Positions 1-64,000 of a stretch of 64,000 bases of DNA are shown one piece after another (the first letter of the stretch is position 1; each line of letters starts with the position of its first letter). This DNA is from Amphirosellinia nigrospora (taxonomy: Eukaryota > Ascomycota > Sordariomycetes > Xylariales > Xylariaceae): NCBI GenBank assembly GCA_004123355.1, contig SCHM01000001.1:10984193-11048192 (forward strand), in the 5' to 3' direction. The notes under the pieces are model-generated. The model was not told where the DNA came from. It worked only from the letters and a program-made list of their open reading frames with translations, and searched no databases. The translations under genes and the position numbers were made by a program.

Positions 1-100
1 TATCGGGAAGCATCGGGCAGCAGGCCATGGGATAGACAGACAGCGGCACCTCAAGTCGCATCCTACTGAATAAACCAGAAGACATCGGTCCAGTACTAAG

Positions 101-1685
101 ATGTTCAAGCAGGTCAGAATCGATGACGGGCCGATTGGCAAAAGGGACAGTGAGTATTTTCGGCACCATTTTCTCATTTCGGTAACTTCTAAAGTACAAT
201 GTTCTGTTTTGGGGCCAAGACACTGTTGGAAGCTTCTGAAGCCCTCATAGTTCGCGCCCGAGATGACGACAACTGACTCTGGGTGTTCTAGTGATCAAAA
301 TCGCTTTACAATTCTCCACTCACGAGGAGTCCTTGAAAAGACTTTCTGATATCAACCAGAAACTGGATTTGATGATGACTGGCAACCTACGAAACGAACC
401 TTACCGGAAAGTTCGTTCGCAGGAGAAACTATTTAACGTGTTGCAGGCAGTATCTAGAAGTATCTATAACGCTTTGAAATCCAGCCTATCTTGTACCTGC
501 GCTCAATCGCATGGCATAAATTTCGGCCTGCCAACCCCAAGAGTCACAGGACGAGAGCAAGATGAAGAGGCACTAGTTAAGCGACTGAATTTCCACCTCG
601 TCTTTGCGAACAAGCCACAAGATACCAAAGGGAAAGTGCATAGTAGCTGGGTATGGGATGAGCTTGTTCTTCGATTAGTGGAAATCCCTATTATGAAAGT
701 GTGTACCACAGCCGTGGTCCCTGCGGCTACTCATGCGGTGGCAAAGAAATCCAGGTTTGCCCGTGTGAAGTTTCTGGGCGATGATACAACTACGCTCGTT
801 GTACGAACTCCATCGCCACTACATAGGGGCGAATCAACGACTAGTCAAATTTTTGATGCATCCCATCAAAGCATCACCGATCATGCCGGGCGCATTTCTC
901 CGCTCCCACGAGAGACTCAGCAACTTGTACAAGTGAAAGACATTTGTCGCACATTAGGCAGCAAGAGACTAGATGTCACACGCCAGGACTCTTTCGGATA
1001 TCTCATTGACGAGACGACTCAGAAGCGACGGAGGTTTGACGTATTTCCTCTTAGATCTTCGGATGATAACGATGAGTGCACCACAATCCACCTCGAGGAC
1101 GCTTTCTCCCAAAAATATCGACCCTCGCTCGCTCGAAAATACCACATTGCCGCCACTGCGGCTTCCAGTGTTTTATTCATGCATAACACGCTATGGATGC
1201 CCGCCACGCTCACTACAAAAGATGTTTGCCTGGTTTCACGGCACGGGAAAGTGGATTTTGACGAAATTTACCTGACAAAAAAATCGTTTGACTTGGAGAG
1301 CCCGACGACAGCAAAAGACTATGATCCCTCAAGCGAAGCAGCGGGAGTATCAACATTATACTACCTAGGGATATTCTTAATGGAGATTCTGCTGTGGAAA
1401 CCAGTGTATGAGTTTTGGGACGATGAAGGTGTTGGCTTGAGCAGTGTTCCGCTGGAAGACTTATTTGACTATACAACTGCAAAAGGCTTTGCTCGGATTG
1501 AAAAGATACTAAAACGAATCGAGTGGATTAGCTCCTCTGACTTTAAGGAGGTCGTGGAACACTGTATCAAATGCGACCTTAGAGCCAGCAGCTTCTCGTT
1601 GGATGACGATAGCTTCCGTCAGGCCGTTTACAGCGACGTGTGTTACCACTGCAAGATGCCGACCGACTTGTGGGTGGAAAGATGA
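101..1685 (+). CDS. DUF7580 domain protein, 5' end uncertain
   Basis: Two exons: 101-149 and 292-1685, joined in phase 1 across an intron at 150-291. The joined codon is ATG and the reading frame then stays open for about 465 residues. Recognisable DUF7580 landmarks are a Cys-rich patch (SCTCAQSHG), a W-x-W-D-E motif (SSWVWDELVL), the helix ARKYHIAATAASSVLFMHNT, a helical stretch LYYLGIFLMEILLWKP, and the C-terminal block DLRASSFSLDDDSFRQAVYSDV that closes this family. Family members are usually 550-600 aa with an N-terminal helical region; that part is not seen here. Exon 1 may therefore be an internal exon with the true start left of the window. The domain is common in fungal proteins of the type linked to heterokaryon incompatibility and prion-like signalling, but its function is unknown. 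The coding exon shows no frameshift. Confidence 0.75.
150..291 (+). repeat. Introner-like element copy 1 (intron of DUF7580 gene)
   Basis: Complete 142-nt phase-1 intron. Donor side reads GTGAGTATTTTCGG. The interior holds GGGCCAAGACA, then GCTTCTGAA and CTCATA, in the same order as copy 2. The 3' end is ACTGACTCTGGGTGTTCTAG (272-291), with branch point CTGAC and acceptor TAG inside the conserved block. Compare copies at 30107-30254, 34097-34207 and 42106-42237. Confidence 0.8.
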
Positions 1686-2705
1686 CTGCGGGAGAGGTAA
1701 ATTCACGGGGGAGGCTTTATAATTAATCGACAATTCAGGGTCCGCTGCCTATGTGCGATATATACTAATTATGGACGTGTAGAACGCTGCTCCCGAGATA
1801 GATGTATGTATATATGCACTATGAGTCGACGCGTATTACCGACAGGATCAAATCAGACGCTTGCCAAACATACCCAAATCACATCTGGCGCGCACCTTAC
1901 TGTTTGGTCGCAACTTGAAGTCGGCATAGGTGTGATAGAACTCCGTGATGACGACCTGAGGCGGTTGCGAAGATATTTGCCGACGCGAGTCAGTGTGGAA
2001 TCACGATGCCGAGGAGGTATCTATGTAGGATTAGGTACCAACGTGTAATCAGAGACGATGAAAAAGATTCTCAGCCTTGCTGCATCCGAGCATACGACGA
2101 GCTATCGGGAACTATTCAGATTCCATGCGTGAGACTACATTCATCAGCTGGGTGCTGACGTTTCGTGGCCGTTTGTAACATTCATGGTGATCGACCTCGG
2201 CATCTCGCATACTAAGGCTATCGTCTCACTTATATTTATAACTAGCACACCCTAAACTCTCACAGCCAATCTACCTAGACTAGTACGTATTGGTGATTCG
2301 ATCAAGCGGGGGTGAGTCACGGCCGCGGTGGCGGGACTTCCGTGCTACCTCTCTTAGGTAACCTACCTACAGTAGGTACTGAACTTCAACTTGAGATTTC
2401 TCAGGCAACCGCGATTGAACCAACGGACAATCACAGAATCTGTGATTCTAATTGGTGTCCCAGGCTCCTGGGCCTGCGCTTGATTTTGGCAAACGATGCT
2501 TTCCTTATCCATTCAGGCAAGTTTACGTGGGGAAGCCACCCAATTGTATTTTGTCTCAAGGGTAGCGGCAGGTCGTTTACAAAAACTCAATCTCAGCCCC
2601 CGATCTGCTCATCTGTCGTTTTCGACCTTCACTTCTCGTCTTTCCCTTTACCAGCGCGGCCGCGGTTGCGTAATCAAAGCTACGCACTTGCTTAAATCTT
2701 TGATC
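1686..2705. other. Intergenic, no gene seen
   Basis: About 1 kb between the DUF7580 stop and the start of the DUF2828 gene. Open frames here resemble nothing known. A TAGGTAACCTACCTACAGTA-type word cluster lies near 2355-2380, and a pyrimidine-rich stretch just before 2706 is probably promoter or leader of the next gene. Confidence 0.5.
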
Positions 2706-5120
2706 ATGGCGACCACTACTGAGCGCAGGAGCCCTGGTATCTTAGAACTAGCGTTCCCGTTCTGTTTCCTGCTCATGATGGCTTTGACCTTTCCATACCG
2801 CAACCTGCGTTTGATGCTCTTGTTCGAGATATTGTCCGCCACGGACACACTGCCCAGCAAGATGCTATGGGAAGGCCGAAGGATAACGTGAGGGATGAGG
2901 ACGATGATATCACCCTCGTCAGTACTCCCACACAAGGAATGCCTGGAGCTTTGGCTCAACTAGACCTGGACACAACGGCTGAGAATCCAGCCGATGAAAC
3001 TACCACTGTCGAGCCCGACAAAGCCGGCGAGAGTCGACATCCCTTTATCCAGGGTCTGTTGTCCCACAACAAACCGACGCCCGTGCCACAGGCAGAGCTA
3101 GAAAACAAAATGCTTACGGAAAACGCCGACGTCGCCTACCGCTCTACCACATCACCTCTCGTTGATCTGTTCACTGAGCTAGAGGATGTCGTATCGGGCC
3201 CTCGGCTGCTCGAGCTTCTTAACGCCGCCTGGGCAGAAGATTCTCTTGCCACACTCAAGATCATTTTCAACGCACGCTCCATACATCTTGGCAAATCGTC
3301 CCGAACTACGTTTTATCGCTGCGCTGGCTGGCTCGCGCAGCACCATCCTTTGACACTAATTGCTAACCTCCGCTGGTTGAGTCGCCCTGTCATCCAGAAG
3401 AAAGTTGAGAAGAGAGATGAGACAGACTCTGACATGGTGATATTGGACGTGCAGCCCGAGAAAGATGCCGACGACGTGACCCGATTTGATGTCAGACACG
3501 GCGTGTCTCATGGTTATTGGAAGGACCTCTTGAACATACTCGCTCTGAGCGTGAATAGGCATCTTCATGTTCTTGCTCACCCAAAAGATATTCTGAATGT
3601 CGAAAGACAGCAGAAAAATTCCCATGTTCCGACTCAGGAAGAAGCTAAGGTCAAGCGTCACGACACACGAGATAGGCGAAACAATGGAGCTACCGCACTC
3701 TTCAACTCTGATTCGATTTACCAAGGACTCCACCTGACCGTCGCTCGTTTATTTGCCGAGCAGCTAAAGACAGACTTGGCTCTTCTGAAAAGTGAAGACC
3801 AAAAGGCGAAGAACGACATTTCGCTCTGTGCCAAGTGGGCGCCCTCCCACGATCGGTTCCACGACAGGCATACTTTCGTTGTCTCGAGCATCGCCGAGAT
3901 GCTCTATCCTATGGCAGAAGTCACTAATGGTCAAGAATCCATGGATAGAGAGCTCTATCTCCGCCACGCCCGAGAGCGTTACCGTAGAGACGTTTCGGCA
4001 CTGCGTGCCAGTCTCGATATCGTGGAGCGAAAGCTCGCGGCCAAGGCCTACGACAAGATTCAATACGACCGCGTCCCGTCTATGGCCATGAACCTCTATT
4101 CCAAGACCTTCGCCGAGAAGGACACGAAGCGTTTTGAGAAATATCTTGACGGCGTAGCCTTGGGCGAGGCGCGCATCAGTGGTGCTACGCTAATGCCATC
4201 CACACTGATCAGCCAAGCGCGAGGCAGCCACTCTGCCTTCAGCGCAAATCAAGACATGTGGCTAGAGCTAAGATGAAAGCGATTGCTGCTAAGGTCGCTG
4301 ACGGGCAGTGGAAGACACTTGTGCAGCGGATCAAAGACTCGGGCACCCTCGAGTCCAGCATCGCGGTATGCGATGTCTCTGGCTCCATGTGCTATCCCGT
4401 CTTTCAAGATGGCACAACCCCATGGACAGCGCCATAGGACTATCGCTTCTGCTGGCCGAGGTCACGGCGCCTCCTTTTGGCGGTCACTTTATCACCTTTT
4501 CTGAAACCCCCACGGTGGAGAGCGTCGATCTGTCCACGTCGTTGCGAAACAAGGTAGCCAAACTGTCCAAGGCTGATTGGGACATGAATACCAACTTCGT
4601 AGCCGTCTTCGATGACCTCATCCTCCCGATGGCAATCCGTAACAAGTTGTCCCAAGCGGACATGGTCAAGCGCGTTTTTATCTTCTCCGACATGCAATTT
4701 GACCAGGCCCAGACTGGGGATGATAACCAATTCAGCTCCTCTTTCGAGCGCATCAAGAGACAATATGAAGCCGCGGGCTACGAGATGCCTGAACTCGTAT
4801 TCTGGAACCTCGCTGGTGGGCGCGCCGGCTACAACCTAGGAACGAACGGCGACCCCACGGCTCCCAAGCCCGTCACGGCCGAAGAGACCGGTACCACCAT
4901 CGTCAGTGGCTATTCACAGGCCATGCTCAAGGTATTCCTCGATAACGGAGCGTTTGACGACCCTGACAACGAGGATGAGGAAAACTAACGACGACGGAGG
5001 AAGGTGACGCTATCGTTGTGGATTCCGAGGCTCCAGCCAAGAAGCGGAAAAAACCCATTGACCACGGTCAAGAAAGCCATCGGCCATAAGGCTTATGACC
5101 CCCTTATTGTTGTAGATTAG
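2706..5120 (+). CDS. DUF2828 vWA-like protein, frame interrupted
   Basis: Recognisable as a full-length DUF2828 protein of about 800 aa. N-terminal part: MATTT..., then PWYLRTSVPVLFPAHDG, then a long open frame to about 4276 containing GLLSHNKPTPVPQAELE. C-terminal vWA-like half: VADGQWKTLVQRI, then DVSGSM, a DxSxS metal-binding (MIDAS) motif, then GGHFITFSE and KRVFIFSDMQFD. The tail IGHKAYDPLIVVD ends at the stop at 5118-5120. The frame changes near 2720, near 4245-4275, at 4418-4421 (CCCC), at 4981-4984 (AAAA) and at 5048-5053 (A6). Every break is repaired by adding one base (two at the A6 run), mostly to a homopolymer. The conserved sequence continues through each break, so sequencing deletions are likelier than gene decay, although a young pseudogene is not excluded. 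The biochemical role of the family is unknown. Confidence 0.8.
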
Positions 5121-6320
5121 CCCAAACAGGAATGCCATGTTGGTGAGAACTTTCCATTAATAACGATTATGACACTATTCTGGTTATGATGAATGAGCAC
5201 GCGCAATAAACATGGGTGTAAAAAGGGTTTGGGGCGGCGTTCCTGGGAGCTTTATGTAATTATATGGACTAAGAGATCCCCAAACAACTTAGAGAGGCTC
5301 ATAAAATCTCTACTTCACCCTTAATCAATAAGTGACCCCATGACTACGCAAACGGCTGTGAGAAAAGCAAAATTACGATCTCTGTTGGAGTTTAGTCGAA
5401 TTTTGAAGTTTCGTCAGAGGGAAAATAAAAATAAAAACGCAGGTTATGCTATTGCATTCATAAACAAACACAACCTATTAGGCGACTGCAGTACTCATCC
5501 AAGTTGCGACCCCTGATGACAAAATTGCTGATAGAAAAGTGCACTATATTTATCATGCCAGCTATAGGAGGATGTCCATTAATTTTCATTCGCTCGCGGT
5601 CCTGGGGAGCTGACGTTATAGACATTCTGTCAACCGACCTCTAAAACGAGAGGAATTTCTGAATTCTTTATATTATACTTATTTACATTCTACATTAGTT
5701 AGGTTACTAGGTAGGTTGCTAGGAGCCTAAAATTGGTCGTATTCATCCGTGCGCATATTTTGACAACTCTACAACAGTGTTCGTTCGTTAGAGCATTGTC
5801 CCCAAGGTACGTGTTTCGTTGATGAGCTTCGCGCCTTCCCCACGCTATCCTCGCGACTAAAGGCGTGTGGCCTAATTTTGGAGAGGCCGGTTTGCTGCTT
5901 TATATTCGTTGTCGCTCAACGACCAACGACTGAGTGACGAGGATGAGGTAGATCTTGATCTCTTCATTATACTCGAATTCTGGTTGTCAACATTATCCAT
6001 CAAGGTCGCCAAGTTAGAAGAGATGACATTGCATGTCCAGTACCGTCTATAGGCGCTAAAGGGTTTCTGTAAGCCCAAACAATCTCATGGTCGTGGCCTA
6101 GCTTGGTCGGCTGGACGGCGGACGTATTCCGTAAGACGTAGTTTAACACTACGTAATAGCGCTTTCTGGCCTGAATGTGGTTTCGACGATATGTGACTGT
6201 ACGATTGCGATAATAGACATAGACCGTTCCAAACATGGTCCTGATCTATCAGTGTCATAGACGAGCGCAATAGCCTATTTCATTTGGTTCAATGTTTAGC
6301 TGGTGTGTGGTTAGACGTTC
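5121..6320. other. Intergenic, AT-rich, no gene seen
   Basis: Spacer between the DUF2828 gene and the 3' end of the convergent minus-strand gene. It is AT-rich, with TAGGTTACTAGGTAGG near 5699-5715. Open frames at 5872-6270 have no recognisable product. Confidence 0.5.
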
Positions 6321-7719
6321 TCAATCGTCTATTATAGACTCGCCTAACGATTGACCAAGTTGAACAAGGGTCTTCTCAAAAACTTGTCCGACATTCATTT
6401 GTAGTTCTTCGTCTTCGTCCGAGTCGTATTCTCCTATATCGTCGTCCGCTTCGATCACACCATCGCTTTCCGTTCTGCCACTATACGCCCCGATGGCGTT
6501 TGAATCGGGAGGATGAGAAGGTGATTGAAGAGCTTCTCCCACAGCGGCTACGTTGCGGCTTTTGGTAGTAGATATGGCGCTGTTGGGCTGGCCCTCATTA
6601 TCTGAATCATCAATCTTCTTCCTCTAATGCCCAATGAAACTGTCCCTTTCCATCGTCTTTCTGGCCCTTGGCCGCTGTTGAATTGGAGTTAGTGTCATTT
6701 GGCGCAATGCCACTAAAACCGATACTGGAGTCTTCTTCGTCCTCAATTTTAACGCGCTTGGTCTGTACTAGAACGTCAGTCATGGCGTCACCCCCGTAAT
6801 CTCCTCCGCCTGTCGCTTAGGTAGAGTCGTAGATTCCTCATCGGCAGAACTGAAGTCAAGATCGAGGTCATCGTCTTCCATCTCCTCCGCTTTGATCGTC
6901 TCAATGCCTCCGGACCCATGTAACATAGAATTTGGAGTTTCGACGGTAGCACACCGGGCTTCGGTCCTTGCGCGGGCGGGGCGCCGTACAATAACCTCAT
7001 CGTCATCAACGTAATCAACCACGTCTACCTCGCCACTCATCACCATGGCGACAATCATACGTGTCTCGTCGGCTAAGCTTTTACACCGTACCATATCTGT
7101 CCGTGAAAACCTCGACTTGGTGCTGGTGTCGACAGTTGAGGCGAAACCAGGTAACGGGTTCTTTGTCTTGACATCGTAGCCCACAAGTAGGCTCGCAAAA
7201 CAGTGGTCCATCTTCCGAAGGAGGGCAAAGGTCGGGCGGGGCGCAGGCGGAAACGAAGGGAGGTAGGTATTCAAGGCGAGCGCCACATTGAGGAGATAGG
7301 GGACTTGGAGACTGGCTACGATACACATCAGCCCCAATGTCAGAAGCAGAAATCCCAAGCGAGGAAGGAATGAGTGAATGCAAACTTACGGGTGCCGGAG
7401 AACCATAACACATCGACGACTTCTTCGAGGTCACGGCATGCCTCGTCCATGCTCTCGTAGCCGGTAACCTCGTCGGCGGGATCTGGGATGCCGAATTTCT
7501 TGACATAACGACGTGAGATGTGCAAAAGTCTTCGCGCAACATAGTCGCGGGCATAGTCCTCCTTTTTCGACCCCGGGACAAGCGGGCGGGAGCGCGGATG
7601 CGGTAGGCGGGCGGCGACGCGACTGGATGCGTTGCTCGGTGTGGGTGATGGGAGGGCAGATCGCGACGGGAGAAAGCCGCCGGGACCGGGCTGGGGATTC
7701 GAGGCGACTCAGCAGCCAT
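6321..7719 (-). CDS. Conserved fungal protein, acidic C-terminus, function unknown
   Basis: Start codon at 7719 (MAAESP). Exon 1 runs to 7390 and contains SRRYVKKFGIPDPADEVTGY and the Pro/Ser-rich lead-in SRSALPSPTPSNASSRVAAR. A GTAAGT donor (7389) and TAG acceptor (7318-7316) rejoin the frame as SGT-PSLQVPYLLN. Exon 2 carries the conserved LALNTYLPSFPP, LRKMDHCFASLLVGYD and MVRCKSLADETRM blocks, then a long Asp/Glu-rich region. The frame changes at 7693-7696 (GGGG on the plus strand), at 6791-6795 (CCCCC) and near 6620. After these the tail continues through FHWALEEED to LGQSLGESIIDD, which ends at 6321. I recognise it as a widely conserved Pezizomycotina family but know no function. The acidic tail could suit a nuclear or chromatin protein; that is inference. 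Confidence 0.65.
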
Positions 7720-8137
7720 TGTGAGTGCGGTATAGGTCTTCTAACTGGCTACATGCAGGTAGCAACAGCATGTCTGCGCTGCATAAAATGCTTGCTCAAA
7801 AGAACAGCTGGACATGAGCATGCCACCCCGGTACACGCCGGGCTATTGTGCTGTAGGCAAGTATGTGACGCCATCAAGTGGCACGACAGGGGACAGGGTC
7901 AACCTATTTACATCCCTACCGGTGGGGTTAGGTTGCTTTTATCGATTGAAGAAAGCTAGCCCGTATGAGACTAGACCAGGAATTCTCTCCACTCTTTCTT
8001 TCTGACTCGTCAAGGTCTGGTCTTGCCTTTGCGTATCAGGATTTCTATTCCGCAAGCATCACCATAAAGGGCAGAGCCGCCGTCCTGAGAATTTCTTTTA
8101 ATATTTTTTCCGTCACGGGTATCAATCAGTGGTGAAA
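7720..8137. promoter_or_regulatory. Divergent promoter region
   Basis: A 418-nt gap between the start codons of two divergent genes, the acidic-tailed protein (-) and the Tom6-like protein (+). It must hold both 5' regions. No specific factor site is claimed. Confidence 0.45.
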
Positions 8138-8442
8138 ATGCCTCCTAAGAGAACCATAGCCCAGCCCGGCTCCCGCAGCCCCGCCTCCAAGGGCGTCATC
8201 GCCTCCACCTACAGCACCCTCACGTCTCCCGAAAATGCTTCAGTCGTCAAGAGTGTGGCCATCTTTGGCGTATGCTATCCTCCTCACTCCGCTTCTTCAT
8301 CAGCCTGGTCGCTAATGCTTGATTTTTTATAGGCTGCCATCGCCTTCTTCATCAGCCCCTGGAGCGAGTTCCTACTACCTCCGTACGCCTGACATCCCCG
8401 CCTACTTGGAAACCGGAACTAACCTGTGCTTTTAGCGTTTAA
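8138..8442 (+). CDS. tom6: Tom6-like subunit of mitochondrial outer-membrane translocase
   Basis: Start AAAATGCC at 8138. Exon 1 8138-8269, intron 8270-8332 (GTATGC, GCTAAT branch, TAG), exon 2 8333-8382, and probably a second intron 8383-8435 (AACTAAC branch, TTTTAG) leading to a stop at 8440-8442. The product is about 62 aa: a basic Pro/Ser-rich N-terminus (MPPKRTIAQPGSRSP), then LTSPENASVVKSVAIFG and a membrane span AAIAFFISPWSEFLLPPV. Size, the single C-terminal membrane anchor and the SP-W-LLPP tail fit fungal Tom6, which stabilises the TOM import channel. If the second intron is not used, translation ends at 8390-8392 (PPYA). The ORF is too short for most gene finders, and the assignment rests on pattern only. 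Confidence 0.65.
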
Positions 8443-11157
8443 ATGAAAGAGAGAAAAAAAGACAAAACTCAAAGAAAAGCTATTCGGGCAACACTCCGTG
8501 GAGAAGCGTAAAGAAAGAGAACGGAAAGCGCCGACTTTGTACAATACGGTTGTGGATTACATGTGTATCATAGGTTGGAAGGCTGGCAGTCAATTGGGAC
8601 CCAACATGATGGATCTCACAAACGCGAAGCACATATCACGTATAGACGACTAACATGGTTCCTGGCTGGTGGTAATCATGATGAGCAATACCCATACTCT
8701 CTCAACTGCAATCAAAAGACAAATAACTAATACCAAGTTCTCTTCTTTTGCTTTCGTTGTGATAGCCCAAGAGTGAACGTTCTTAGGTACTTAGCCAAGC
8801 TAGATTCCAGGACATGGGCAAGAGTGAATGCCTTCAAATCAACCATTATCATCCCCCGCTCCTCGCTTATAACCATCAATTATTCGCGCAATGGCGTGCT
8901 GGGAGTACATGCAAGATGGCCTAAGGAGCCCATTGATGACCGAAAATCCGTATTCAGGAGCCAGAAGAACGCAGCCAGAACTGGCCTTGAGAAACGAACA
9001 TCAACTGACGACTCTGCACTGGTTTCATCCTGGATGAACGAGGATCACGCGGCACGAGCAGAAGCCCGATGTATCTATGCTCCTCATCGCCGTGTGGATG
9101 GTTTGCCAGCACAGTCACCATCTTAACAATTTCGCATCAACTGTTTGTAGACTAGGCAATCTCAAGTGGCGTCAATTCCCTTGGATTCTAGGTAGATCGC
9201 TATCACGACTATTTCAAGTTCATGAATCCAAATAGCCGATCTCTTTTTTTTGGTATTTGCGGATGCGGACAACTTGAGGCGCCTATAAACAGTGTACGTT
9301 TATTAAGTTACTTATGCGCTATTACTGGATATGACTGGATTGGTAGGTGGGCTTAACAGATATACTCACGCCACTGAACTACAAATATCGAGTCGACGCT
9401 GGATGATCCCTGGCATGTGTTGTATCCCAACTAGCCGATCCTATATCATAGATCACATAGGATCATGGGCAGTAATGGACTAGCCGTAGCGTAAGTTCTC
9501 TTCAACTTACGAGCTGACGGTGGCGGTGCTCCTATAAAGAGTCCTCGCCGCAGCTCGAAGCCTAGTAATAATCTAGATGGAAGTGTTCTGTTATTAGAGC
9601 CCAAACAATATCTTGAGAGAAGAGTTAAATCAAGCCAAGATCCGGCAGTTGTGTGAATTGCAACGATAACAGGATAAAACGCTTACTGCGGAACGCTTGG
9701 GATGTCCTAAGACGTGAACGAGTAGCCGTAGTAATGAGAAGTCGGCAACTAGCTTTGACTTGTAAAAGCACAGGAAGCACGTATTTGGCAAGTTAAGAGC
9801 CACAAGTGCGAATTTGTCATCTCATTAATTAAAATCTAAGCATGAAGTTTGATAGACACCGCAATGAAGACGTAGATCATCGTTGCTTGGCTTCTAATCA
9901 TGTAATACCTGTTTTCTAAGATCACTGGTATATATCTGACATATGATGCTTCTAATTTAGCTATTATACGTAAATACCTTGCTTTCGCATTTTACTCTTG
10001 GATTCAAGACAAGTTGAACATTTTTTTCTGTTACTCAATTCTTAACTGACTCAACAATGCTATCGACTGAACTACCTATGTCTTTCTGCCTCTCCCCTGC
10101 TTCAACTGGACTCGGACCGAGTCTAGATTGACCGGTTTCTGTCACGATTTTGTCTTTCGCTTGACAGCCCACCCTTTTCAACCCCGCGTAAATCCTCGCT
10201 GTGTCTCTTGCCATGAAAAAAAAAGTCAAGATGTTTCTTAGCCTTTCACTCAATATTGCTTCCACTATTTTGCGTGTAGCCGCGAGCCCAGCCAAGTCTG
10301 CTACTCTCGCGAAACAAATCGCGAAACAAAAGCAATGGAAGTTTTGAGTGCGTATGACGAGTCCGATGATTTCAAAGCTTCGTGTGGTTCGTCATTCCTC
10401 TTCCCCGTATTTTCGTGTTTTCTTTCGTCGGGTTGGTCACTCTCTCCCTCTAGGTTGTTCTGACGAGGAGGAGGGTGGCACATTGTCTACCCACTTTCTT
10501 CCGTCGTCCACCAAGATGACCTTCCATCTCTCTCGCCCTCTTCCACAGACACCCCTTTGCTAGTCGGCGCTGGTAGTGATACAAAGAGGGAATAAAAAAA
10601 TCGATGTCCAAAATGATGATTAGATCCGAAAAAATTCCCAACTCAAGAAATTGATGGGCACCCGGCCGAGGTTATGTCTGCCAAAAAAATAAAGAGCAAA
10701 TCGTTGTGTGTGTAATAGGAGTTCTAGCCGTAGTTGATCATATGCGCCGTGAGTCGTGCTGGATGATGAAACAAGGGAATAAGTTGACAAGTAAGAAAAT
10801 CAGGAGAGGCATCAGACCCGGATGTTTTCGGTCTGGCCAATGAAGACAAACGTAAGGAGTTGCCCCATGACCTAGACGTGAAAAGTTTGTGTTACTCTGT
10901 ATGATGGAGAGGCGGATGTGATGCCATGCGGATAGTGAAACCAAAAAGGGGGGTAAATATTCGTCATGCGGAATCCAAAGTAAATAAGATGCATACAAAA
11001 TATGCAGTTACTAGAATGCTTGAAGGCAGCATTCAAAGATCGTTTATAACGCAAGTTCATGCCTTTACTAGCGTCATCGCAAAGAACGAGGGACGCTGTC
11101 GTGACGGATCGGATGCCAACCGGACGTGTGTCTAGTTCAGAGCCGATTCGCCATAAC
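8443..11157. other. Intergenic, no convincing gene
   Basis: A 2.7-kb region with AT-rich stretches (9750-10030). A 117-residue open frame at 8773-9126 (+) and an 86-residue frame at 10035-10295 (-) show no domain, signal peptide or familiar motif, so I do not call them genes. Part of 10400-11157 probably belongs to the 3' end of gis2. Confidence 0.45.
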
Positions 11158-11903
11158 CTAGGCGCAACCCCATTTAAGCGACGGGTGGATAGCAGCGGGA
11201 GCAGGAACTTCGGCTTCCGGGGGAATCTCATTGCCAGCAGGGGCGGCAGCGACAGCCTTTTGAGGACAGTCCCTAGAGATATGGCCAGCCTCTCCGCACT
11301 GGTAGCAGGTCTTACCGGCCGTGTTTAGAGGGCCACCATTAGGAGCGGTGCAGTCGCGTGAGATATGGCCAAGCTTGCCGCAAGCGTAGCACTTCATCGC
11401 CTGAGCCTGGCAATCCCGTGCGAAGTGGTTAGGACCGCCGCACTTGTAGCAAGTAGCCTGACGAGGGCTGCCGGCGAAGCCACCACGTCCATAGCCACTA
11501 AATCCACCCCGGCCAACGGGGGCCCCACGGCCCATGCTGACTCCGGCGGGGTTGGGGCATGCCCGAGCGAGATGACCGGGCTGTCCACAGTTGTAGCAGC
11601 GACCATTGCCGCCACCGGTACCACTCAGGCGGAGAGTAGGACAATCGGCCTGGACATGGCCTAGTCCCTGGCAGTGGTAGCACTGCTTAGCTTCTGTTGT
11701 TCGAGGAAGGGGGCATTGGTTGGATTCATGGCCTTTCGCGCAAGGAGATGTGTTAGTTACAAGAGTGCTATAGCGTGTATATGGGAACAGAACCTACCAG
11801 GCTGCTTGCAGTTGTAGCAAAGGCGCTCGGCGGAGGAGCAAACTTCGGCATAATGGCCGACGTTGCCACACTTGTAGCATGCTCTGCGTGATAGAGAAGA
11901 CAT
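11158..11903 (-). CDS. gis2: CCHC zinc-knuckle protein Gis2/CNBP (Byr3)
   Basis: Exon 1 11903-11798 and exon 2 11732-11158, separated by a 65-nt intron (donor GTAGGT at 11797, acceptor AAG at 11733). The joined frame reads CKQPG-HESNQC. The product has about 227 residues with seven CCHC knuckles: CYKCGNVGHYAEVC, CYNCKQPGHESNQC, CYHCQGLGHVQADC, CYNCGQPGHLARAC, CYKCGGPNHFARDC, CYACGKLGHISRDC and CYQCGEAGHISRDC. An RGG-type linker (GRGGFSGYGRGGF) separates knuckles 4 and 5, as in fungal Gis2 and animal CNBP. These proteins bind single-stranded nucleic acid and associate with translating mRNA. An in-frame upstream ATG at 11954 exists, but the family start MSS-RACYKCG favours 11903. This is one of the few genes here with no frame break. 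Confidence 0.9.
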
Positions 11904-14900
11904 GGCGACAAGTCTGTGAATCTGCAAAATTCTGTTATCAGCACGACATCCCATGTAGGCCTCGTCCGCTTTAACCGATGATCCAATGACTCGTTTGCAG
12001 CGATGTGGTTAGGTGGTGGCAGTGGTGCAAACTACTGGTCCTTGGATGATAGAGGCTTCGCCGTGGTGTAAACGCAGTAAGCGGTGTCGTGACCGCAAGC
12101 TTGGTCTTGTCCTGGGGTCATTCCAGCAGCAGCCTAGGATGTGCGGGGCCAAGCCGTCGGATGCATCAGATGCGCGCACGTGGAGAATCGTGCTGCGATC
12201 CATCGTGATGCTCTGAGGTTGGTAAGGCGTTTGCGATGTACATGTGCAACCAACTGTAGGGTTTATCTGCCTGGCGCACAAGTGAGATAGCATTACGTAT
12301 AATCGCATTAGCCGGCGAGCAAGCGTCTGCTAACATATGCGCTCATGTGTAGGTGCAGAAAATGCATCAGACATCCCATCTCTAGCTTCAAGGCTCCGTG
12401 CACCGGCCCTCTTGAATCGCCGCATCCCCTCTGTTCAGTCTTGAGGTCTCGCGACCCGACGCAAGAGGCAACTCTATATGGTGGATTCGAGAGCAGCCAT
12501 CTTGCCAAGTTCCGAAGAGCGGCCCGACATGTCATGTTATCGGTCTTCTTGGGGAACCGCCTGTCAAGCATGCCTCGATGGCGCGCATGCACTGCATACT
12601 TGCCTGTATGCAACTATGCAAGCAACCCGTACCGTCCTGCTGCAAACCCGGACAACCGGAACGCTTGGATATTGCGGTCGGCCAATGAGAAGTTTACATC
12701 TCATACACCATACGCCCAAGCCGTCGGTGATTGATTGCTTCGGGCTACCATAGTAGGAAGCGGGCGCGCAATGACCACACTTCAGGCCACTGGGGCTGCT
12801 GTTATGTAGGTACTTGGAATGCAAATACCAGCGGGGCGAGTAACAAGTCGCTTCGGGCGACGGCCGGGCGATGTAGTCCTGTCGCAAATAGAAAGTAAAG
12901 CGACTGGTTGTGATTTCAGGCGCCACTATGCATTATCGCTCTCGGATCCAGAAGGAGACGACTGTCGGATTCGAAAAGCAATAAGATCGGCCGGGGAAGA
13001 TCGTGGTTGATGTCATGTCGCACAACAGAGGGTGGAGGGTCGACATTGATCACTATTTGGTCGATTTCTGCGTTGCCATGTACTATATTCGCGCCGTATG
13101 TTGCGCCGTGCCACACCACATCGCTGCAGTCGGGCGCAAAGGGTACCCCGAGGGCTGGGGGAGGGTTGGAGGGTTGGAGGGCATTATCGGGTGACAGACA
13201 TAGAGTGACTTAACTTACTTGCTCAAGCTTTGCGACGACAAGGTCTAGTCCTTGTAACGGTTTCCTACGTCAAGCTTCGTCTGCTTCGTCTTCTACTATC
13301 CGATCCAACGGCAACCTTCTTCTCTTCAGCTTCCAAGCGACTCTCGTCTTCTCCCGAACACGACAACCTCGGATATATCGAGTAGATAATGATGCGGAAA
13401 GTGTGGAGAGGAAGAAAAAAGAGAAGAGGGAAAAAGGATGCCAGTAGAAATGGGCCCGGGGGGTGTGGAAAGAAAGACAGGCCGCGACTTTCAGGCAGGA
13501 CTGCTGCTACTGCTACTGGCTGCTGCTGCCGCTGCCGCTGCTACTGACGGCTTGCTTGTGCTTTGCGTGACTGTGACTGGGCTGGACCGGGAAGTTGAAA
13601 CTGGAAATAGTGGAGGACCGAGGGCGCACTACGGGCCAACTAGCCTAGCCTAGCCTTACCCAGTGCACTAGGTATAAGGGAAGGAAGGATTGGAGGCGAG
13701 GGGAGAGGGATAAGGATGGATCATGGGATGGGATGGAGGGTGCTTGGCGAGGGGGACGGGTATAGGAAATTGGAAAATCGAATGGCACTAGCTACTGCAC
13801 CGTGGATCGACCTACAGCACTTTAACGACTTCCCTGACTTACTTCCTTTTCTGTTGTGTCTCTTATGACTTGATTTGGTGGAGCGATCCGAAAACGACGA
13901 CGATGTGACCATGGCCCGTAACAATGCCTTATTAGAGACAAGACTATCTAGGCAAGACAAGAGGGGCACAGCAGTACCTACTAGACAATATGAGAATTTT
14001 ATTCAACTGAACATCTCGCTAGAATGCGTAAATATTAAGTATTTGTAGCTATGGCCTATATACCTAAATATCGCAGTCATATATAAGCTAGCCACCTGGG
14101 CATTATATTTTAGACATTAGGTACTTATATCTCAGTGCCTACCGATGGGCAGAGCAGCGGGCAATAATATACTTACTCTCTGTAGTCTATCCTATATACG
14201 GTATGCCGTGCGTCCGTTAGATGATACCTGTCTACCTACCTCCTGAGAACCAACACAGTCATTATCTCTATTCTATAAGCGACAGCTGGACACATGTCTC
14301 GGTATAAAAACGGACCTGCATACGTCGGTGCCTTGTGAGAGGTTAGGTAGTTGGTGCGCCTGTTTCCGGTACCCTCCTGCGTAACGAGTAATGTTGAGTC
14401 AGTCGGGTTAATGAACGTGAATCATCAACCTACACGCCCTTCTCCGAATAATAGTATAGAAATGTTGCGCTAATACGACAAGCAACTATATCCCATATAT
14501 GAAGTGGATGCCGAGACACGACGACGCGAGGCAAAAACACCAACAAAATAGGATTACCCAAAGGTTAGCTGGCGACATCAATCAATCATCCAGCCCAAGA
14601 CGCCCGATACCGAAACGCTCCCTGACCCGACAGCCAACCAAGCTGGCGGTACTTGACATGCCCAAAAGCGTCGTGCAGATGCACAGACGCTCGGTTATGG
14701 GAAAAGCGGAGGGATATCGCATCCTGTCATTTCGGCTTGTCCAATCACACGGCCGTCGCAAACATCCAGCAGCCAACTACACCCCCGCCCCCTCCACAAG
14801 CGTCGAAATACGTTATGTCTAAGTAGGACTATCTTGCGCCGAATGTTCCGTGGGAAAATACCCAGAGGTTAGATAGGTAGTTTGTCTGTCTGATCATTGC

Positions 14901-15476
14901 CTATACCCATTCCATTCGGCACGTACGCATCCGCACCTAATCTGAGTCTTTTCGGCCATCTGCTTAGGACATGTAGATTCTAGCCGACTAAGTGGCTAGG
15001 CTACGCGGTAGTATGTGATTCTAGATGCATGCCTAGTTGGGTCACTAGTCAAGGATCATGTTGATAGCAAAGTTTAACTCGCGCATGGTAGGCAACAACT
15101 TGTACGAACAAAACGTTGGAATGAGAATCGCACGCTTATTAATGCTGTTTAGTGGAGGGTATTGGTAGTTAATTTTCTTAATTCATGCCTTAATAGTGAT
15201 GATCTTCTGATAACTTTAATGTTGTCGAATAAAGCAACCCAACGCCGGTGGCTAGCAGAACAGTCGTCGCCTCCCCTCTACTCCACAAATCCTTAGGTGT
15301 ACAGTACCCGTATGCGCCCGTACACAAATGTACATAACCTCGACGCGATATTCTACACGGAGTGTTCTATGCCCAGTAAGTTTCATTAAGTTTTCCGCTT
15401 TGGCCATTATCCTCTCTGGCTGTGGATGAGTTACCATGGGCCCCTTTCCCGGCCGCCCGGCTACTCAGGTATGGGC
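11904..15476. other. Intergenic, no gene seen
   Basis: A 3.6-kb region. It includes the presumed gis2 leader and promoter, a trinucleotide repeat near 13500-13545, and AT-rich DNA at 13980-14480. Open frames of 60-130 codons (for example 12345-12734 and 14499-14822) have no recognisable content. Confidence 0.45.
13498..13546. repeat. CTG/CTGCCG trinucleotide repeat
   Basis: Imperfect run of CTG, CTA and CCG triplets (CTGCTGCTACTGCTACTGGC and onward). It reads as a Leu/Ala homopolymer in an otherwise unrecognised frame, so it is treated as a microsatellite. Confidence 0.6.
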
Positions 15477-16872
15477 CTAAAAACTCCGATTCAAAGTCGG
15501 GTGCGGTAGTGGTGGCATATCTGTCGTAGAAATGGCCGGTGTGCCTATCGTAGACGCAGAATAAATTGAAGATGGCGGCGGCGCAATAGATCGAGGGCGC
15601 GCATCGACCACATAATCAATACCGTCATCCGAGGCGTAGGAAGGTGGTCGGCGTTGTGCGGTATGGGGCGTTTCCTTCATCATTATCCCCGTTTGAGGAC
15701 GGCGCTGATGTTGTCGACGAAGGTGGCGGTGATCGGGTACGTTGCCAGTAGAAGCGGTTAGGATCTACACGCTATTCTCACGAGAAGCGGTAAGCATGCG
15801 AAGTCATAGGGAGAAAGCAACGGCTCAGTAAATGACGAGACCAAAGAAAGACTTACCACACTCTCGCGCCATAACCCATACGCCGGAGGCTTCAGCTGCG
15901 TGGCCTCACTCTCAATCCCAGCAGCTTCTTCATCTCGTGCCAGTACAACACGGATTGGCTGTATTGGAATTGCATATCCTGGGTGTCCGTATTTATTTGC
16001 CTCGATATCGTTCCCTGAGCCACCTTGTCGGCTTCGCGGTCGAGCGAGAAGCATGCATAGCATAATGAGGCTATGACAGAAAAATACGGCCGTCAGGAGG
16101 ATGAGCAGGATCAGCAGTATACTGAACTCGCTCGTATTGATATTCTTTGTTATAGAAAGGGAGAGATCTGCATTAAATGGTAAGTAAGCGCGCCTCTCAA
16201 CAAATATAATGTGAACACAGCATACATATTGTAAGCATCGTTATCAGAAAGGTACTGATACGAAACAGCGCAGAATGAGCAATCGTGCCCGCCGCGACTT
16301 GACCCATGGGAAGCAGAAAAGAAATTTTGTCGGCGGTTCTTTGTGTTGGCGTCTCCGCGAGCTGCCTGAATTATCTCGTTGTCGACGCCTCCCGTTCTCC
16401 GCGATGTTAGCTAGATGTAGTTCTGCCAGACCCGACCGTTAAACGTCGAGCGGCGCACATTTCGTTCAGGTTCTGCTCCGTTTGTCCGCGCTGCGCGTGG
16501 CCGAGTTAGAATCGGAAAACGCTGTGTTTGAGTACGAGCTCTCGATGCCTGCGAGGAAGTCTCGCGATCATGGGTCCCATTTTCCAGTGACGCCCGAGTC
16601 GATGTGTCTTGGGTTCTAGAGCTTGCAAGGCTTGAAAGGCTGTTGAGTTGGAGATTTGGTCCATCGTCTTCGGATTCCCCTTCATTAGGAAGCGCCCGCG
16701 CCCCCAAACTTAGCCTCTTGCGAATAATCTAGGTATTGTGGGACGGCTGTTGCTGAATAGCCTCGAGCCACTCTGTGTCTGTTCTTCCACGCCTGGTGGG
16801 CCTTGTCGCTCGAGTTGAGGGTTTCTTCGTGGGCCTGCCCCTCCCTAATACACTCGTTCTAATAAAGTTCAT
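15477..16872 (-). CDS. Conserved fungal two-pass membrane protein, function unknown
   Basis: Reads from MNFIRTSVLGRGRPTKKPST (start 16872) through a Ser/Arg-rich segment with LQLNSLSSLASSRT. A juxtamembrane block follows (KFLFCFPWVKSRRARLLILR), then a first hydrophobic span near 16215-16290. An intron (GTATGC...TGCAG) separates it from a second span FSILLILLILLTAVFFCHSL. The cytosolic tail carries the family motif PPAYGLWRESV, a further intron, RVDPNRFYWQR, and a Pro-rich end with RPPSYASDDGIDYVV. The gene is interrupted in this assembly by an in-frame TAG at 16731-16729 and by frame changes near 16410-16385, 16250 and 15690. The PPAYG-WR-SVR tail recurs in uncharacterised fungal membrane proteins; no role can be assigned. 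Confidence 0.55.
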
Positions 16873-19686
16873 ATCGACCTTGATGATGTATTACTATCGT
16901 CGTAGTTGGTCCTGCTATGACTAGTGCGTAGACTGAGTTCCAAGATCAAACCAGCAGAAAAGAAATAGAAAATAAAAAAGAGGCCGATCTCCACAATCGG
17001 TAGAGAGAGTAGAGCTTTGGGTAAACAAAGTCTTTAGTTTAATTATGACTAGGGACGCGTCGAGTTGTGGTGGATGGCGTCTTAGCAGGCTTCGTATTGG
17101 ATAGTTCCTTAACGATTGGAGAGTGGCCGCAGGCCGGGAATTGGATACCTCAAGACCCAAATTATTCAGTAAAACTCAGTTAATAATGCGCATTTCATGC
17201 TCCCAGAGCACGGCAAAACGAGGGCAAGAATGGAATTCGCAGAATGATGTCTTGATTGTGATGAGAAAGAAGAGCATCACGATCTATGAATTTTCCGGAA
17301 ATGGGGAGAAACGCCAAGGGGCAGGGTTAGCTCTCTACTTGTAAGAGAAATATGGGACGGGAGATCAAGGACAGGCCTAAACGTCACGAGTGTTCGCGCC
17401 GACGACATGGTCCTAGTTTTTCAATGCAAAAACACCACTTGAACCACTTGAACCTAGGCCGCCTGTACCCCTGCGTATTCCTACTTAACGAGTGGGATCG
17501 CCTGTCTGGTCTCAATTACCACATCCGCATACCTAGCTGAATGGCACCGAATAACGAGTAGCAACCGTAATAAGGAGGTCGTGCATGTGTAGAGTGGGGT
17601 CAATGGTTCCCAACGCAGGTACCAAGTAACAACATGGCTGCATTATGTACGCAGAGGCGATGGGAGGTACGCTCAAATACGTTACAGGTTGGCTATATTT
17701 GCGTGTAGTAGCATTAGGCGCGGAGGTTACATGGTGCGTTTGAGCAGGAATGCGAAGTCCTGCTATGGTCAGGGCCTCGGCGCAGGTGGAACTTAGGGGG
17801 TGTTTTGGTTGGTTGGTGGCGGATCGATTGTTTCGAAATCGAATCGTAGTTAGCCAATCATAATTGGCTATCCAGACCCTTTATAGCTGCACGATACCTA
17901 CATAAATTGGAAGACACAAAAGGTTGTCGGCTCAGGAAGATAGATCATGATATGTTATAGTTGTTCACTTCAACAATCTTAAGCTAGACAACACTTACAG
18001 TATGAGGTCAGAGGATGCAATTAAAATCCCCTCACTTACAGATGTCGAAGCCTACTAATGAATGCAACTTAACTTTTCTGCACGTTCAGGGGTGCTTCTC
18101 ATGGGAGTGTGGTCCAGGAAGCGCCGACAAAAGCAGTGTAACACGCACCTATCGCGAGTTATGGCTCATGTTTCTATTGCGGCTGACCTTTTACCATTAT
18201 CGCGGTCCAATTATAATCAATTTTGCATTACATTCTTTTACTACACCTATATTTAGCGAGACTTCTATTGTCTAATAGGGTAAAATTATTTGCCTTTAGA
18301 AAAACAAGTTCCCCTATTGTTAGTGAAAAGTCCGTCTTACTGATGAAGTTGACATGGATAAATGAAGAGATTGGTCTTCGCTGAAGCTACATAGCTGTCT
18401 TATATCGAGCTTACTGCTATATATAAGACATACATGAGTACAGATGCGACACTGATATTAGGCCTAAGACTATCGATTTGATAGATTGTCTGTAGCAGAG
18501 GTCTTAAATCTATTGAGGAGCATCGAGCCTGGGCATTCATGAAGGGACGAGATATATTGACATCAATACTTTACATATTAAAAAGCCGTAGCCAGTAGTG
18601 ACTCATCCAGACACTTTAATGGTCATGAACAACTTCATCTTAGCTCTCCCTCCGCCATCGTTGGGTAATATGGCAAGCTCGCCTCCTATCAGCGCGGCCA
18701 GTACGTCTTAAAAGTTGGTGGCTCAGATTACAGCTAGGAAATCGCACACTACGGAGAGACTAAGCATGTTCGTTCACACCTCACGATGGGTAGGAGTGTA
18801 TTTTCACGCATAATATGTATAAGTATTTATAGTCTTGCCAGGCACGCTTTCAAGCGGACAGGTTGCTATTAAACTAAACAAAAGCAATCCTGAGAATGCC
18901 CATTAGGTCCTGATAATAAAAGATACCCATATTAATCAACTGGAACTCCAGCCAAACTCAACCACGATTACATGTCGTAGGGCCGGCAACACGACCGAAG
19001 CAACGAGACTTGTGTATGCATTATCCTTGCACTTTCTATCTGCCACCCCCTGCAACGTCTTCCTCCACAACTATTAGGAGTTCACTAATGAGATCACCAC
19101 CCTCCTCATACATGTCTAGTACGTAGCCATACTAATAGAGATGGGTTTTTTGAGCATATATATAGCCTTACTGATAATGCAGCGCGTCTTATTTGATATT
19201 GTATTGCCGGGTATCATGTGCGAAGACAACTAACACTATCTTCGAAGTGGAATAGCACTGCGGAACGCCTCTTATTTTGATAATACATGCATGTGCCTGT
19301 TCTGGCACCTATTAGATACCCTCACGAGAATGGTTATTGATTAGCTGTTGTTGCGTTTCTACTATTTCAAGTAAACTTAAACAGCAGACTTGTCTGTCAT
19401 GGTTTGTTGTAATTGTGCGAAATAGTTAAAGGCCAGGACGGGAGCAACACCTGTTAGATTTCCTTTGAGTTCGTAAATTTGAATGTCGGTTCGAATGTAC
19501 GCACCGGTAATTCGACCTGCTTGTTGCTCTACAAGTTTGTGGAGACCAATCGGATTTGGGTTAAACTAGAGAAAATCAATCGACTGCTAAAACTCTCAAT
19601 TAGGCAAAGCTATAAGAGGCGGTGGCTGTTCAAGTAATGTCTTGACTCTCATGGCTAGCCTTCAGGCTGATCAGATGACAGATTGG
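16873..19686. other. Intergenic, no gene seen
   Basis: A 2.8-kb AT-leaning region with no recognisable coding content on either strand. The 18290-19650 part has especially frequent stops in all frames. Confidence 0.45.
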
Positions 19687-20942
19687 TTATCGAAGCTCTC
19701 CAAGAAGCATGCGACGATCCGAAGAGGCGGATAAAACTAACGAAAAGTTAGTTCGAAAGTTTCTTGTAGTGCATTTCAATCCAACTTACTAATCGGTTCA
19801 TCATTAGACGTAAACTCGGCGCAGTTTACGGTGCCCTTGTGGCCGGGAGCTTATATAGAAGCTTCCCGTTGTCGTTTGACCATATAACCACGGTCCCATC
19901 ACCGGCTCCAGCCGCAATCTTTCTGCCCGTTTTATCCCAGCTCGCTCGGATTAAGTTCTTTTCAATGCCCATTTGTGCGCCATCAAACGTTCGAATGTGC
20001 CGTTCCGTGGGAGCAAATGGCCGTATATCCCATGTGGCTGTTGAGTCGTGGGAGTAGGACAAGAGTGACTGAGAGTCGGGAGAAACTCGCAAACTAGTGA
20101 TTGTATCATTATGACCTAACATGGAGTAAACGACAGCTTTCTTCCGCATATCCCAAACCTTTATATCGTTGTCGATGCCACCGGAATAAATTTCGTTGCC
20201 AGCTTCGGAAACGCGACGGCAGTGACTGGGAAGTGTCTCGATATGGTCCACAGCATTTTTCGTACGAGGATCCCAAATGCCGATTGTGCCATCATCACTT
20301 GCGCTAATCAATAGCTCCTCGCCCCGCTTGCTGATATCCATGGCGTTTATGATCTCTTCGTGGCCTACATATCGCCGTATTCTGGCGCCCGATGTCAGGT
20401 CCCAGCTGGCCAGATGCATGTCGGCAGAAGCGGAGTAGAGGATTCAGAGTCTCGAGACCATTGTAAATCGAGGACAGCGCCTTTGTGGCCGGTCAGGACG
20501 CCGTAGTTCTCACACGCACCAGAGGAATTCCATAACACTGTCATTCGTTATTAGCAACCGCACATACGGCTTAGGGGGAATAGGGTCGAATGGAAAGACG
20601 GATAGAGTTACGATATACTTCTGTCCATGGACCCGGACGCGATTAGGTTTCCAGTGGGATCAAACTTGGCTGAAAAGATCTCCCTGAATGACCACTAAGC
20701 TCCATAAGCGGAGCCTCGAGGTTGCTTGTCCTGACCACCTACATCGAGCACCCATCAGCATCGAGTTCACTAGTGCAAAGGTACTAAGTCACCGCAAGTA
20801 TGAAGGACGTACGGACTGAACCAGGGCACCACCAGAGGCGTCATCGCGTTGAGAGCGCGGTGCTCGTACCTGGCTTCTGCCGCTTAACAACCAACTGCCC
20901 AGCGCCCGCGTCGTCGGCGGCAGGTCGCTTTTCGGCAGACAT
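19687..20942 (-). CDS. spf38: U5 snRNP 40 kDa-type WD40 protein (SNRNP40/Spf38 family)
   Basis: WD40 propeller protein of the U5 snRNP, part of the spliceosome around Prp8. Exons: 20942-20813, 20738-20619, 20537-19790 and 19736-19687. Exon 1 starts MSAEKRPAADDAGAGQLVVK. Repeats recognisable in order include MELSGHSG...IASGSMDR, LTGHKGAVLDLQWSRDSE, YVGHEEIINAMDISKRGEE, YSGGIDNDIKVWDMRKKAV, SMLGHNDTITSLRVSPDSQS and IRASWDKTGRKIAAGAGDGT. The last intron (GTAAGT to TTAG) rejoins the frame as EPI-ILSASSDRRMLLGELR, the expected family end. One-base deletions are inferred at GGGAG (near 20690), GAATCC (near 20440) and CCCGG (near 19840). A short slipped segment lies near 20205-20235, where the expected FPVTAVA is in another frame. 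Confidence 0.8.
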
Positions 20943-21595
20943 TGTAAACACGCTTCCCTTCGATTCCGGTAGAGTCGTTGGCGGAACAGGATGCTTGTCT
21001 GCTTGGGAGCAGCGAGTGGTAACTGGCAGCCGGGTGGGTAGGACGCCTCGCGTTCACGAAACCTTGAAGAAGACTAAAACAGATGGGTAGGCTGGGCGTG
21101 ATGTTTAGCCTTGGCAGAGGTGAAAGCGACGTCCGTCTACCTTGTGGCGGGACCTAAATTGTGTTGCGCTTCCGCTGGCGCATCTACATTTGCACGTGCC
21201 GTAGGTAGGTAGCTAGGTAGGTACGCGGAGAGCTCAAGCTTCAATTGAAAATATGGCGGAGCAAGGATGTTCCGCAAAACCCACCTTTTCCACCGATGCA
21301 GTCTCTAGATTGGTGGGGCCGTGGCCCAGGGCGGGGTGGTGCTGAAAGTGTAGGTACCTCCCCGCTGATACTCCCAGATCTCCCAGATAGAGGTTGCTTC
21401 TACTGGTCACCTATATTCTCACCGCCCAAATACTGCCGTACCTTGCGTGCGCTTCCTTATACCTTTCAGGCCCCAGCCTCTATATCATTTTGCCTGCATT
21501 GTGCTCGTGTTCTGCGTCGCGTTGGAAACGTTGCGCTGTACTGGAGACGCTGTCCATGATCTGACCAGGTCCGGCCTATAGCTCGCCAGTCGGGC
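20943..21595. promoter_or_regulatory. Divergent promoter, U5 40K gene / bet3
   Basis: About 650 nt between two head-to-head housekeeping genes. It contains TAGGTAGGTAGCTAGGTAGG near 21203-21222. No core promoter element is claimed. Confidence 0.4.
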
Positions 21596-22379
21596 ATGTC
21601 AGCCAACAAAGCCGCCCGTGTGGGCGAAGAGTAGGTCTCTCACAATCCGCTAAATTGCTATTTATGAGAGGGAGACTCCCCGCTAAATGATGATAGAATA
21701 TGGAAGTAAGTTTAAATACCTCGCCTTTCTCGCGTTGTGGTCATCTCGGAATGTGATCCTCACACAATTCGTAAAGGGGCCGCGTCGACAAAGTGAATGC
21801 CGAACTTGTTGTCTTGACCTATGGCACCATAGTCGCCCAGCTATGCAAGGACTTTGACAGTGATTACGTCCAAGTCAATAAACAGCTCGACAAGATGGGA
21901 TACAATATCGGCCTGCGACTTATAGAGGACTATCTTGCCAAATCCAACACCATGCGGCGGTGTAGCAACTTCCGAGAAACGGCTGATATGCTCGCTAAGG
22001 TACACACATCTCTTAGCAGCCACGATCCCTTCGTGATGGCCTGGGACTAACCGTGCGCGCGCTCGCGCTGGCAGGTCGGATTTAAGATCTTCCTCAACAT
22101 TACGCCGACGGTCACAAACTGACAAGTGACAGCAAGCAGTTCTCTCGTTTTGAGGAAACCCCTTAGCAGATTTCGTCGAGTTGCCCGATGATGCAGACAG
22201 ACGAGTTATGGTATTCTAACATATTTCTGCGGAGTACTGCGCAGGGGCATTGGAGATGGTGCAAATGCAAGTTGAGGCGCACTTCATTAGTGACGTGCTA
22301 AGGGGTAATGACACTACTGAGATGCGGGTTCTCCTTAATCCGGTATATCGACGACGAATTGCCTCCAGAGGATGATTAG
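21596..22379 (+). CDS. bet3: TRAPP complex subunit Bet3
   Basis: Core subunit of the TRAPP tethering/GEF complex acting at the Golgi. Inferred exons: 21596-21630 (MSANKAARVGE...), a 9-nt microexon 21697-21705, 21777-21999 and 22075-22379. Joining exons 1-3 gives GEEIWKGRVDKVNAELVVL, the family N-terminus. Further family blocks are TYGTIVAQLCKDFD, NKQLDKMGYNIGLRLIEDYL and CSNFRETADM; this last includes the region of the conserved palmitoylated Cys. After the third intron come KVGFKIFLNITPTVTN, FVELPDD, DELWYSNI, MVQMQVEAHFISDVLRG and the ending IDDELPPEDD. Exon 4 needs several one-base repairs: TGG after TN, the AAAC run in EENP, the region near 22245, and near 22345. The product is about 190 aa, the normal size. 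The gene lies head-to-head with the U5 40K gene. Confidence 0.85.
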
Positions 22380-25300
22380 AAATAAACAATGACAACTACT
22401 TAACATGAAGTCTGAGGACCTCCGACAAGCCGCGAGCTCTGGCAGGCTCATTCTATTTCAATCATTAATAAGTCTTTAATCGTTCTCTCTAGCAGGCTGC
22501 ATTTACAAGATATAGCGTTGTTGACAAGTGAAAAGTGACATAAGTGCGGTTTAAGATGGCGCTCAGTTCTTCGTCAGGCCTAGCCATAAAACCTCTTCAT
22601 TTACGCCTAGTATTAGTAGTCCTAATAAAATTTCACATCTAGCACCTGCGATGCTGAGAAAAGGGCCAGCTCAATTACAGACTGACTATCCATTATACCT
22701 ACAGTGTATAGATGCTATTCCAATTACGGTGTTTCTTCACAAAATGCCACCTCCACTTGTCTCGGCTACGGGAGTAGGATAGAGGCAGCGGCAATGCCGG
22801 GCTAGTAGCATCCGTGATGAACACACCAGCCGAATCTCGGTTCTCAAGCCTGTTATTCCTGCGGGTAATGGACTTATACGGATCGGACGACGGACCGCGC
22901 CGTCTGTACGCAAGCCCCACCCTTGGTTCAGCACCTGCGGGCAGCTTGCAGCAAGTCATTATAGCAGTCCTATGCCCAATCAGGTACGCCACCTACCTCC
23001 TGCCAAAAGAGTTTTGCATACAGTTTCTCCATGGTAAATCAGACGCAATACTACCTAGGTATTCAAGATGGGCTGCCAAGGCGATCATTGCATCTGTAGA
23101 TAGTTATGTAGTAGCGCCAGTTGAGTCCCTGCAATGTTCCTGCGTTGGTGTTCTGCCACCATTTTTTAGCGTCCCATGCTGATGGATACGATCGCCCATC
23201 ACATCAACACCCACCTAAAGGGCGGGCGAAGACAGGTTGGACTTAAAAATAGGAGCGCCAGTCAGGTATATATATATATATATATATATTCCACTTTGCT
23301 AGCCCCGCCGCTGGTGGTGAACTTTGAACGATTACTAGAATGGTCACATATTTTGCCCCCAAGAATATAAATGACGACAAAAATCGGGACGATGGGAAGA
23401 AGAATTGCTACATTGGCTGATGGAAGGTAGGAATCTGAGATGATTCGGTATAAGCCTATGACCTGATTTGAAGAAGCTATGTTATATACAATATGTGACT
23501 AATTTTTTTGTTGCATTTGATGTGAGGGATGCCAAGCCGATTAAGTGGGACCCAGACCAAGAAATACGCCCAAGCAAAGCCAGGAGGTAGCTGATGGCTG
23601 TTGGGCTTTGATGGTGCGAAGGGCTTTATTGCGTGATCCCACGTGTTCCCACACAAACCGACCCAGGGACGAGCTAAGATACCCAGGTATACCTGAGCCC
23701 CGTGCTCAAATATTCGCCCAGATGGGGCTCCCTTGCTGTAACTTTCCACACTGTCGTACAGTACAGTTCGACAATGGGAAAGATTGCTACCTAGGTATTG
23801 CGTCTCAGAGAACCTAGCCAGATACTTGTAGAAGCAGGACATATTATTGTAGCGCGAGGCCGCCAGGAAAAGTAGGTATCGTAAGGTTGGTCTCGGGAAC
23901 AATGAACAGTCTATTGGGAACCAAGATGCTTCTTTGCCTAAGCTTGCGTATCCACCATACCGATATAAACCTTAAAGCTCGAGGATAAAGATGAATTATT
24001 CATGTTAGTGTGACAGGATATATTTACAGATGTTTGTCTAGGTACTTAACCTATCCCCTCCCTACGAACATGGTTGATGTTAGTTTCACTCATGATAAAT
24101 AACTACTTACCTTACCTACCCAGGTACCTACTTAGTACTAAACAGAGAGGCTCGCAGTATCGAAGCTGGCTTACGTGTGTCTGCCTGGCCTTGCTGCCTC
24201 TACTTACAGGACAGCTAATGTCCTGTAAATAGATGCGAATGTCCCAAATCCATATGGTGTACCAGCTGTATCGAGCGTGGAAGTTGAGGTTAAGCCCATC
24301 GGGATAGACAACCATAATCCTACCTCCTGCAGTGCGGTAACTCGTGGTTACCGGTAGGTCTAGGTAGATATCGTGTTGTAAGATGCAGTATAGAATAACT
24401 TGAAGTTGAACTGGTTAATTCATACAGACATAGTCAGGTTGGATGTAGAAGATGTAGAAGGAACCTACCTATCTAACTCACCTGACGCGCCATGAAAGTT
24501 TCCTGCTATCTAGATTCGTGCCACGGAATGCCCGCAGACCCCTCCGCGCAAGCCCAACCACTGATTGTTCTCTATAAAACACGGCTGACCGCCATCATCT
24601 CTCTCCGTCCACGCTCTCTAACTAATTGATCGCAAGAATCATTTGATCTCTCGTCCAGCTAGTTTTTGGACGTTGCCGCTGCCAATACAACGAACTACCA
24701 CTAGTAGCCACCACCCCAGCCTGTCTGTCCCTCCACATTGGAACTTAGCCCCGGCCACATTCGGGCTCGGTTACTATTGTTGTCGATACGCCTAACTGGC
24801 TGACTACCTACTGTACCCGACCGGGACGCTGGCAGCCTTGTATAGCGCATCCCCTCCCTGCCCACCAGCCCGTGCTTCTCCCCTACGTGCTATAGGCAAC
24901 CTCGCTATCTTGGGACTTCTTTCTCTGCACCCACAACCAGCAACGCGCACGAAACGAACCACCAGGACCCCTCGAATGTTCCGTGGCCCAGACAGGTACT
25001 GCAACAGCAGTGTTCCCTTGCTCCGGCACAGCTGCGCATAGCGAGAAAATAAACAAGCAAACAAGCAACCTGACCACTCTGTCAGTTAACTGAAGAACTA
25101 GGCGGTCCAAACACAGTCGATCGTGACTCGGATTCAGCTGCTGCCGGAAGTTTCCAACTGGTGCATACAAGGGCTCTCCGCCTTCCATCTCCCCATCTCC
25201 AATCATCGGATTGCGCATTCTCACACTTTGACAGCCCAGCCCCCACCCAGCTACGCTAGCACCCCCTGCTGGCGTTCTGGCACTGGCACTGGAACTGGCA

Positions 25301-26053
25301 CCGCAGGGGCCACTGGCATCACCCTCTCTCGCACTGTATAGCGTACCGTACGCCCGGCACTGGGCGAGCCACTGAGAGCCACTGACACTTCTTGAAGCCA
25401 TCCCATCCAAACCATCTACCTACCTAGCCATTCTGGCCATCCTCGCCTTCGCCGCCGCTGCAAAATCAATCACTCACCCACCACCATCACTTCTCCTTCA
25501 CCCATCTGTTTTTCGCCCTTCTCCGGACTGTTTGCTGTTACCGCTTCTACGGTCGCATTTATACCATCCTTTATTTCTGATTTTCCCCGTCCTGTTTGTA
25601 TCACCACGTTTCGTAGCCACTGGACACAAGAAACACGGGTCCCCTGCGTTCTTTTCCTTCCTTGTCGCCGTCACCTCCTTTGCACTCTTCTACAAAGGAG
25701 TCCTTCGTCCATCAACCTTCTCACGACCCTCGGATAAGGCACTTGCATCGAAGGCTCCGGGACTACGCGACCGTTGACGCGCTGCCAATTCCACTTGGCA
25801 CGCATCCTGGGCCGCTTCCTCTCCGACGATCCCGACCGGGCTCTCTTGCTCTGCGGACGAGAGCATCCCGAGAACCTCGCACGTCGCGCTGTCGCGTACT
25901 GCTCAAAAGACGCCCCACATCCCGTCGGCAGTCCGATACCACCACCTTACCGTGTCATTTAGGAAACAAACCGGATGCGAAGTACCGATTCGGCATCCTT
26001 CCCTCGATTGATTCTCTTGGATCCTGGCAGATTCGCTCTGTCGACCTCGAATC
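22380..26053. other. Intergenic and long pyrimidine-rich som1 leader
   Basis: A 3.7-kb region with no recognised gene. 22380-24550 is ordinary intergenic DNA with a TA microsatellite near 23267. From about 24560 to 26050 the plus strand becomes strongly C/T-rich with many short open frames, consistent with the promoter and a long 5' leader of the downstream LisH regulator. Confidence 0.45.
23266..23289. repeat. (TA)n microsatellite
   Basis: About 12 uninterrupted TA units in non-coding DNA. Confidence 0.85.
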
Positions 26054-28618
26054 ATGAACAATATCAATATGGCCAACATGCCTATGGCCGGCGGGCCCGT
26101 CGGCGGCGGACCCATGGCCATGATGGGAAATAATACTCTTGGCGCTGGCCAAGTCCAACGTCTCCAGAAAATAATCGTGCAAATCTCAATACGTACATAT
26201 ACGATTACTTTCTTCGGGAAGGCATGTACGATTGCGCGCGCGCAATGCTCAATAGCGACCAAGCCCTCAACGTCCACAAGAACCCTCGTCGCGATGAGAA
26301 TGGCAATGCTATCGGAAATGGCGTTGGCGATGATCCGATGGACACTGACAGCAAGGATGAGATAGATTCAAAACGACCACAAGATCTCCCACCCCCAAAT
26401 GTACCCAACGGGTCTGACAGCTGTTTTCTTTATGAGTGGTTTTGTCTCTTTTGGGAGATATTATCAGCCCAGCGCAACAAGGGCGGCGTCAGTCCTAACG
26501 TCAGCAACTATGTGGTTCACACACAGGTAATCCCGCCTTGACTTGTCCTGGGATATGTCTTGATAGCCTTTACATCTAACATCTCTCTAGCAACAGAACC
26601 GGGTGCGACAAAATCAGCAACAGGAACTGATGCGTCAAATGAGGCCGGACATGTATAATTCCATGATGCAGCGCATGCCGAATGGCCTCCCGATGAACGC
26701 GAAACATCCAAGTCTAGCCAGGACCGCCATAGCAAATAACCAGAATATGTATGTTCACTGTGCTAGTTGAAACTCGTGTGCCGTACAAACTAACAGTGGT
26801 TGTGCCAGCCCACAGCAGATGCAGATGCTCCAAGCCGCCAAGCAGAACCAGATGCAGCGCGACGGTTCCAACATGGATGGTAATCAGCCTCGCCCAGCCT
26901 CGCCTGGTTCCGCCGATAATGCACCCTCACCCAAACGGGCCCGACTAGAAGGACAGGGTCCCTTCAACGGCCAACACCCAGGCATGATGAATGGGCAACG
27001 ACCTCAGCAAGGAATGCCGGGACAGCAAGTAGGCGATACCAAAGCTGCTGAAATGGCTCAGCAAATGCTCTTGACAAACGGCATCTCTCCCGCTAATCTG
27101 ACTCCTCAGCAGTTCCGAGACTTTCAGGCACAGTCTACCCAGAACCAGGCCAAGTCAATCCAGGCCTACTCGCAGAATCTGCAGCAACACCATGGTCAGC
27201 AAATGCCCAATAAACAGGTTCCCACTCCGGGCGGTCCTCAAGGTCAAGGCTCACCTATGATAGCACAAGGTCCTGATAACACGACGGCTATTGGCGCATT
27301 CTATCCCGAGATGGGTGCGGCAGGCTTGCGACCAGGGCCCGGCCCGGCCCAAGGTAGTGGTAGCAATCATGCTCTTCAAGATTATCAAATGCAGCTGATG
27401 CTTCTTGAGCAACAAAATAAAAAGAGGCTCATGATGGCTAGGCAGGAACAAGACACCATAGGCGGCATACCCCGTGATGGCGCCGGGCCTAATGGGCCGG
27501 GTGGGCCACCTGGTCCGAACGGCCAGCCCTTTCAAGACACCCCACCGCAGGGAGGGAGACCCGGCGCGTCCCCTAATCCGAACGACCAGATGAAGCGCGG
27601 GACTCCTCAATTGGGCCCCACCGGCATCCCTTCACCCCTCCAGGAAGGGGCACAGTCAAGGGGCTCCCCCAATGCAATGAATTTCATGCAAAATGGCTTG
27701 GATCCCAACATGCCGCAGACCTTTTTTAAGGGCATGGCTGGAATGGATGGCAACATGGTTGCACAGATGAACATGCGCCCACCCAGCTCACACCCGGGTC
27801 AGCCGTACAACGGTCAAATGAATCCCCAGATGATGGCAAGGCAGCAAGGGGCCCTCAGCAAGTTCAGTGGCAGGGTCCCAATGGCAATGGCATGGGGCCT
27901 CAGGGGCCTCAAGGACCCCAAGGACCGGTTCAGGGTACACCGTCACAGAGAGCAATGCCGCCACCGTCAGCTCCAGCCCCCACTGCTAATGGCAATGGCC
28001 GGACAAGCACTCAATCGCCCCAAACTACAGCTGCTGCGCCGCCTACACCACAACAGGCTCCTAAGGCCGCACCCAAGAAGAAAGATGCAAAGAATTCGAA
28101 GAACAAGGTACTATCTCATCAGATATGACTCATTAGGAAGATTACTAACCTGTTTTCTAGGCCGCAGCCCAAAAAAATAAGGCGCCAGCCGCCGGTGCTA
28201 CTCCTGTTCCTGAGCCGAATCAAGATCCGGAACCCCCACACCCGCCACACCCATCACTCCTAGCAATCCAGGCAATTTCAAATCCGGTCAGAACGCTGGG
28301 GCCGTACCACCAGCTGTATCAGCACCGCAGGCTGCTTCTGCGCCAGTCCCAGCTCCCCAGGTCGACCAAATGAACTTTGCCGACATGAACAACGGCAATG
28401 GCGCCATCGTAAGTCAACCACGCGTATGCGAAACAGCTTTGACTAACCATGAACAGTTCACAAGTATCCCGGAGTTCGGTGAGATGTCGAACGGAGATGT
28501 TCTACCGGATTTCGACTTTGACTCCTTCCTACACGACGGTGATAACGACGGCACGGGATTCGATTTCAACCCGGCTAGTTTCGGAATGGAGGCTCCAGGA
28601 GAGATTGGGGCCGAGTAG
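26054..28618 (+). CDS. som1: LisH-domain transcriptional regulator, Som1/SomA/Flo8 type
   Basis: Exons 26054-26526, 26591-26748, 26809-28107, 28161-28408 and 28457-28618, all with GT-AG introns. The N-terminus MNNINMANMPMAGGPVGGGP is followed by a LisH motif: NLNTYIYDYFLREGMYDCAR, then AMLNSDQALNV. Next comes the adjacent conserved block SCFLYEWFCLFWEILSAQR. A long Gln/Met/Pro-rich low-complexity region follows, with a basic PKRAR stretch (possible nuclear signal), ending in the acidic tail DFDFDSFLHDGDNDGTGFDF. Som1/SomA/Flo8 proteins act downstream of cAMP-PKA in adhesion, conidiation and virulence in other fungi. Three frame breaks lie at homopolymers (AAAA 26168-26171, GGGG 27848-27851, CCCCC 28233-28237). 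Adding one base at each restores the conserved reading, about 750 aa. Confidence 0.85.
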
Positions 28619-29737
28619 ATTTCATATGCATACCAGTATTGTTTTGTTTCCTTTGAATTGGTCCCCTGGGCATATTGCGGCGTTTTTCGGCTGGATTAGT
28701 CTCGCATATGGAATATGGCCATGGTCTTTGTCGGTTATTACGCGTTTAACAGACCCAGAGACGACACACATGATTACCCCCAAAAGCTTTTTTCTCCGTA
28801 ACCCTCTTTTCTGCTAGACGGCGGCCTCGTGTTATTATCTACACGGATACTGGATCCTCGCCCTAGAGTTGATCCAACTTTGTTCAAATCATGCTTGGAG
28901 ATCCTACAAAGTCTAACTCGGTCCTGATTGTTGTCTGGGGTCTCGTTCTCTGTATCCGCCAGCATTCCTGACTTGACGGGCTCGCATCGTCTTATAAACC
29001 AGTTGAGGGAGTTTGCTGCAGATTATCGGTGTAATCTTCACACAAGATCAGGGGCTCGGGCGGAGTCTGGAGCCATTAATCAGTATATTGAAACACTCTT
29101 GATACCTTTTTCATTATTTTCTTACTTTAGCTATTTAAGGACTTTGAGTATTTGCAAGAGTCGCAGGTTCGGCATGAATAGCACATATGGCCGGACGGCG
29201 CAGCGTCAATCCAGTGAAAATGGGGAGGCACATTGACACGATGGAGACCAAATGGGATTGAGCCGAGCTGCACGGTGAAGAGGAAAACGACGTAATTGGA
29301 ATGGATTTGATGCAAAGCGGTTGTTCATTCTTGTGTATCCAATAGAGCAACGATCTACGTCAATACTGACGCCTTCTTCTTGACTCCGAGCCTAATTAGT
29401 ATTACATTGCCTGTAATACCCAGAAGACCCGTGATAAACGTGTGAAGCTATCGACAGTAGCGCTTCGTGCCCGTTTACAATAGTCAAGTAGGCTGGACCT
29501 TCAGCCCTTATATTGTTTATCATTCGTCACGTTGGTCATCCTCTAAAGAAGTCTAATGCCTAGATAAGTAAGTAGCACCCCTCCAAACCGCCCCTTTTGA
29601 TCATCAAATCGTTCAGCATCTAGGCCTTGTAATATAAATGTGGTTCTCTAAAGCGTTCATACTTCATTTTATTGATTTCATTAAGAACCTCTTTACTTTC
29701 TTTTCGAGAGGTTTCCTAATCATGCGTCGCACCTTGT
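28619..29737. other. Convergent intergenic region, no gene seen
   Basis: Separates the 3' ends of som1 (+) and the first MFS gene (-). Open frames of 60-120 codons are not recognisable. Confidence 0.45.
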
Positions 29738-31943
29738 CTACGTCTCCAGATCTGGATGAATCTCATCGGCGTCTATTCGTTTGCTGTTTGCGGGTGGTAA
29801 ACGGGCTACGAACAGCACCAAGAAGCCGAAGGCAGCAACGCCCTGTCTCTGCGTCAGCCAAATTCCCAACACGAACGTCTCAAAGAGCCCATCGTAGCCA
29901 TATATCCTCGGTGGGAACGGGCTTTCCGATGGTCATTTATGGGTGGGTTATCCTTACTCCATTGCAAAAGAACGTGAGACTGGGTTTTCCCATCTCTGAA
30001 AAGGTGGCGAAGATGAGGCCAAATAGGCCTTGCGTCACTAGCATTGCTGTACTCTCGACGAGAGTGATGGCGCTGATGGCGTCGGGCCGCTGGCGCGGCG
30101 GACACACTAGAACACTTGGAGTCAGTTATCGCCATTTTGAGTACGGATTATGAGCGTTTCAGAAGCATCTCGATGCTGTCTTGGCCCTAAGAGGAAAGCC
30201 AGTTGCTGTGAAAGCTGCTAGAACAAGGGAAAAGAACTCCGAAAAATTACTCACTCTCAGTCATGACACCTTTGGCCGCGGGCGCCGATCCGGAGGCGAA
30301 CGGTAGTAAAAATCCAGCGAGGTATACCTGCCACCCGGCCGAAGAGAACCCAGCAAAAAACGTCACGAGCGAATCAATAACCAAGCTCCACCGCACGAAC
30401 AGTAGGTCAAAACCGGTACCCGAATCCTCTTCGTCGGGTTCCGGGGCCTGCACTGGCTCCTGTGGTACTTCTCCGCCCTCGGCGGCGGCGAAGTCTTCGG
30501 GTGCGTTGGCACCACGCCGTCATCATTATGGTGACATTCCGTTCCCTCGTCCCGTTGGGCGTTTCCGTTGAACCAAATTCGCCCCTCCGTGATAATCTTA
30601 GGAAATACGAAGAGCAAGAACAACCCACGAATAGACGACATACCGAACATGAGGTAACCGTTTTCCGTGGTGTTAAAGTTGAACTCGGAGGTGGCATACA
30701 TCTGGAGGAGCAGAGGGGCGTACCCCGACGCAAATACGCCAAGGAAAATGCCGAGGGCTAGAAATATCAAGCCATAGTTTTTAATAACTTTCCCAGACTC
30801 CAATCGATATTGGTGAGGGACAATAACCTTGAGGGGCGCAAAGAAGCCATTGAGTCCGCGACCAGACTGTTTCGGATTACCCGAATCTGTGGCTGTGGCT
30901 GTCTTGTTAGGTAGGAAGATGGCGCCGTATATGGTAGAGACAACATAAAGAAAGAATGCGACCTCGAACGGGCGTCGGATGCCGTAGATGTCGCCGAGCA
31001 CGCCGCCAACTTCACACATTATTAGACGAGTTATAAGACTCATTCGGTAATAGGACGGGACAGCCATGACTTACGGAGATACCCGAACGCCGTGCCAAGC
31101 ATGATAGCGCCCTGTAGCCGACCGAAGACAGCGGTGCGGTCTTTAGGAGCCACGGCTTCGCCGACAGCTGTGTTCAACACCAACCTATCATCCCAAAGTT
31201 AGTCATTGAGGCCTTCCTCCCTCCTATCTCTGCTCAGTTCGTGAAAGGGCAGGACAACTCAGCGAGCACTCACTGGTAGCCACGCGGGCCCCCTATAATA
31301 CCAATCCCCTGGCAAATCTGGAAAACGAGCTCGCCCGTACGCCCGCCGATGGTGACGCCGATGATCTGCGATGACACCCTCAACCCCAGGAGCGATGTCT
31401 GCGAGACGAAAGACCAACGAGGACCCCACAGCTTGATGAAGTAGCCGCAGACGAAGAGGTTGAAGACGCCGCTGAGCGACGTCGACATGCCCAGCACCGA
31501 GAACTGCAACGCGGTGCCGGCGTCGATCTCGCGGCGGTGGCATCGCTCGTCCGGCGGACCCGAAAAAGGAGGATTGTGTGTGTAGAAGATATCACATTCC
31601 ATGAGGCGGAATACGTAGACGATCCTTTTTGTAATCGGGCAGTGAGTACGTTTATAAGTCAAGGGCGTTTGTTTCTCTATTTTATTTCTTCTCTGGATGA
31701 TCGAGGTGGCAACAAAAACTTACGGGCTTGGGTTATGCCGAGAGTAAATGACATGAGAAACCCGGCGAGCAAAATCCGGTTCGCGACGCCGAAGAGGGTT
31801 TGCGGCACGGCGACGGCGACGGCAGCGGCTTTGGGTTGCCCGGTAGATGAATTAGTGGCCTGTCCATTGCCGTTATCGTTGCCGTTGGCATCGGCATTGG
31901 CAAGCAGGGGTGTTCTCTCATCCGCAGCCAATCGCGCATCCAA
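29738..31943 (-). CDS. MFS transporter 1 (ERTPLL N-terminus)
   Basis: Start 31943: MDARLAADERTPLLANADAN. The acidic dileucine-type N-terminus is common in fungal MFS carriers of the PCFT/HCP-like group. Exon 2 carries YVFRLMECDIFYTHNP and the MFS-like GVFNLFVCGYFIKLWGPRWS. Later exons encode LVLNTAVGEAVAPKDRTAVF and GYLGGVLGDIYGIRRPFEV, a charged central loop, then RWSLVIDSLVTFFAGFSSAG and PFASGSAPAAKGVMTE. After the intron at 30254-30107 comes RPDAISAITLVESTAMLVTQ and the last membrane span AAFGFLVLFVARLPP, ending IDADEIHPDLET. Frame breaks lie in the GCCC run before the first donor and in GGTG near 30515. About 12 membrane spans are expected. The substrate is unknown. First of three neighbouring minus-strand genes. 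Confidence 0.75.
30107..30254 (-). repeat. Introner-like element copy 2 (intron of MFS transporter 1)
   Basis: Complete 148-nt phase-1 intron (GAG A|TG TGT). Donor side GTGAGTAATTTTTCGG. The interior has GGGCCAAGACA, GCTTCTGAA and CTCATA as in copy 1, then AAAATGGCGATA and the conserved end ACTGACTCCAAGTGTTCTAG. Splicing it out joins AKGVMTEM to CPPRQRPDAIS, as expected for the transporter. Confidence 0.85.
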
Positions 31944-32533
31944 GCTATCAATCTGTAACTCAAGAAGTGATGTGAGCTGACAACTCTATTCCGGTGCAGC
32001 GGGGTTCTTAAAAGTTCAAATCATCCCTCCCACAGACATCAATCGAATTTCAGAGTCACAGGCTGAATCTCTAGGCTTTTCCACCGCTGTTTTTCTATAT
32101 GACCTTATCTCAGTAGTCTGCCTTATGCCATAAGCGCCCGGCCGTAGGCCGGTTTTAATAAGCCCGGCATCGGCGAGTATGTGTGATGGCTCTGAGACTT
32201 ATTAGTCAATAGAAACACGATTCTTTCTTTGCCATAATTCATCTTTTCTTAGTTTTCTACAGACATCAGTTCTGTCATTGAAGTGTTAGCCAGTAGCCCC
32301 TCAACGGTATGCAGCCGCTATCATCTCCTTATCCCATGGGTAGATGGCCTCAACTTAACCTGGGGCCGAACTCCATAAAAGGCAAATGATATTAAGCCGA
32401 TATGTTGATGGGGTTCGCGACGTGAGTCATCTCACTCAATTATTTAGTAGCGGTCTAAACACAAGTGGGTTTGCTTTCGAACTATGATGGTCTATTATGT
32501 TCTTGTTTTATACTTCATATCTTCATCCTCAAG

Positions 32534-34624
32534 TTATATTCTTTCATCCGCTTCCCTCGACTCGGGAGGAGCATGAGCTTGCCCGACATCGACCTGCGGC
32601 TCATCTTTCTCACCGATACCATCTTTCCTGATATTCCATCCCCCCTTCCAACCTACCCAACCGTTCTCTCTGGGGCCTCTCGCCAATCCGAAAAGAATAG
32701 CTGCACCAATGAAACCAATGCTCATTGATGAACTCCAGACCCAGCCTCCCTGAGCATATAGCCGGTTTCCTGCTGCTGTGCCCGTCAGTTGCCCAGCAAA
32801 GCAGAACACCATGTAAACTGTGTTGACTCGGTTTCGTGCTTTTGGATCGAGACTATATATGTTGCTTCTATTCGCAGTGTGTGCAAAATTCGAACCGGTG
32901 TCTTAGGAACATGAAGTTGAGCAGTTAGCCTCTTTTTTTTGACCCTAATGAGTTTTCGGATGCGGAACGAGGCCATAATCGGGTTTTACGACCTTCCCCT
33001 AAAATGAAGCAATAGATGAGCAATAGGAAATTTCACTAACCCATAAAGATTGCCTGAATTATCGGACCTGCAACAGTAAAGGTGCTAATGAAGGTTCCGA
33101 TGACGATACCGACTAATTCGAACGAAAGACCGAGAATGCTCGAGAATAAGAAGACGAATCTATCGGTGATAAGTCGTGACCATACCGGAGCCAAAGAAAT
33201 GACGGCAATGCCAATGAACGCGAAAAATCCAATTTCTAACGAGGGGTAATTATAGGGCGGCGATGCAAGCAAAAATGTCAGTGTCGTCCAGAAGTTTGTG
33301 AACGCGGCGCTTAGTAAAAATCCCATCAGGCAAGCTTGTACCAGCAATGGCTCCTCTACGATGAGCGTCGCCATCTTCCCTAGAGCTTTAAAGTAGTTTA
33401 AGCCTTTATTCTTTGCCGGGTAATCGGGAAGCGTGAAGAAAACTGAGAAATTATAAGTCAGCAATGCGCTACCCAGCATGACGTGTTATAGCAAGTTAAC
33501 GGCACGCAAAACACTGATCGTGTGAAATGAGGTTTGGGGGGTTCTATGCTACCATCTTTCTCCTCAATCAAATAGTAATTCGAGTGATCTAAACCCAAAT
33601 AATACTTACGAATAATAAACGTCAAGTACTGAGCACCGAGTGCTACCCAATAGATGTTTCTCCATGAAGTGAAGTTCGCCACAACGCCAGATAGAACTCT
33701 AGCAACTAGCAAGCCCAGGGCTAGACCCGAAACAACTATCGAAAGAGAAGAAGCACGTTTATTAGCCGGCGCAAGATCTCCCACTAGTGGGAGCATAAGC
33801 TGTGGTGTGACGGTTCTAGTTGACACATCAGCACTACATACCTAAGTAACTAAGATTACTGCCGTAGCGGAGAAATACATACCCTACACCACACAGGAAC
33901 GAAAGACTGACGAAGGCCTGAAAATTAGTCGTTAGGCATAAGCCAATCCACTTCCTGCTGTCAGATTATTTGATTTCTTGATATTCCCACTTATTCTGTG
34001 CAACACTCACCATTGTTGCGGTGACTAGAATCAGGAAGAGGATGAAAGGTCGCCGAGGAATTATATCGCCTAGTGGGCACAGGAACAGTAACCCAGCTAC
34101 AACACTCGGAGTCAGTTGTTTCCATGTCAAGCGGAACCTGTCAATAATTCAGAGCCGAAAAAGGCCTTATACCAGCAACGTTGTCCAAGAAAGAGAAAAT
34201 TACTGACCAGCATACCCTGCTTGTGACAAGGTTGCCACATTTGACGAATCCTCGTAGCTGACGCCGAAGTCGGCCGCAATAACATTCAGGATAGGTTGTG
34301 CGTAGTACAGATTCGCGACTGTGAATGTAGTGCTCTTGTGAAGGGATTAGTACGAGGCCTTGGTATTAAACTGTATTCACCGAAGATTTGGAGCCATACA
34401 AGAGCGAGCAGAATATTCATGGACAGCGTAAACTTTGGTGGGTGATGAGGATCATAACGGCACCATGGCGGCATCCAGTTCAAAGCTCGTAAGAACCTCG
34501 CCTTCTTCGATGAAACGAACGGAGTCTCGTCCGGGTCGTGAGTCTCGATGGTGGTGGGTTGATCCATATCGATTTCACGGTCGGATGATGCCGCGATACC
34601 CAAATCGCTTGACGTGTGCCGCAT
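32534..34624 (-). CDS. MFS transporter 2
   Basis: Start 34624: MRHTSSDLGIAASSDREI, then a cytosolic lead-in PPWCRYDPHHPPKFTLSMNI and the first span. Subsequent exons give TTFTVANLYYAQPILNVIAA, EDSSNVATLSQAGYA-AGLLFLCPLGD (joined across the intron at 34207-34097) and IPRRPFILFLILVTATM. Next come VTPQLMLPLVGDLAPANKRA, ARVLSGVVANFTSWRNIYWV, TLPDYPAKNKGLNYFK and RLITDRFVFLFSSILGLSFE, and finally DPKARNRVNTVYMVFCFAG and GNRLYAQGGWVWSSS. This pattern is a 12-span MFS_1 carrier seen across Pezizomycotina, related to drug/H+ antiporter-like proteins; the substrate is unknown. At least five introns. One G appears to be missing at the first donor (CGGTGAAT). Confidence 0.75.
34097..34207 (-). repeat. 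Introner-like element copy 3 (intron of MFS transporter 2)
   Basis: Complete 111-nt phase-1 intron (GCT G|CT GGG). Donor side GTCAGTAATTTTCTC, with an uncommon GTCAGT donor. The 3' end is ACTGACTCCGAGTGTTGTAG preceded by ACATGGAAACA. The middle is shorter and more diverged than in the other copies. Splicing joins SQAGYA to AGLLFLCPLGD. Confidence 0.75.
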
Positions 34625-35294
34625 CTCAGATTGATTGTGTGATCATAATGGAAGACTGGAACTGCCGTTGTTCCTCCTGAAGAGGTCAGTTGAAATAAGG
34701 TTTTAGCCGTTGGAATGATGACACTACGCAGGTGTCTTTCACCAATCACGCTGAGTCACCAACCAGCAAAATTGATGCTCATCATATGGGGTTTCGTAGT
34801 GCTTAGTTTCCTTAAGTCTATTGTGTCGTCGAGTAAATAGTACCTATAGACTCTGCCTTCCGAATTTAGACTTGCTCGGACCCCCATTCTCGCCAACGCA
34901 TGTGCTACTACCTACTCCATCGGCTTATCTCTGGGGTACAAGACTCTGATAAGCAACGGTCACGGATCAAGGAGTTAGGAGTTAACTCGCTTGCCTGTGA
35001 ACGAGTTGGAGTATAGCTACAATGGTCTAATGTTTTTCTAGATCTGTTAAAAGTCATTATGAGCTGCGTGATGAATAGCCGTAACGTCATGTCCACTGAC
35101 AACCGACGATCTCAAAATAGGCGACTTCAATCCTGACTGATGAAGCCGATTAGTCATTTTACTCCCAGGGAGGATAACACATATATCTAGATAAAGGCCT
35201 TTGTCCGATAATAATTGTAATTTTTCTGTAGTTATCTGTTTTACGAAATTCGGGCATTGGGATTCCGTTTGCTCTGGGCTTCCGCCTCGTCCAT
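34625..35294. other. Intergenic, no gene seen
   Basis: Gap between the MFS transporter 2 start and the carboxylesterase stop, both on the minus strand. It must contain the MFS promoter. Confidence 0.45.
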
Positions 35295-37449
<2,155 letters not shown>

Positions 37450-40077
37450 GACTTCAGAGAGAATAGAAATTTCCAATGCCGCAGGCGCAGACTTAACAGG
37501 CACTGGAAATCAGACAGCACGAGTCACCTTCGTTTGTGTGGCACGTAGAGCAGCATGGCTCTCACATCTCTTATATATATGCGGAGGCTCGCGAAGAGCC
37601 CCTCACGATCCCACGCCGTTATTCGACTCTCACGCTAAGCTTTGTGATTCTACGATGAAGGTGCATACGAGCGGGATCGGGCGGCGGCATTAGGTCACCG
37701 GACTTTGTGAGGTTTGTTTCCGACTGGACCGAGAGGCGGCACTTGCATCTGTAGGTAACGCTACGTGCATGAGGAACCACTCACCAGCATTGTTTATGAC
37801 GACACGCAGTTCTTCTCCCGGCCTGCAGGAGACTGTTCACGAGAGCCGAGAGCTTTATACGATGGCTGATGCAGTAGCGATTTTCAATGGGTATGGTTAG
37901 TCATTTTGAATCTCGGCCGTACGGAGGATTGAATACGTCGGTTTGGTCGTGTATTTCGGTCGAATACGCCTCCCCCGCAGTTGTCTATTCTCCTTTAAGC
38001 AAGACGATTTTTGTTTGCATCCTGCATGTCCCCTCATCCTGGACCGAAGCTGTTCATCAACACGGATTCTATACGTGACGTGGAGTGTTGCCTACTGCAT
38101 CTAGTACCTTTCCCCCTGATGAGAATTCTGAATTTGGATGTGGATGAGAATGCAACTCGTTGAGGGGCCGCGTGTTCCGGTTTTACCAGAGTTCGGTATT
38201 AAGGGGAAATGACTGCTTTCCGCTTTCTCGGGGTGCGTCAAATATCCGATTGATTCTATTTTACAGTTAATAACTCTGATATTGTGTCATTTAAAAGCAC
38301 ACGAAAAAGCGTCGCCAAGCACAAAGAAGCAGACAAAGCCTCTTTGAGGTGAGAAAAACATATATACGCGCTTTGGCGAACAAATTCCTCTCATGTTTCT
38401 TCATCTGTAATTAATTAAAGTAACGGTATAAGTCATCAACATTCCATCGCGAGACCCCATAACATTACATCATGAACACCAAACCAACTTCTAAGACTCA
38501 AACGGAGCGGGGCTGGAACCCAGGAACGGATGGTGGAAGAATCGACTGGGCGGATTGCACGGTTATGTAAACTCACGATTTACGCCTTCAATAGGCAGTT
38601 CAATCTGCTAGCCCATCTCGAGCGATTTACAACGTCATCTCAACTCATACTGCGGCCGTAGACAAGTAGACTCGGGCTTAAATTATATAACCACCTGCCA
38701 TTTCCAGCCAAATCGATAAGAACTCAAAGCTTCAACTTGTCTATGAGCCGTAGTAATTTAGTCAAGTGGATTTGAATTTGTAACAATTATACAATCTCAG
38801 AAATGAAAGTGTTACTATAGCAAACATAATCAAATTCACAGTGAGCGAAAATAAATTGGGAGCCAACATCTTTCCTGCCCCTAAACTAAAAGAGTGGGAT
38901 GCATAGTGCAGCACTACCCCATACAGAACCCTAGACCTAGCCACGTCTAGCGACGCCCCTAGATATCGTATGGCGCTCACTCTCGTATAAATACTATCTC
39001 AGCAATCATCCGTAACTTACTATCTTATAACTCCTTTAACATCTCCAAAACCGCTAAGCTGGCGCCCGAGCAGTTTAGAGGCTTCGAAATGGATACGTAC
39101 CGAGGGACATGTTTGTATTCGCGGACGGTACTCTCATGCCTATTATCCTGGTCAAAATGATCGGGGATGTCAAGCTACGTAGATAAATCTATACCTGACT
39201 ATTGTACGACATTGAATCTTGACTCCGTCCACTAAATGCTGTGGAACAGTTAATTTAAGAAGTTCTAACCGGGCTTAATTTAGGCCTTGATAAAATCACT
39301 CTGGGAGCATAACATAATTTAGGTCTGAATTAACTAATCATAAGAAAAACTATTTATATTGAATGGAAATAAAATACGGGTACCAGGCTCATTCCAGAGG
39401 GTGAAGTCTTCAGCCGGTGAAGAAAAATTGCTAAATTACGTAGGTAACTAATTTAAGGAGTGTGAGAAGAATACCCCAACGGGCTAAGTACTAGTCTACC
39501 GAACTACGAGAGTCAGTAGGGCAGCTTTGTCTATTCCTTATGATAGTACTCCAACATGCCGAGGTTCATTCATCCATCTTTCAATGTATTGATCAAGCGT
39601 CTCCAATTGTCTGTTTTGCAAAATATATGCCTCTCAGGATAGTTACAGCTTTTTCTCATATTCATGTCTCCGCCATTCTAGTTACTAGCAGAATATCATT
39701 GTCAGGCAAATTGATTGAAACAGAGCTAACAAGATACCCCGCACGCTACGCAATGTGGGCAGCTTCCCCAGGTTCTGGAACAGGCAAGCTGAAGCTGATG
39801 AGCGGGAGAGGATGGAAGTGGAGTTGGCGTCGGATGCAGTAGGCAGGATTCCCGAGCAGAGTAGCACAGAGCAGAGCCTGTCATCAGCTAAATCGCTGTT
39901 GCAACTCCTTTTTATTTCAGCTCTCTGTTGTCACCCGGAATCCTCACGTTGCCCAACACCAGACCCCTGTTGTGAGGTCTGTCAAGGAGCGTAGAAGCCC
40001 GCAAATCGTCGCAAAGCGTCGTTTGGAAATGTGTTACAATTATATCTCCCCATTCCAGAGCGAAATTAGCTACGCCA
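37450..40077. other. Intergenic, AT-rich, no gene seen
   Basis: A 2.6-kb region shared as upstream DNA by the esterase (-) and the bHLH gene (+). 38250-39500 is AT-rich with stops in all frames; nothing recognisable. Confidence 0.45.
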
Positions 40078-40987
40078 ATGTCATCAAGCGGCCACGATGA
40101 CGATTCCCCTGAGAGGTCCGCACCGAACCCGATCGGCGTCGGTACCGCCGCCAACAGTCGACGCGTCAAGAAGAAACGCGTTCGAAACTTTACTGAGGGT
40201 GATCGAGCAGCCCATCGTATATTTGAAAAGTCCAGACGAGAGGCTTTCAAAGAAGCTTTAACTGTAAGTATCTCCCTTTTCAATCTCGGACTTCTGTCTG
40301 TTGACGAGAGAGCCCAAAAGAATCTTGCGAGTCTTCTGCCTACCCTTGCCGACACGGAACCGCAGCGGCTGTCGAAACACATCGTGGTGGACGAGGGTAT
40401 CACTGTGACAGGTCGCAGCATGAGCAGACAAGGCCATGACCGAACGTCTTGAAGCTGTAGAGATGGAACGAAACGAACTATTGGCCGAGCTTAATCAATG
40501 GAGAAGTGGCGCAGGGATAGAACTGCGACAAGCAAACACTATAGTTCATCATGGCGACACCAGTGCAGCTCCCGAGGCCATGTTGGCAGCAGTGCCGGCC
40601 AACTTGCAATCTACGGAGCCTCCCATGAACATCGTTGGCGAAGCAGCTCCGCCCTTCATCACGAATCCCCTTCACGAGCTGAATCCACCCCGGTAACAGC
40701 TAATCCAAATGGGGGTGCATTGGGAAAGCTTTGATCCGCAAATACACGCCTTCGCGAATCATGTACATGAGGAAAATGCACCTAACAACATAGGAAATGC
40801 GGAGCCACCACAACTAGGCACATACCAGACCCCTCGGTCACCCAATACATCGCAATTTAACATGGAGCGAGGACAACATGAGGTTGTCTTTCTGCCCTTT
40901 GAGTCGCCCCAGTCATTTAACCCAGGATTCCAAGCCGACGCTTTTATGCAGAATGGGGTGCCCCTGCAAGACTATATACCTCCATAA
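40078..40987 (+). CDS. bHLH transcription factor-like protein
   Basis: Exon 1 40078-40263 (MSSSGHDDDSPERSAPNPIG...), 57-nt intron 40264-40320, then the rest. The joined bHLH reads GDRAAHRIFEKSRREAFKEA, LTNLASLLPTLADTEPQRLS, KHIVVDEGI. The basic region has H-x-EK-RR spacing, then helix 1, a loop, and the helix-2 Lys-x-Ile-Val. It is followed by a leucine-rich coiled-coil (MTERLEAVEMERNELLAELN) and a Pro/Asn-rich C-terminus with FDPQIHAFANHVHEENAP, ending PLQDYIPP. The frame changes near 40430, near 40692 and near 40720, each fixable by single-base changes. Probably a nuclear DNA-binding regulator of about 270 aa. Its target genes are unknown; the transaldolase-like gene lies convergent to it. 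Confidence 0.7.
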
Positions 40988-41152
40988 GAGGGTTCGAGGA
41001 CGGAATGTCCGAGCCCCCGCTCGGTAAACAATTTCAGGAGTGCCTATTCGACCGTAGGTTAAGATGGGAGACGCTAGTATATTGTGCTCCTAGGGGGGAG
41101 TTAAGTCAACGACTCAAATGGAGTGCAGAAAGAATAAATGGCATTTTTACTC

Positions 41153-42610
41153 TTAGGCGGCCTGGGCTATTGCCTCTTCGCATTTCTTCCTGCTGCTCGT
41201 CTCGCCGTTTTCGTCGTCACCAATGAAGATTTTCAGGGCCTCCGCAAGCCTGTTGGCAGCAATGGGGTCTCTTTCGATTGCTTTCTCAAGTTCTGCACCT
41301 TGGTTGGCAAGATAGTCAATATCCGTGCTGGCCAACTTGCCATCCCAGTTCGTCGTCAAAGGGTCGGTCTTCGACAGCTCGACGAGGCGAGCCGGCGTTG
41401 GCCCCGGGTTCTTGTAGACATGCTCTGGCTTGGGGACACCCGCGCCTGGCTGTTCTGGTTCGTTGTATTTCAACTTGGCGAGCTGGTCCAGGACGGTGTA
41501 TGGAATAGTCGCAGAGTGGCAACCGAATTCTCCCGCTGCCATGGCTTCCTTCGCGCTGAGGAAACTATAAAGCAAGTCAGCCAGTGCATTGTCTGCGCGC
41601 TATTACCCCTACTTACCTAGCCAATTTCACGAGCGGCTGCTCTTTACCGGTCTCTTTTAGAGGCGCTTATACGTTTCGATGATTTGCATCATCCGGGGAC
41701 TATTAGGATGCTCTTTAGCGGGATCTTTAACATCTGGCCAGAGCGTGAGATCGCTGTGAGCGCGATTTTCTATTCACCTTGTCAGCCTGCGGGATTTTAC
41801 TACCAGTTTACTCGAGGCAGGTGACATACCATTTAAATATGGGCTAATGAAATAGCAGCCGGCCTGGCTACACGCGATGGCTTGGGGAAGGCCAAACACC
41901 GCGGTCCCCAGTGTCGAGATACCCTCTTCAGAGAGGATCTTGGCGGCATTGAGTGCTGGTCCTGTAGCTGGAATTTTGATGCAGTAACGATCTCGGCCTA
42001 TACCCACACGCCCAAACTCCTTGTCGTACAGGCGCGCATGATCAACCGTCGCCTGTGTGTCATATGCCTTTGACGGAAGAGTCTGTAGCAATACGCGGCC
42101 ACTAACTGCAACACTCGGAGTCAGTTATCGCCATTTGGAGCCGAGTTGTGAGGGTTTCAGGAGCTTTTAGACACTTCTTAGTCCTAAAAGGGAAACTTCG
42201 TGCTCTAAAAATCGCAACGGGGTTGAGAGTTGCTCACTGTAGTCGATGTTCTTCTTGCACATCAAGACAGCCTATGAATGTCAACTTGAAGAGCTCTGAA
42301 CTTCATCAGCGGAAAGACCGACCATTCTTGTGTAGACCGCCAACCACCCTCGGCTTTGAGCTCCTTGGCAGTCTGCTGGAGAAGTTCCGCGTTGCTTGCG
42401 CGGTGCAGTTCGATATTCACCAAGAGCTGGTTGCTTGTCTGGTCATGAGGTTTGATGGGCATGTTCTTGACATATTCGGGTTCCATCCAATCCACATCAA
42501 CGTCCACTGCATAGACTAGTGTCAATAATAGAAATGTCTCTCTATCTTCAGAGTCACATACGCTGCTCCTCCAGCTTCTCCAACCATGTTGGTCCTTCTG
42601 GGGATGCCAT
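41153..42610 (-). CDS. Transaldolase-like protein
   Basis: Start 42610: MASPEGPTWLEKLEEQ, then an intron, then LDVDVDWMEPEYVKNMPIKP, NQLLVNIELHRASNAELLQQ and LMCKKNIDY. After the intron at 42237-42106 the frame continues ISGRVLLQTLPSKAYDTQAT, RYCIKIPATGPALNAAKILS, GISTLGTAVFGLPQAIACSQ and AGCYFISPYLN. The KIPAT motif holds the Schiff-base Lys of transaldolases, and G-CYFISPYLN matches the last barrel strands. Later exons give HSDLTLWPDVKD, MMQIIETYKRL, SFLSAKEAMAAGEFGCHSAT and an acidic/Lys-rich C-terminal helix (to 41153). This is the fungal transaldolase/fructose-6-phosphate aldolase-like family, distinct from canonical pentose-phosphate transaldolase. Frame breaks lie near 42330, 42270 and 41660. 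Confidence 0.75.
42106..42237 (-). repeat. Introner-like element copy 4 (intron of transaldolase-like gene)
   Basis: Complete 132-nt phase-1 intron (TAC A|TT AGT). Donor side GTGAGCAACTCTCAA. The interior TTTTAGGACTAAGAAG, then GCTCCTGAAACCCTCACAA aligns with copy 2. The 3' end is CAAATGGCGATA followed by ACTGACTCCGAGTGTTGCAG. Confidence 0.85.
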
Positions 42611-45600
42611 ATTACTTTTGCTGTTGTGTGGTCTCGGGAATCGTGTTTCTTAACAGGCAGTAAAGAGTTTACAGCTGAGACGTCTGGATACGTAGGCTTT
42701 TCAACTATATACGTTATGTACGAGATTAGATTCGTATGGCACCCAGAGTTGTCCTTTGTCCAAATCGGTAATGCCTTGCACCTTCGGCCCAGCTCCGTTA
42801 CCACTTGACATTCTTACCCCTCTCGTCAACGTCCCATTTCTCCAATGAACCCCCATCTCTTATGCGCGAGACGCCAATAGTTCACAGTCACATCCAGCAA
42901 CTTGAATATTAGCACAAGCATAGCATCCACTGGAAGGCTAATCGAAGTTAGTAGTATATGTAGGCCACACGCACACTGCGGAAAAGCTTTTGCGCTGCTA
43001 TGATTGGGTATGAGTATCGTTAGAGGCGTGGAGCAATGGAGTTTGTATTGTGATGCACCATTGATGCAAATGTCCCAACACGATATTCGTTGCATTGCCC
43101 AACTTCCTTCATTACGTTGTCTGTCGTTGGTTTGCTCGTTTGCCAGGCTGTGACATGTTAATGTCTTAATATAGATGATATAGAGATAGCTACCGGGAAA
43201 TACCACGGTCTTAGGTATTTTATTAAGACTGCTGTAATTGAAGTGTAGTATACTTACCTCAGTAAAATGCTACTTATCATCACGCCATCGAGACTTGTCA
43301 ATAACGAGGCAGGAGAGACTATAGAAACAAGGTTTAAGAATGATGATATATATACATCTCTCACGATTTCTTTTCCGTGGCAGCAAGCTAATGCAGCGCC
43401 TATCATGTCGTTTCTAGGTTTCCTTCAATGATTATGTTAAGAGGATTATAACAGACCTTAATCAGGTAATCAATCAATTGGAACAGCTGATACATATATT
43501 GAGTATGTGAACCAAATTTGTCTGAACAGCCTATCACCGTCTTGATAGGCAGCTGAAACGAGTGTGTAAAGTAGTGGAAATGTCCTCTCCGGACGGGTCA
43601 TACGAGACATACAAATGCTAGTATTCAAAGTGCTTGTGACGAAGAAGATAACGGGAAGTTTTGCTTGTTCTTGGCATGGGTAAAGACACTACTCATCGTC
43701 TATGTAGTTCCCTAAGTATAGCCCATTCTACGCGTCTTAGTATGATACGGAATATCTACTATGAGCTACACGCGCGTCAGAGCTCGTTTGTAGCACACGG
43801 AAATGACTGTGCCCTGTAAAAGCTCCGGCCTGGAAGGATCATAGGAAGCCTGGGAGGGGCCAGCACGTGGTCTCTTGGCGATCGTGCCTACAGGGATACG
43901 GACATCGAGAAGCACCCGGCAGTGAAGTTTCTAAACTAGCATCGTGGTCGAAGCCAACCCTACCCGTGGTGACACCTGCCGTCTCGTGCTATAACTCATG
44001 ACCATTCTAAAATAATGAACCTTGCTTGTCCTGCGTGTAACGAACGAAGTACCGTCGCGCAGGAGCTTTAAGAATAGATAGAGTAGGAAGCCCCATCCAA
44101 GCCATGCACACACAGCATTGATTCCATCCGGGCCCAAGCGGCCCGAAGGGGCTACTAACCGAGCCACCCGTTTTGAGGCCGCACGAAGGAGGGGAGTTAG
44201 CCTCGTGCTTGCTAGGGTAGGTGGGTGGGTGGATGGATTGGTCACCGAGAAAAACATGAACGATCGACAGAACCTATCGAAAATCCTCCGAAGATCCCAT
44301 TTCGTATCACGTACCCTCGCTCCGTGTCATAGCTCGCTACTTACCCCAGCTCAAGCCAAGCGGCTTTTTAAGCGCTCGGCTATCTACGCAAGCCACCATG
44401 CCATGCCATGCCATCCTCTTTCGTGAGAGCGGGCGAGCTAATAGATAGACTTCGTGGCCCATGCGTCTCCCGAGCGGACCACGATGGGGGTTCTGCGGTG
44501 CGGTGCGGCGCGGTGCAGGGCTGAACCGCCCAATACCCCAAAAGCGATGACGAGCGAATGTCGTAAAAGTCAATACCCGTGTGTGTTCCAAGCCAACTCG
44601 CGAATAGGAAAATTCGCGCTCTTCTTGAGATGAGACGGAAGGACGATGAGGGACTTTGTTTTTTCCCCTTTCCCCACGCTATTAATAGGTGAGGCTTACA
44701 CTAACGGGGAAGAACCCACCCTCCCAAACAAGTAACTAAATTTACAACATATCTAAATACTTAAGTACCTTACTTAGCTACTTGACCTAAGGTAAAGTTT
44801 AATTTCTCTGTAAAGTGTCATCCTCGCGCCTCGCTACCCCGGATAGAGGTAATTACAGTTCTCTAGGCCCGGAGGACTCCATCCTTTTACTCAAATTCTG
44901 CTAGGTAACAGTAGACCTAGTATAACCATATAGGAATTCCTAGGCAGCTGGCGGGTAGGTAGGTAGGTAGGGTTAGCTAGTGTTTGTTTCGTAGGATGCG
45001 CTCCCTCGTGGGTACCATACCGGTACTTGGCGAGATATTAGCACCGAGGGGAGCAACCGGACGCGGCGGGTTGCGGTTCCTACGAAGTTATACGAAACGG
45101 TACCTGGTATCGACAAACCAGGGGAATTAATTTTCCACCTACACCGCCGGGGGGCTTCTTATCGGATGTTGCCAGACTTCGCATCGTCAATTGGTTCTTG
45201 GATGGAAATACAGTAATTTAAATATCTCCCCTATAACAACAGTTTGTTCGGTTCCGCATGCGCAAACGCAACGGGCGGCCGTGGGAGCGGGTACGAGCCA
45301 GTGAGAATGACGAGGACCCCTTGTTCAACGTCGTCCCCTCCCTCCCTCCTCCCCCCCCTGTCCAGCTGGTACTTAGTACAATACTACACCCAAAAGAAAC
45401 GGCCCCCAAAACCCATCCGCCTGGTTACAGGGTTGCGACAGTTTAGTTCTATTATATCCGGCTCCTACTATTAATGCTCCGCTGCGCTACTACACACTTA
45501 CAACGGTCTTTTTTTTTCTTTTCTCTCCATGTAGATAAACACACCGACCGGCGGCCTCCGTCTAGCTCTCGGCGCCCATCTGACATCCATCCTATTCATC

Positions 45601-48012
45601 CCCAAGGCCAGCCACCTACCAGATAATGAGTGATATCGGGTGCGCGCTCTGGGTGTAATGTAGTACCTACCCTAGTGGTATAAAACAAAGTTTTACCGAG
45701 AACTGCAGGCCTCCTCCCTCCGACGCAGCTCGGTTAGGTTAGGTTGGCAGGTCGCATCTGGGGCAGTTATGTGGCTGATCTGCTGCTGTAGGTTAGGCAG
45801 ATATTCACATGAATGAATACCTACGTCATATATAAATATGTAGGTTAGGTAGTTATACCTAAAGCTTGAGGAGGCTACCGATCTATTATTATCAACGTGG
45901 CTCCCAAATACCGATTACACAAACGTCGGGTGATAGGTGACATCTCGTTGGTCCGTTGTCGGGTGCCGGGAACGCTGACTTGGAGCTGCAAGGTACGGGA
46001 ATCGAGATGGAGTGATTCGATCAAATAAGATTGATCAGCAAACTTGATCGACGACGGGTCATGTCAACTCTATTCCGTCCGATGTCCTACTGTACATAAA
46101 CGTGCCCCCAGCCACAGAACCGGGTGTTTTGTAACATAACGTAACATGTGAATTATACTCCAAGATACGATTTTTATTTTTTTTTTTGTGTGAAGGGCTT
46201 CTGCTACTTATTATTCTTTTTTTAACCCGGACCCGACGCGACTGGTTTGAAACATCAACAACATGCGTCACCCCGGCCCTGGTCAAAATGCAAAATGGCA
46301 CGTGTCTATACTTACCTACCCACCCTGTGGCTACCCCGGCATTCAGGTTACAGTGCATGCATTCGCCATTCAAGGCAAGTTTTCGAGTTGTACATGACTA
46401 TTATTAAGCTCTTGCGCAAGGCCAACTTCCTCCTTATCACTATAAGCCTTTATTTCTGGGCCACCTTCGAGGTCGAATAAGTATAGTCGTGCAGGGTAAA
46501 ATACTAGGTCAAGGTAATTAACTCAATGCGTAGAGTCGACAAGTATATATATATAGTTGACGTAACACACGTAGTAAACGTCACATTGGATTCTGGGTGG
46601 TGCTCTACGAATAACTCAAATCAAGTGCAGGAATTGGTGCGGGGCGATGCCGCTGCCTCGTGGTCAAGCTAACAGATTTATTAATATATATGTTGCTCTG
46701 AAATGCCTGGTCTATTCTTCCCCACAACCGGCCGGGTTCCTCCCCTCTTTGTCCCACTGAGAGACTACCGATCTAAAATATTGGGTGTAAGGGGGCTCTT
46801 CGTAACCGACGACGAAAATTGAGCTTTCTGGACCGAGGCCGTGGTGGGTGTTGGGAAGCTAATGCAGCCGATTTGGCCAGCCGGGTTGTTTAGCTGTGCT
46901 GAGCAACTATATCAACATCGGATCGGTTGCCGCGGCAGAGACGAGAAATCCAGTCCTGCTCCGTCCCATATATCCTGCGCCGTTTCATCAGATTCGGTCC
47001 TGTTGATGCTTCGGTCAACGAAGCTAAGAGTACATGATGTCGCTGTCCTGAGCAACAGTGGTGTTGTTACACAAAGGGCTGGCCCGCAGTGAGCAATATC
47101 GAAGTGAACATGCCGCACGCCAAAAAAGTTTCAGAGGAAAAGTGCCAACATCAGAGAGAGATAGAGAGAGAGCTAGTAGAAATCGAGACCGAGAAAAAGG
47201 AACTAAAGCGAGAAGAAAATGTAACCGGACATTCTATCCATGCAAACAGGAATCCAAAAACCATGCCCAGCCTTGTAAAAACGCCTGGTATATCTCTATC
47301 CCCATTCAATGCGTAAATCCATGAATCCATAACCCCGAAAATGCTGCATAGTAAAGCCATGCTCGATGATAGGAGTCTCGTCGTGATGAGACCATTTAAA
47401 ATCGTCGCGTCATATCTGGTGTGTCGTCGATAGAGGTGCTCAACGCCAAATATTTCACAAATTGGCAATACTGTTGCGAAAAAAGGTATAGCGTCGCTGA
47501 TGCTATGGCCACGTTAAAAATTTCCAATGCCAAGAAACGGAGAAGACCGGAATAGGAGGCATAGCGTATTATTGAGAACTCCCAGGTGAGGTCGCGGTCG
47601 TTGTGTGCCGTGGGGTCAGTGATGTTGACAAGTGAAGGTCGAGAAGCCAGAGAGGTTGTGGCGGGGGAATGAGTCGTTTTTCGTCAAAAAATCATCTCTT
47701 CGTCTGTGTCTTCGATAACGTATGCATTCATCGTGGTATCGTAACACCTTTTAGCAGCAAGTCGGTTCATTTGCGGGTTACCTGAGACATGCCGCCGCAG
47801 CTATCCCATCACAGGGCAGAGGGAACTGGCGACGACATGATGCGATCGTAGCCCACAAGCAGTACCGATAACTGAGATGGCCGGCGTAATGGCGAGAAGG
47901 TATTCGGCCTAGGTAGAAACGAATAGAGGTAGGAGACCCAATGGGGGAATTCAAAAAGAGCCAATGGGGGAACATGCCACAAGCGGCAGCCCATCATCGA
48001 AGACAAGACCCT
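42611..48012. other. Intergenic, no gene seen
   Basis: A 5.4-kb region lacking any recognised gene. It contains a CCATG pentamer run near 44396, TAGG words (44955-44980 and 45725-45860), pyrimidine- or T-rich tracts near 45511 and 46173, and open frames of up to about 125 codons without familiar content. Confidence 0.4.
44396..44414. repeat. CCATG pentanucleotide tandem repeat
   Basis: About four copies of CCATG (CCATGCCATGCCATGCCAT). The same word, in the other orientation, is repeated at 48788-48810. Confidence 0.7.
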
Positions 48013-48261
48013 TCATCGACGCTGGCGATAGGAGTCCCGGCTCGATTGGCTGCTGTAATAGCCCGAATCTGAGTAGTTTTGGCTGCCGGCGTACGCGCCG
48101 TAGCTGCTAGATTGCGTGTGCACGGAGCAGGCATAACCGACAGGAATAGTTCGCTTTGAGATCTCGTGGCCTGGGCGGCCATATGAGGCACACCGGTCGA
48201 CGGCATGCTGGTAGTAAAGACACCGGCAAGCAGCGTAAACTTCGACGACCTGGTAACACAT
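48013..48261 (-). CDS. Small conserved Cys-rich fungal protein (MCYQ family)
   Basis: An 82-codon single exon. It starts at 48261 with MCYQVVEVYAACRCLYYQHA, followed by VDRCASYGRPGHEI and TIPVGYACSVH, then a Ser/Tyr-rich tail ending DSYRQRR. I recognise this Cys/His pattern (C-x11-C-x-C, then C, H, C, H spacing) from short hypothetical proteins found throughout Pezizomycotina. The spacing suggests a small metal-binding fold; that is inference. No signal peptide. An in-frame upstream ATG at 48303 exists, but the family begins at MCYQ/MCY. Function unknown. Confidence 0.65.
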   Translation of the reverse strand: MCYQVVEVYAACRCLYYQHAVDRCASYGRPGHEISKRTIPVGYACSVHTQSSSYGAYAGSQNYSDSGYYSSQSSRDSYRQRR

Positions 48262-48787
48262 TGTGGCTTGATGTTGGAGAGAGGTGGATGATATATATGT
48301 CAACGACGATAGTGTGATCTGAGCGGACTAGGCAGCACGGCACAGAGACGGAGATGAGTGAAGATGACGAACGACCTAAGTTAGATCGACGCTATGGTTG
48401 ATATAGTCGAGTCGTAGGAGGAGTGTGCCGTATTAGTCAGGAGAAGGCAGCAACAAGGCCGAAAGGCGGCAACAAGAAAACACAATTAGATTAAGAAGCC
48501 GATGTCTAAAAGACCAGATGAAAGGAAAGGGCTTGTAGCGAGAGTGCAGGTGACTGGCTGATGATGAGTCGAAGGGCTTGGAACCAGGACCAACAGAGGA
48601 AGTCATCGCAGCCTTATAGGTTTGCAGCCTGGGAAGGACGTTACCCGTACCTCACATAGAAGGCAGCAGTGACGAAAGAGCCATCTTACCCTTACCGAAA
48701 CAGAACTGATGGCAGCTCGTGGACCCATACGGAGGCATGCAGGTCAGCGGGCGGCGCAGGTCACGGAGGATGGTGGTGAAGGGAGAT

Positions 48788-48812
48788 GGCATGGCATGGC
48801 ATGGCATGGCCT
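48788..48812. repeat. GGCAT pentanucleotide tandem repeat
   Basis: Four to five tandem copies of GGCAT (ATGGCATGGCATGGCATGGC), the complement of the run at 44396. Confidence 0.75.
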
Positions 48813-49080
48813 GGCCGTAGTCTGGCAGGTGCCTTGCCATGGGTGCGATGTTGGTGAGGCGTGTACTGTCAGTTGAGTTACGAAGTAGTCCGGGTACAGC
48901 CAGCACAGATGAGTAAGGCAAGGGAAAGGTCACGATGTATCTACCGTAGTCTACCGAACGTGGAGGCATGCAAGCAGAGGTATGACGCTACGGCACGCTG
49001 AGTGGATGGGCGAGGGGAGAGATGAGAGATGGGTACTTACAGTAGTGCAGTGCAGTAGAGCACGCAGTTGTCGTTTGTAG

Positions 49081-49130
49081 GGTAGGGACAAGGTATGGAC
49101 AAGGTACTGTAGGTATGGACAAGGTATCCA
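49081..49130. repeat. Tandem repeat of GGACAAGGTA units
   Basis: Three spaced copies of GGACAAGGTA, the last two preceded by GGTAT, followed at 49138-49170 by repeated CATGCAGCCCATGCAG words. Confidence 0.7.
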
Positions 49131-52100
49131 GGTCGGCCATGCAGCCCATGCAGACATGCAGCCCATGCAGCCTATACGCCGCGCTAGTGCACGTAGGGGT
49201 AATACCAGGATATGCTTCTTCGTTCTCTGGGCAGTGACAGTGAGAGGTGGTGACGAGGGTCCGAGTGGGAGTGTCGTTCATTGTACAGCCGCCTGCGTAT
49301 GGATACACCTATGTTATGTTATGGAGTATGGAATGGAGTATCATGATGGAATGGAATCAAGTCCTCTATGAGAGCACAAGAGTACCACTTAGGGTAGTCA
49401 TACTCAGTCACCCGAGTCATCTTTAATGAATACCTAACCATTGTACTGCCCCTCTATGCTACCTACAAGTATAGGCGTGTAGGACTGTTAGTTTCCCCGA
49501 CGGAGGAATAGGAATCGATAATTCACGTTGGAGGCTTCTTGGACTTCCTAGTAGGTAGGTAGTGTAGGACTCATTGTACAGCTCTCGACCTTGAGTTCAC
49601 TTAGACGCAAGTGGTAATATATTATGTGCCGAGGAACTACTTTTCTTAGCTCGGCCTACACTTATGGAAAGACTCATAGCAACCGTACAGCATACCTAAT
49701 CGCGGTAGGGAAAACGTGACCGAATGGGTACCTACCTAGTCCTAGCTTAGGTAGCTAGGTGCTAGCTGGGCCTAGCAAGCCCCTGGCACCTGTGTTACCC
49801 ACTACGCCTAGTTGCTGCGCCAAGTTGCAGAAATAGAAAATTAACTAGAGGAAGACTAACTGCAAAGGGGCCTGTTCCGCTGAACAGCCTCCGCCAAATG
49901 CCGGCAACAGGGATTTATTCTATCTATGGACTCTATGGACTCTTAAGGTGCTGGTAGCGACAACATCTCTCCGTGAAGCATACGAAGGCATAGTTCTGTA
50001 AAGCCCGCTGAGAGCTCAGTTGGCGCCTCGAGTGTGTTGGCACCTGACAAATCGCAAATATTGGCCCGAATAGCTATGCCCAGAATTGTAAGGATGGCAA
50101 AGTTAAGTACACATACACAGTCACCAGCGCTATGTAAGTTTATTACCTTAACATGTACCTATAACTGTGCTTGCTTACGATATATGATGTAGGAGGTATG
50201 CTGAGTAGCGCTTCCACGAGCAGTATGACGGGTATCTGACCGTTGAAGTAAACCGAAGCCCCCGGCTCCCGTCGGCGGGTATCGACCTCTTTGCTAACGT
50301 AAGATAGCATAGTATAGTAAAATATAGTCCCTAGGTAATCGTGAATACTACTGGTGCTCCCACATACGTAATTTCCCCTCCCGGTTGTTAGTCTTGCGCA
50401 CAATCAAACAGGATTCTTGCCACGAAAACGCAATAGCGAAAGCGAAGGCCACGAGGCAACACTTGAAGATGACATTTTCGTTTGGCGTTAAACAACGGCC
50501 CGCCGCACTCTACTCTGTAACTATAGTCACCATAGTGTCACCACGAGCCGACGATGAAACGAGGGTCTCGATATTAGCAACTTATTCCCGTAGCGTAGGG
50601 CAGTGACTAGGTTCAAATCCAGCCTTATTGAACGCTTAGCTCCTCCACCATGATTCTCCACTAGGTTGCCTATCTGACGATAGCGTATAATGTTGTGTTT
50701 TAAGGTCTGATGGTCTATTCTTTGGTGAGCTAGAACCTGAAACTTACCATAGCGACATGATAGCACGTAGGACAGAACATTTATATTCTTCTGGAACAGG
50801 GAAAACGTAGACGGTTCATATGTTACGGGGGTCGCTATTCTGAGGTTTACCATCCCATCACTACCTATTATTAGTGGGCACGTGTAGTAGCAATTACACA
50901 TGGATATCTCAACAGCATTAAGTTGAAAGACAATTCATTCTACATGCATACATTAGTGTCGATATATGGAAAGAACCTGAATAGTAGGTGGTAAAGAATT
51001 CGGCTAACCATCTCTGGTAGGGCTGAATATCTTACTTCTGAAGTAAGGTACTTACATGTAAATAGGTAGGTACCTACTTCCCAGGTTATGTGCTTCATGG
51101 GCCACCAAGTATCACGATTGGCTGTCGTACGCCCCAGGCCAACTACAAGCGACGGCTTTGTCCTACAATGCATGCATGAATAAAAGAATCCATGTCAACG
51201 ATTCAATCTACTACAATTACATTTGAGCCAAATTTTGTCAGATATCTTAGCTACAAAATCACTCTGTAGTAAGTAGATAAACCTAATCTACCTAGTACAT
51301 ACCTAAAGGAGGTGGTACGGTGGTACTAGACTTAAGCAGAAGTGCTGTACGCCTGCCTAATTGCGTTGGGTGTAGGGCTCTTTAGTGGTCTGTGCTAGTA
51401 GCCCAGCTGCTAAATTATTGACGTGCTTTAGCGGTCGTTTTAGTGTCTCAACCAGCCTAAACAACCTGAGATTTCCGAGAGATTTCTGCTACGATTGATT
51501 GCACGCCTCGTACCAGCAGCCAATGAACATCACAGCGGGACATGTTCGAAGTCCCATCGGCGTCGTCTCCCGCATACTACATTCGGGACAAGATATACTA
51601 CCTATGTAGTCATGGCTTGCAGTAGCGTCAGCCTTGCCGGCCTGTCCACCTGAACATCTGAAACAGGACCAGGGACTATCTAAGACAGAACCCTGATCAT
51701 CTCATCGCCGACAAGATAGATCTACGATGGCAGTCACTATCCCAGACTTCTGGGTCAAGTCTAGAATGCTCGATTAGCAAATCATCCGAGCACCCCCACG
51801 AAACCAATCCCACCCACACGGCACCGTGCCCTCTCTCTCGCGCATACATTCTATCTACCGTAGATGGAGCAAGCCAAGTAGTAGCTTGACAAACTACTAG
51901 ATATTCGAGGCATACCGTTAGATATGTCCCACAATCTTGTTGAGTTCGTCTCAAGTTCATTGTCTGTTTTGTTCCTTAGTAGGTAGCGCGTGAAAGACAT
52001 AAAAAGGGGAGAACCATAAACCTATCCATGTCACTCCGATGCACACTCACTCTCTCCTGCATTCTGGTTCGGAAGCATTCACCGAACCCTAGTTATGAGG

Positions 52101-55100
52101 ACCGCTATCATGTATGTCATCCATCTACTTGTTCCCTGCACAGCTGGCATCGACCGTCCGGGGTGATGGCAATCATATCACATCATCCGTCTGGCGGTTA
52201 GTTGAGACATGCTGTACAGGCAATTGCGTGTATACGTTGTTGACGATGCCGCATTAGGACTTCCTATGGCAAGCGCCGGCGGTCAGAGTTCGTCAAGAAT
52301 CCATCACGATCCACTTCGTCGACAGACGTCAACTGCAGCATTCCCTGCTTTACTATGAGGTCAGCGGTAAAACGGGGACGACGAACATTGAAAGGTGAAT
52401 TTGAACGGTGAACCCTAGATGAGGCTGTCAGCCTTATGAGTGCCTTGCAAGATCCTCGTCATGGCAGCAATCCACAATACTATGTGGGGATTCCTTCGCA
52501 AGTTACCCAATCGACTATCTGCTTGGGTAGTCTCCGCGTTCACGATCCCGGGCATGGTCTTTGTCAAGGGTGTACTGTAAGGTAAGAGCCAGTATTAGCG
52601 ACCGGGTCGTATGACTATTGCCGGGGTGAACTGCGCCTCAAAAGTGGCTTCAAAACAGAACAGCCCCCAATAATCGACCAGCCACTATCCACTCTGGAGC
52701 CTGAGGAATCGACTTGTGCGAAACGGGTATCAGTCTGTCATGTAAGAGCTGCTGGCACTCACCGTCCTGCGATGGAAGGGCCTATCGGCTCGTGGCCCGG
52801 TGTGCAGGTCGCAGGCCCTCGATAGGTCCGTTTGCTGGGCCAGACGGCATCGCCGGCGGAGTCTCTAACAATTACCAGATTGCTGCTATATACTCAACTT
52901 TGGCAATCGTTCATCATCACGGCCAAACCTAATTAGGAGATGATCAATTACCTTGATAACTTACTTCCTTTCAATTCCACTATGCTTCGTATTTACGGGC
53001 CATCGGGATTGGCAGCCGTATAGAGAATCACGTGTCGCATTTGGAGTTTGTCGCGCGGCCGAGTTCATGCTGTGACTCATTTCCATCCGAGACAAAGGGA
53101 AGTCACTCTTCTAAAGACATCATACAATCAAGACATGATCGCATCTACACTATCTTACTTTCTCTGGTACATAGCGTACACTTTCCGGGATAACGCTCGA
53201 GCCAACGGCCCGAACCTAGCAAGCATAATTAGCTATCTCTACATTCCAATCACCTGCGGCGTTCTAGTTTATCCACTCGTCGTCATATTCTAGAACCATG
53301 ACTCTAGAATTTTAGCCTTGTCTTAGCATGCCTACACCTGAAAGCCTCAGGATGAGATGTTTCCCTGACAGCCAGATATCTAAAGATGCAACATGTATAT
53401 GATACCTTGTCTTGATAGATTCTGCCAACCAAGACCTCAGCAACATGTCTCCACTCATAATCATACTACTGTCTTATCTAGACTACCATGTTCCTAGTAC
53501 GGTACTTTTCTTGATCCCCTGCTCTTATCCTGCATTGGCACCGTTAGAGTCCGGGGTGTGCTCAGCTGGCCCAGGATTTCTAACATCCTGTGTGGGAAAT
53601 TGTACAAATTATGATCAGAAAGGGAATCGGAACGCTCATGATCTTGGGTTTGCAACTCCTCTGAAGCGCTTGATATCACCAAGTCGTTGAACTAGCTATT
53701 TTGGGCATATAATTCACATCTATTCTAGATTGACCTTCATATCATGAAGGGTTGTGAGTTTGAGACCAAGGCCATCGTGCTATGCCGAAACTGAGAGTAG
53801 TACGATACGACCAAACCGGCGTGGCTCTACACTCATGAAACATGTGTTGTGACACACTAATATATAAACACCCTCAGCGCCCGCAATAAGCAAGTCGAGT
53901 GTCTTCTGTTGTCGATTCAGGGCCTTAATGCAAGCTGAATCTCCTTAGACGCAGCATCTCCCAACCAGTGTTTCGCCGTACCAGCTCCAGCTCCCTGGAT
54001 ATGCAACATGCCGTACCGGTTCTTCGGTGTAGGCCAGCATGCTCACTTATCTTCTAGACCCTGCGAGGCGACGACTGCGATTCTAAGGTGACCTCGTACC
54101 TATTACACCTGTTTGCAATACCTCATGTTGGTGACTCAGCCCTGGACTTACATGGAATGGTTACAGCAAGAGTTTTTTGGTAATTGTAAGCTCCCGTCTT
54201 GCAGATAGGTATGACTATTCTATTTGAATATGATGCCGAATGTGCCGAACCATGACTGGTAAACAGGCATCACGGAGTCAACGTCGACTTCTTGCTACCG
54301 ATATGACGACACATACTACTGCTTAACCCCAACAAGCATGTAGTCGAGGTGGCTTGGGCCGCCGTGATACCTACATATCACGGAGAAACAGCCGCAGGCT
54401 ATGGTTAGTGGTGGCGTTCAAACAGTTACAAGCCTCGGCTCGTATGAGCTTATTTTTATTTAAGTTTCTACAATGTCATTCGTTTCATTCGTCCAGCTCC
54501 TAGGCACATCTGAACATGAGACGTCGTATTTTACGCATGACTCGGCAGTCAGCTGGCCAATAGGTACGACCAATTGGCGGTCCCGGTCCTCCCGGGCGCA
54601 GCGACGTCCAAGTCAAGTTCCCGGCTGTCAGGGAGCGGAGAGCGCTTCCCGAAGAACTGGATCCGAAGGCTGCATATGGACATGTATGCCAGATAGACAG
54701 CGCAATTCCATCCCAAAAAGGTACCTCGGTCACCTCAGGGACCCGGGTGGGCACGCACCCACGCGGCAAGCGAGGAACAACCCGCATCTCGCTGGCCAAG
54801 GGAGTATACGTCAGGCACTGCTCAGTAATGTCACATAGCAGCATAAGCTGCATATGTAATAACGCCGACGGGCTACCATTTGCACCGCACAGAGGCTGTT
54901 GATTAATAACTCGGAATCCTCAGTACTTTCATGATATTCTTCCTTGCTCCTATTCATCTCTCTATCATTAGAATTGTTCATTTCTAATCAAGCACGCGAG
55001 ATGAAGATGTATATCGAGCATTACGTCAGTGACGCCTTAAAGGGTCCAGTGGGAAGCATCTGACATACATATGCAGCCCCCCTTTTGACCAATGACAGCA

Positions 55101-55721
55101 ACCCCCGGTTTCTTCGGCGAAGCTACTCAAGTGACATATAAAATAGATGGATGGAATCATCCGGGAACTTGGCGTCCGGATCAAGTGGCATCTATACAGG
55201 GCGTTTCGCTTGTAACTGGGTCTTAAAATAAGGCGAAAGGGAGACTCGGGAGTAACCGTCGCATAGCCGGCCTCGCCACATCATAGGTACCCGGCGTCCG
55301 CCTCAATAGCTCGCTCTGCCTAAACACGAGCCGGTAGCATTCACGCCCGTACTAATAGCAGTCTAATGCGCTTACTTCCGAACCTGAGGACCCGGCGGCG
55401 AATAATCATTACTACACCTCACCTTCTGTTGTCTAACCTTGCAACCCCCTCCCCACTACACACCATGTGCCCTTTTACCCTGCAGGAACCATAGCCGTTG
55501 TATGAACCCATAGCGCTGGAAATATCTACTGCCGCTTACGCATACCTTAATTCCAGATCCGACTATACGCGCCTCCTGGAGGCGTGGGCATGTCGTCATA
55601 GCCACGTAGTGAGCGTAGACAACTGAAAAACAGCAGTAGGTACTAGGAATACTACGAGATCCAGTTAGTATGAATTGCAGCAGTTGTAGCGAGCAGTCGC
55701 CTCCCCGCCACGCGAGTACAC

Positions 55722-55770
55722 ATGTGTATATATGTGTGTATATGTGCATGCGTAGGCGTATGCATGTGTG
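55722..55770. repeat. TATGTG/GCATG alternating purine-pyrimidine tract
   Basis: A run of TG/TA dinucleotides (TGTGTATATATGTGTGTATA and onward), a possible Z-DNA-prone microsatellite in non-coding DNA. Confidence 0.6.
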
Positions 55771-58037
55771 ATGGCAGCATATGCCACCGATTTCCAAGGG
55801 TTCGTCGTACATGTAAACTTCGAGGCTTGAGAGGAAATACTAAAAAGTCCAGGCCACAAGAGAACCAAGGAATGCCGGCCGTCTCCCCACGCTTTCCGGA
55901 TGTCGGTCTCGGATAGGACACTTCGGTAAGGACGAATATACGACGGTAGCACACAACAAGCCCCTGGCTTTCTTTTCTACTGGGAGTAGAATCTGTGTGA
56001 ACAGATGAGACAGATAAGGGTGACATGACTTGCCTAGATGGTACCTGTAGCTCCCGTAATCCTGTGCCGTAGATGATATGTGTATGTCTTATAACTGTCC
56101 AACGAACGGCGGATCATGAAATATGATCCTCGCAGGGAAGCCACAAGTAAGAAAGAGGAATAAGGCTGAGATGATCTGCGGGATACAACACTGGAAGCCG
56201 CCGTGACATCGCATTTGTGTAACTCTTCGACGTACTCGCGTTCGGTATAATCATGTACATATCAATTGACTTCCTACGTTTGGAATCCTTCTTTTCTCTA
56301 TAGTCGGGCGTAGGAATAGGAATATATCTCGAATATAAGTCCATGTCAGATTTCGTTTGCCAATTCGAGGGTTGAGATCCGAGAGCAAAAATAGCTCTCT
56401 CTCTCTCTTCAAGACTGTGCCGCCAACAGGACTCACTGACTGACTGACTGCCTACACTCATGATGCCAAATTTACATGGCACAAGGCAAACAGGCGGCAG
56501 TCGGACAAGCCTCAAGGTCTATACGCGGGAACCTCGACCATTCTGATCAGCCTAACCTCGTATCTGCCGGTGAAGAGATGCCTGAATATGGCCGAGCAGA
56601 GGGCAGCGAGGTTCAGCCTGCCGTCGTCAAGCTTGGTCCGGGGCGTCGCCGGACTCCGGTGTCGCATGTCTATGACTCCGTTGTAACCATCCGTATTCTG
56701 GGCATTCCTTATCTGCCTTTTCTACAAGATTCCAGCTTGGCTTGCCGTCATTCGGGTTTATTTCATCTTGTTTCTGCGTGTTGCGTTTAGATTTATATCG
56801 ATCTTTTCGCACATAGTGCCACTATGGCTGTCTTTTTCGCAAATATTGTACTTTTTGGCAACCTAAATCGGGGCTAGGAACTACTTGTCGACACATCGGG
56901 CTCTTAATAGCTTAACCAATATGTCTAATTGCTAGCCACTAATTCTCGTCTTGCTTATCAATGAAATTTAAGGTTATTAACATAGACATTGTCCTCATAT
57001 TTCGTAGGCTTATCATCTAGCTCTCGACTGTGATGGCTCTTAATATTGAGCTCGTAGGCGGGCGCATGTATATAATGTCAATAGATACCAGACAGTAATT
57101 CCACTCTAAGATACACCACACTACATCCTACTAATACAATCTATCATGGCCGCTTATTAATAACATTCGGCTTCTATGTGTTGTGTTCTTTATTACAACA
57201 AGTGCCGTTAGTGTATCCACACACGGGCCATCAACGAGCGCTATGTCGAGCTTTAGAACACATATAATTCTTAAACATTCGTGAACTTGGCACAGAGAAA
57301 GAGTTTGAAGATGATTTTGAATTTTGAAGATGCTTTCTCGCCTGAGCCACCCTTCATCTATTGGAAGATACATGAAACCTCAAGCTCTACACTATGGAGT
57401 GACGGACCTTGGGGTTTGGCTGTCGTTGGGACAGCTATTAGAATACATAAAAATGCGTCTCTATGTTCAGCGTATCCATCATGAGTAGTCCACTTTCGTC
57501 CTCAGGTTGCTTAGTTCTCTACTGACGAGGAACCATCCCGTTGAAAGCCAAGGCATCTCCTATCCACTCATCCCTTCCAAGCGTGGTCTTATTAACGGTA
57601 TGGTACATACACCGGAAGAAGGGAATTCACCAAACACAAACTCAAGTCCACATTTCTGCCTGGGGCTGCTGCTAGGAGTGGATCAGGGATACGCTTTTGA
57701 TCATAAATTTCTCGTGAATAGGGTAGGCTGCGTCAAATCGATGAAGGTATATAGTGAGAATCTCGAGGCAATGGAGATAGGTAGATAGAAAGCGATTGGT
57801 TTTCCGATTCCTGACAGCCTGACTGACTTGCCCGAATGCAAGAAATAGTCCTTTCGCATTACAATGATATATTGCGCCGTCATGCAGAAGCAAAAAGAAA
57901 GATAAGTGAAGACCACAGCTCATAACGTTCGTTCTCCGGCATAGCACCGGAAAGAAATACCCAATTGTCCTTCATATGGATGTCATAACTGCACCTGAAG
58001 ACTCGTGCGAAAAGTCCTGCGCTCACGCTCTAACTGT

Positions 58038-61000
58038 TCAAGCCCGTCGGCTCATGGCAACATTGGCACCTACAGAAGCCAGATCTTGCTTGCCGCTAGC
58101 AGTTCGGCCAGCCACCCGCGGCAAGTTGCTGTTTATAGCACTAGAAGGAGGGTTATTGCTAGTGCTCGTCCGCTTGACACCAGTGCCGCTAGTCACTGTC
58201 CCATTGATGCCAGAAACACGCCTGGGGCCGGGCGCAGTCTTTTGTGGACTAGCATTGCTTATTTCCCTAGGACGAAACACAGTATTGCTCTTGGTTGCGG
58301 CTGGCGGTTCTGGTAGTGGCCTCGGCGTGGATGCAGTATTATGACGCTTCATAGGAGACGCCTCCCGGGTCCGAGTGATAGATGTCGCGATTTTGTGTCC
58401 GGTAATAAACTCATGGCGAATGGCCTCTTCGGGTTTTAAGCGGCGATCCGGATCCCACCTTAAGCAGCGAGCTAGAAAATCAAGGAAGGGCTCATCATCG
58501 CATTTGATAGCTTGCTGTAACGTCTTTGAAGAAGGGCGTCGGCGTCTTCCTTTGGTGAAACGGTTAGGCGCGGTTTACCCATAGAGTCAAAGAAAAGCTT
58601 CTTCCTTGTGCTCTTCTCAATGAGATGTTTCTCGGGTGGACCAAAACCTCCATAATACAAGCAAGCTGTTCTTGCTCATTCTCGCCAGGGAAAATCGGAA
58701 CTCCGGTGTACAGCTCGGCCAAGATACAACCTAGACTCCACATATCAATAGGAAGCCCGTAAGTCATGCCTAAGATGACCTCAGGAGAACGATAGAATCG
58801 TGACTGGATATATGTATACACCTTTTCGTTTTCGAAGCAGCTGGACCCAAAATCAATCACCTTAATCTCAGAATGCAAGGGATGCCGAAGAAGGATGTTT
58901 CTGGTTTCAAGTCGCAATGTATGACTTTGTGTTGCTTGAGTATTGCGAGTGAGCTGAGCATTTGCTTCGTGAAGCGCCGAATGAGTTTGAGAGAGAAACC
59001 GCGGAATGAGTTGGATTTAATGAACTCGTAGAGATTCATATCAAGAAGTTCTGTTGATATGCAAAGGTGGCCTCGGAAGTAGAAACTGTGGGTAAAATTG
59101 ACCATACTGTGCTTGTTCTTGGGATCCCATTCGCGGAGCTTCTTCAAGATATTGACCTCAACAAGAGCTTGCTGATGGAACCTCTTCTTATTCCGAATAA
59201 TTTTAACCGCGACTAGACCGCCAGTCTTGTGGTCGATGCATCTCACAACCTGCCCAAAGCTTCCCTTCCCGAGGACATCGACAATTTCATACCGATACGC
59301 AAGGTGGTCGCCCATAACAATGGAGTAATCTCCGCGCTCGTCATCGTAGCCGAAATTCGGCTTGCTAGTGTGGAGATCACCAACAATTTTTTGGGCATTT
59401 TGAGTGCCACAAAAATATATGTCACTGTAGTCGATGATCTCCCCTTTTTCGTAGATGTTGAGGATGGCAATTTTGATAGCGTCTTGGGGTCCAACACGTT
59501 CTTTTGGTGTTGCCCTCTTCCGAAGAGCGTCAAGGGTCCGAGCTGCAATTTCTGTCTCTTTTTTCCTAGCCCCCAATCTTTTCATCTCTTCCTCGGCAAT
59601 ATGATCATCTCGATCGATCTCTGCAGTATAAGGCTCATTGTGTTTGATAGAAGCAACAGACGGCCTTGGCCGAATAGCCTTTTGTATTGAGGAGACCCGC
59701 GACTGAGATGACGTTTCAATCATAGAGCTATTGCTGAGGTCCTTCTTTGATATATTCCAGCTATCGGACCGAGCCTTGTCATGTGCCAATGAAGCGGTCA
59801 AGCTTGATGCAGAACTTTTCCGCCGCTTTGATTCTAAATAACCGCCTACCGGTTTTACTGTGTGGCTAGGGCTTGGGGCTTTGGCGGCATTTAGATGCAT
59901 CGATGCTGAGACTGGAATTCGCGGCGGTGGCATGCTATCCTGCCGTGCTTGTCTCTCCGCTGCCTTATCAATGGAGCTGGTAGAGACATGGTTGCTGCTT
60001 TTCGAGTTGCTTCTTTTCCAAGAAAGGCTCAACTTCCTCCTCAGTGAGCTCATAGAAGATGGGGTCTGGGGTTCCTCCGGACTCGTTTGAGGGGGTGGTG
60101 ACTTTGGCTTCGTGAGTTTTGGAGCCCTTGGTCCTATTAGCTTCTGCTCAGGTTTAAACCCGACAGTTCTCTCCACCGAGACTCTGTGATTAAGATCTCC
60201 AAATGTCTTAGATTTAGTCATCAAGTTCTCGAACGGGTCACCACCCTTCGGCATAGAGGAAGAGAGGAATGGCGAGACCGTGGGCTTGCGCGATGGTGTT
60301 TTCGTAGAGGGGCCTGTGAAAGACTCTGAAGAGCTCGCAGTGTCCTCAGCACTCGGGCTCTCTAGGCGACCATGGTGGACTGAGCTACTACTGCGTGGAA
60401 TTGGCATATCCGCAGCTTTTTCCAACCGACCCCTCGAGAAGAACGTGCTCCTAGAAGCCGTCATTGGGGTAACAAGCGTTCTCGTCGGTGGTGGCGTCGA
60501 TTTCCCTTTCTCGAAGCTCTGTTCTTGTAAAGCCGCAATCTTCGTAGCGGTGGGCGTACTCAATGGCCCCAGATTCAAAGGTGGTAGACTGAGAGGTTGC
60601 AGATTTTTCTTGGCAGGATGTGTGGTCTCTTTCTGCTCGATATCTGATGATGTACTTGCCAATGACTTGCGCGGTACTGATTTTCGCGGATTTGTGCCTG
60701 TTTGAATATTGACTGAGGGCTCAAGTAACGGAGGAATGGACAATGTCCCGGTGGAACTACTGTGGATGCTGCTAGTCTCTAAGGTGTGGTTGGATTTCCT
60801 CTTCACCAGCCAAGAGATTTCCGCTTGAGAGTCTTTTGGAGACTCATACGCCTTAGGAATGGCAGGTACAGGTGGAACGTCTTCCTCCTCTTCGGCTGGA
60901 GGAGGATTATGAAGACCTGAGCTTTTTGGAGCTGGTAATCTGGTGCCCTGGCCGGCTTGCGAAAGACGCTGAATGGAACTCGTCGATGTTCTATGAGTGT

Positions 61001-62126
61001 TGTGGCTAGTGGTCGAGTTAACAGAGAGGCCAGAACTATATGACTTCCTATTAGTAACCTCTGGAGTCGTCCTGGACGACGAGGAAGGAGTGGAAGCCTT
61101 CCGAGGAATCATTGATGGGGAACGTGAGTTGGGGCGTAGGTCGATTGGTGGCGGCGGCGCGGTTGCGATCGAGGCCAAACTCTGAGGATATGCTGACATT
61201 CTCTTCATTCGTTGCGCATCTGTTGGAGAAACGGTTCTTGCGCCCAGTCCGCTGGCATGTGATCCGTGACTAATTGGCATTACAGAGACTCTTCGTGAGG
61301 TGGCCGTGGTGCCTTTGGACCTCGGCGATTTTGACAGCGATGAAGACATGCCACTCTTCTCTGGATTTAGATTGCCGTTGCTGCCGCTTGTGGAAAAGGC
61401 CGCAGATAATCTTGGTGCGGGCTGTATGGAACGAGCTTTGGCAGCCCGCGAGACATCAAGTTGCCTTGTGGCATCACCTGACTCTCCCCCAACCGACTCG
61501 TTCGACGATCGAGGGCCCTCACTTGCGTGTCTTTCCTGCCCACTTGACATTAAACTAGGTCGGCGCTTTACGGCACCTCTATTGCTATAATCAGCGTCGA
61601 TGATACCCGGCCCAATTGACTTCCTAGGTGGCTTTGCAATGTTGGTACCAGAGACCGGGGGGTAATGGCTTTGACGACGGGCTCGCATGGCTGCTGGAGC
61701 AGTTGGTGCATCCATGATAGTTGAAGATATAGACATGGTGGAACTGTTGCTAACTTGTCGTCCTGATACACTAGGTCTCCTGATGATCGACCCAGATCTA
61801 GAAGGTCTCGCTGTGGCGGCATTCGACGGAATATTGGGTTGTCCTGTAGAACGCCCTCCACTCTGAGGGGTATGATATTGCTGACTCGCCATTTTGTCCT
61901 CTAAGAAAGAATCCTCCCCGATGATGCTGCCTTGGCTTGACGTCGCTGGATATTGAGCCAATTTGAAGTCGTTCGAAGCGGACTCGAGGCTGCTCTGGAG
62001 ATCATCGAAGCTGACAGAGGGGAGAAAATCGAAAGAGGTTGTCGAAGGATCCTCTACCTCGCCTGGGTTTCCATTGCGACCAAAGGAAAATAAGGAATGG
62101 TTATTGGATGTAGACGCATGCAACAT
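58038..62126 (-). CDS. pom1: DYRK-family protein kinase, Pom1-like
   Basis: Long Ser/Pro-rich disordered N-terminus starting [20 protein letters not shown] (62126; an in-frame upstream ATG at 62297 also exists). A DYRK-homology box follows: [40 protein letters not shown]. The kinase domain has [74 protein letters not shown] (the DYRK Y-x-Y activation loop) and [20 protein letters not shown]. The end is [19 protein letters not shown]. In fission yeast Pom1 forms polar gradients that control cell size and division site. Three frame breaks fall at homopolymers (plus strand TTT 58898-58900, AAAA 58643-58646, TTT 58551-58553), the first inside the HCDLKPEN catalytic loop. Adding one base at each gives a continuous protein of about 1,360 aa. 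Confidence 0.9.
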
Positions 62127-64000
62127 TGGCCGGTCATGAGCCGAGTATATCGTTGTCTTGTGGATGGGGCGTATATTCTCCTTGCTACGAACAGACCAGG
62201 TCGAATTAGTAGTCAACACCAAAGAAACGGGGCAAGGTTTGAGAGATGGACAGAATGGAGGTCTGGATGAAGTGGATGTGATAAATAAGAAACGCACGAT
62301 CGGGTCGGAGACTGCGCGGCTGGTCTCGGGCCACCAGGGACCAGATGCTGCTCCCTATTCATAGAGGACAACACGGCACTTGCGAGGCACTAGATTAAGT
62401 GTCGGAGGGGAATCTGGAGATAGCACGAGAATGCTGGTGCTAGCAACCTTCGTGGTTTCGTCGTCTCGGTAGTCCGTCCCCGTTCATAAACAATAGGCCG
62501 GACAGATTCCCGTGAACGAGAGACTTTGCAATCAATCTCAGTCCGGCGAGGGAGCCGAGTGCATCGACACGGCTACCGCATTCCGGGGACGCGGACAGGG
62601 CAGAACACAACCGGCAGGGAAAAAGGACAGCTCGTTGAGGCGAAGAAGAGACTACGTCGAGGATGGAAAGGGAAGAAGGGAAGAAGGTTTGGAGCAGGTA
62701 GGCAGGCTGGTTGCCTTGTTGATTGGTCGGCCTACCTGGGAGCAGATACCTAGGTTGAGGTAGATAATGAGCTGGTGGTAGGTCGCTTTCCAGGTTGATT
62801 AAGGAAAGAAAATAAGAGTCGACACGGGGCTGACGATCCACTAACACTTCCCACGTCGGGACAAGACGCATGGAGTTTGGGTTTGGCGAGTAGACCTACC
62901 TAGGTATGCTTAAGCCAGTGACAGTGCACGCTGCTTGGGTGATTGCCGGGCTTAAACGACCTAACCCAGACAGCGTAAGGCGGGGTGGCTAGGTACCACC
63001 TGTGCACTAAGTACCTCACAGATAGTTGGGTAGGTTGTGAATACCTAGGTACCTTACTGCCCCTTAAGTAACCAGGTAACAACATGCCTACACTACCGTC
63101 ACTGTAGCCTGCAATTACAACAACCGCTAGGAAGGATTACAGACGGATGGTCTATGCGACAGGCGAGAAATAGGCAGGCACGCCGAAGGGAGGAGGTAAG
63201 TTTTTTGGGGGGATGAATGGGTTGGGATTGGACATTCGGGGTGCTTGTTGCTGCGGTAATACTGGACAACATTAAAGATGCCGTCATATAGGGTACTTTC
63301 CCTTCTATTACTACACCCATGTATGTTATTTTTTCATATTGCCTCCATCTACAAACGTGTTCACTAAGGTACCATACTAGAGGTTATATATACACTCAAT
63401 AATAACCAACATGAGATTCGGTTGTTCCTGCGTCTTGACATGTTGGTATTTGGGGCCACGTACCCATATCATATGTTCAGTTCAGAGTGAGACCTTGTCT
63501 TAATATGTCCAATCAACACCACGAACTGTCTATAAAGCTACTCCTTTTTCAGGTTATTATTATCAGGCGGTCGACGGGAGTATCCTCCACATTATGCGCC
63601 TCGTCAGCCCGTGTTACTACACAACGTTCAACTAATGCTGTGCCGAGGCAATAGACACTATGTCCCCAGGGCTGTTTCATTTCCATCGATTACTCGACTC
63701 TTGTGGCCAAAATAGGTAATTCTAGTAGGTTAACGGCTGATGGCAATTAAGCTACACGTCCAGATTCCTGACACCTGACAGATGCATCTGCAGCAACTTA
63801 GTCATTTTAAAGTTATACTCCTGTAAGTGCTCAGCCTACGTTAGAAATGGTGTGCATCAATTTACATCCAGCTACATTAAATATAATCTAATATCTATCT
63901 ATATGTGGACACATATTGAACTAGTCTGGGCAACATGTCACAATCTCTTTTACTACTCCATTCGCGGACCTGCACGTGCTGTTCGAGGCTCCATGCCGCG
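62127..64000. other. Upstream region of pom1-like gene, no other gene
   Basis: A 1.9-kb region with the presumed kinase promoter and leader. It has dense TAGGTA/CCTACC words at 62695-62765 and 62888-63075. No recognisable coding sequence to the right edge. Confidence 0.45.

Follow-up and report, generated by a model that had tools for sequence, protein, structure and literature searches.

We propose that a single spliceosomal intron of the U2 type, ~147 nt long, has given rise to several hundred copies spread over unrelated genes of this genome, a reading to which we give a probability of about 0.9. The four introns in the 64-kb window, by which we mean the whole stretch of DNA analysed, almost certainly belong to an introner-like family of this kind (Table 1), as the first-pass annotation had claimed. 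All four were found where that annotation placed them, with a GT start and an AG end; as it also noted, the final 20 nt of each match ACTGACTCYRRGTGTTNYAG, 15 of whose positions are invariant, GGGCCAAGACA is common to copies 1 and 2, and a GCTYCTGAA motif is present in three of them (copies 1, 2, and 4). That they are copies of one element is borne out by a leave-out profile: trained on 34 copies from elsewhere in the genome, it found copy 1 at E 7.3e-24, copy 2 at E 5.2e-27, copy 3 at E 1.5e-9, and copy 4 at E 1e-26, against E 1.7 for the next match in the window and E 2 for the best match in the reversed window. Copy 3 is the most diverged of the four, and only model positions 57–147 align. 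An Rfam scan of the 64-kb window gave no match.

Table 1. Introner copies in the window and their conserved 3' ends.
Feature	Position	Strand	Description
Introner copy 1	150..291	+	142 nt, phase 1; flanks ACA|..|TGA; 5' part of gene with weak DUF7580 match
Introner copy 2	30107..30254	-	148 nt, phase 1; flanks AGA|..|TGT; gene called MFS in the first-pass annotation
Introner copy 3	34097..34207	-	111 nt, phase 1; diverged 5' part; flanks CTG|..|CTG; within MFS_1 domain
Introner copy 4	42106..42237	-	132 nt, phase 1; flanks ACA|..|TTA; within transaldolase-like domain
Conserved 3' end, copy 1	272..291	+	branch-point-like ACTGAC, 3' arm of near-terminal stem, acceptor
Conserved 3' end, copy 2	30107..30126	-	20-nt pattern
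Conserved 3' end, copy 3	34097..34116	-	20-nt pattern
Conserved 3' end, copy 4	42106..42125	-	20-nt pattern

Read through unspliced, all four window copies meet a stop inside the intron. The frame of copy 1 opens once the copy is excised; that of copy 2 is open for just 5 nt into the intron when unspliced, and excision leaves 265 nt open upstream and 167 nt downstream. With copy 3 spliced out at 34207/34097, an MFS_1 domain becomes continuous across its junction (E 6.3e-9), and a TAL_FSA (transaldolase) domain is restored across that of copy 4 (E 2e-22). The MFS name for the host of copy 2 is unconfirmed because the exons tested gave no Pfam match, and the DUF7580 match, upstream of which copy 1 sits, is sub-threshold (E 1.6e-5; 25.2 bits against a Pfam cut-off of 27).

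The 48.1-Mb genome was searched by 3'-end patterns and by a DNA query, with the reversed sequence as control. Exact matches to the 20-nt 3' end number 62 (1 in the reversed control), and allowing at most 2 mismatches raises the count to 399 (68 in the control); judged from these sequence matches, the family may comprise roughly 330 copies. With nhmmer, 119 matches (some at overlapping loci) were obtained in 278 kb, and 0 in the reversed sequence. Scans of a viral contig set and a genome contig set with the 3'-end pattern gave 0 and 0 matches. The copies are unevenly placed: the 62 exact matches include 15 pairs less than 50 kb apart, compared with 4.1 expected under random placement, and of the additional copies lying no more than 1.7 kb from an exact-pattern copy, 22 share its strand and 1 is on the opposite one. 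The rate of four copies in 64 kb, from which the first-pass annotation argued for many per genome, does not extrapolate: 4 of the 62 exact matches fall in this window, which lies in a local cluster. The training alignment consisted of 37 near-full-length copies hand-picked from the 62. Full copies made up 70 of 98 merged matches and 46 of 62 new ones, with 115 having enough flank, and all counts of flanks, frames, and divergence cover only copies that reach both model ends. Median divergence from the consensus among these 115 is 19%.

Similarity between copies begins at the donor and ends at the acceptor. When the 62 copies selected by pattern (which included the AG end) are simply aligned, 53 start with GT where similarity begins; among profile matches, GT is found in 76/76 of those reaching position 1 and AG in 87/87 of those reaching position 147. 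The consensus begins GTGAGTAA, ends GTTGTAG, and folds into a stem of 13 pairs (columns 6–20 with 130–144, around CTCGGAG/CTCCGAG) that runs from donor nucleotide 6 to directly before the acceptor. The strength of this terminal stem was equalled in 14 of 5000 shuffles; since the 13 pairs derive from the consensus fold, pair percentages lean to that structure. The stable secondary structure predicted for the first introner-like elements, according to a passage citing it in PMC8469720, was not seen in single copies: the first 60 of the 115 are no more stably folded than mononucleotide shuffles (mean z -0.03). Nor did the stem show covariation (1223 pairs, shuffles giving 1223.1), and RNAalifold on 37 copies gave three pairs only, near the 3' end, none changed on both sides. 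The near-terminal stem is a feature of the consensus and is not kept up by single copies; because these are not extra-stable and the stem lacks covariation, it is no proof of a role in mobility. A correlation of stem integrity with youth (rho -0.47) was discarded as evidence, since every consensus column decays with age.

Exact splicing of the copies is suggested by the continuity of reading frames and domains. After excision, 108 of the 115 copies leave a 108-nt frame open across the site in sense and 75 do so in antisense, compared with 52% of random excisions; likewise, at least 60 nt are open on both sides after excision in 59/70 full copies, compared with 35/70 in antisense and 47% of random excisions, antisense and random controls alike taking the best of three frames. 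The other 11 of the 70 may lie in UTRs or beside other introns. With the acceptor exact, the median downstream opening is 194 nt, against 49.5 nt when it is moved by 1–2 nt, and 64/70 copies meet a stop if unspliced; in both measures the frame was fitted to the exact splice and so leans to it. Of 20 spliced products tested, 12 have a Pfam domain spanning the junction (5/10 and 7/10). A mannose-6-phosphate isomerase host product aligned with 1pmi without a gap at the junction; a less telling comparison of an aminoadipate-reductase-like product with solved structures placed one of its two introner junctions inside a weak aligned stretch and the second at the margin of such a stretch. Phase one is commonest (33/65 copies). 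A dicodon coding score was dropped because its training set was too small (19 ORFs), and codon usage, put in its place, was also weak.

Paralogues suggest that the copies were gained at sites where related genes have none. A paralogue was counted as intronless if its match runs at least 10 residues past the site on each side with no stop. By this count, the only other match of a ThDP gene is intronless (1/1), as are 16/18 for an ABC gene, 4/4 for an SDR gene, and 11/43 for an MFS gene; most of the remaining 32 MFS matches do not reach the site, and three that do are interrupted by stops. Read at the DNA level, the paralogue of the ThDP gene and two of those of the MFS gene are gapless at the junction.

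The insertion sites share a preference for YA|TG: among 115 copies, T stands at +1 in 87, A at -1 in 65, G at +2 in 65, and Y at -2 in 90. This near-palindromic preference holds in each of the larger donor subtypes (GTGCG, GTGAG, and GTAAG). A|T occurs at 55/115 sites, compared with 2/22 in a heuristic set of ordinary introns, which is small and impure (a strict filter gave 0, a looser one 22, with 4 in the reversed sequence). A|T is found in 22/38 copies on short branches, 19/38 on intermediate ones, and 14/39 on long ones, and the insertion-site score is not significantly related to branch length (rho -0.10, p 0.27). In 70 copies, we found no excess of flank repeats, either flush or in registers -6 to +6, that would indicate target-site duplication (TSD), a comparison that could miss TSDs in a small minority. 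The third base of the element shows no link with the 3' flank.

We suggest a plausible mechanism for the multiplication. Each full copy carries its own donor at its first nucleotide, a branch-point-like ACTGAC, and a YAG acceptor in its last three nucleotides; with both splice signals within the copy, the spliceosome could therefore excise it exactly and the host frame would be kept. Copies were gained in sense orientation in coding sequence, preferably at YA|TG and without TSD. For the copying itself, the excised intron RNA could be returned to transcribed genes by reverse splicing, or captured at a double-strand break, and then converted to DNA; in the ancestral element, the near-terminal stem may have held the two ends together. 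We infer that an RNA route of this kind is somewhat favoured, although near-palindromic YA|TG is not predicted by reverse splicing and counts against it. In a tentative variant, DNA would be cut flush through both strands at a preferred YA|TG site, and the intron would then be captured in sense in transcribed genes. If true, this route would differ both from transposition with TSDs, as in algal introners, and from plain reverse splicing, and a similar short site preference might sit unnoticed in other ascomycete introners.

Two further explanations can be set aside as refuted, the second for the copies examined. Ordinary introns could look alike through their splice signals only, and the strongest block, ACTGAC..YAG, is indeed branch point plus acceptor; however, hundreds of copies are conserved across the full ~147 nt, full-length BLAST matches reach E 1.8e-44, and the reversed controls are near empty or much lower. 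Neither of two outcomes that the first-pass annotation had named as refuting its reading, a lack of further copies and matches at the splice consensus only, was seen. Spread through duplication of host genes or segments would agree with the clustering of copies within genes and regions, and 2 of 15 same-locus pairs lie above the 90th percentile of similarity; yet the other 13 lie below that percentile of all pairs. The host Pfam domains are also diverse and the exon flanks patternless beyond 2 nt, which, with the intronless paralogues, supports the earlier interpretation.

A non-autonomous DNA transposon with splice-site ends, moved by a flush cutter at YA|TG or in a Helitron-like manner, is in our view unlikely. 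The near-palindromic preference across the three donor subtypes speaks for it, and the lack of TSD would be expected of a flush cut with no stagger; nevertheless, that lack also weighs against transposition, as do the unclear terminal inverted repeats (TIRs; best 30-nt end symmetry 0.53, with 500 shuffles reaching 0.57) and the apparent position of nearly all copies in sense coding sequence, since a DNA transposon would be expected to have access to much of the genome outside exons. Helitrons insert between A and T without TSD, and their ends are 5' TC and 3' CTRR. The copies here end GT..AG instead, and a Helitron_like_N search of the genome gave no match, a result that is uninformative because it matched no control genome either. 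Passages of PMC9860276 do indicate that introner families outside ascomycetes mostly look DNA-based. Still less probable is an origin of the family from sister stwintrons of Xylariales through internal deletion, as in the published type-2 cropped sister introns, which would make it a branch of that known lineage. In its favour are the rDNA of the genome, which we take to look like Xylariales and thus probably the same order, and a stem geometry similar to the published near-terminal repeats. As described in parts of PMC9024468 and PMC12403724, sister stwintrons are likewise multiplied intervening sequences, seamless and without TSD, with near-terminal inverted repeats of which the 3' copy lies between the branch point and the acceptor; those repeats are 10 nt long, from donor nucleotide 5 to 2 nt before the acceptor (PMC12403724). 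The sequences differ, however (5'-GUAUAAAAAC there, CTCGGAG/CTCCGAG here), and the published stwintron sites are described as unbiased, in contrast to those here. Read by eye, our consensus has one donor and one branch motif, with no internal acceptor followed by a split-donor remainder, so the internal intron splitting an external donor that defines a stwintron is absent: these are single canonical introns, hundreds in one genome. Phase one also leads in the 2022 stwintron paper (~45%), whereas no phase bias is reported in that of 2021.

We therefore return to multiplication of a spliceosomal intron and regard the family as an introner of ascomycete type, multiplying introns being already known from other fungi and algae. 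It has the traits of fungal introners: full-width similarity in unrelated genes, repeat ends that are the splice sites, and seamless insertion without TSD. Compared with the introner-like elements of Dothideomycetes, the copies lie in a host which, from its rDNA, we take to belong to a different fungal group, and which carries them with no individual stability beyond shuffles. In Fulvia fulva and Dothistroma septosporum, such elements are many similar canonical introns in unrelated genes and, according to passages of PMC4457414, resemble ours in occurring sometimes several per gene, in being longer than ordinary introns, and in degenerating over time. Ascomycete introners in a survey of 3,325 genomes (PMC9860276) are, in the sections drawn on here, similarly gene-biased and free of TSDs and TIRs, and its Alternaria alternata example likewise shows direct insertion. 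The algal MITE-type introners treated in the same sections are also introns made in numbers by a mobile element, but they have TSDs and/or TIRs, and a splice site can come from the TSD; here both splice sites lie inside the element, and neither TSDs nor TIRs at the very ends were found in the copies.

The origin of new introns has long been an open question, in which fungal introners stand out for their copying mechanism. This family, with its several hundred graded-age copies, its exact ends, measurable site preference, near-terminal stem, internally deleted derivatives, and intronless paralogues, offers concrete predictions that separate RNA-based from DNA-based models, and it shows how new introns can spread through unrelated genes.

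The four introns that the first-pass annotation had described in the window hold up in their coordinates, strands and features. All four begin with GT, end with AG and lie in phase 1; in each, reading through without splicing runs into a stop, while excision gives an open frame over the junction. Their assignment to one family is borne out by our profile from 34 other genome copies, which recovers them with E values of 5e-27 to 1.5e-9, the next-best window match having an E value of 1.7. The host names proposed for them stood only in part. MFS_1 and transaldolase domains bridge the junctions of copies 3 and 4 after splicing in silico, whereas the MFS name given to the host of copy 2 found no Pfam match in the exons, and the DUF7580 match of copy 1 lies downstream and below threshold. 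As a separate feature of the window, its strongest GC skew (-0.149) and highest GC (0.538) coincide at 24001-28000 (4-kb steps).

Copies of the intron family in the window and their host context
Copy	Position	Strand	Host context
1	150-291	+	precedes a sub-threshold DUF7580 match
2	30107-30254	-	no Pfam match in exons
3	34097-34207	-	MFS_1 domain over the spliced junction
4	42106-42237	-	transaldolase domain over the spliced junction

The expectation of many copies per genome was borne out in the 48.1-Mb assembly (11 contigs), where the search found hundreds. The conserved last 20 nt of the element (3' pattern) match exactly at 62 places, and the reversed control at 1; tolerating as many as two mismatches raises these counts to 399 and 68, a difference from which about 330 copies would have a well-conserved 3' end. 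For a 17-nt 5' pattern, at the same tolerance, the counts were 99 and, for its control, 5. Among 19 copies fetched through this 5' pattern, 12 have a 3' end within two mismatches, a low fraction because copies with exact 3' ends, fetched earlier, are absent from the 19. Well-preserved copies therefore probably total between about 330 and 500, an estimate that leaves out older copies. BLAST with the consensus gave at least 40 matches (40 scored out of 234 first-look candidates), with E down to 1.8e-44, and a 37-copy profile gave 119 matches in 278 kb (some loci overlapping) against 0 in reversed sequence. The family is dense around the window, with 9 of the 62 exact matches within about 0.6 Mb (contig C1:10817860-11396775). 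Elsewhere in the assembly, contig C10 carries at least three 5.8S rRNA genes (104-257, 43832-43985 and 58339-58492; 39 scored of 1190 first-look candidates), spaced about 43.7 and 14.5 kb apart; the rDNA unit, if real, is long for a fungus. An rDNA spacer from the assembly resembles those of Xylariales.

The family consensus is 147 nt long: GTGAGTAATTCTCGGAGCCATTTTCTTCCTGTTTTGGCAACTTTCAGAGCACGAGGTTTCCTTTTTGGGACAAGATAGTGTCTAGAAGCTTCTGAAACCCTCACAATTCACGCTCTAAATAGCAATAACTGACTCCGAGTGTTGTAG. Its similarity is limited on the 5' side by the donor, and beyond the acceptor nothing past two bases is common to the copies. In a plain alignment, GT stands at the column where similarity starts in 53 of 62 pattern-selected copies; all 76 profile matches reaching the first position start with GT and all 87 reaching the last end with AG, although AG belonged to the pattern that had selected 62 of the profile-matched copies. 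The 3' block contains ACTGAC, which, from general knowledge of fungal introns, we take to be a branch-point-like motif. Copies diverge from the consensus by a median of 19%, the closest pairs being 95% alike, and their tree is star-like, with no fork reaching 95% support, which would fit repeated spread from a few sources. Some copies are internally shortened with both ends kept: in five short loci (L016, L017, L034, L041 and L059) the middle is lost or diverged, the match gap in all of these except L016 running from about model position 43-58 to 90-101. L016, L034 and L059 form one group in the tree (SH-aLRT 88), suggesting that the short form may also have multiplied.

The consensus ends could form 13 pairs (columns 6-20 with 130-144), and shuffling the two terminal pieces gave equally good pairing in 14 of 5000 trials. 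Across copies, the mean pairing energy is -9.71 kcal/mol against -7.68 for shuffled ends (better in 72 of 115), yet swapping ends between copies leaves pairing unchanged (-9.75 kcal/mol), and we found no covariation in the stem (1223 pairs observed, 1223.1 expected). On these two results, the best reading of the stem is as a feature that the ancestral element had and that would no longer be maintained in resident copies.

After excision, 59 of 70 full copies have open stretches of at least 60 nt to either side in sense, against 35 of 70 in antisense and 47% of random excisions; a 108-nt frame is open in 108 of 115 full copies in sense, 75 of 115 in antisense and 52% of random excisions. By codon usage, sense scores better in 91 of 115 copies (79%), close to the 82% reached by segments from the long ORFs used to train the score. 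Given this sense-frame excess and codon usage, nearly all copies appear to sit in sense within coding sequence. A Pfam domain bridges the junction in 12 of 20 spliced products tested, two of the 12 being from the window, and the copy in a mannose-6-phosphate isomerase gene aligns to 1pmi with no gap at the junction. Copies cluster within genes: the 62 exact matches include 4 pairs within 3 kb (0.27 expected), and of 23 additional copies lying no more than 1.7 kb from one of the exact matches, 22 share its strand. One locus (L035 208-3819; C4:9168184-9171795) has seven matches on one strand over 3.6 kb, two pairs being only 22-23 nt apart. In another (L052 1383-1666; C6:1413814-1414097), two copies lie head to tail with acceptor and next donor 1 nt apart, which would give a 1-nt exon or need ordered splicing.

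Same-genome matches that extend 10 or more residues past the site in both directions, free of stops, were counted as intronless paralogues: 1 of 1 other match for a ThDP enzyme, 16 of 18 for an ABC transporter, 4 of 4 for an SDR and 11 of 43 for MFS, where most remaining matches end short of the site and three others carry stops although they reach it. At the DNA level, alignments of the ThDP paralogue and of two MFS paralogues show no gap at the intron site; the other counts are based on coordinates and stop counts. Since the compared genes are paralogues and not orthologues, intron loss in the paralogue is formally possible.

The insertion sites are biased toward YA|TG, the bar marking the intron. 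In 115 copies, Y occurs at -2 in 90, A at -1 in 65, T at +1 in 87 and G at +2 in 65, with nothing clear further out. The bias is present separately in the first 70 copies and in 46 newly fetched ones, and in each donor subtype (GTGCG, 47; GTGAG, 30; GTAAG, 28). A|T flanks 55 of 115 family copies against 2 of 22 ordinary introns, a heuristic set with some false positives. A paralogue (L131) could be compared at the L015 junction and a homologue at the L017 junction, both in genes where ATG is the split codon, and both comparators have valine opposite the methionine; insertion may perhaps alter the nucleotide preceding the intron. We saw no target-site duplication among 70 copies, although one confined to a small minority of them could have escaped detection. 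Taken together, the sequence evidence supports an intron-like repeat with exact ends that occupies coding positions in sense, is missing from paralogues and has biased sites with no target-site duplication found. We infer that the copies are spliced and that the family is mobile, copying presumably proceeding through RNA. Alternatively, the family may copy through DNA, with YA|TG cut flush; this site is near-palindromic, and with two positions per side we estimate the chance of such agreement at about 1 in 16.

Multiplying introns are an established phenomenon, described for introner-like elements in Dothideomycetes (PMC4457414), for 548 introner families in 175 genomes, the ascomycete ones without target-site duplications and TIRs (PMC9860276), and for sister stwintrons with near-terminal repeats in Hypoxylaceae and Xylariaceae (PMC8469720, PMC9024468, PMC12403724). 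In the sections consulted from these five papers we saw no YA|TG-like preference reported for fungal introners. The sites of the Xylariales sister stwintrons are there reported to be without bias, whereas those of the A. nigrospora family are biased, and the YA|TG preference is at odds with that report. As far as can be told from the published descriptions consulted, the family is a previously unreported case of an established type of multiplying intron.
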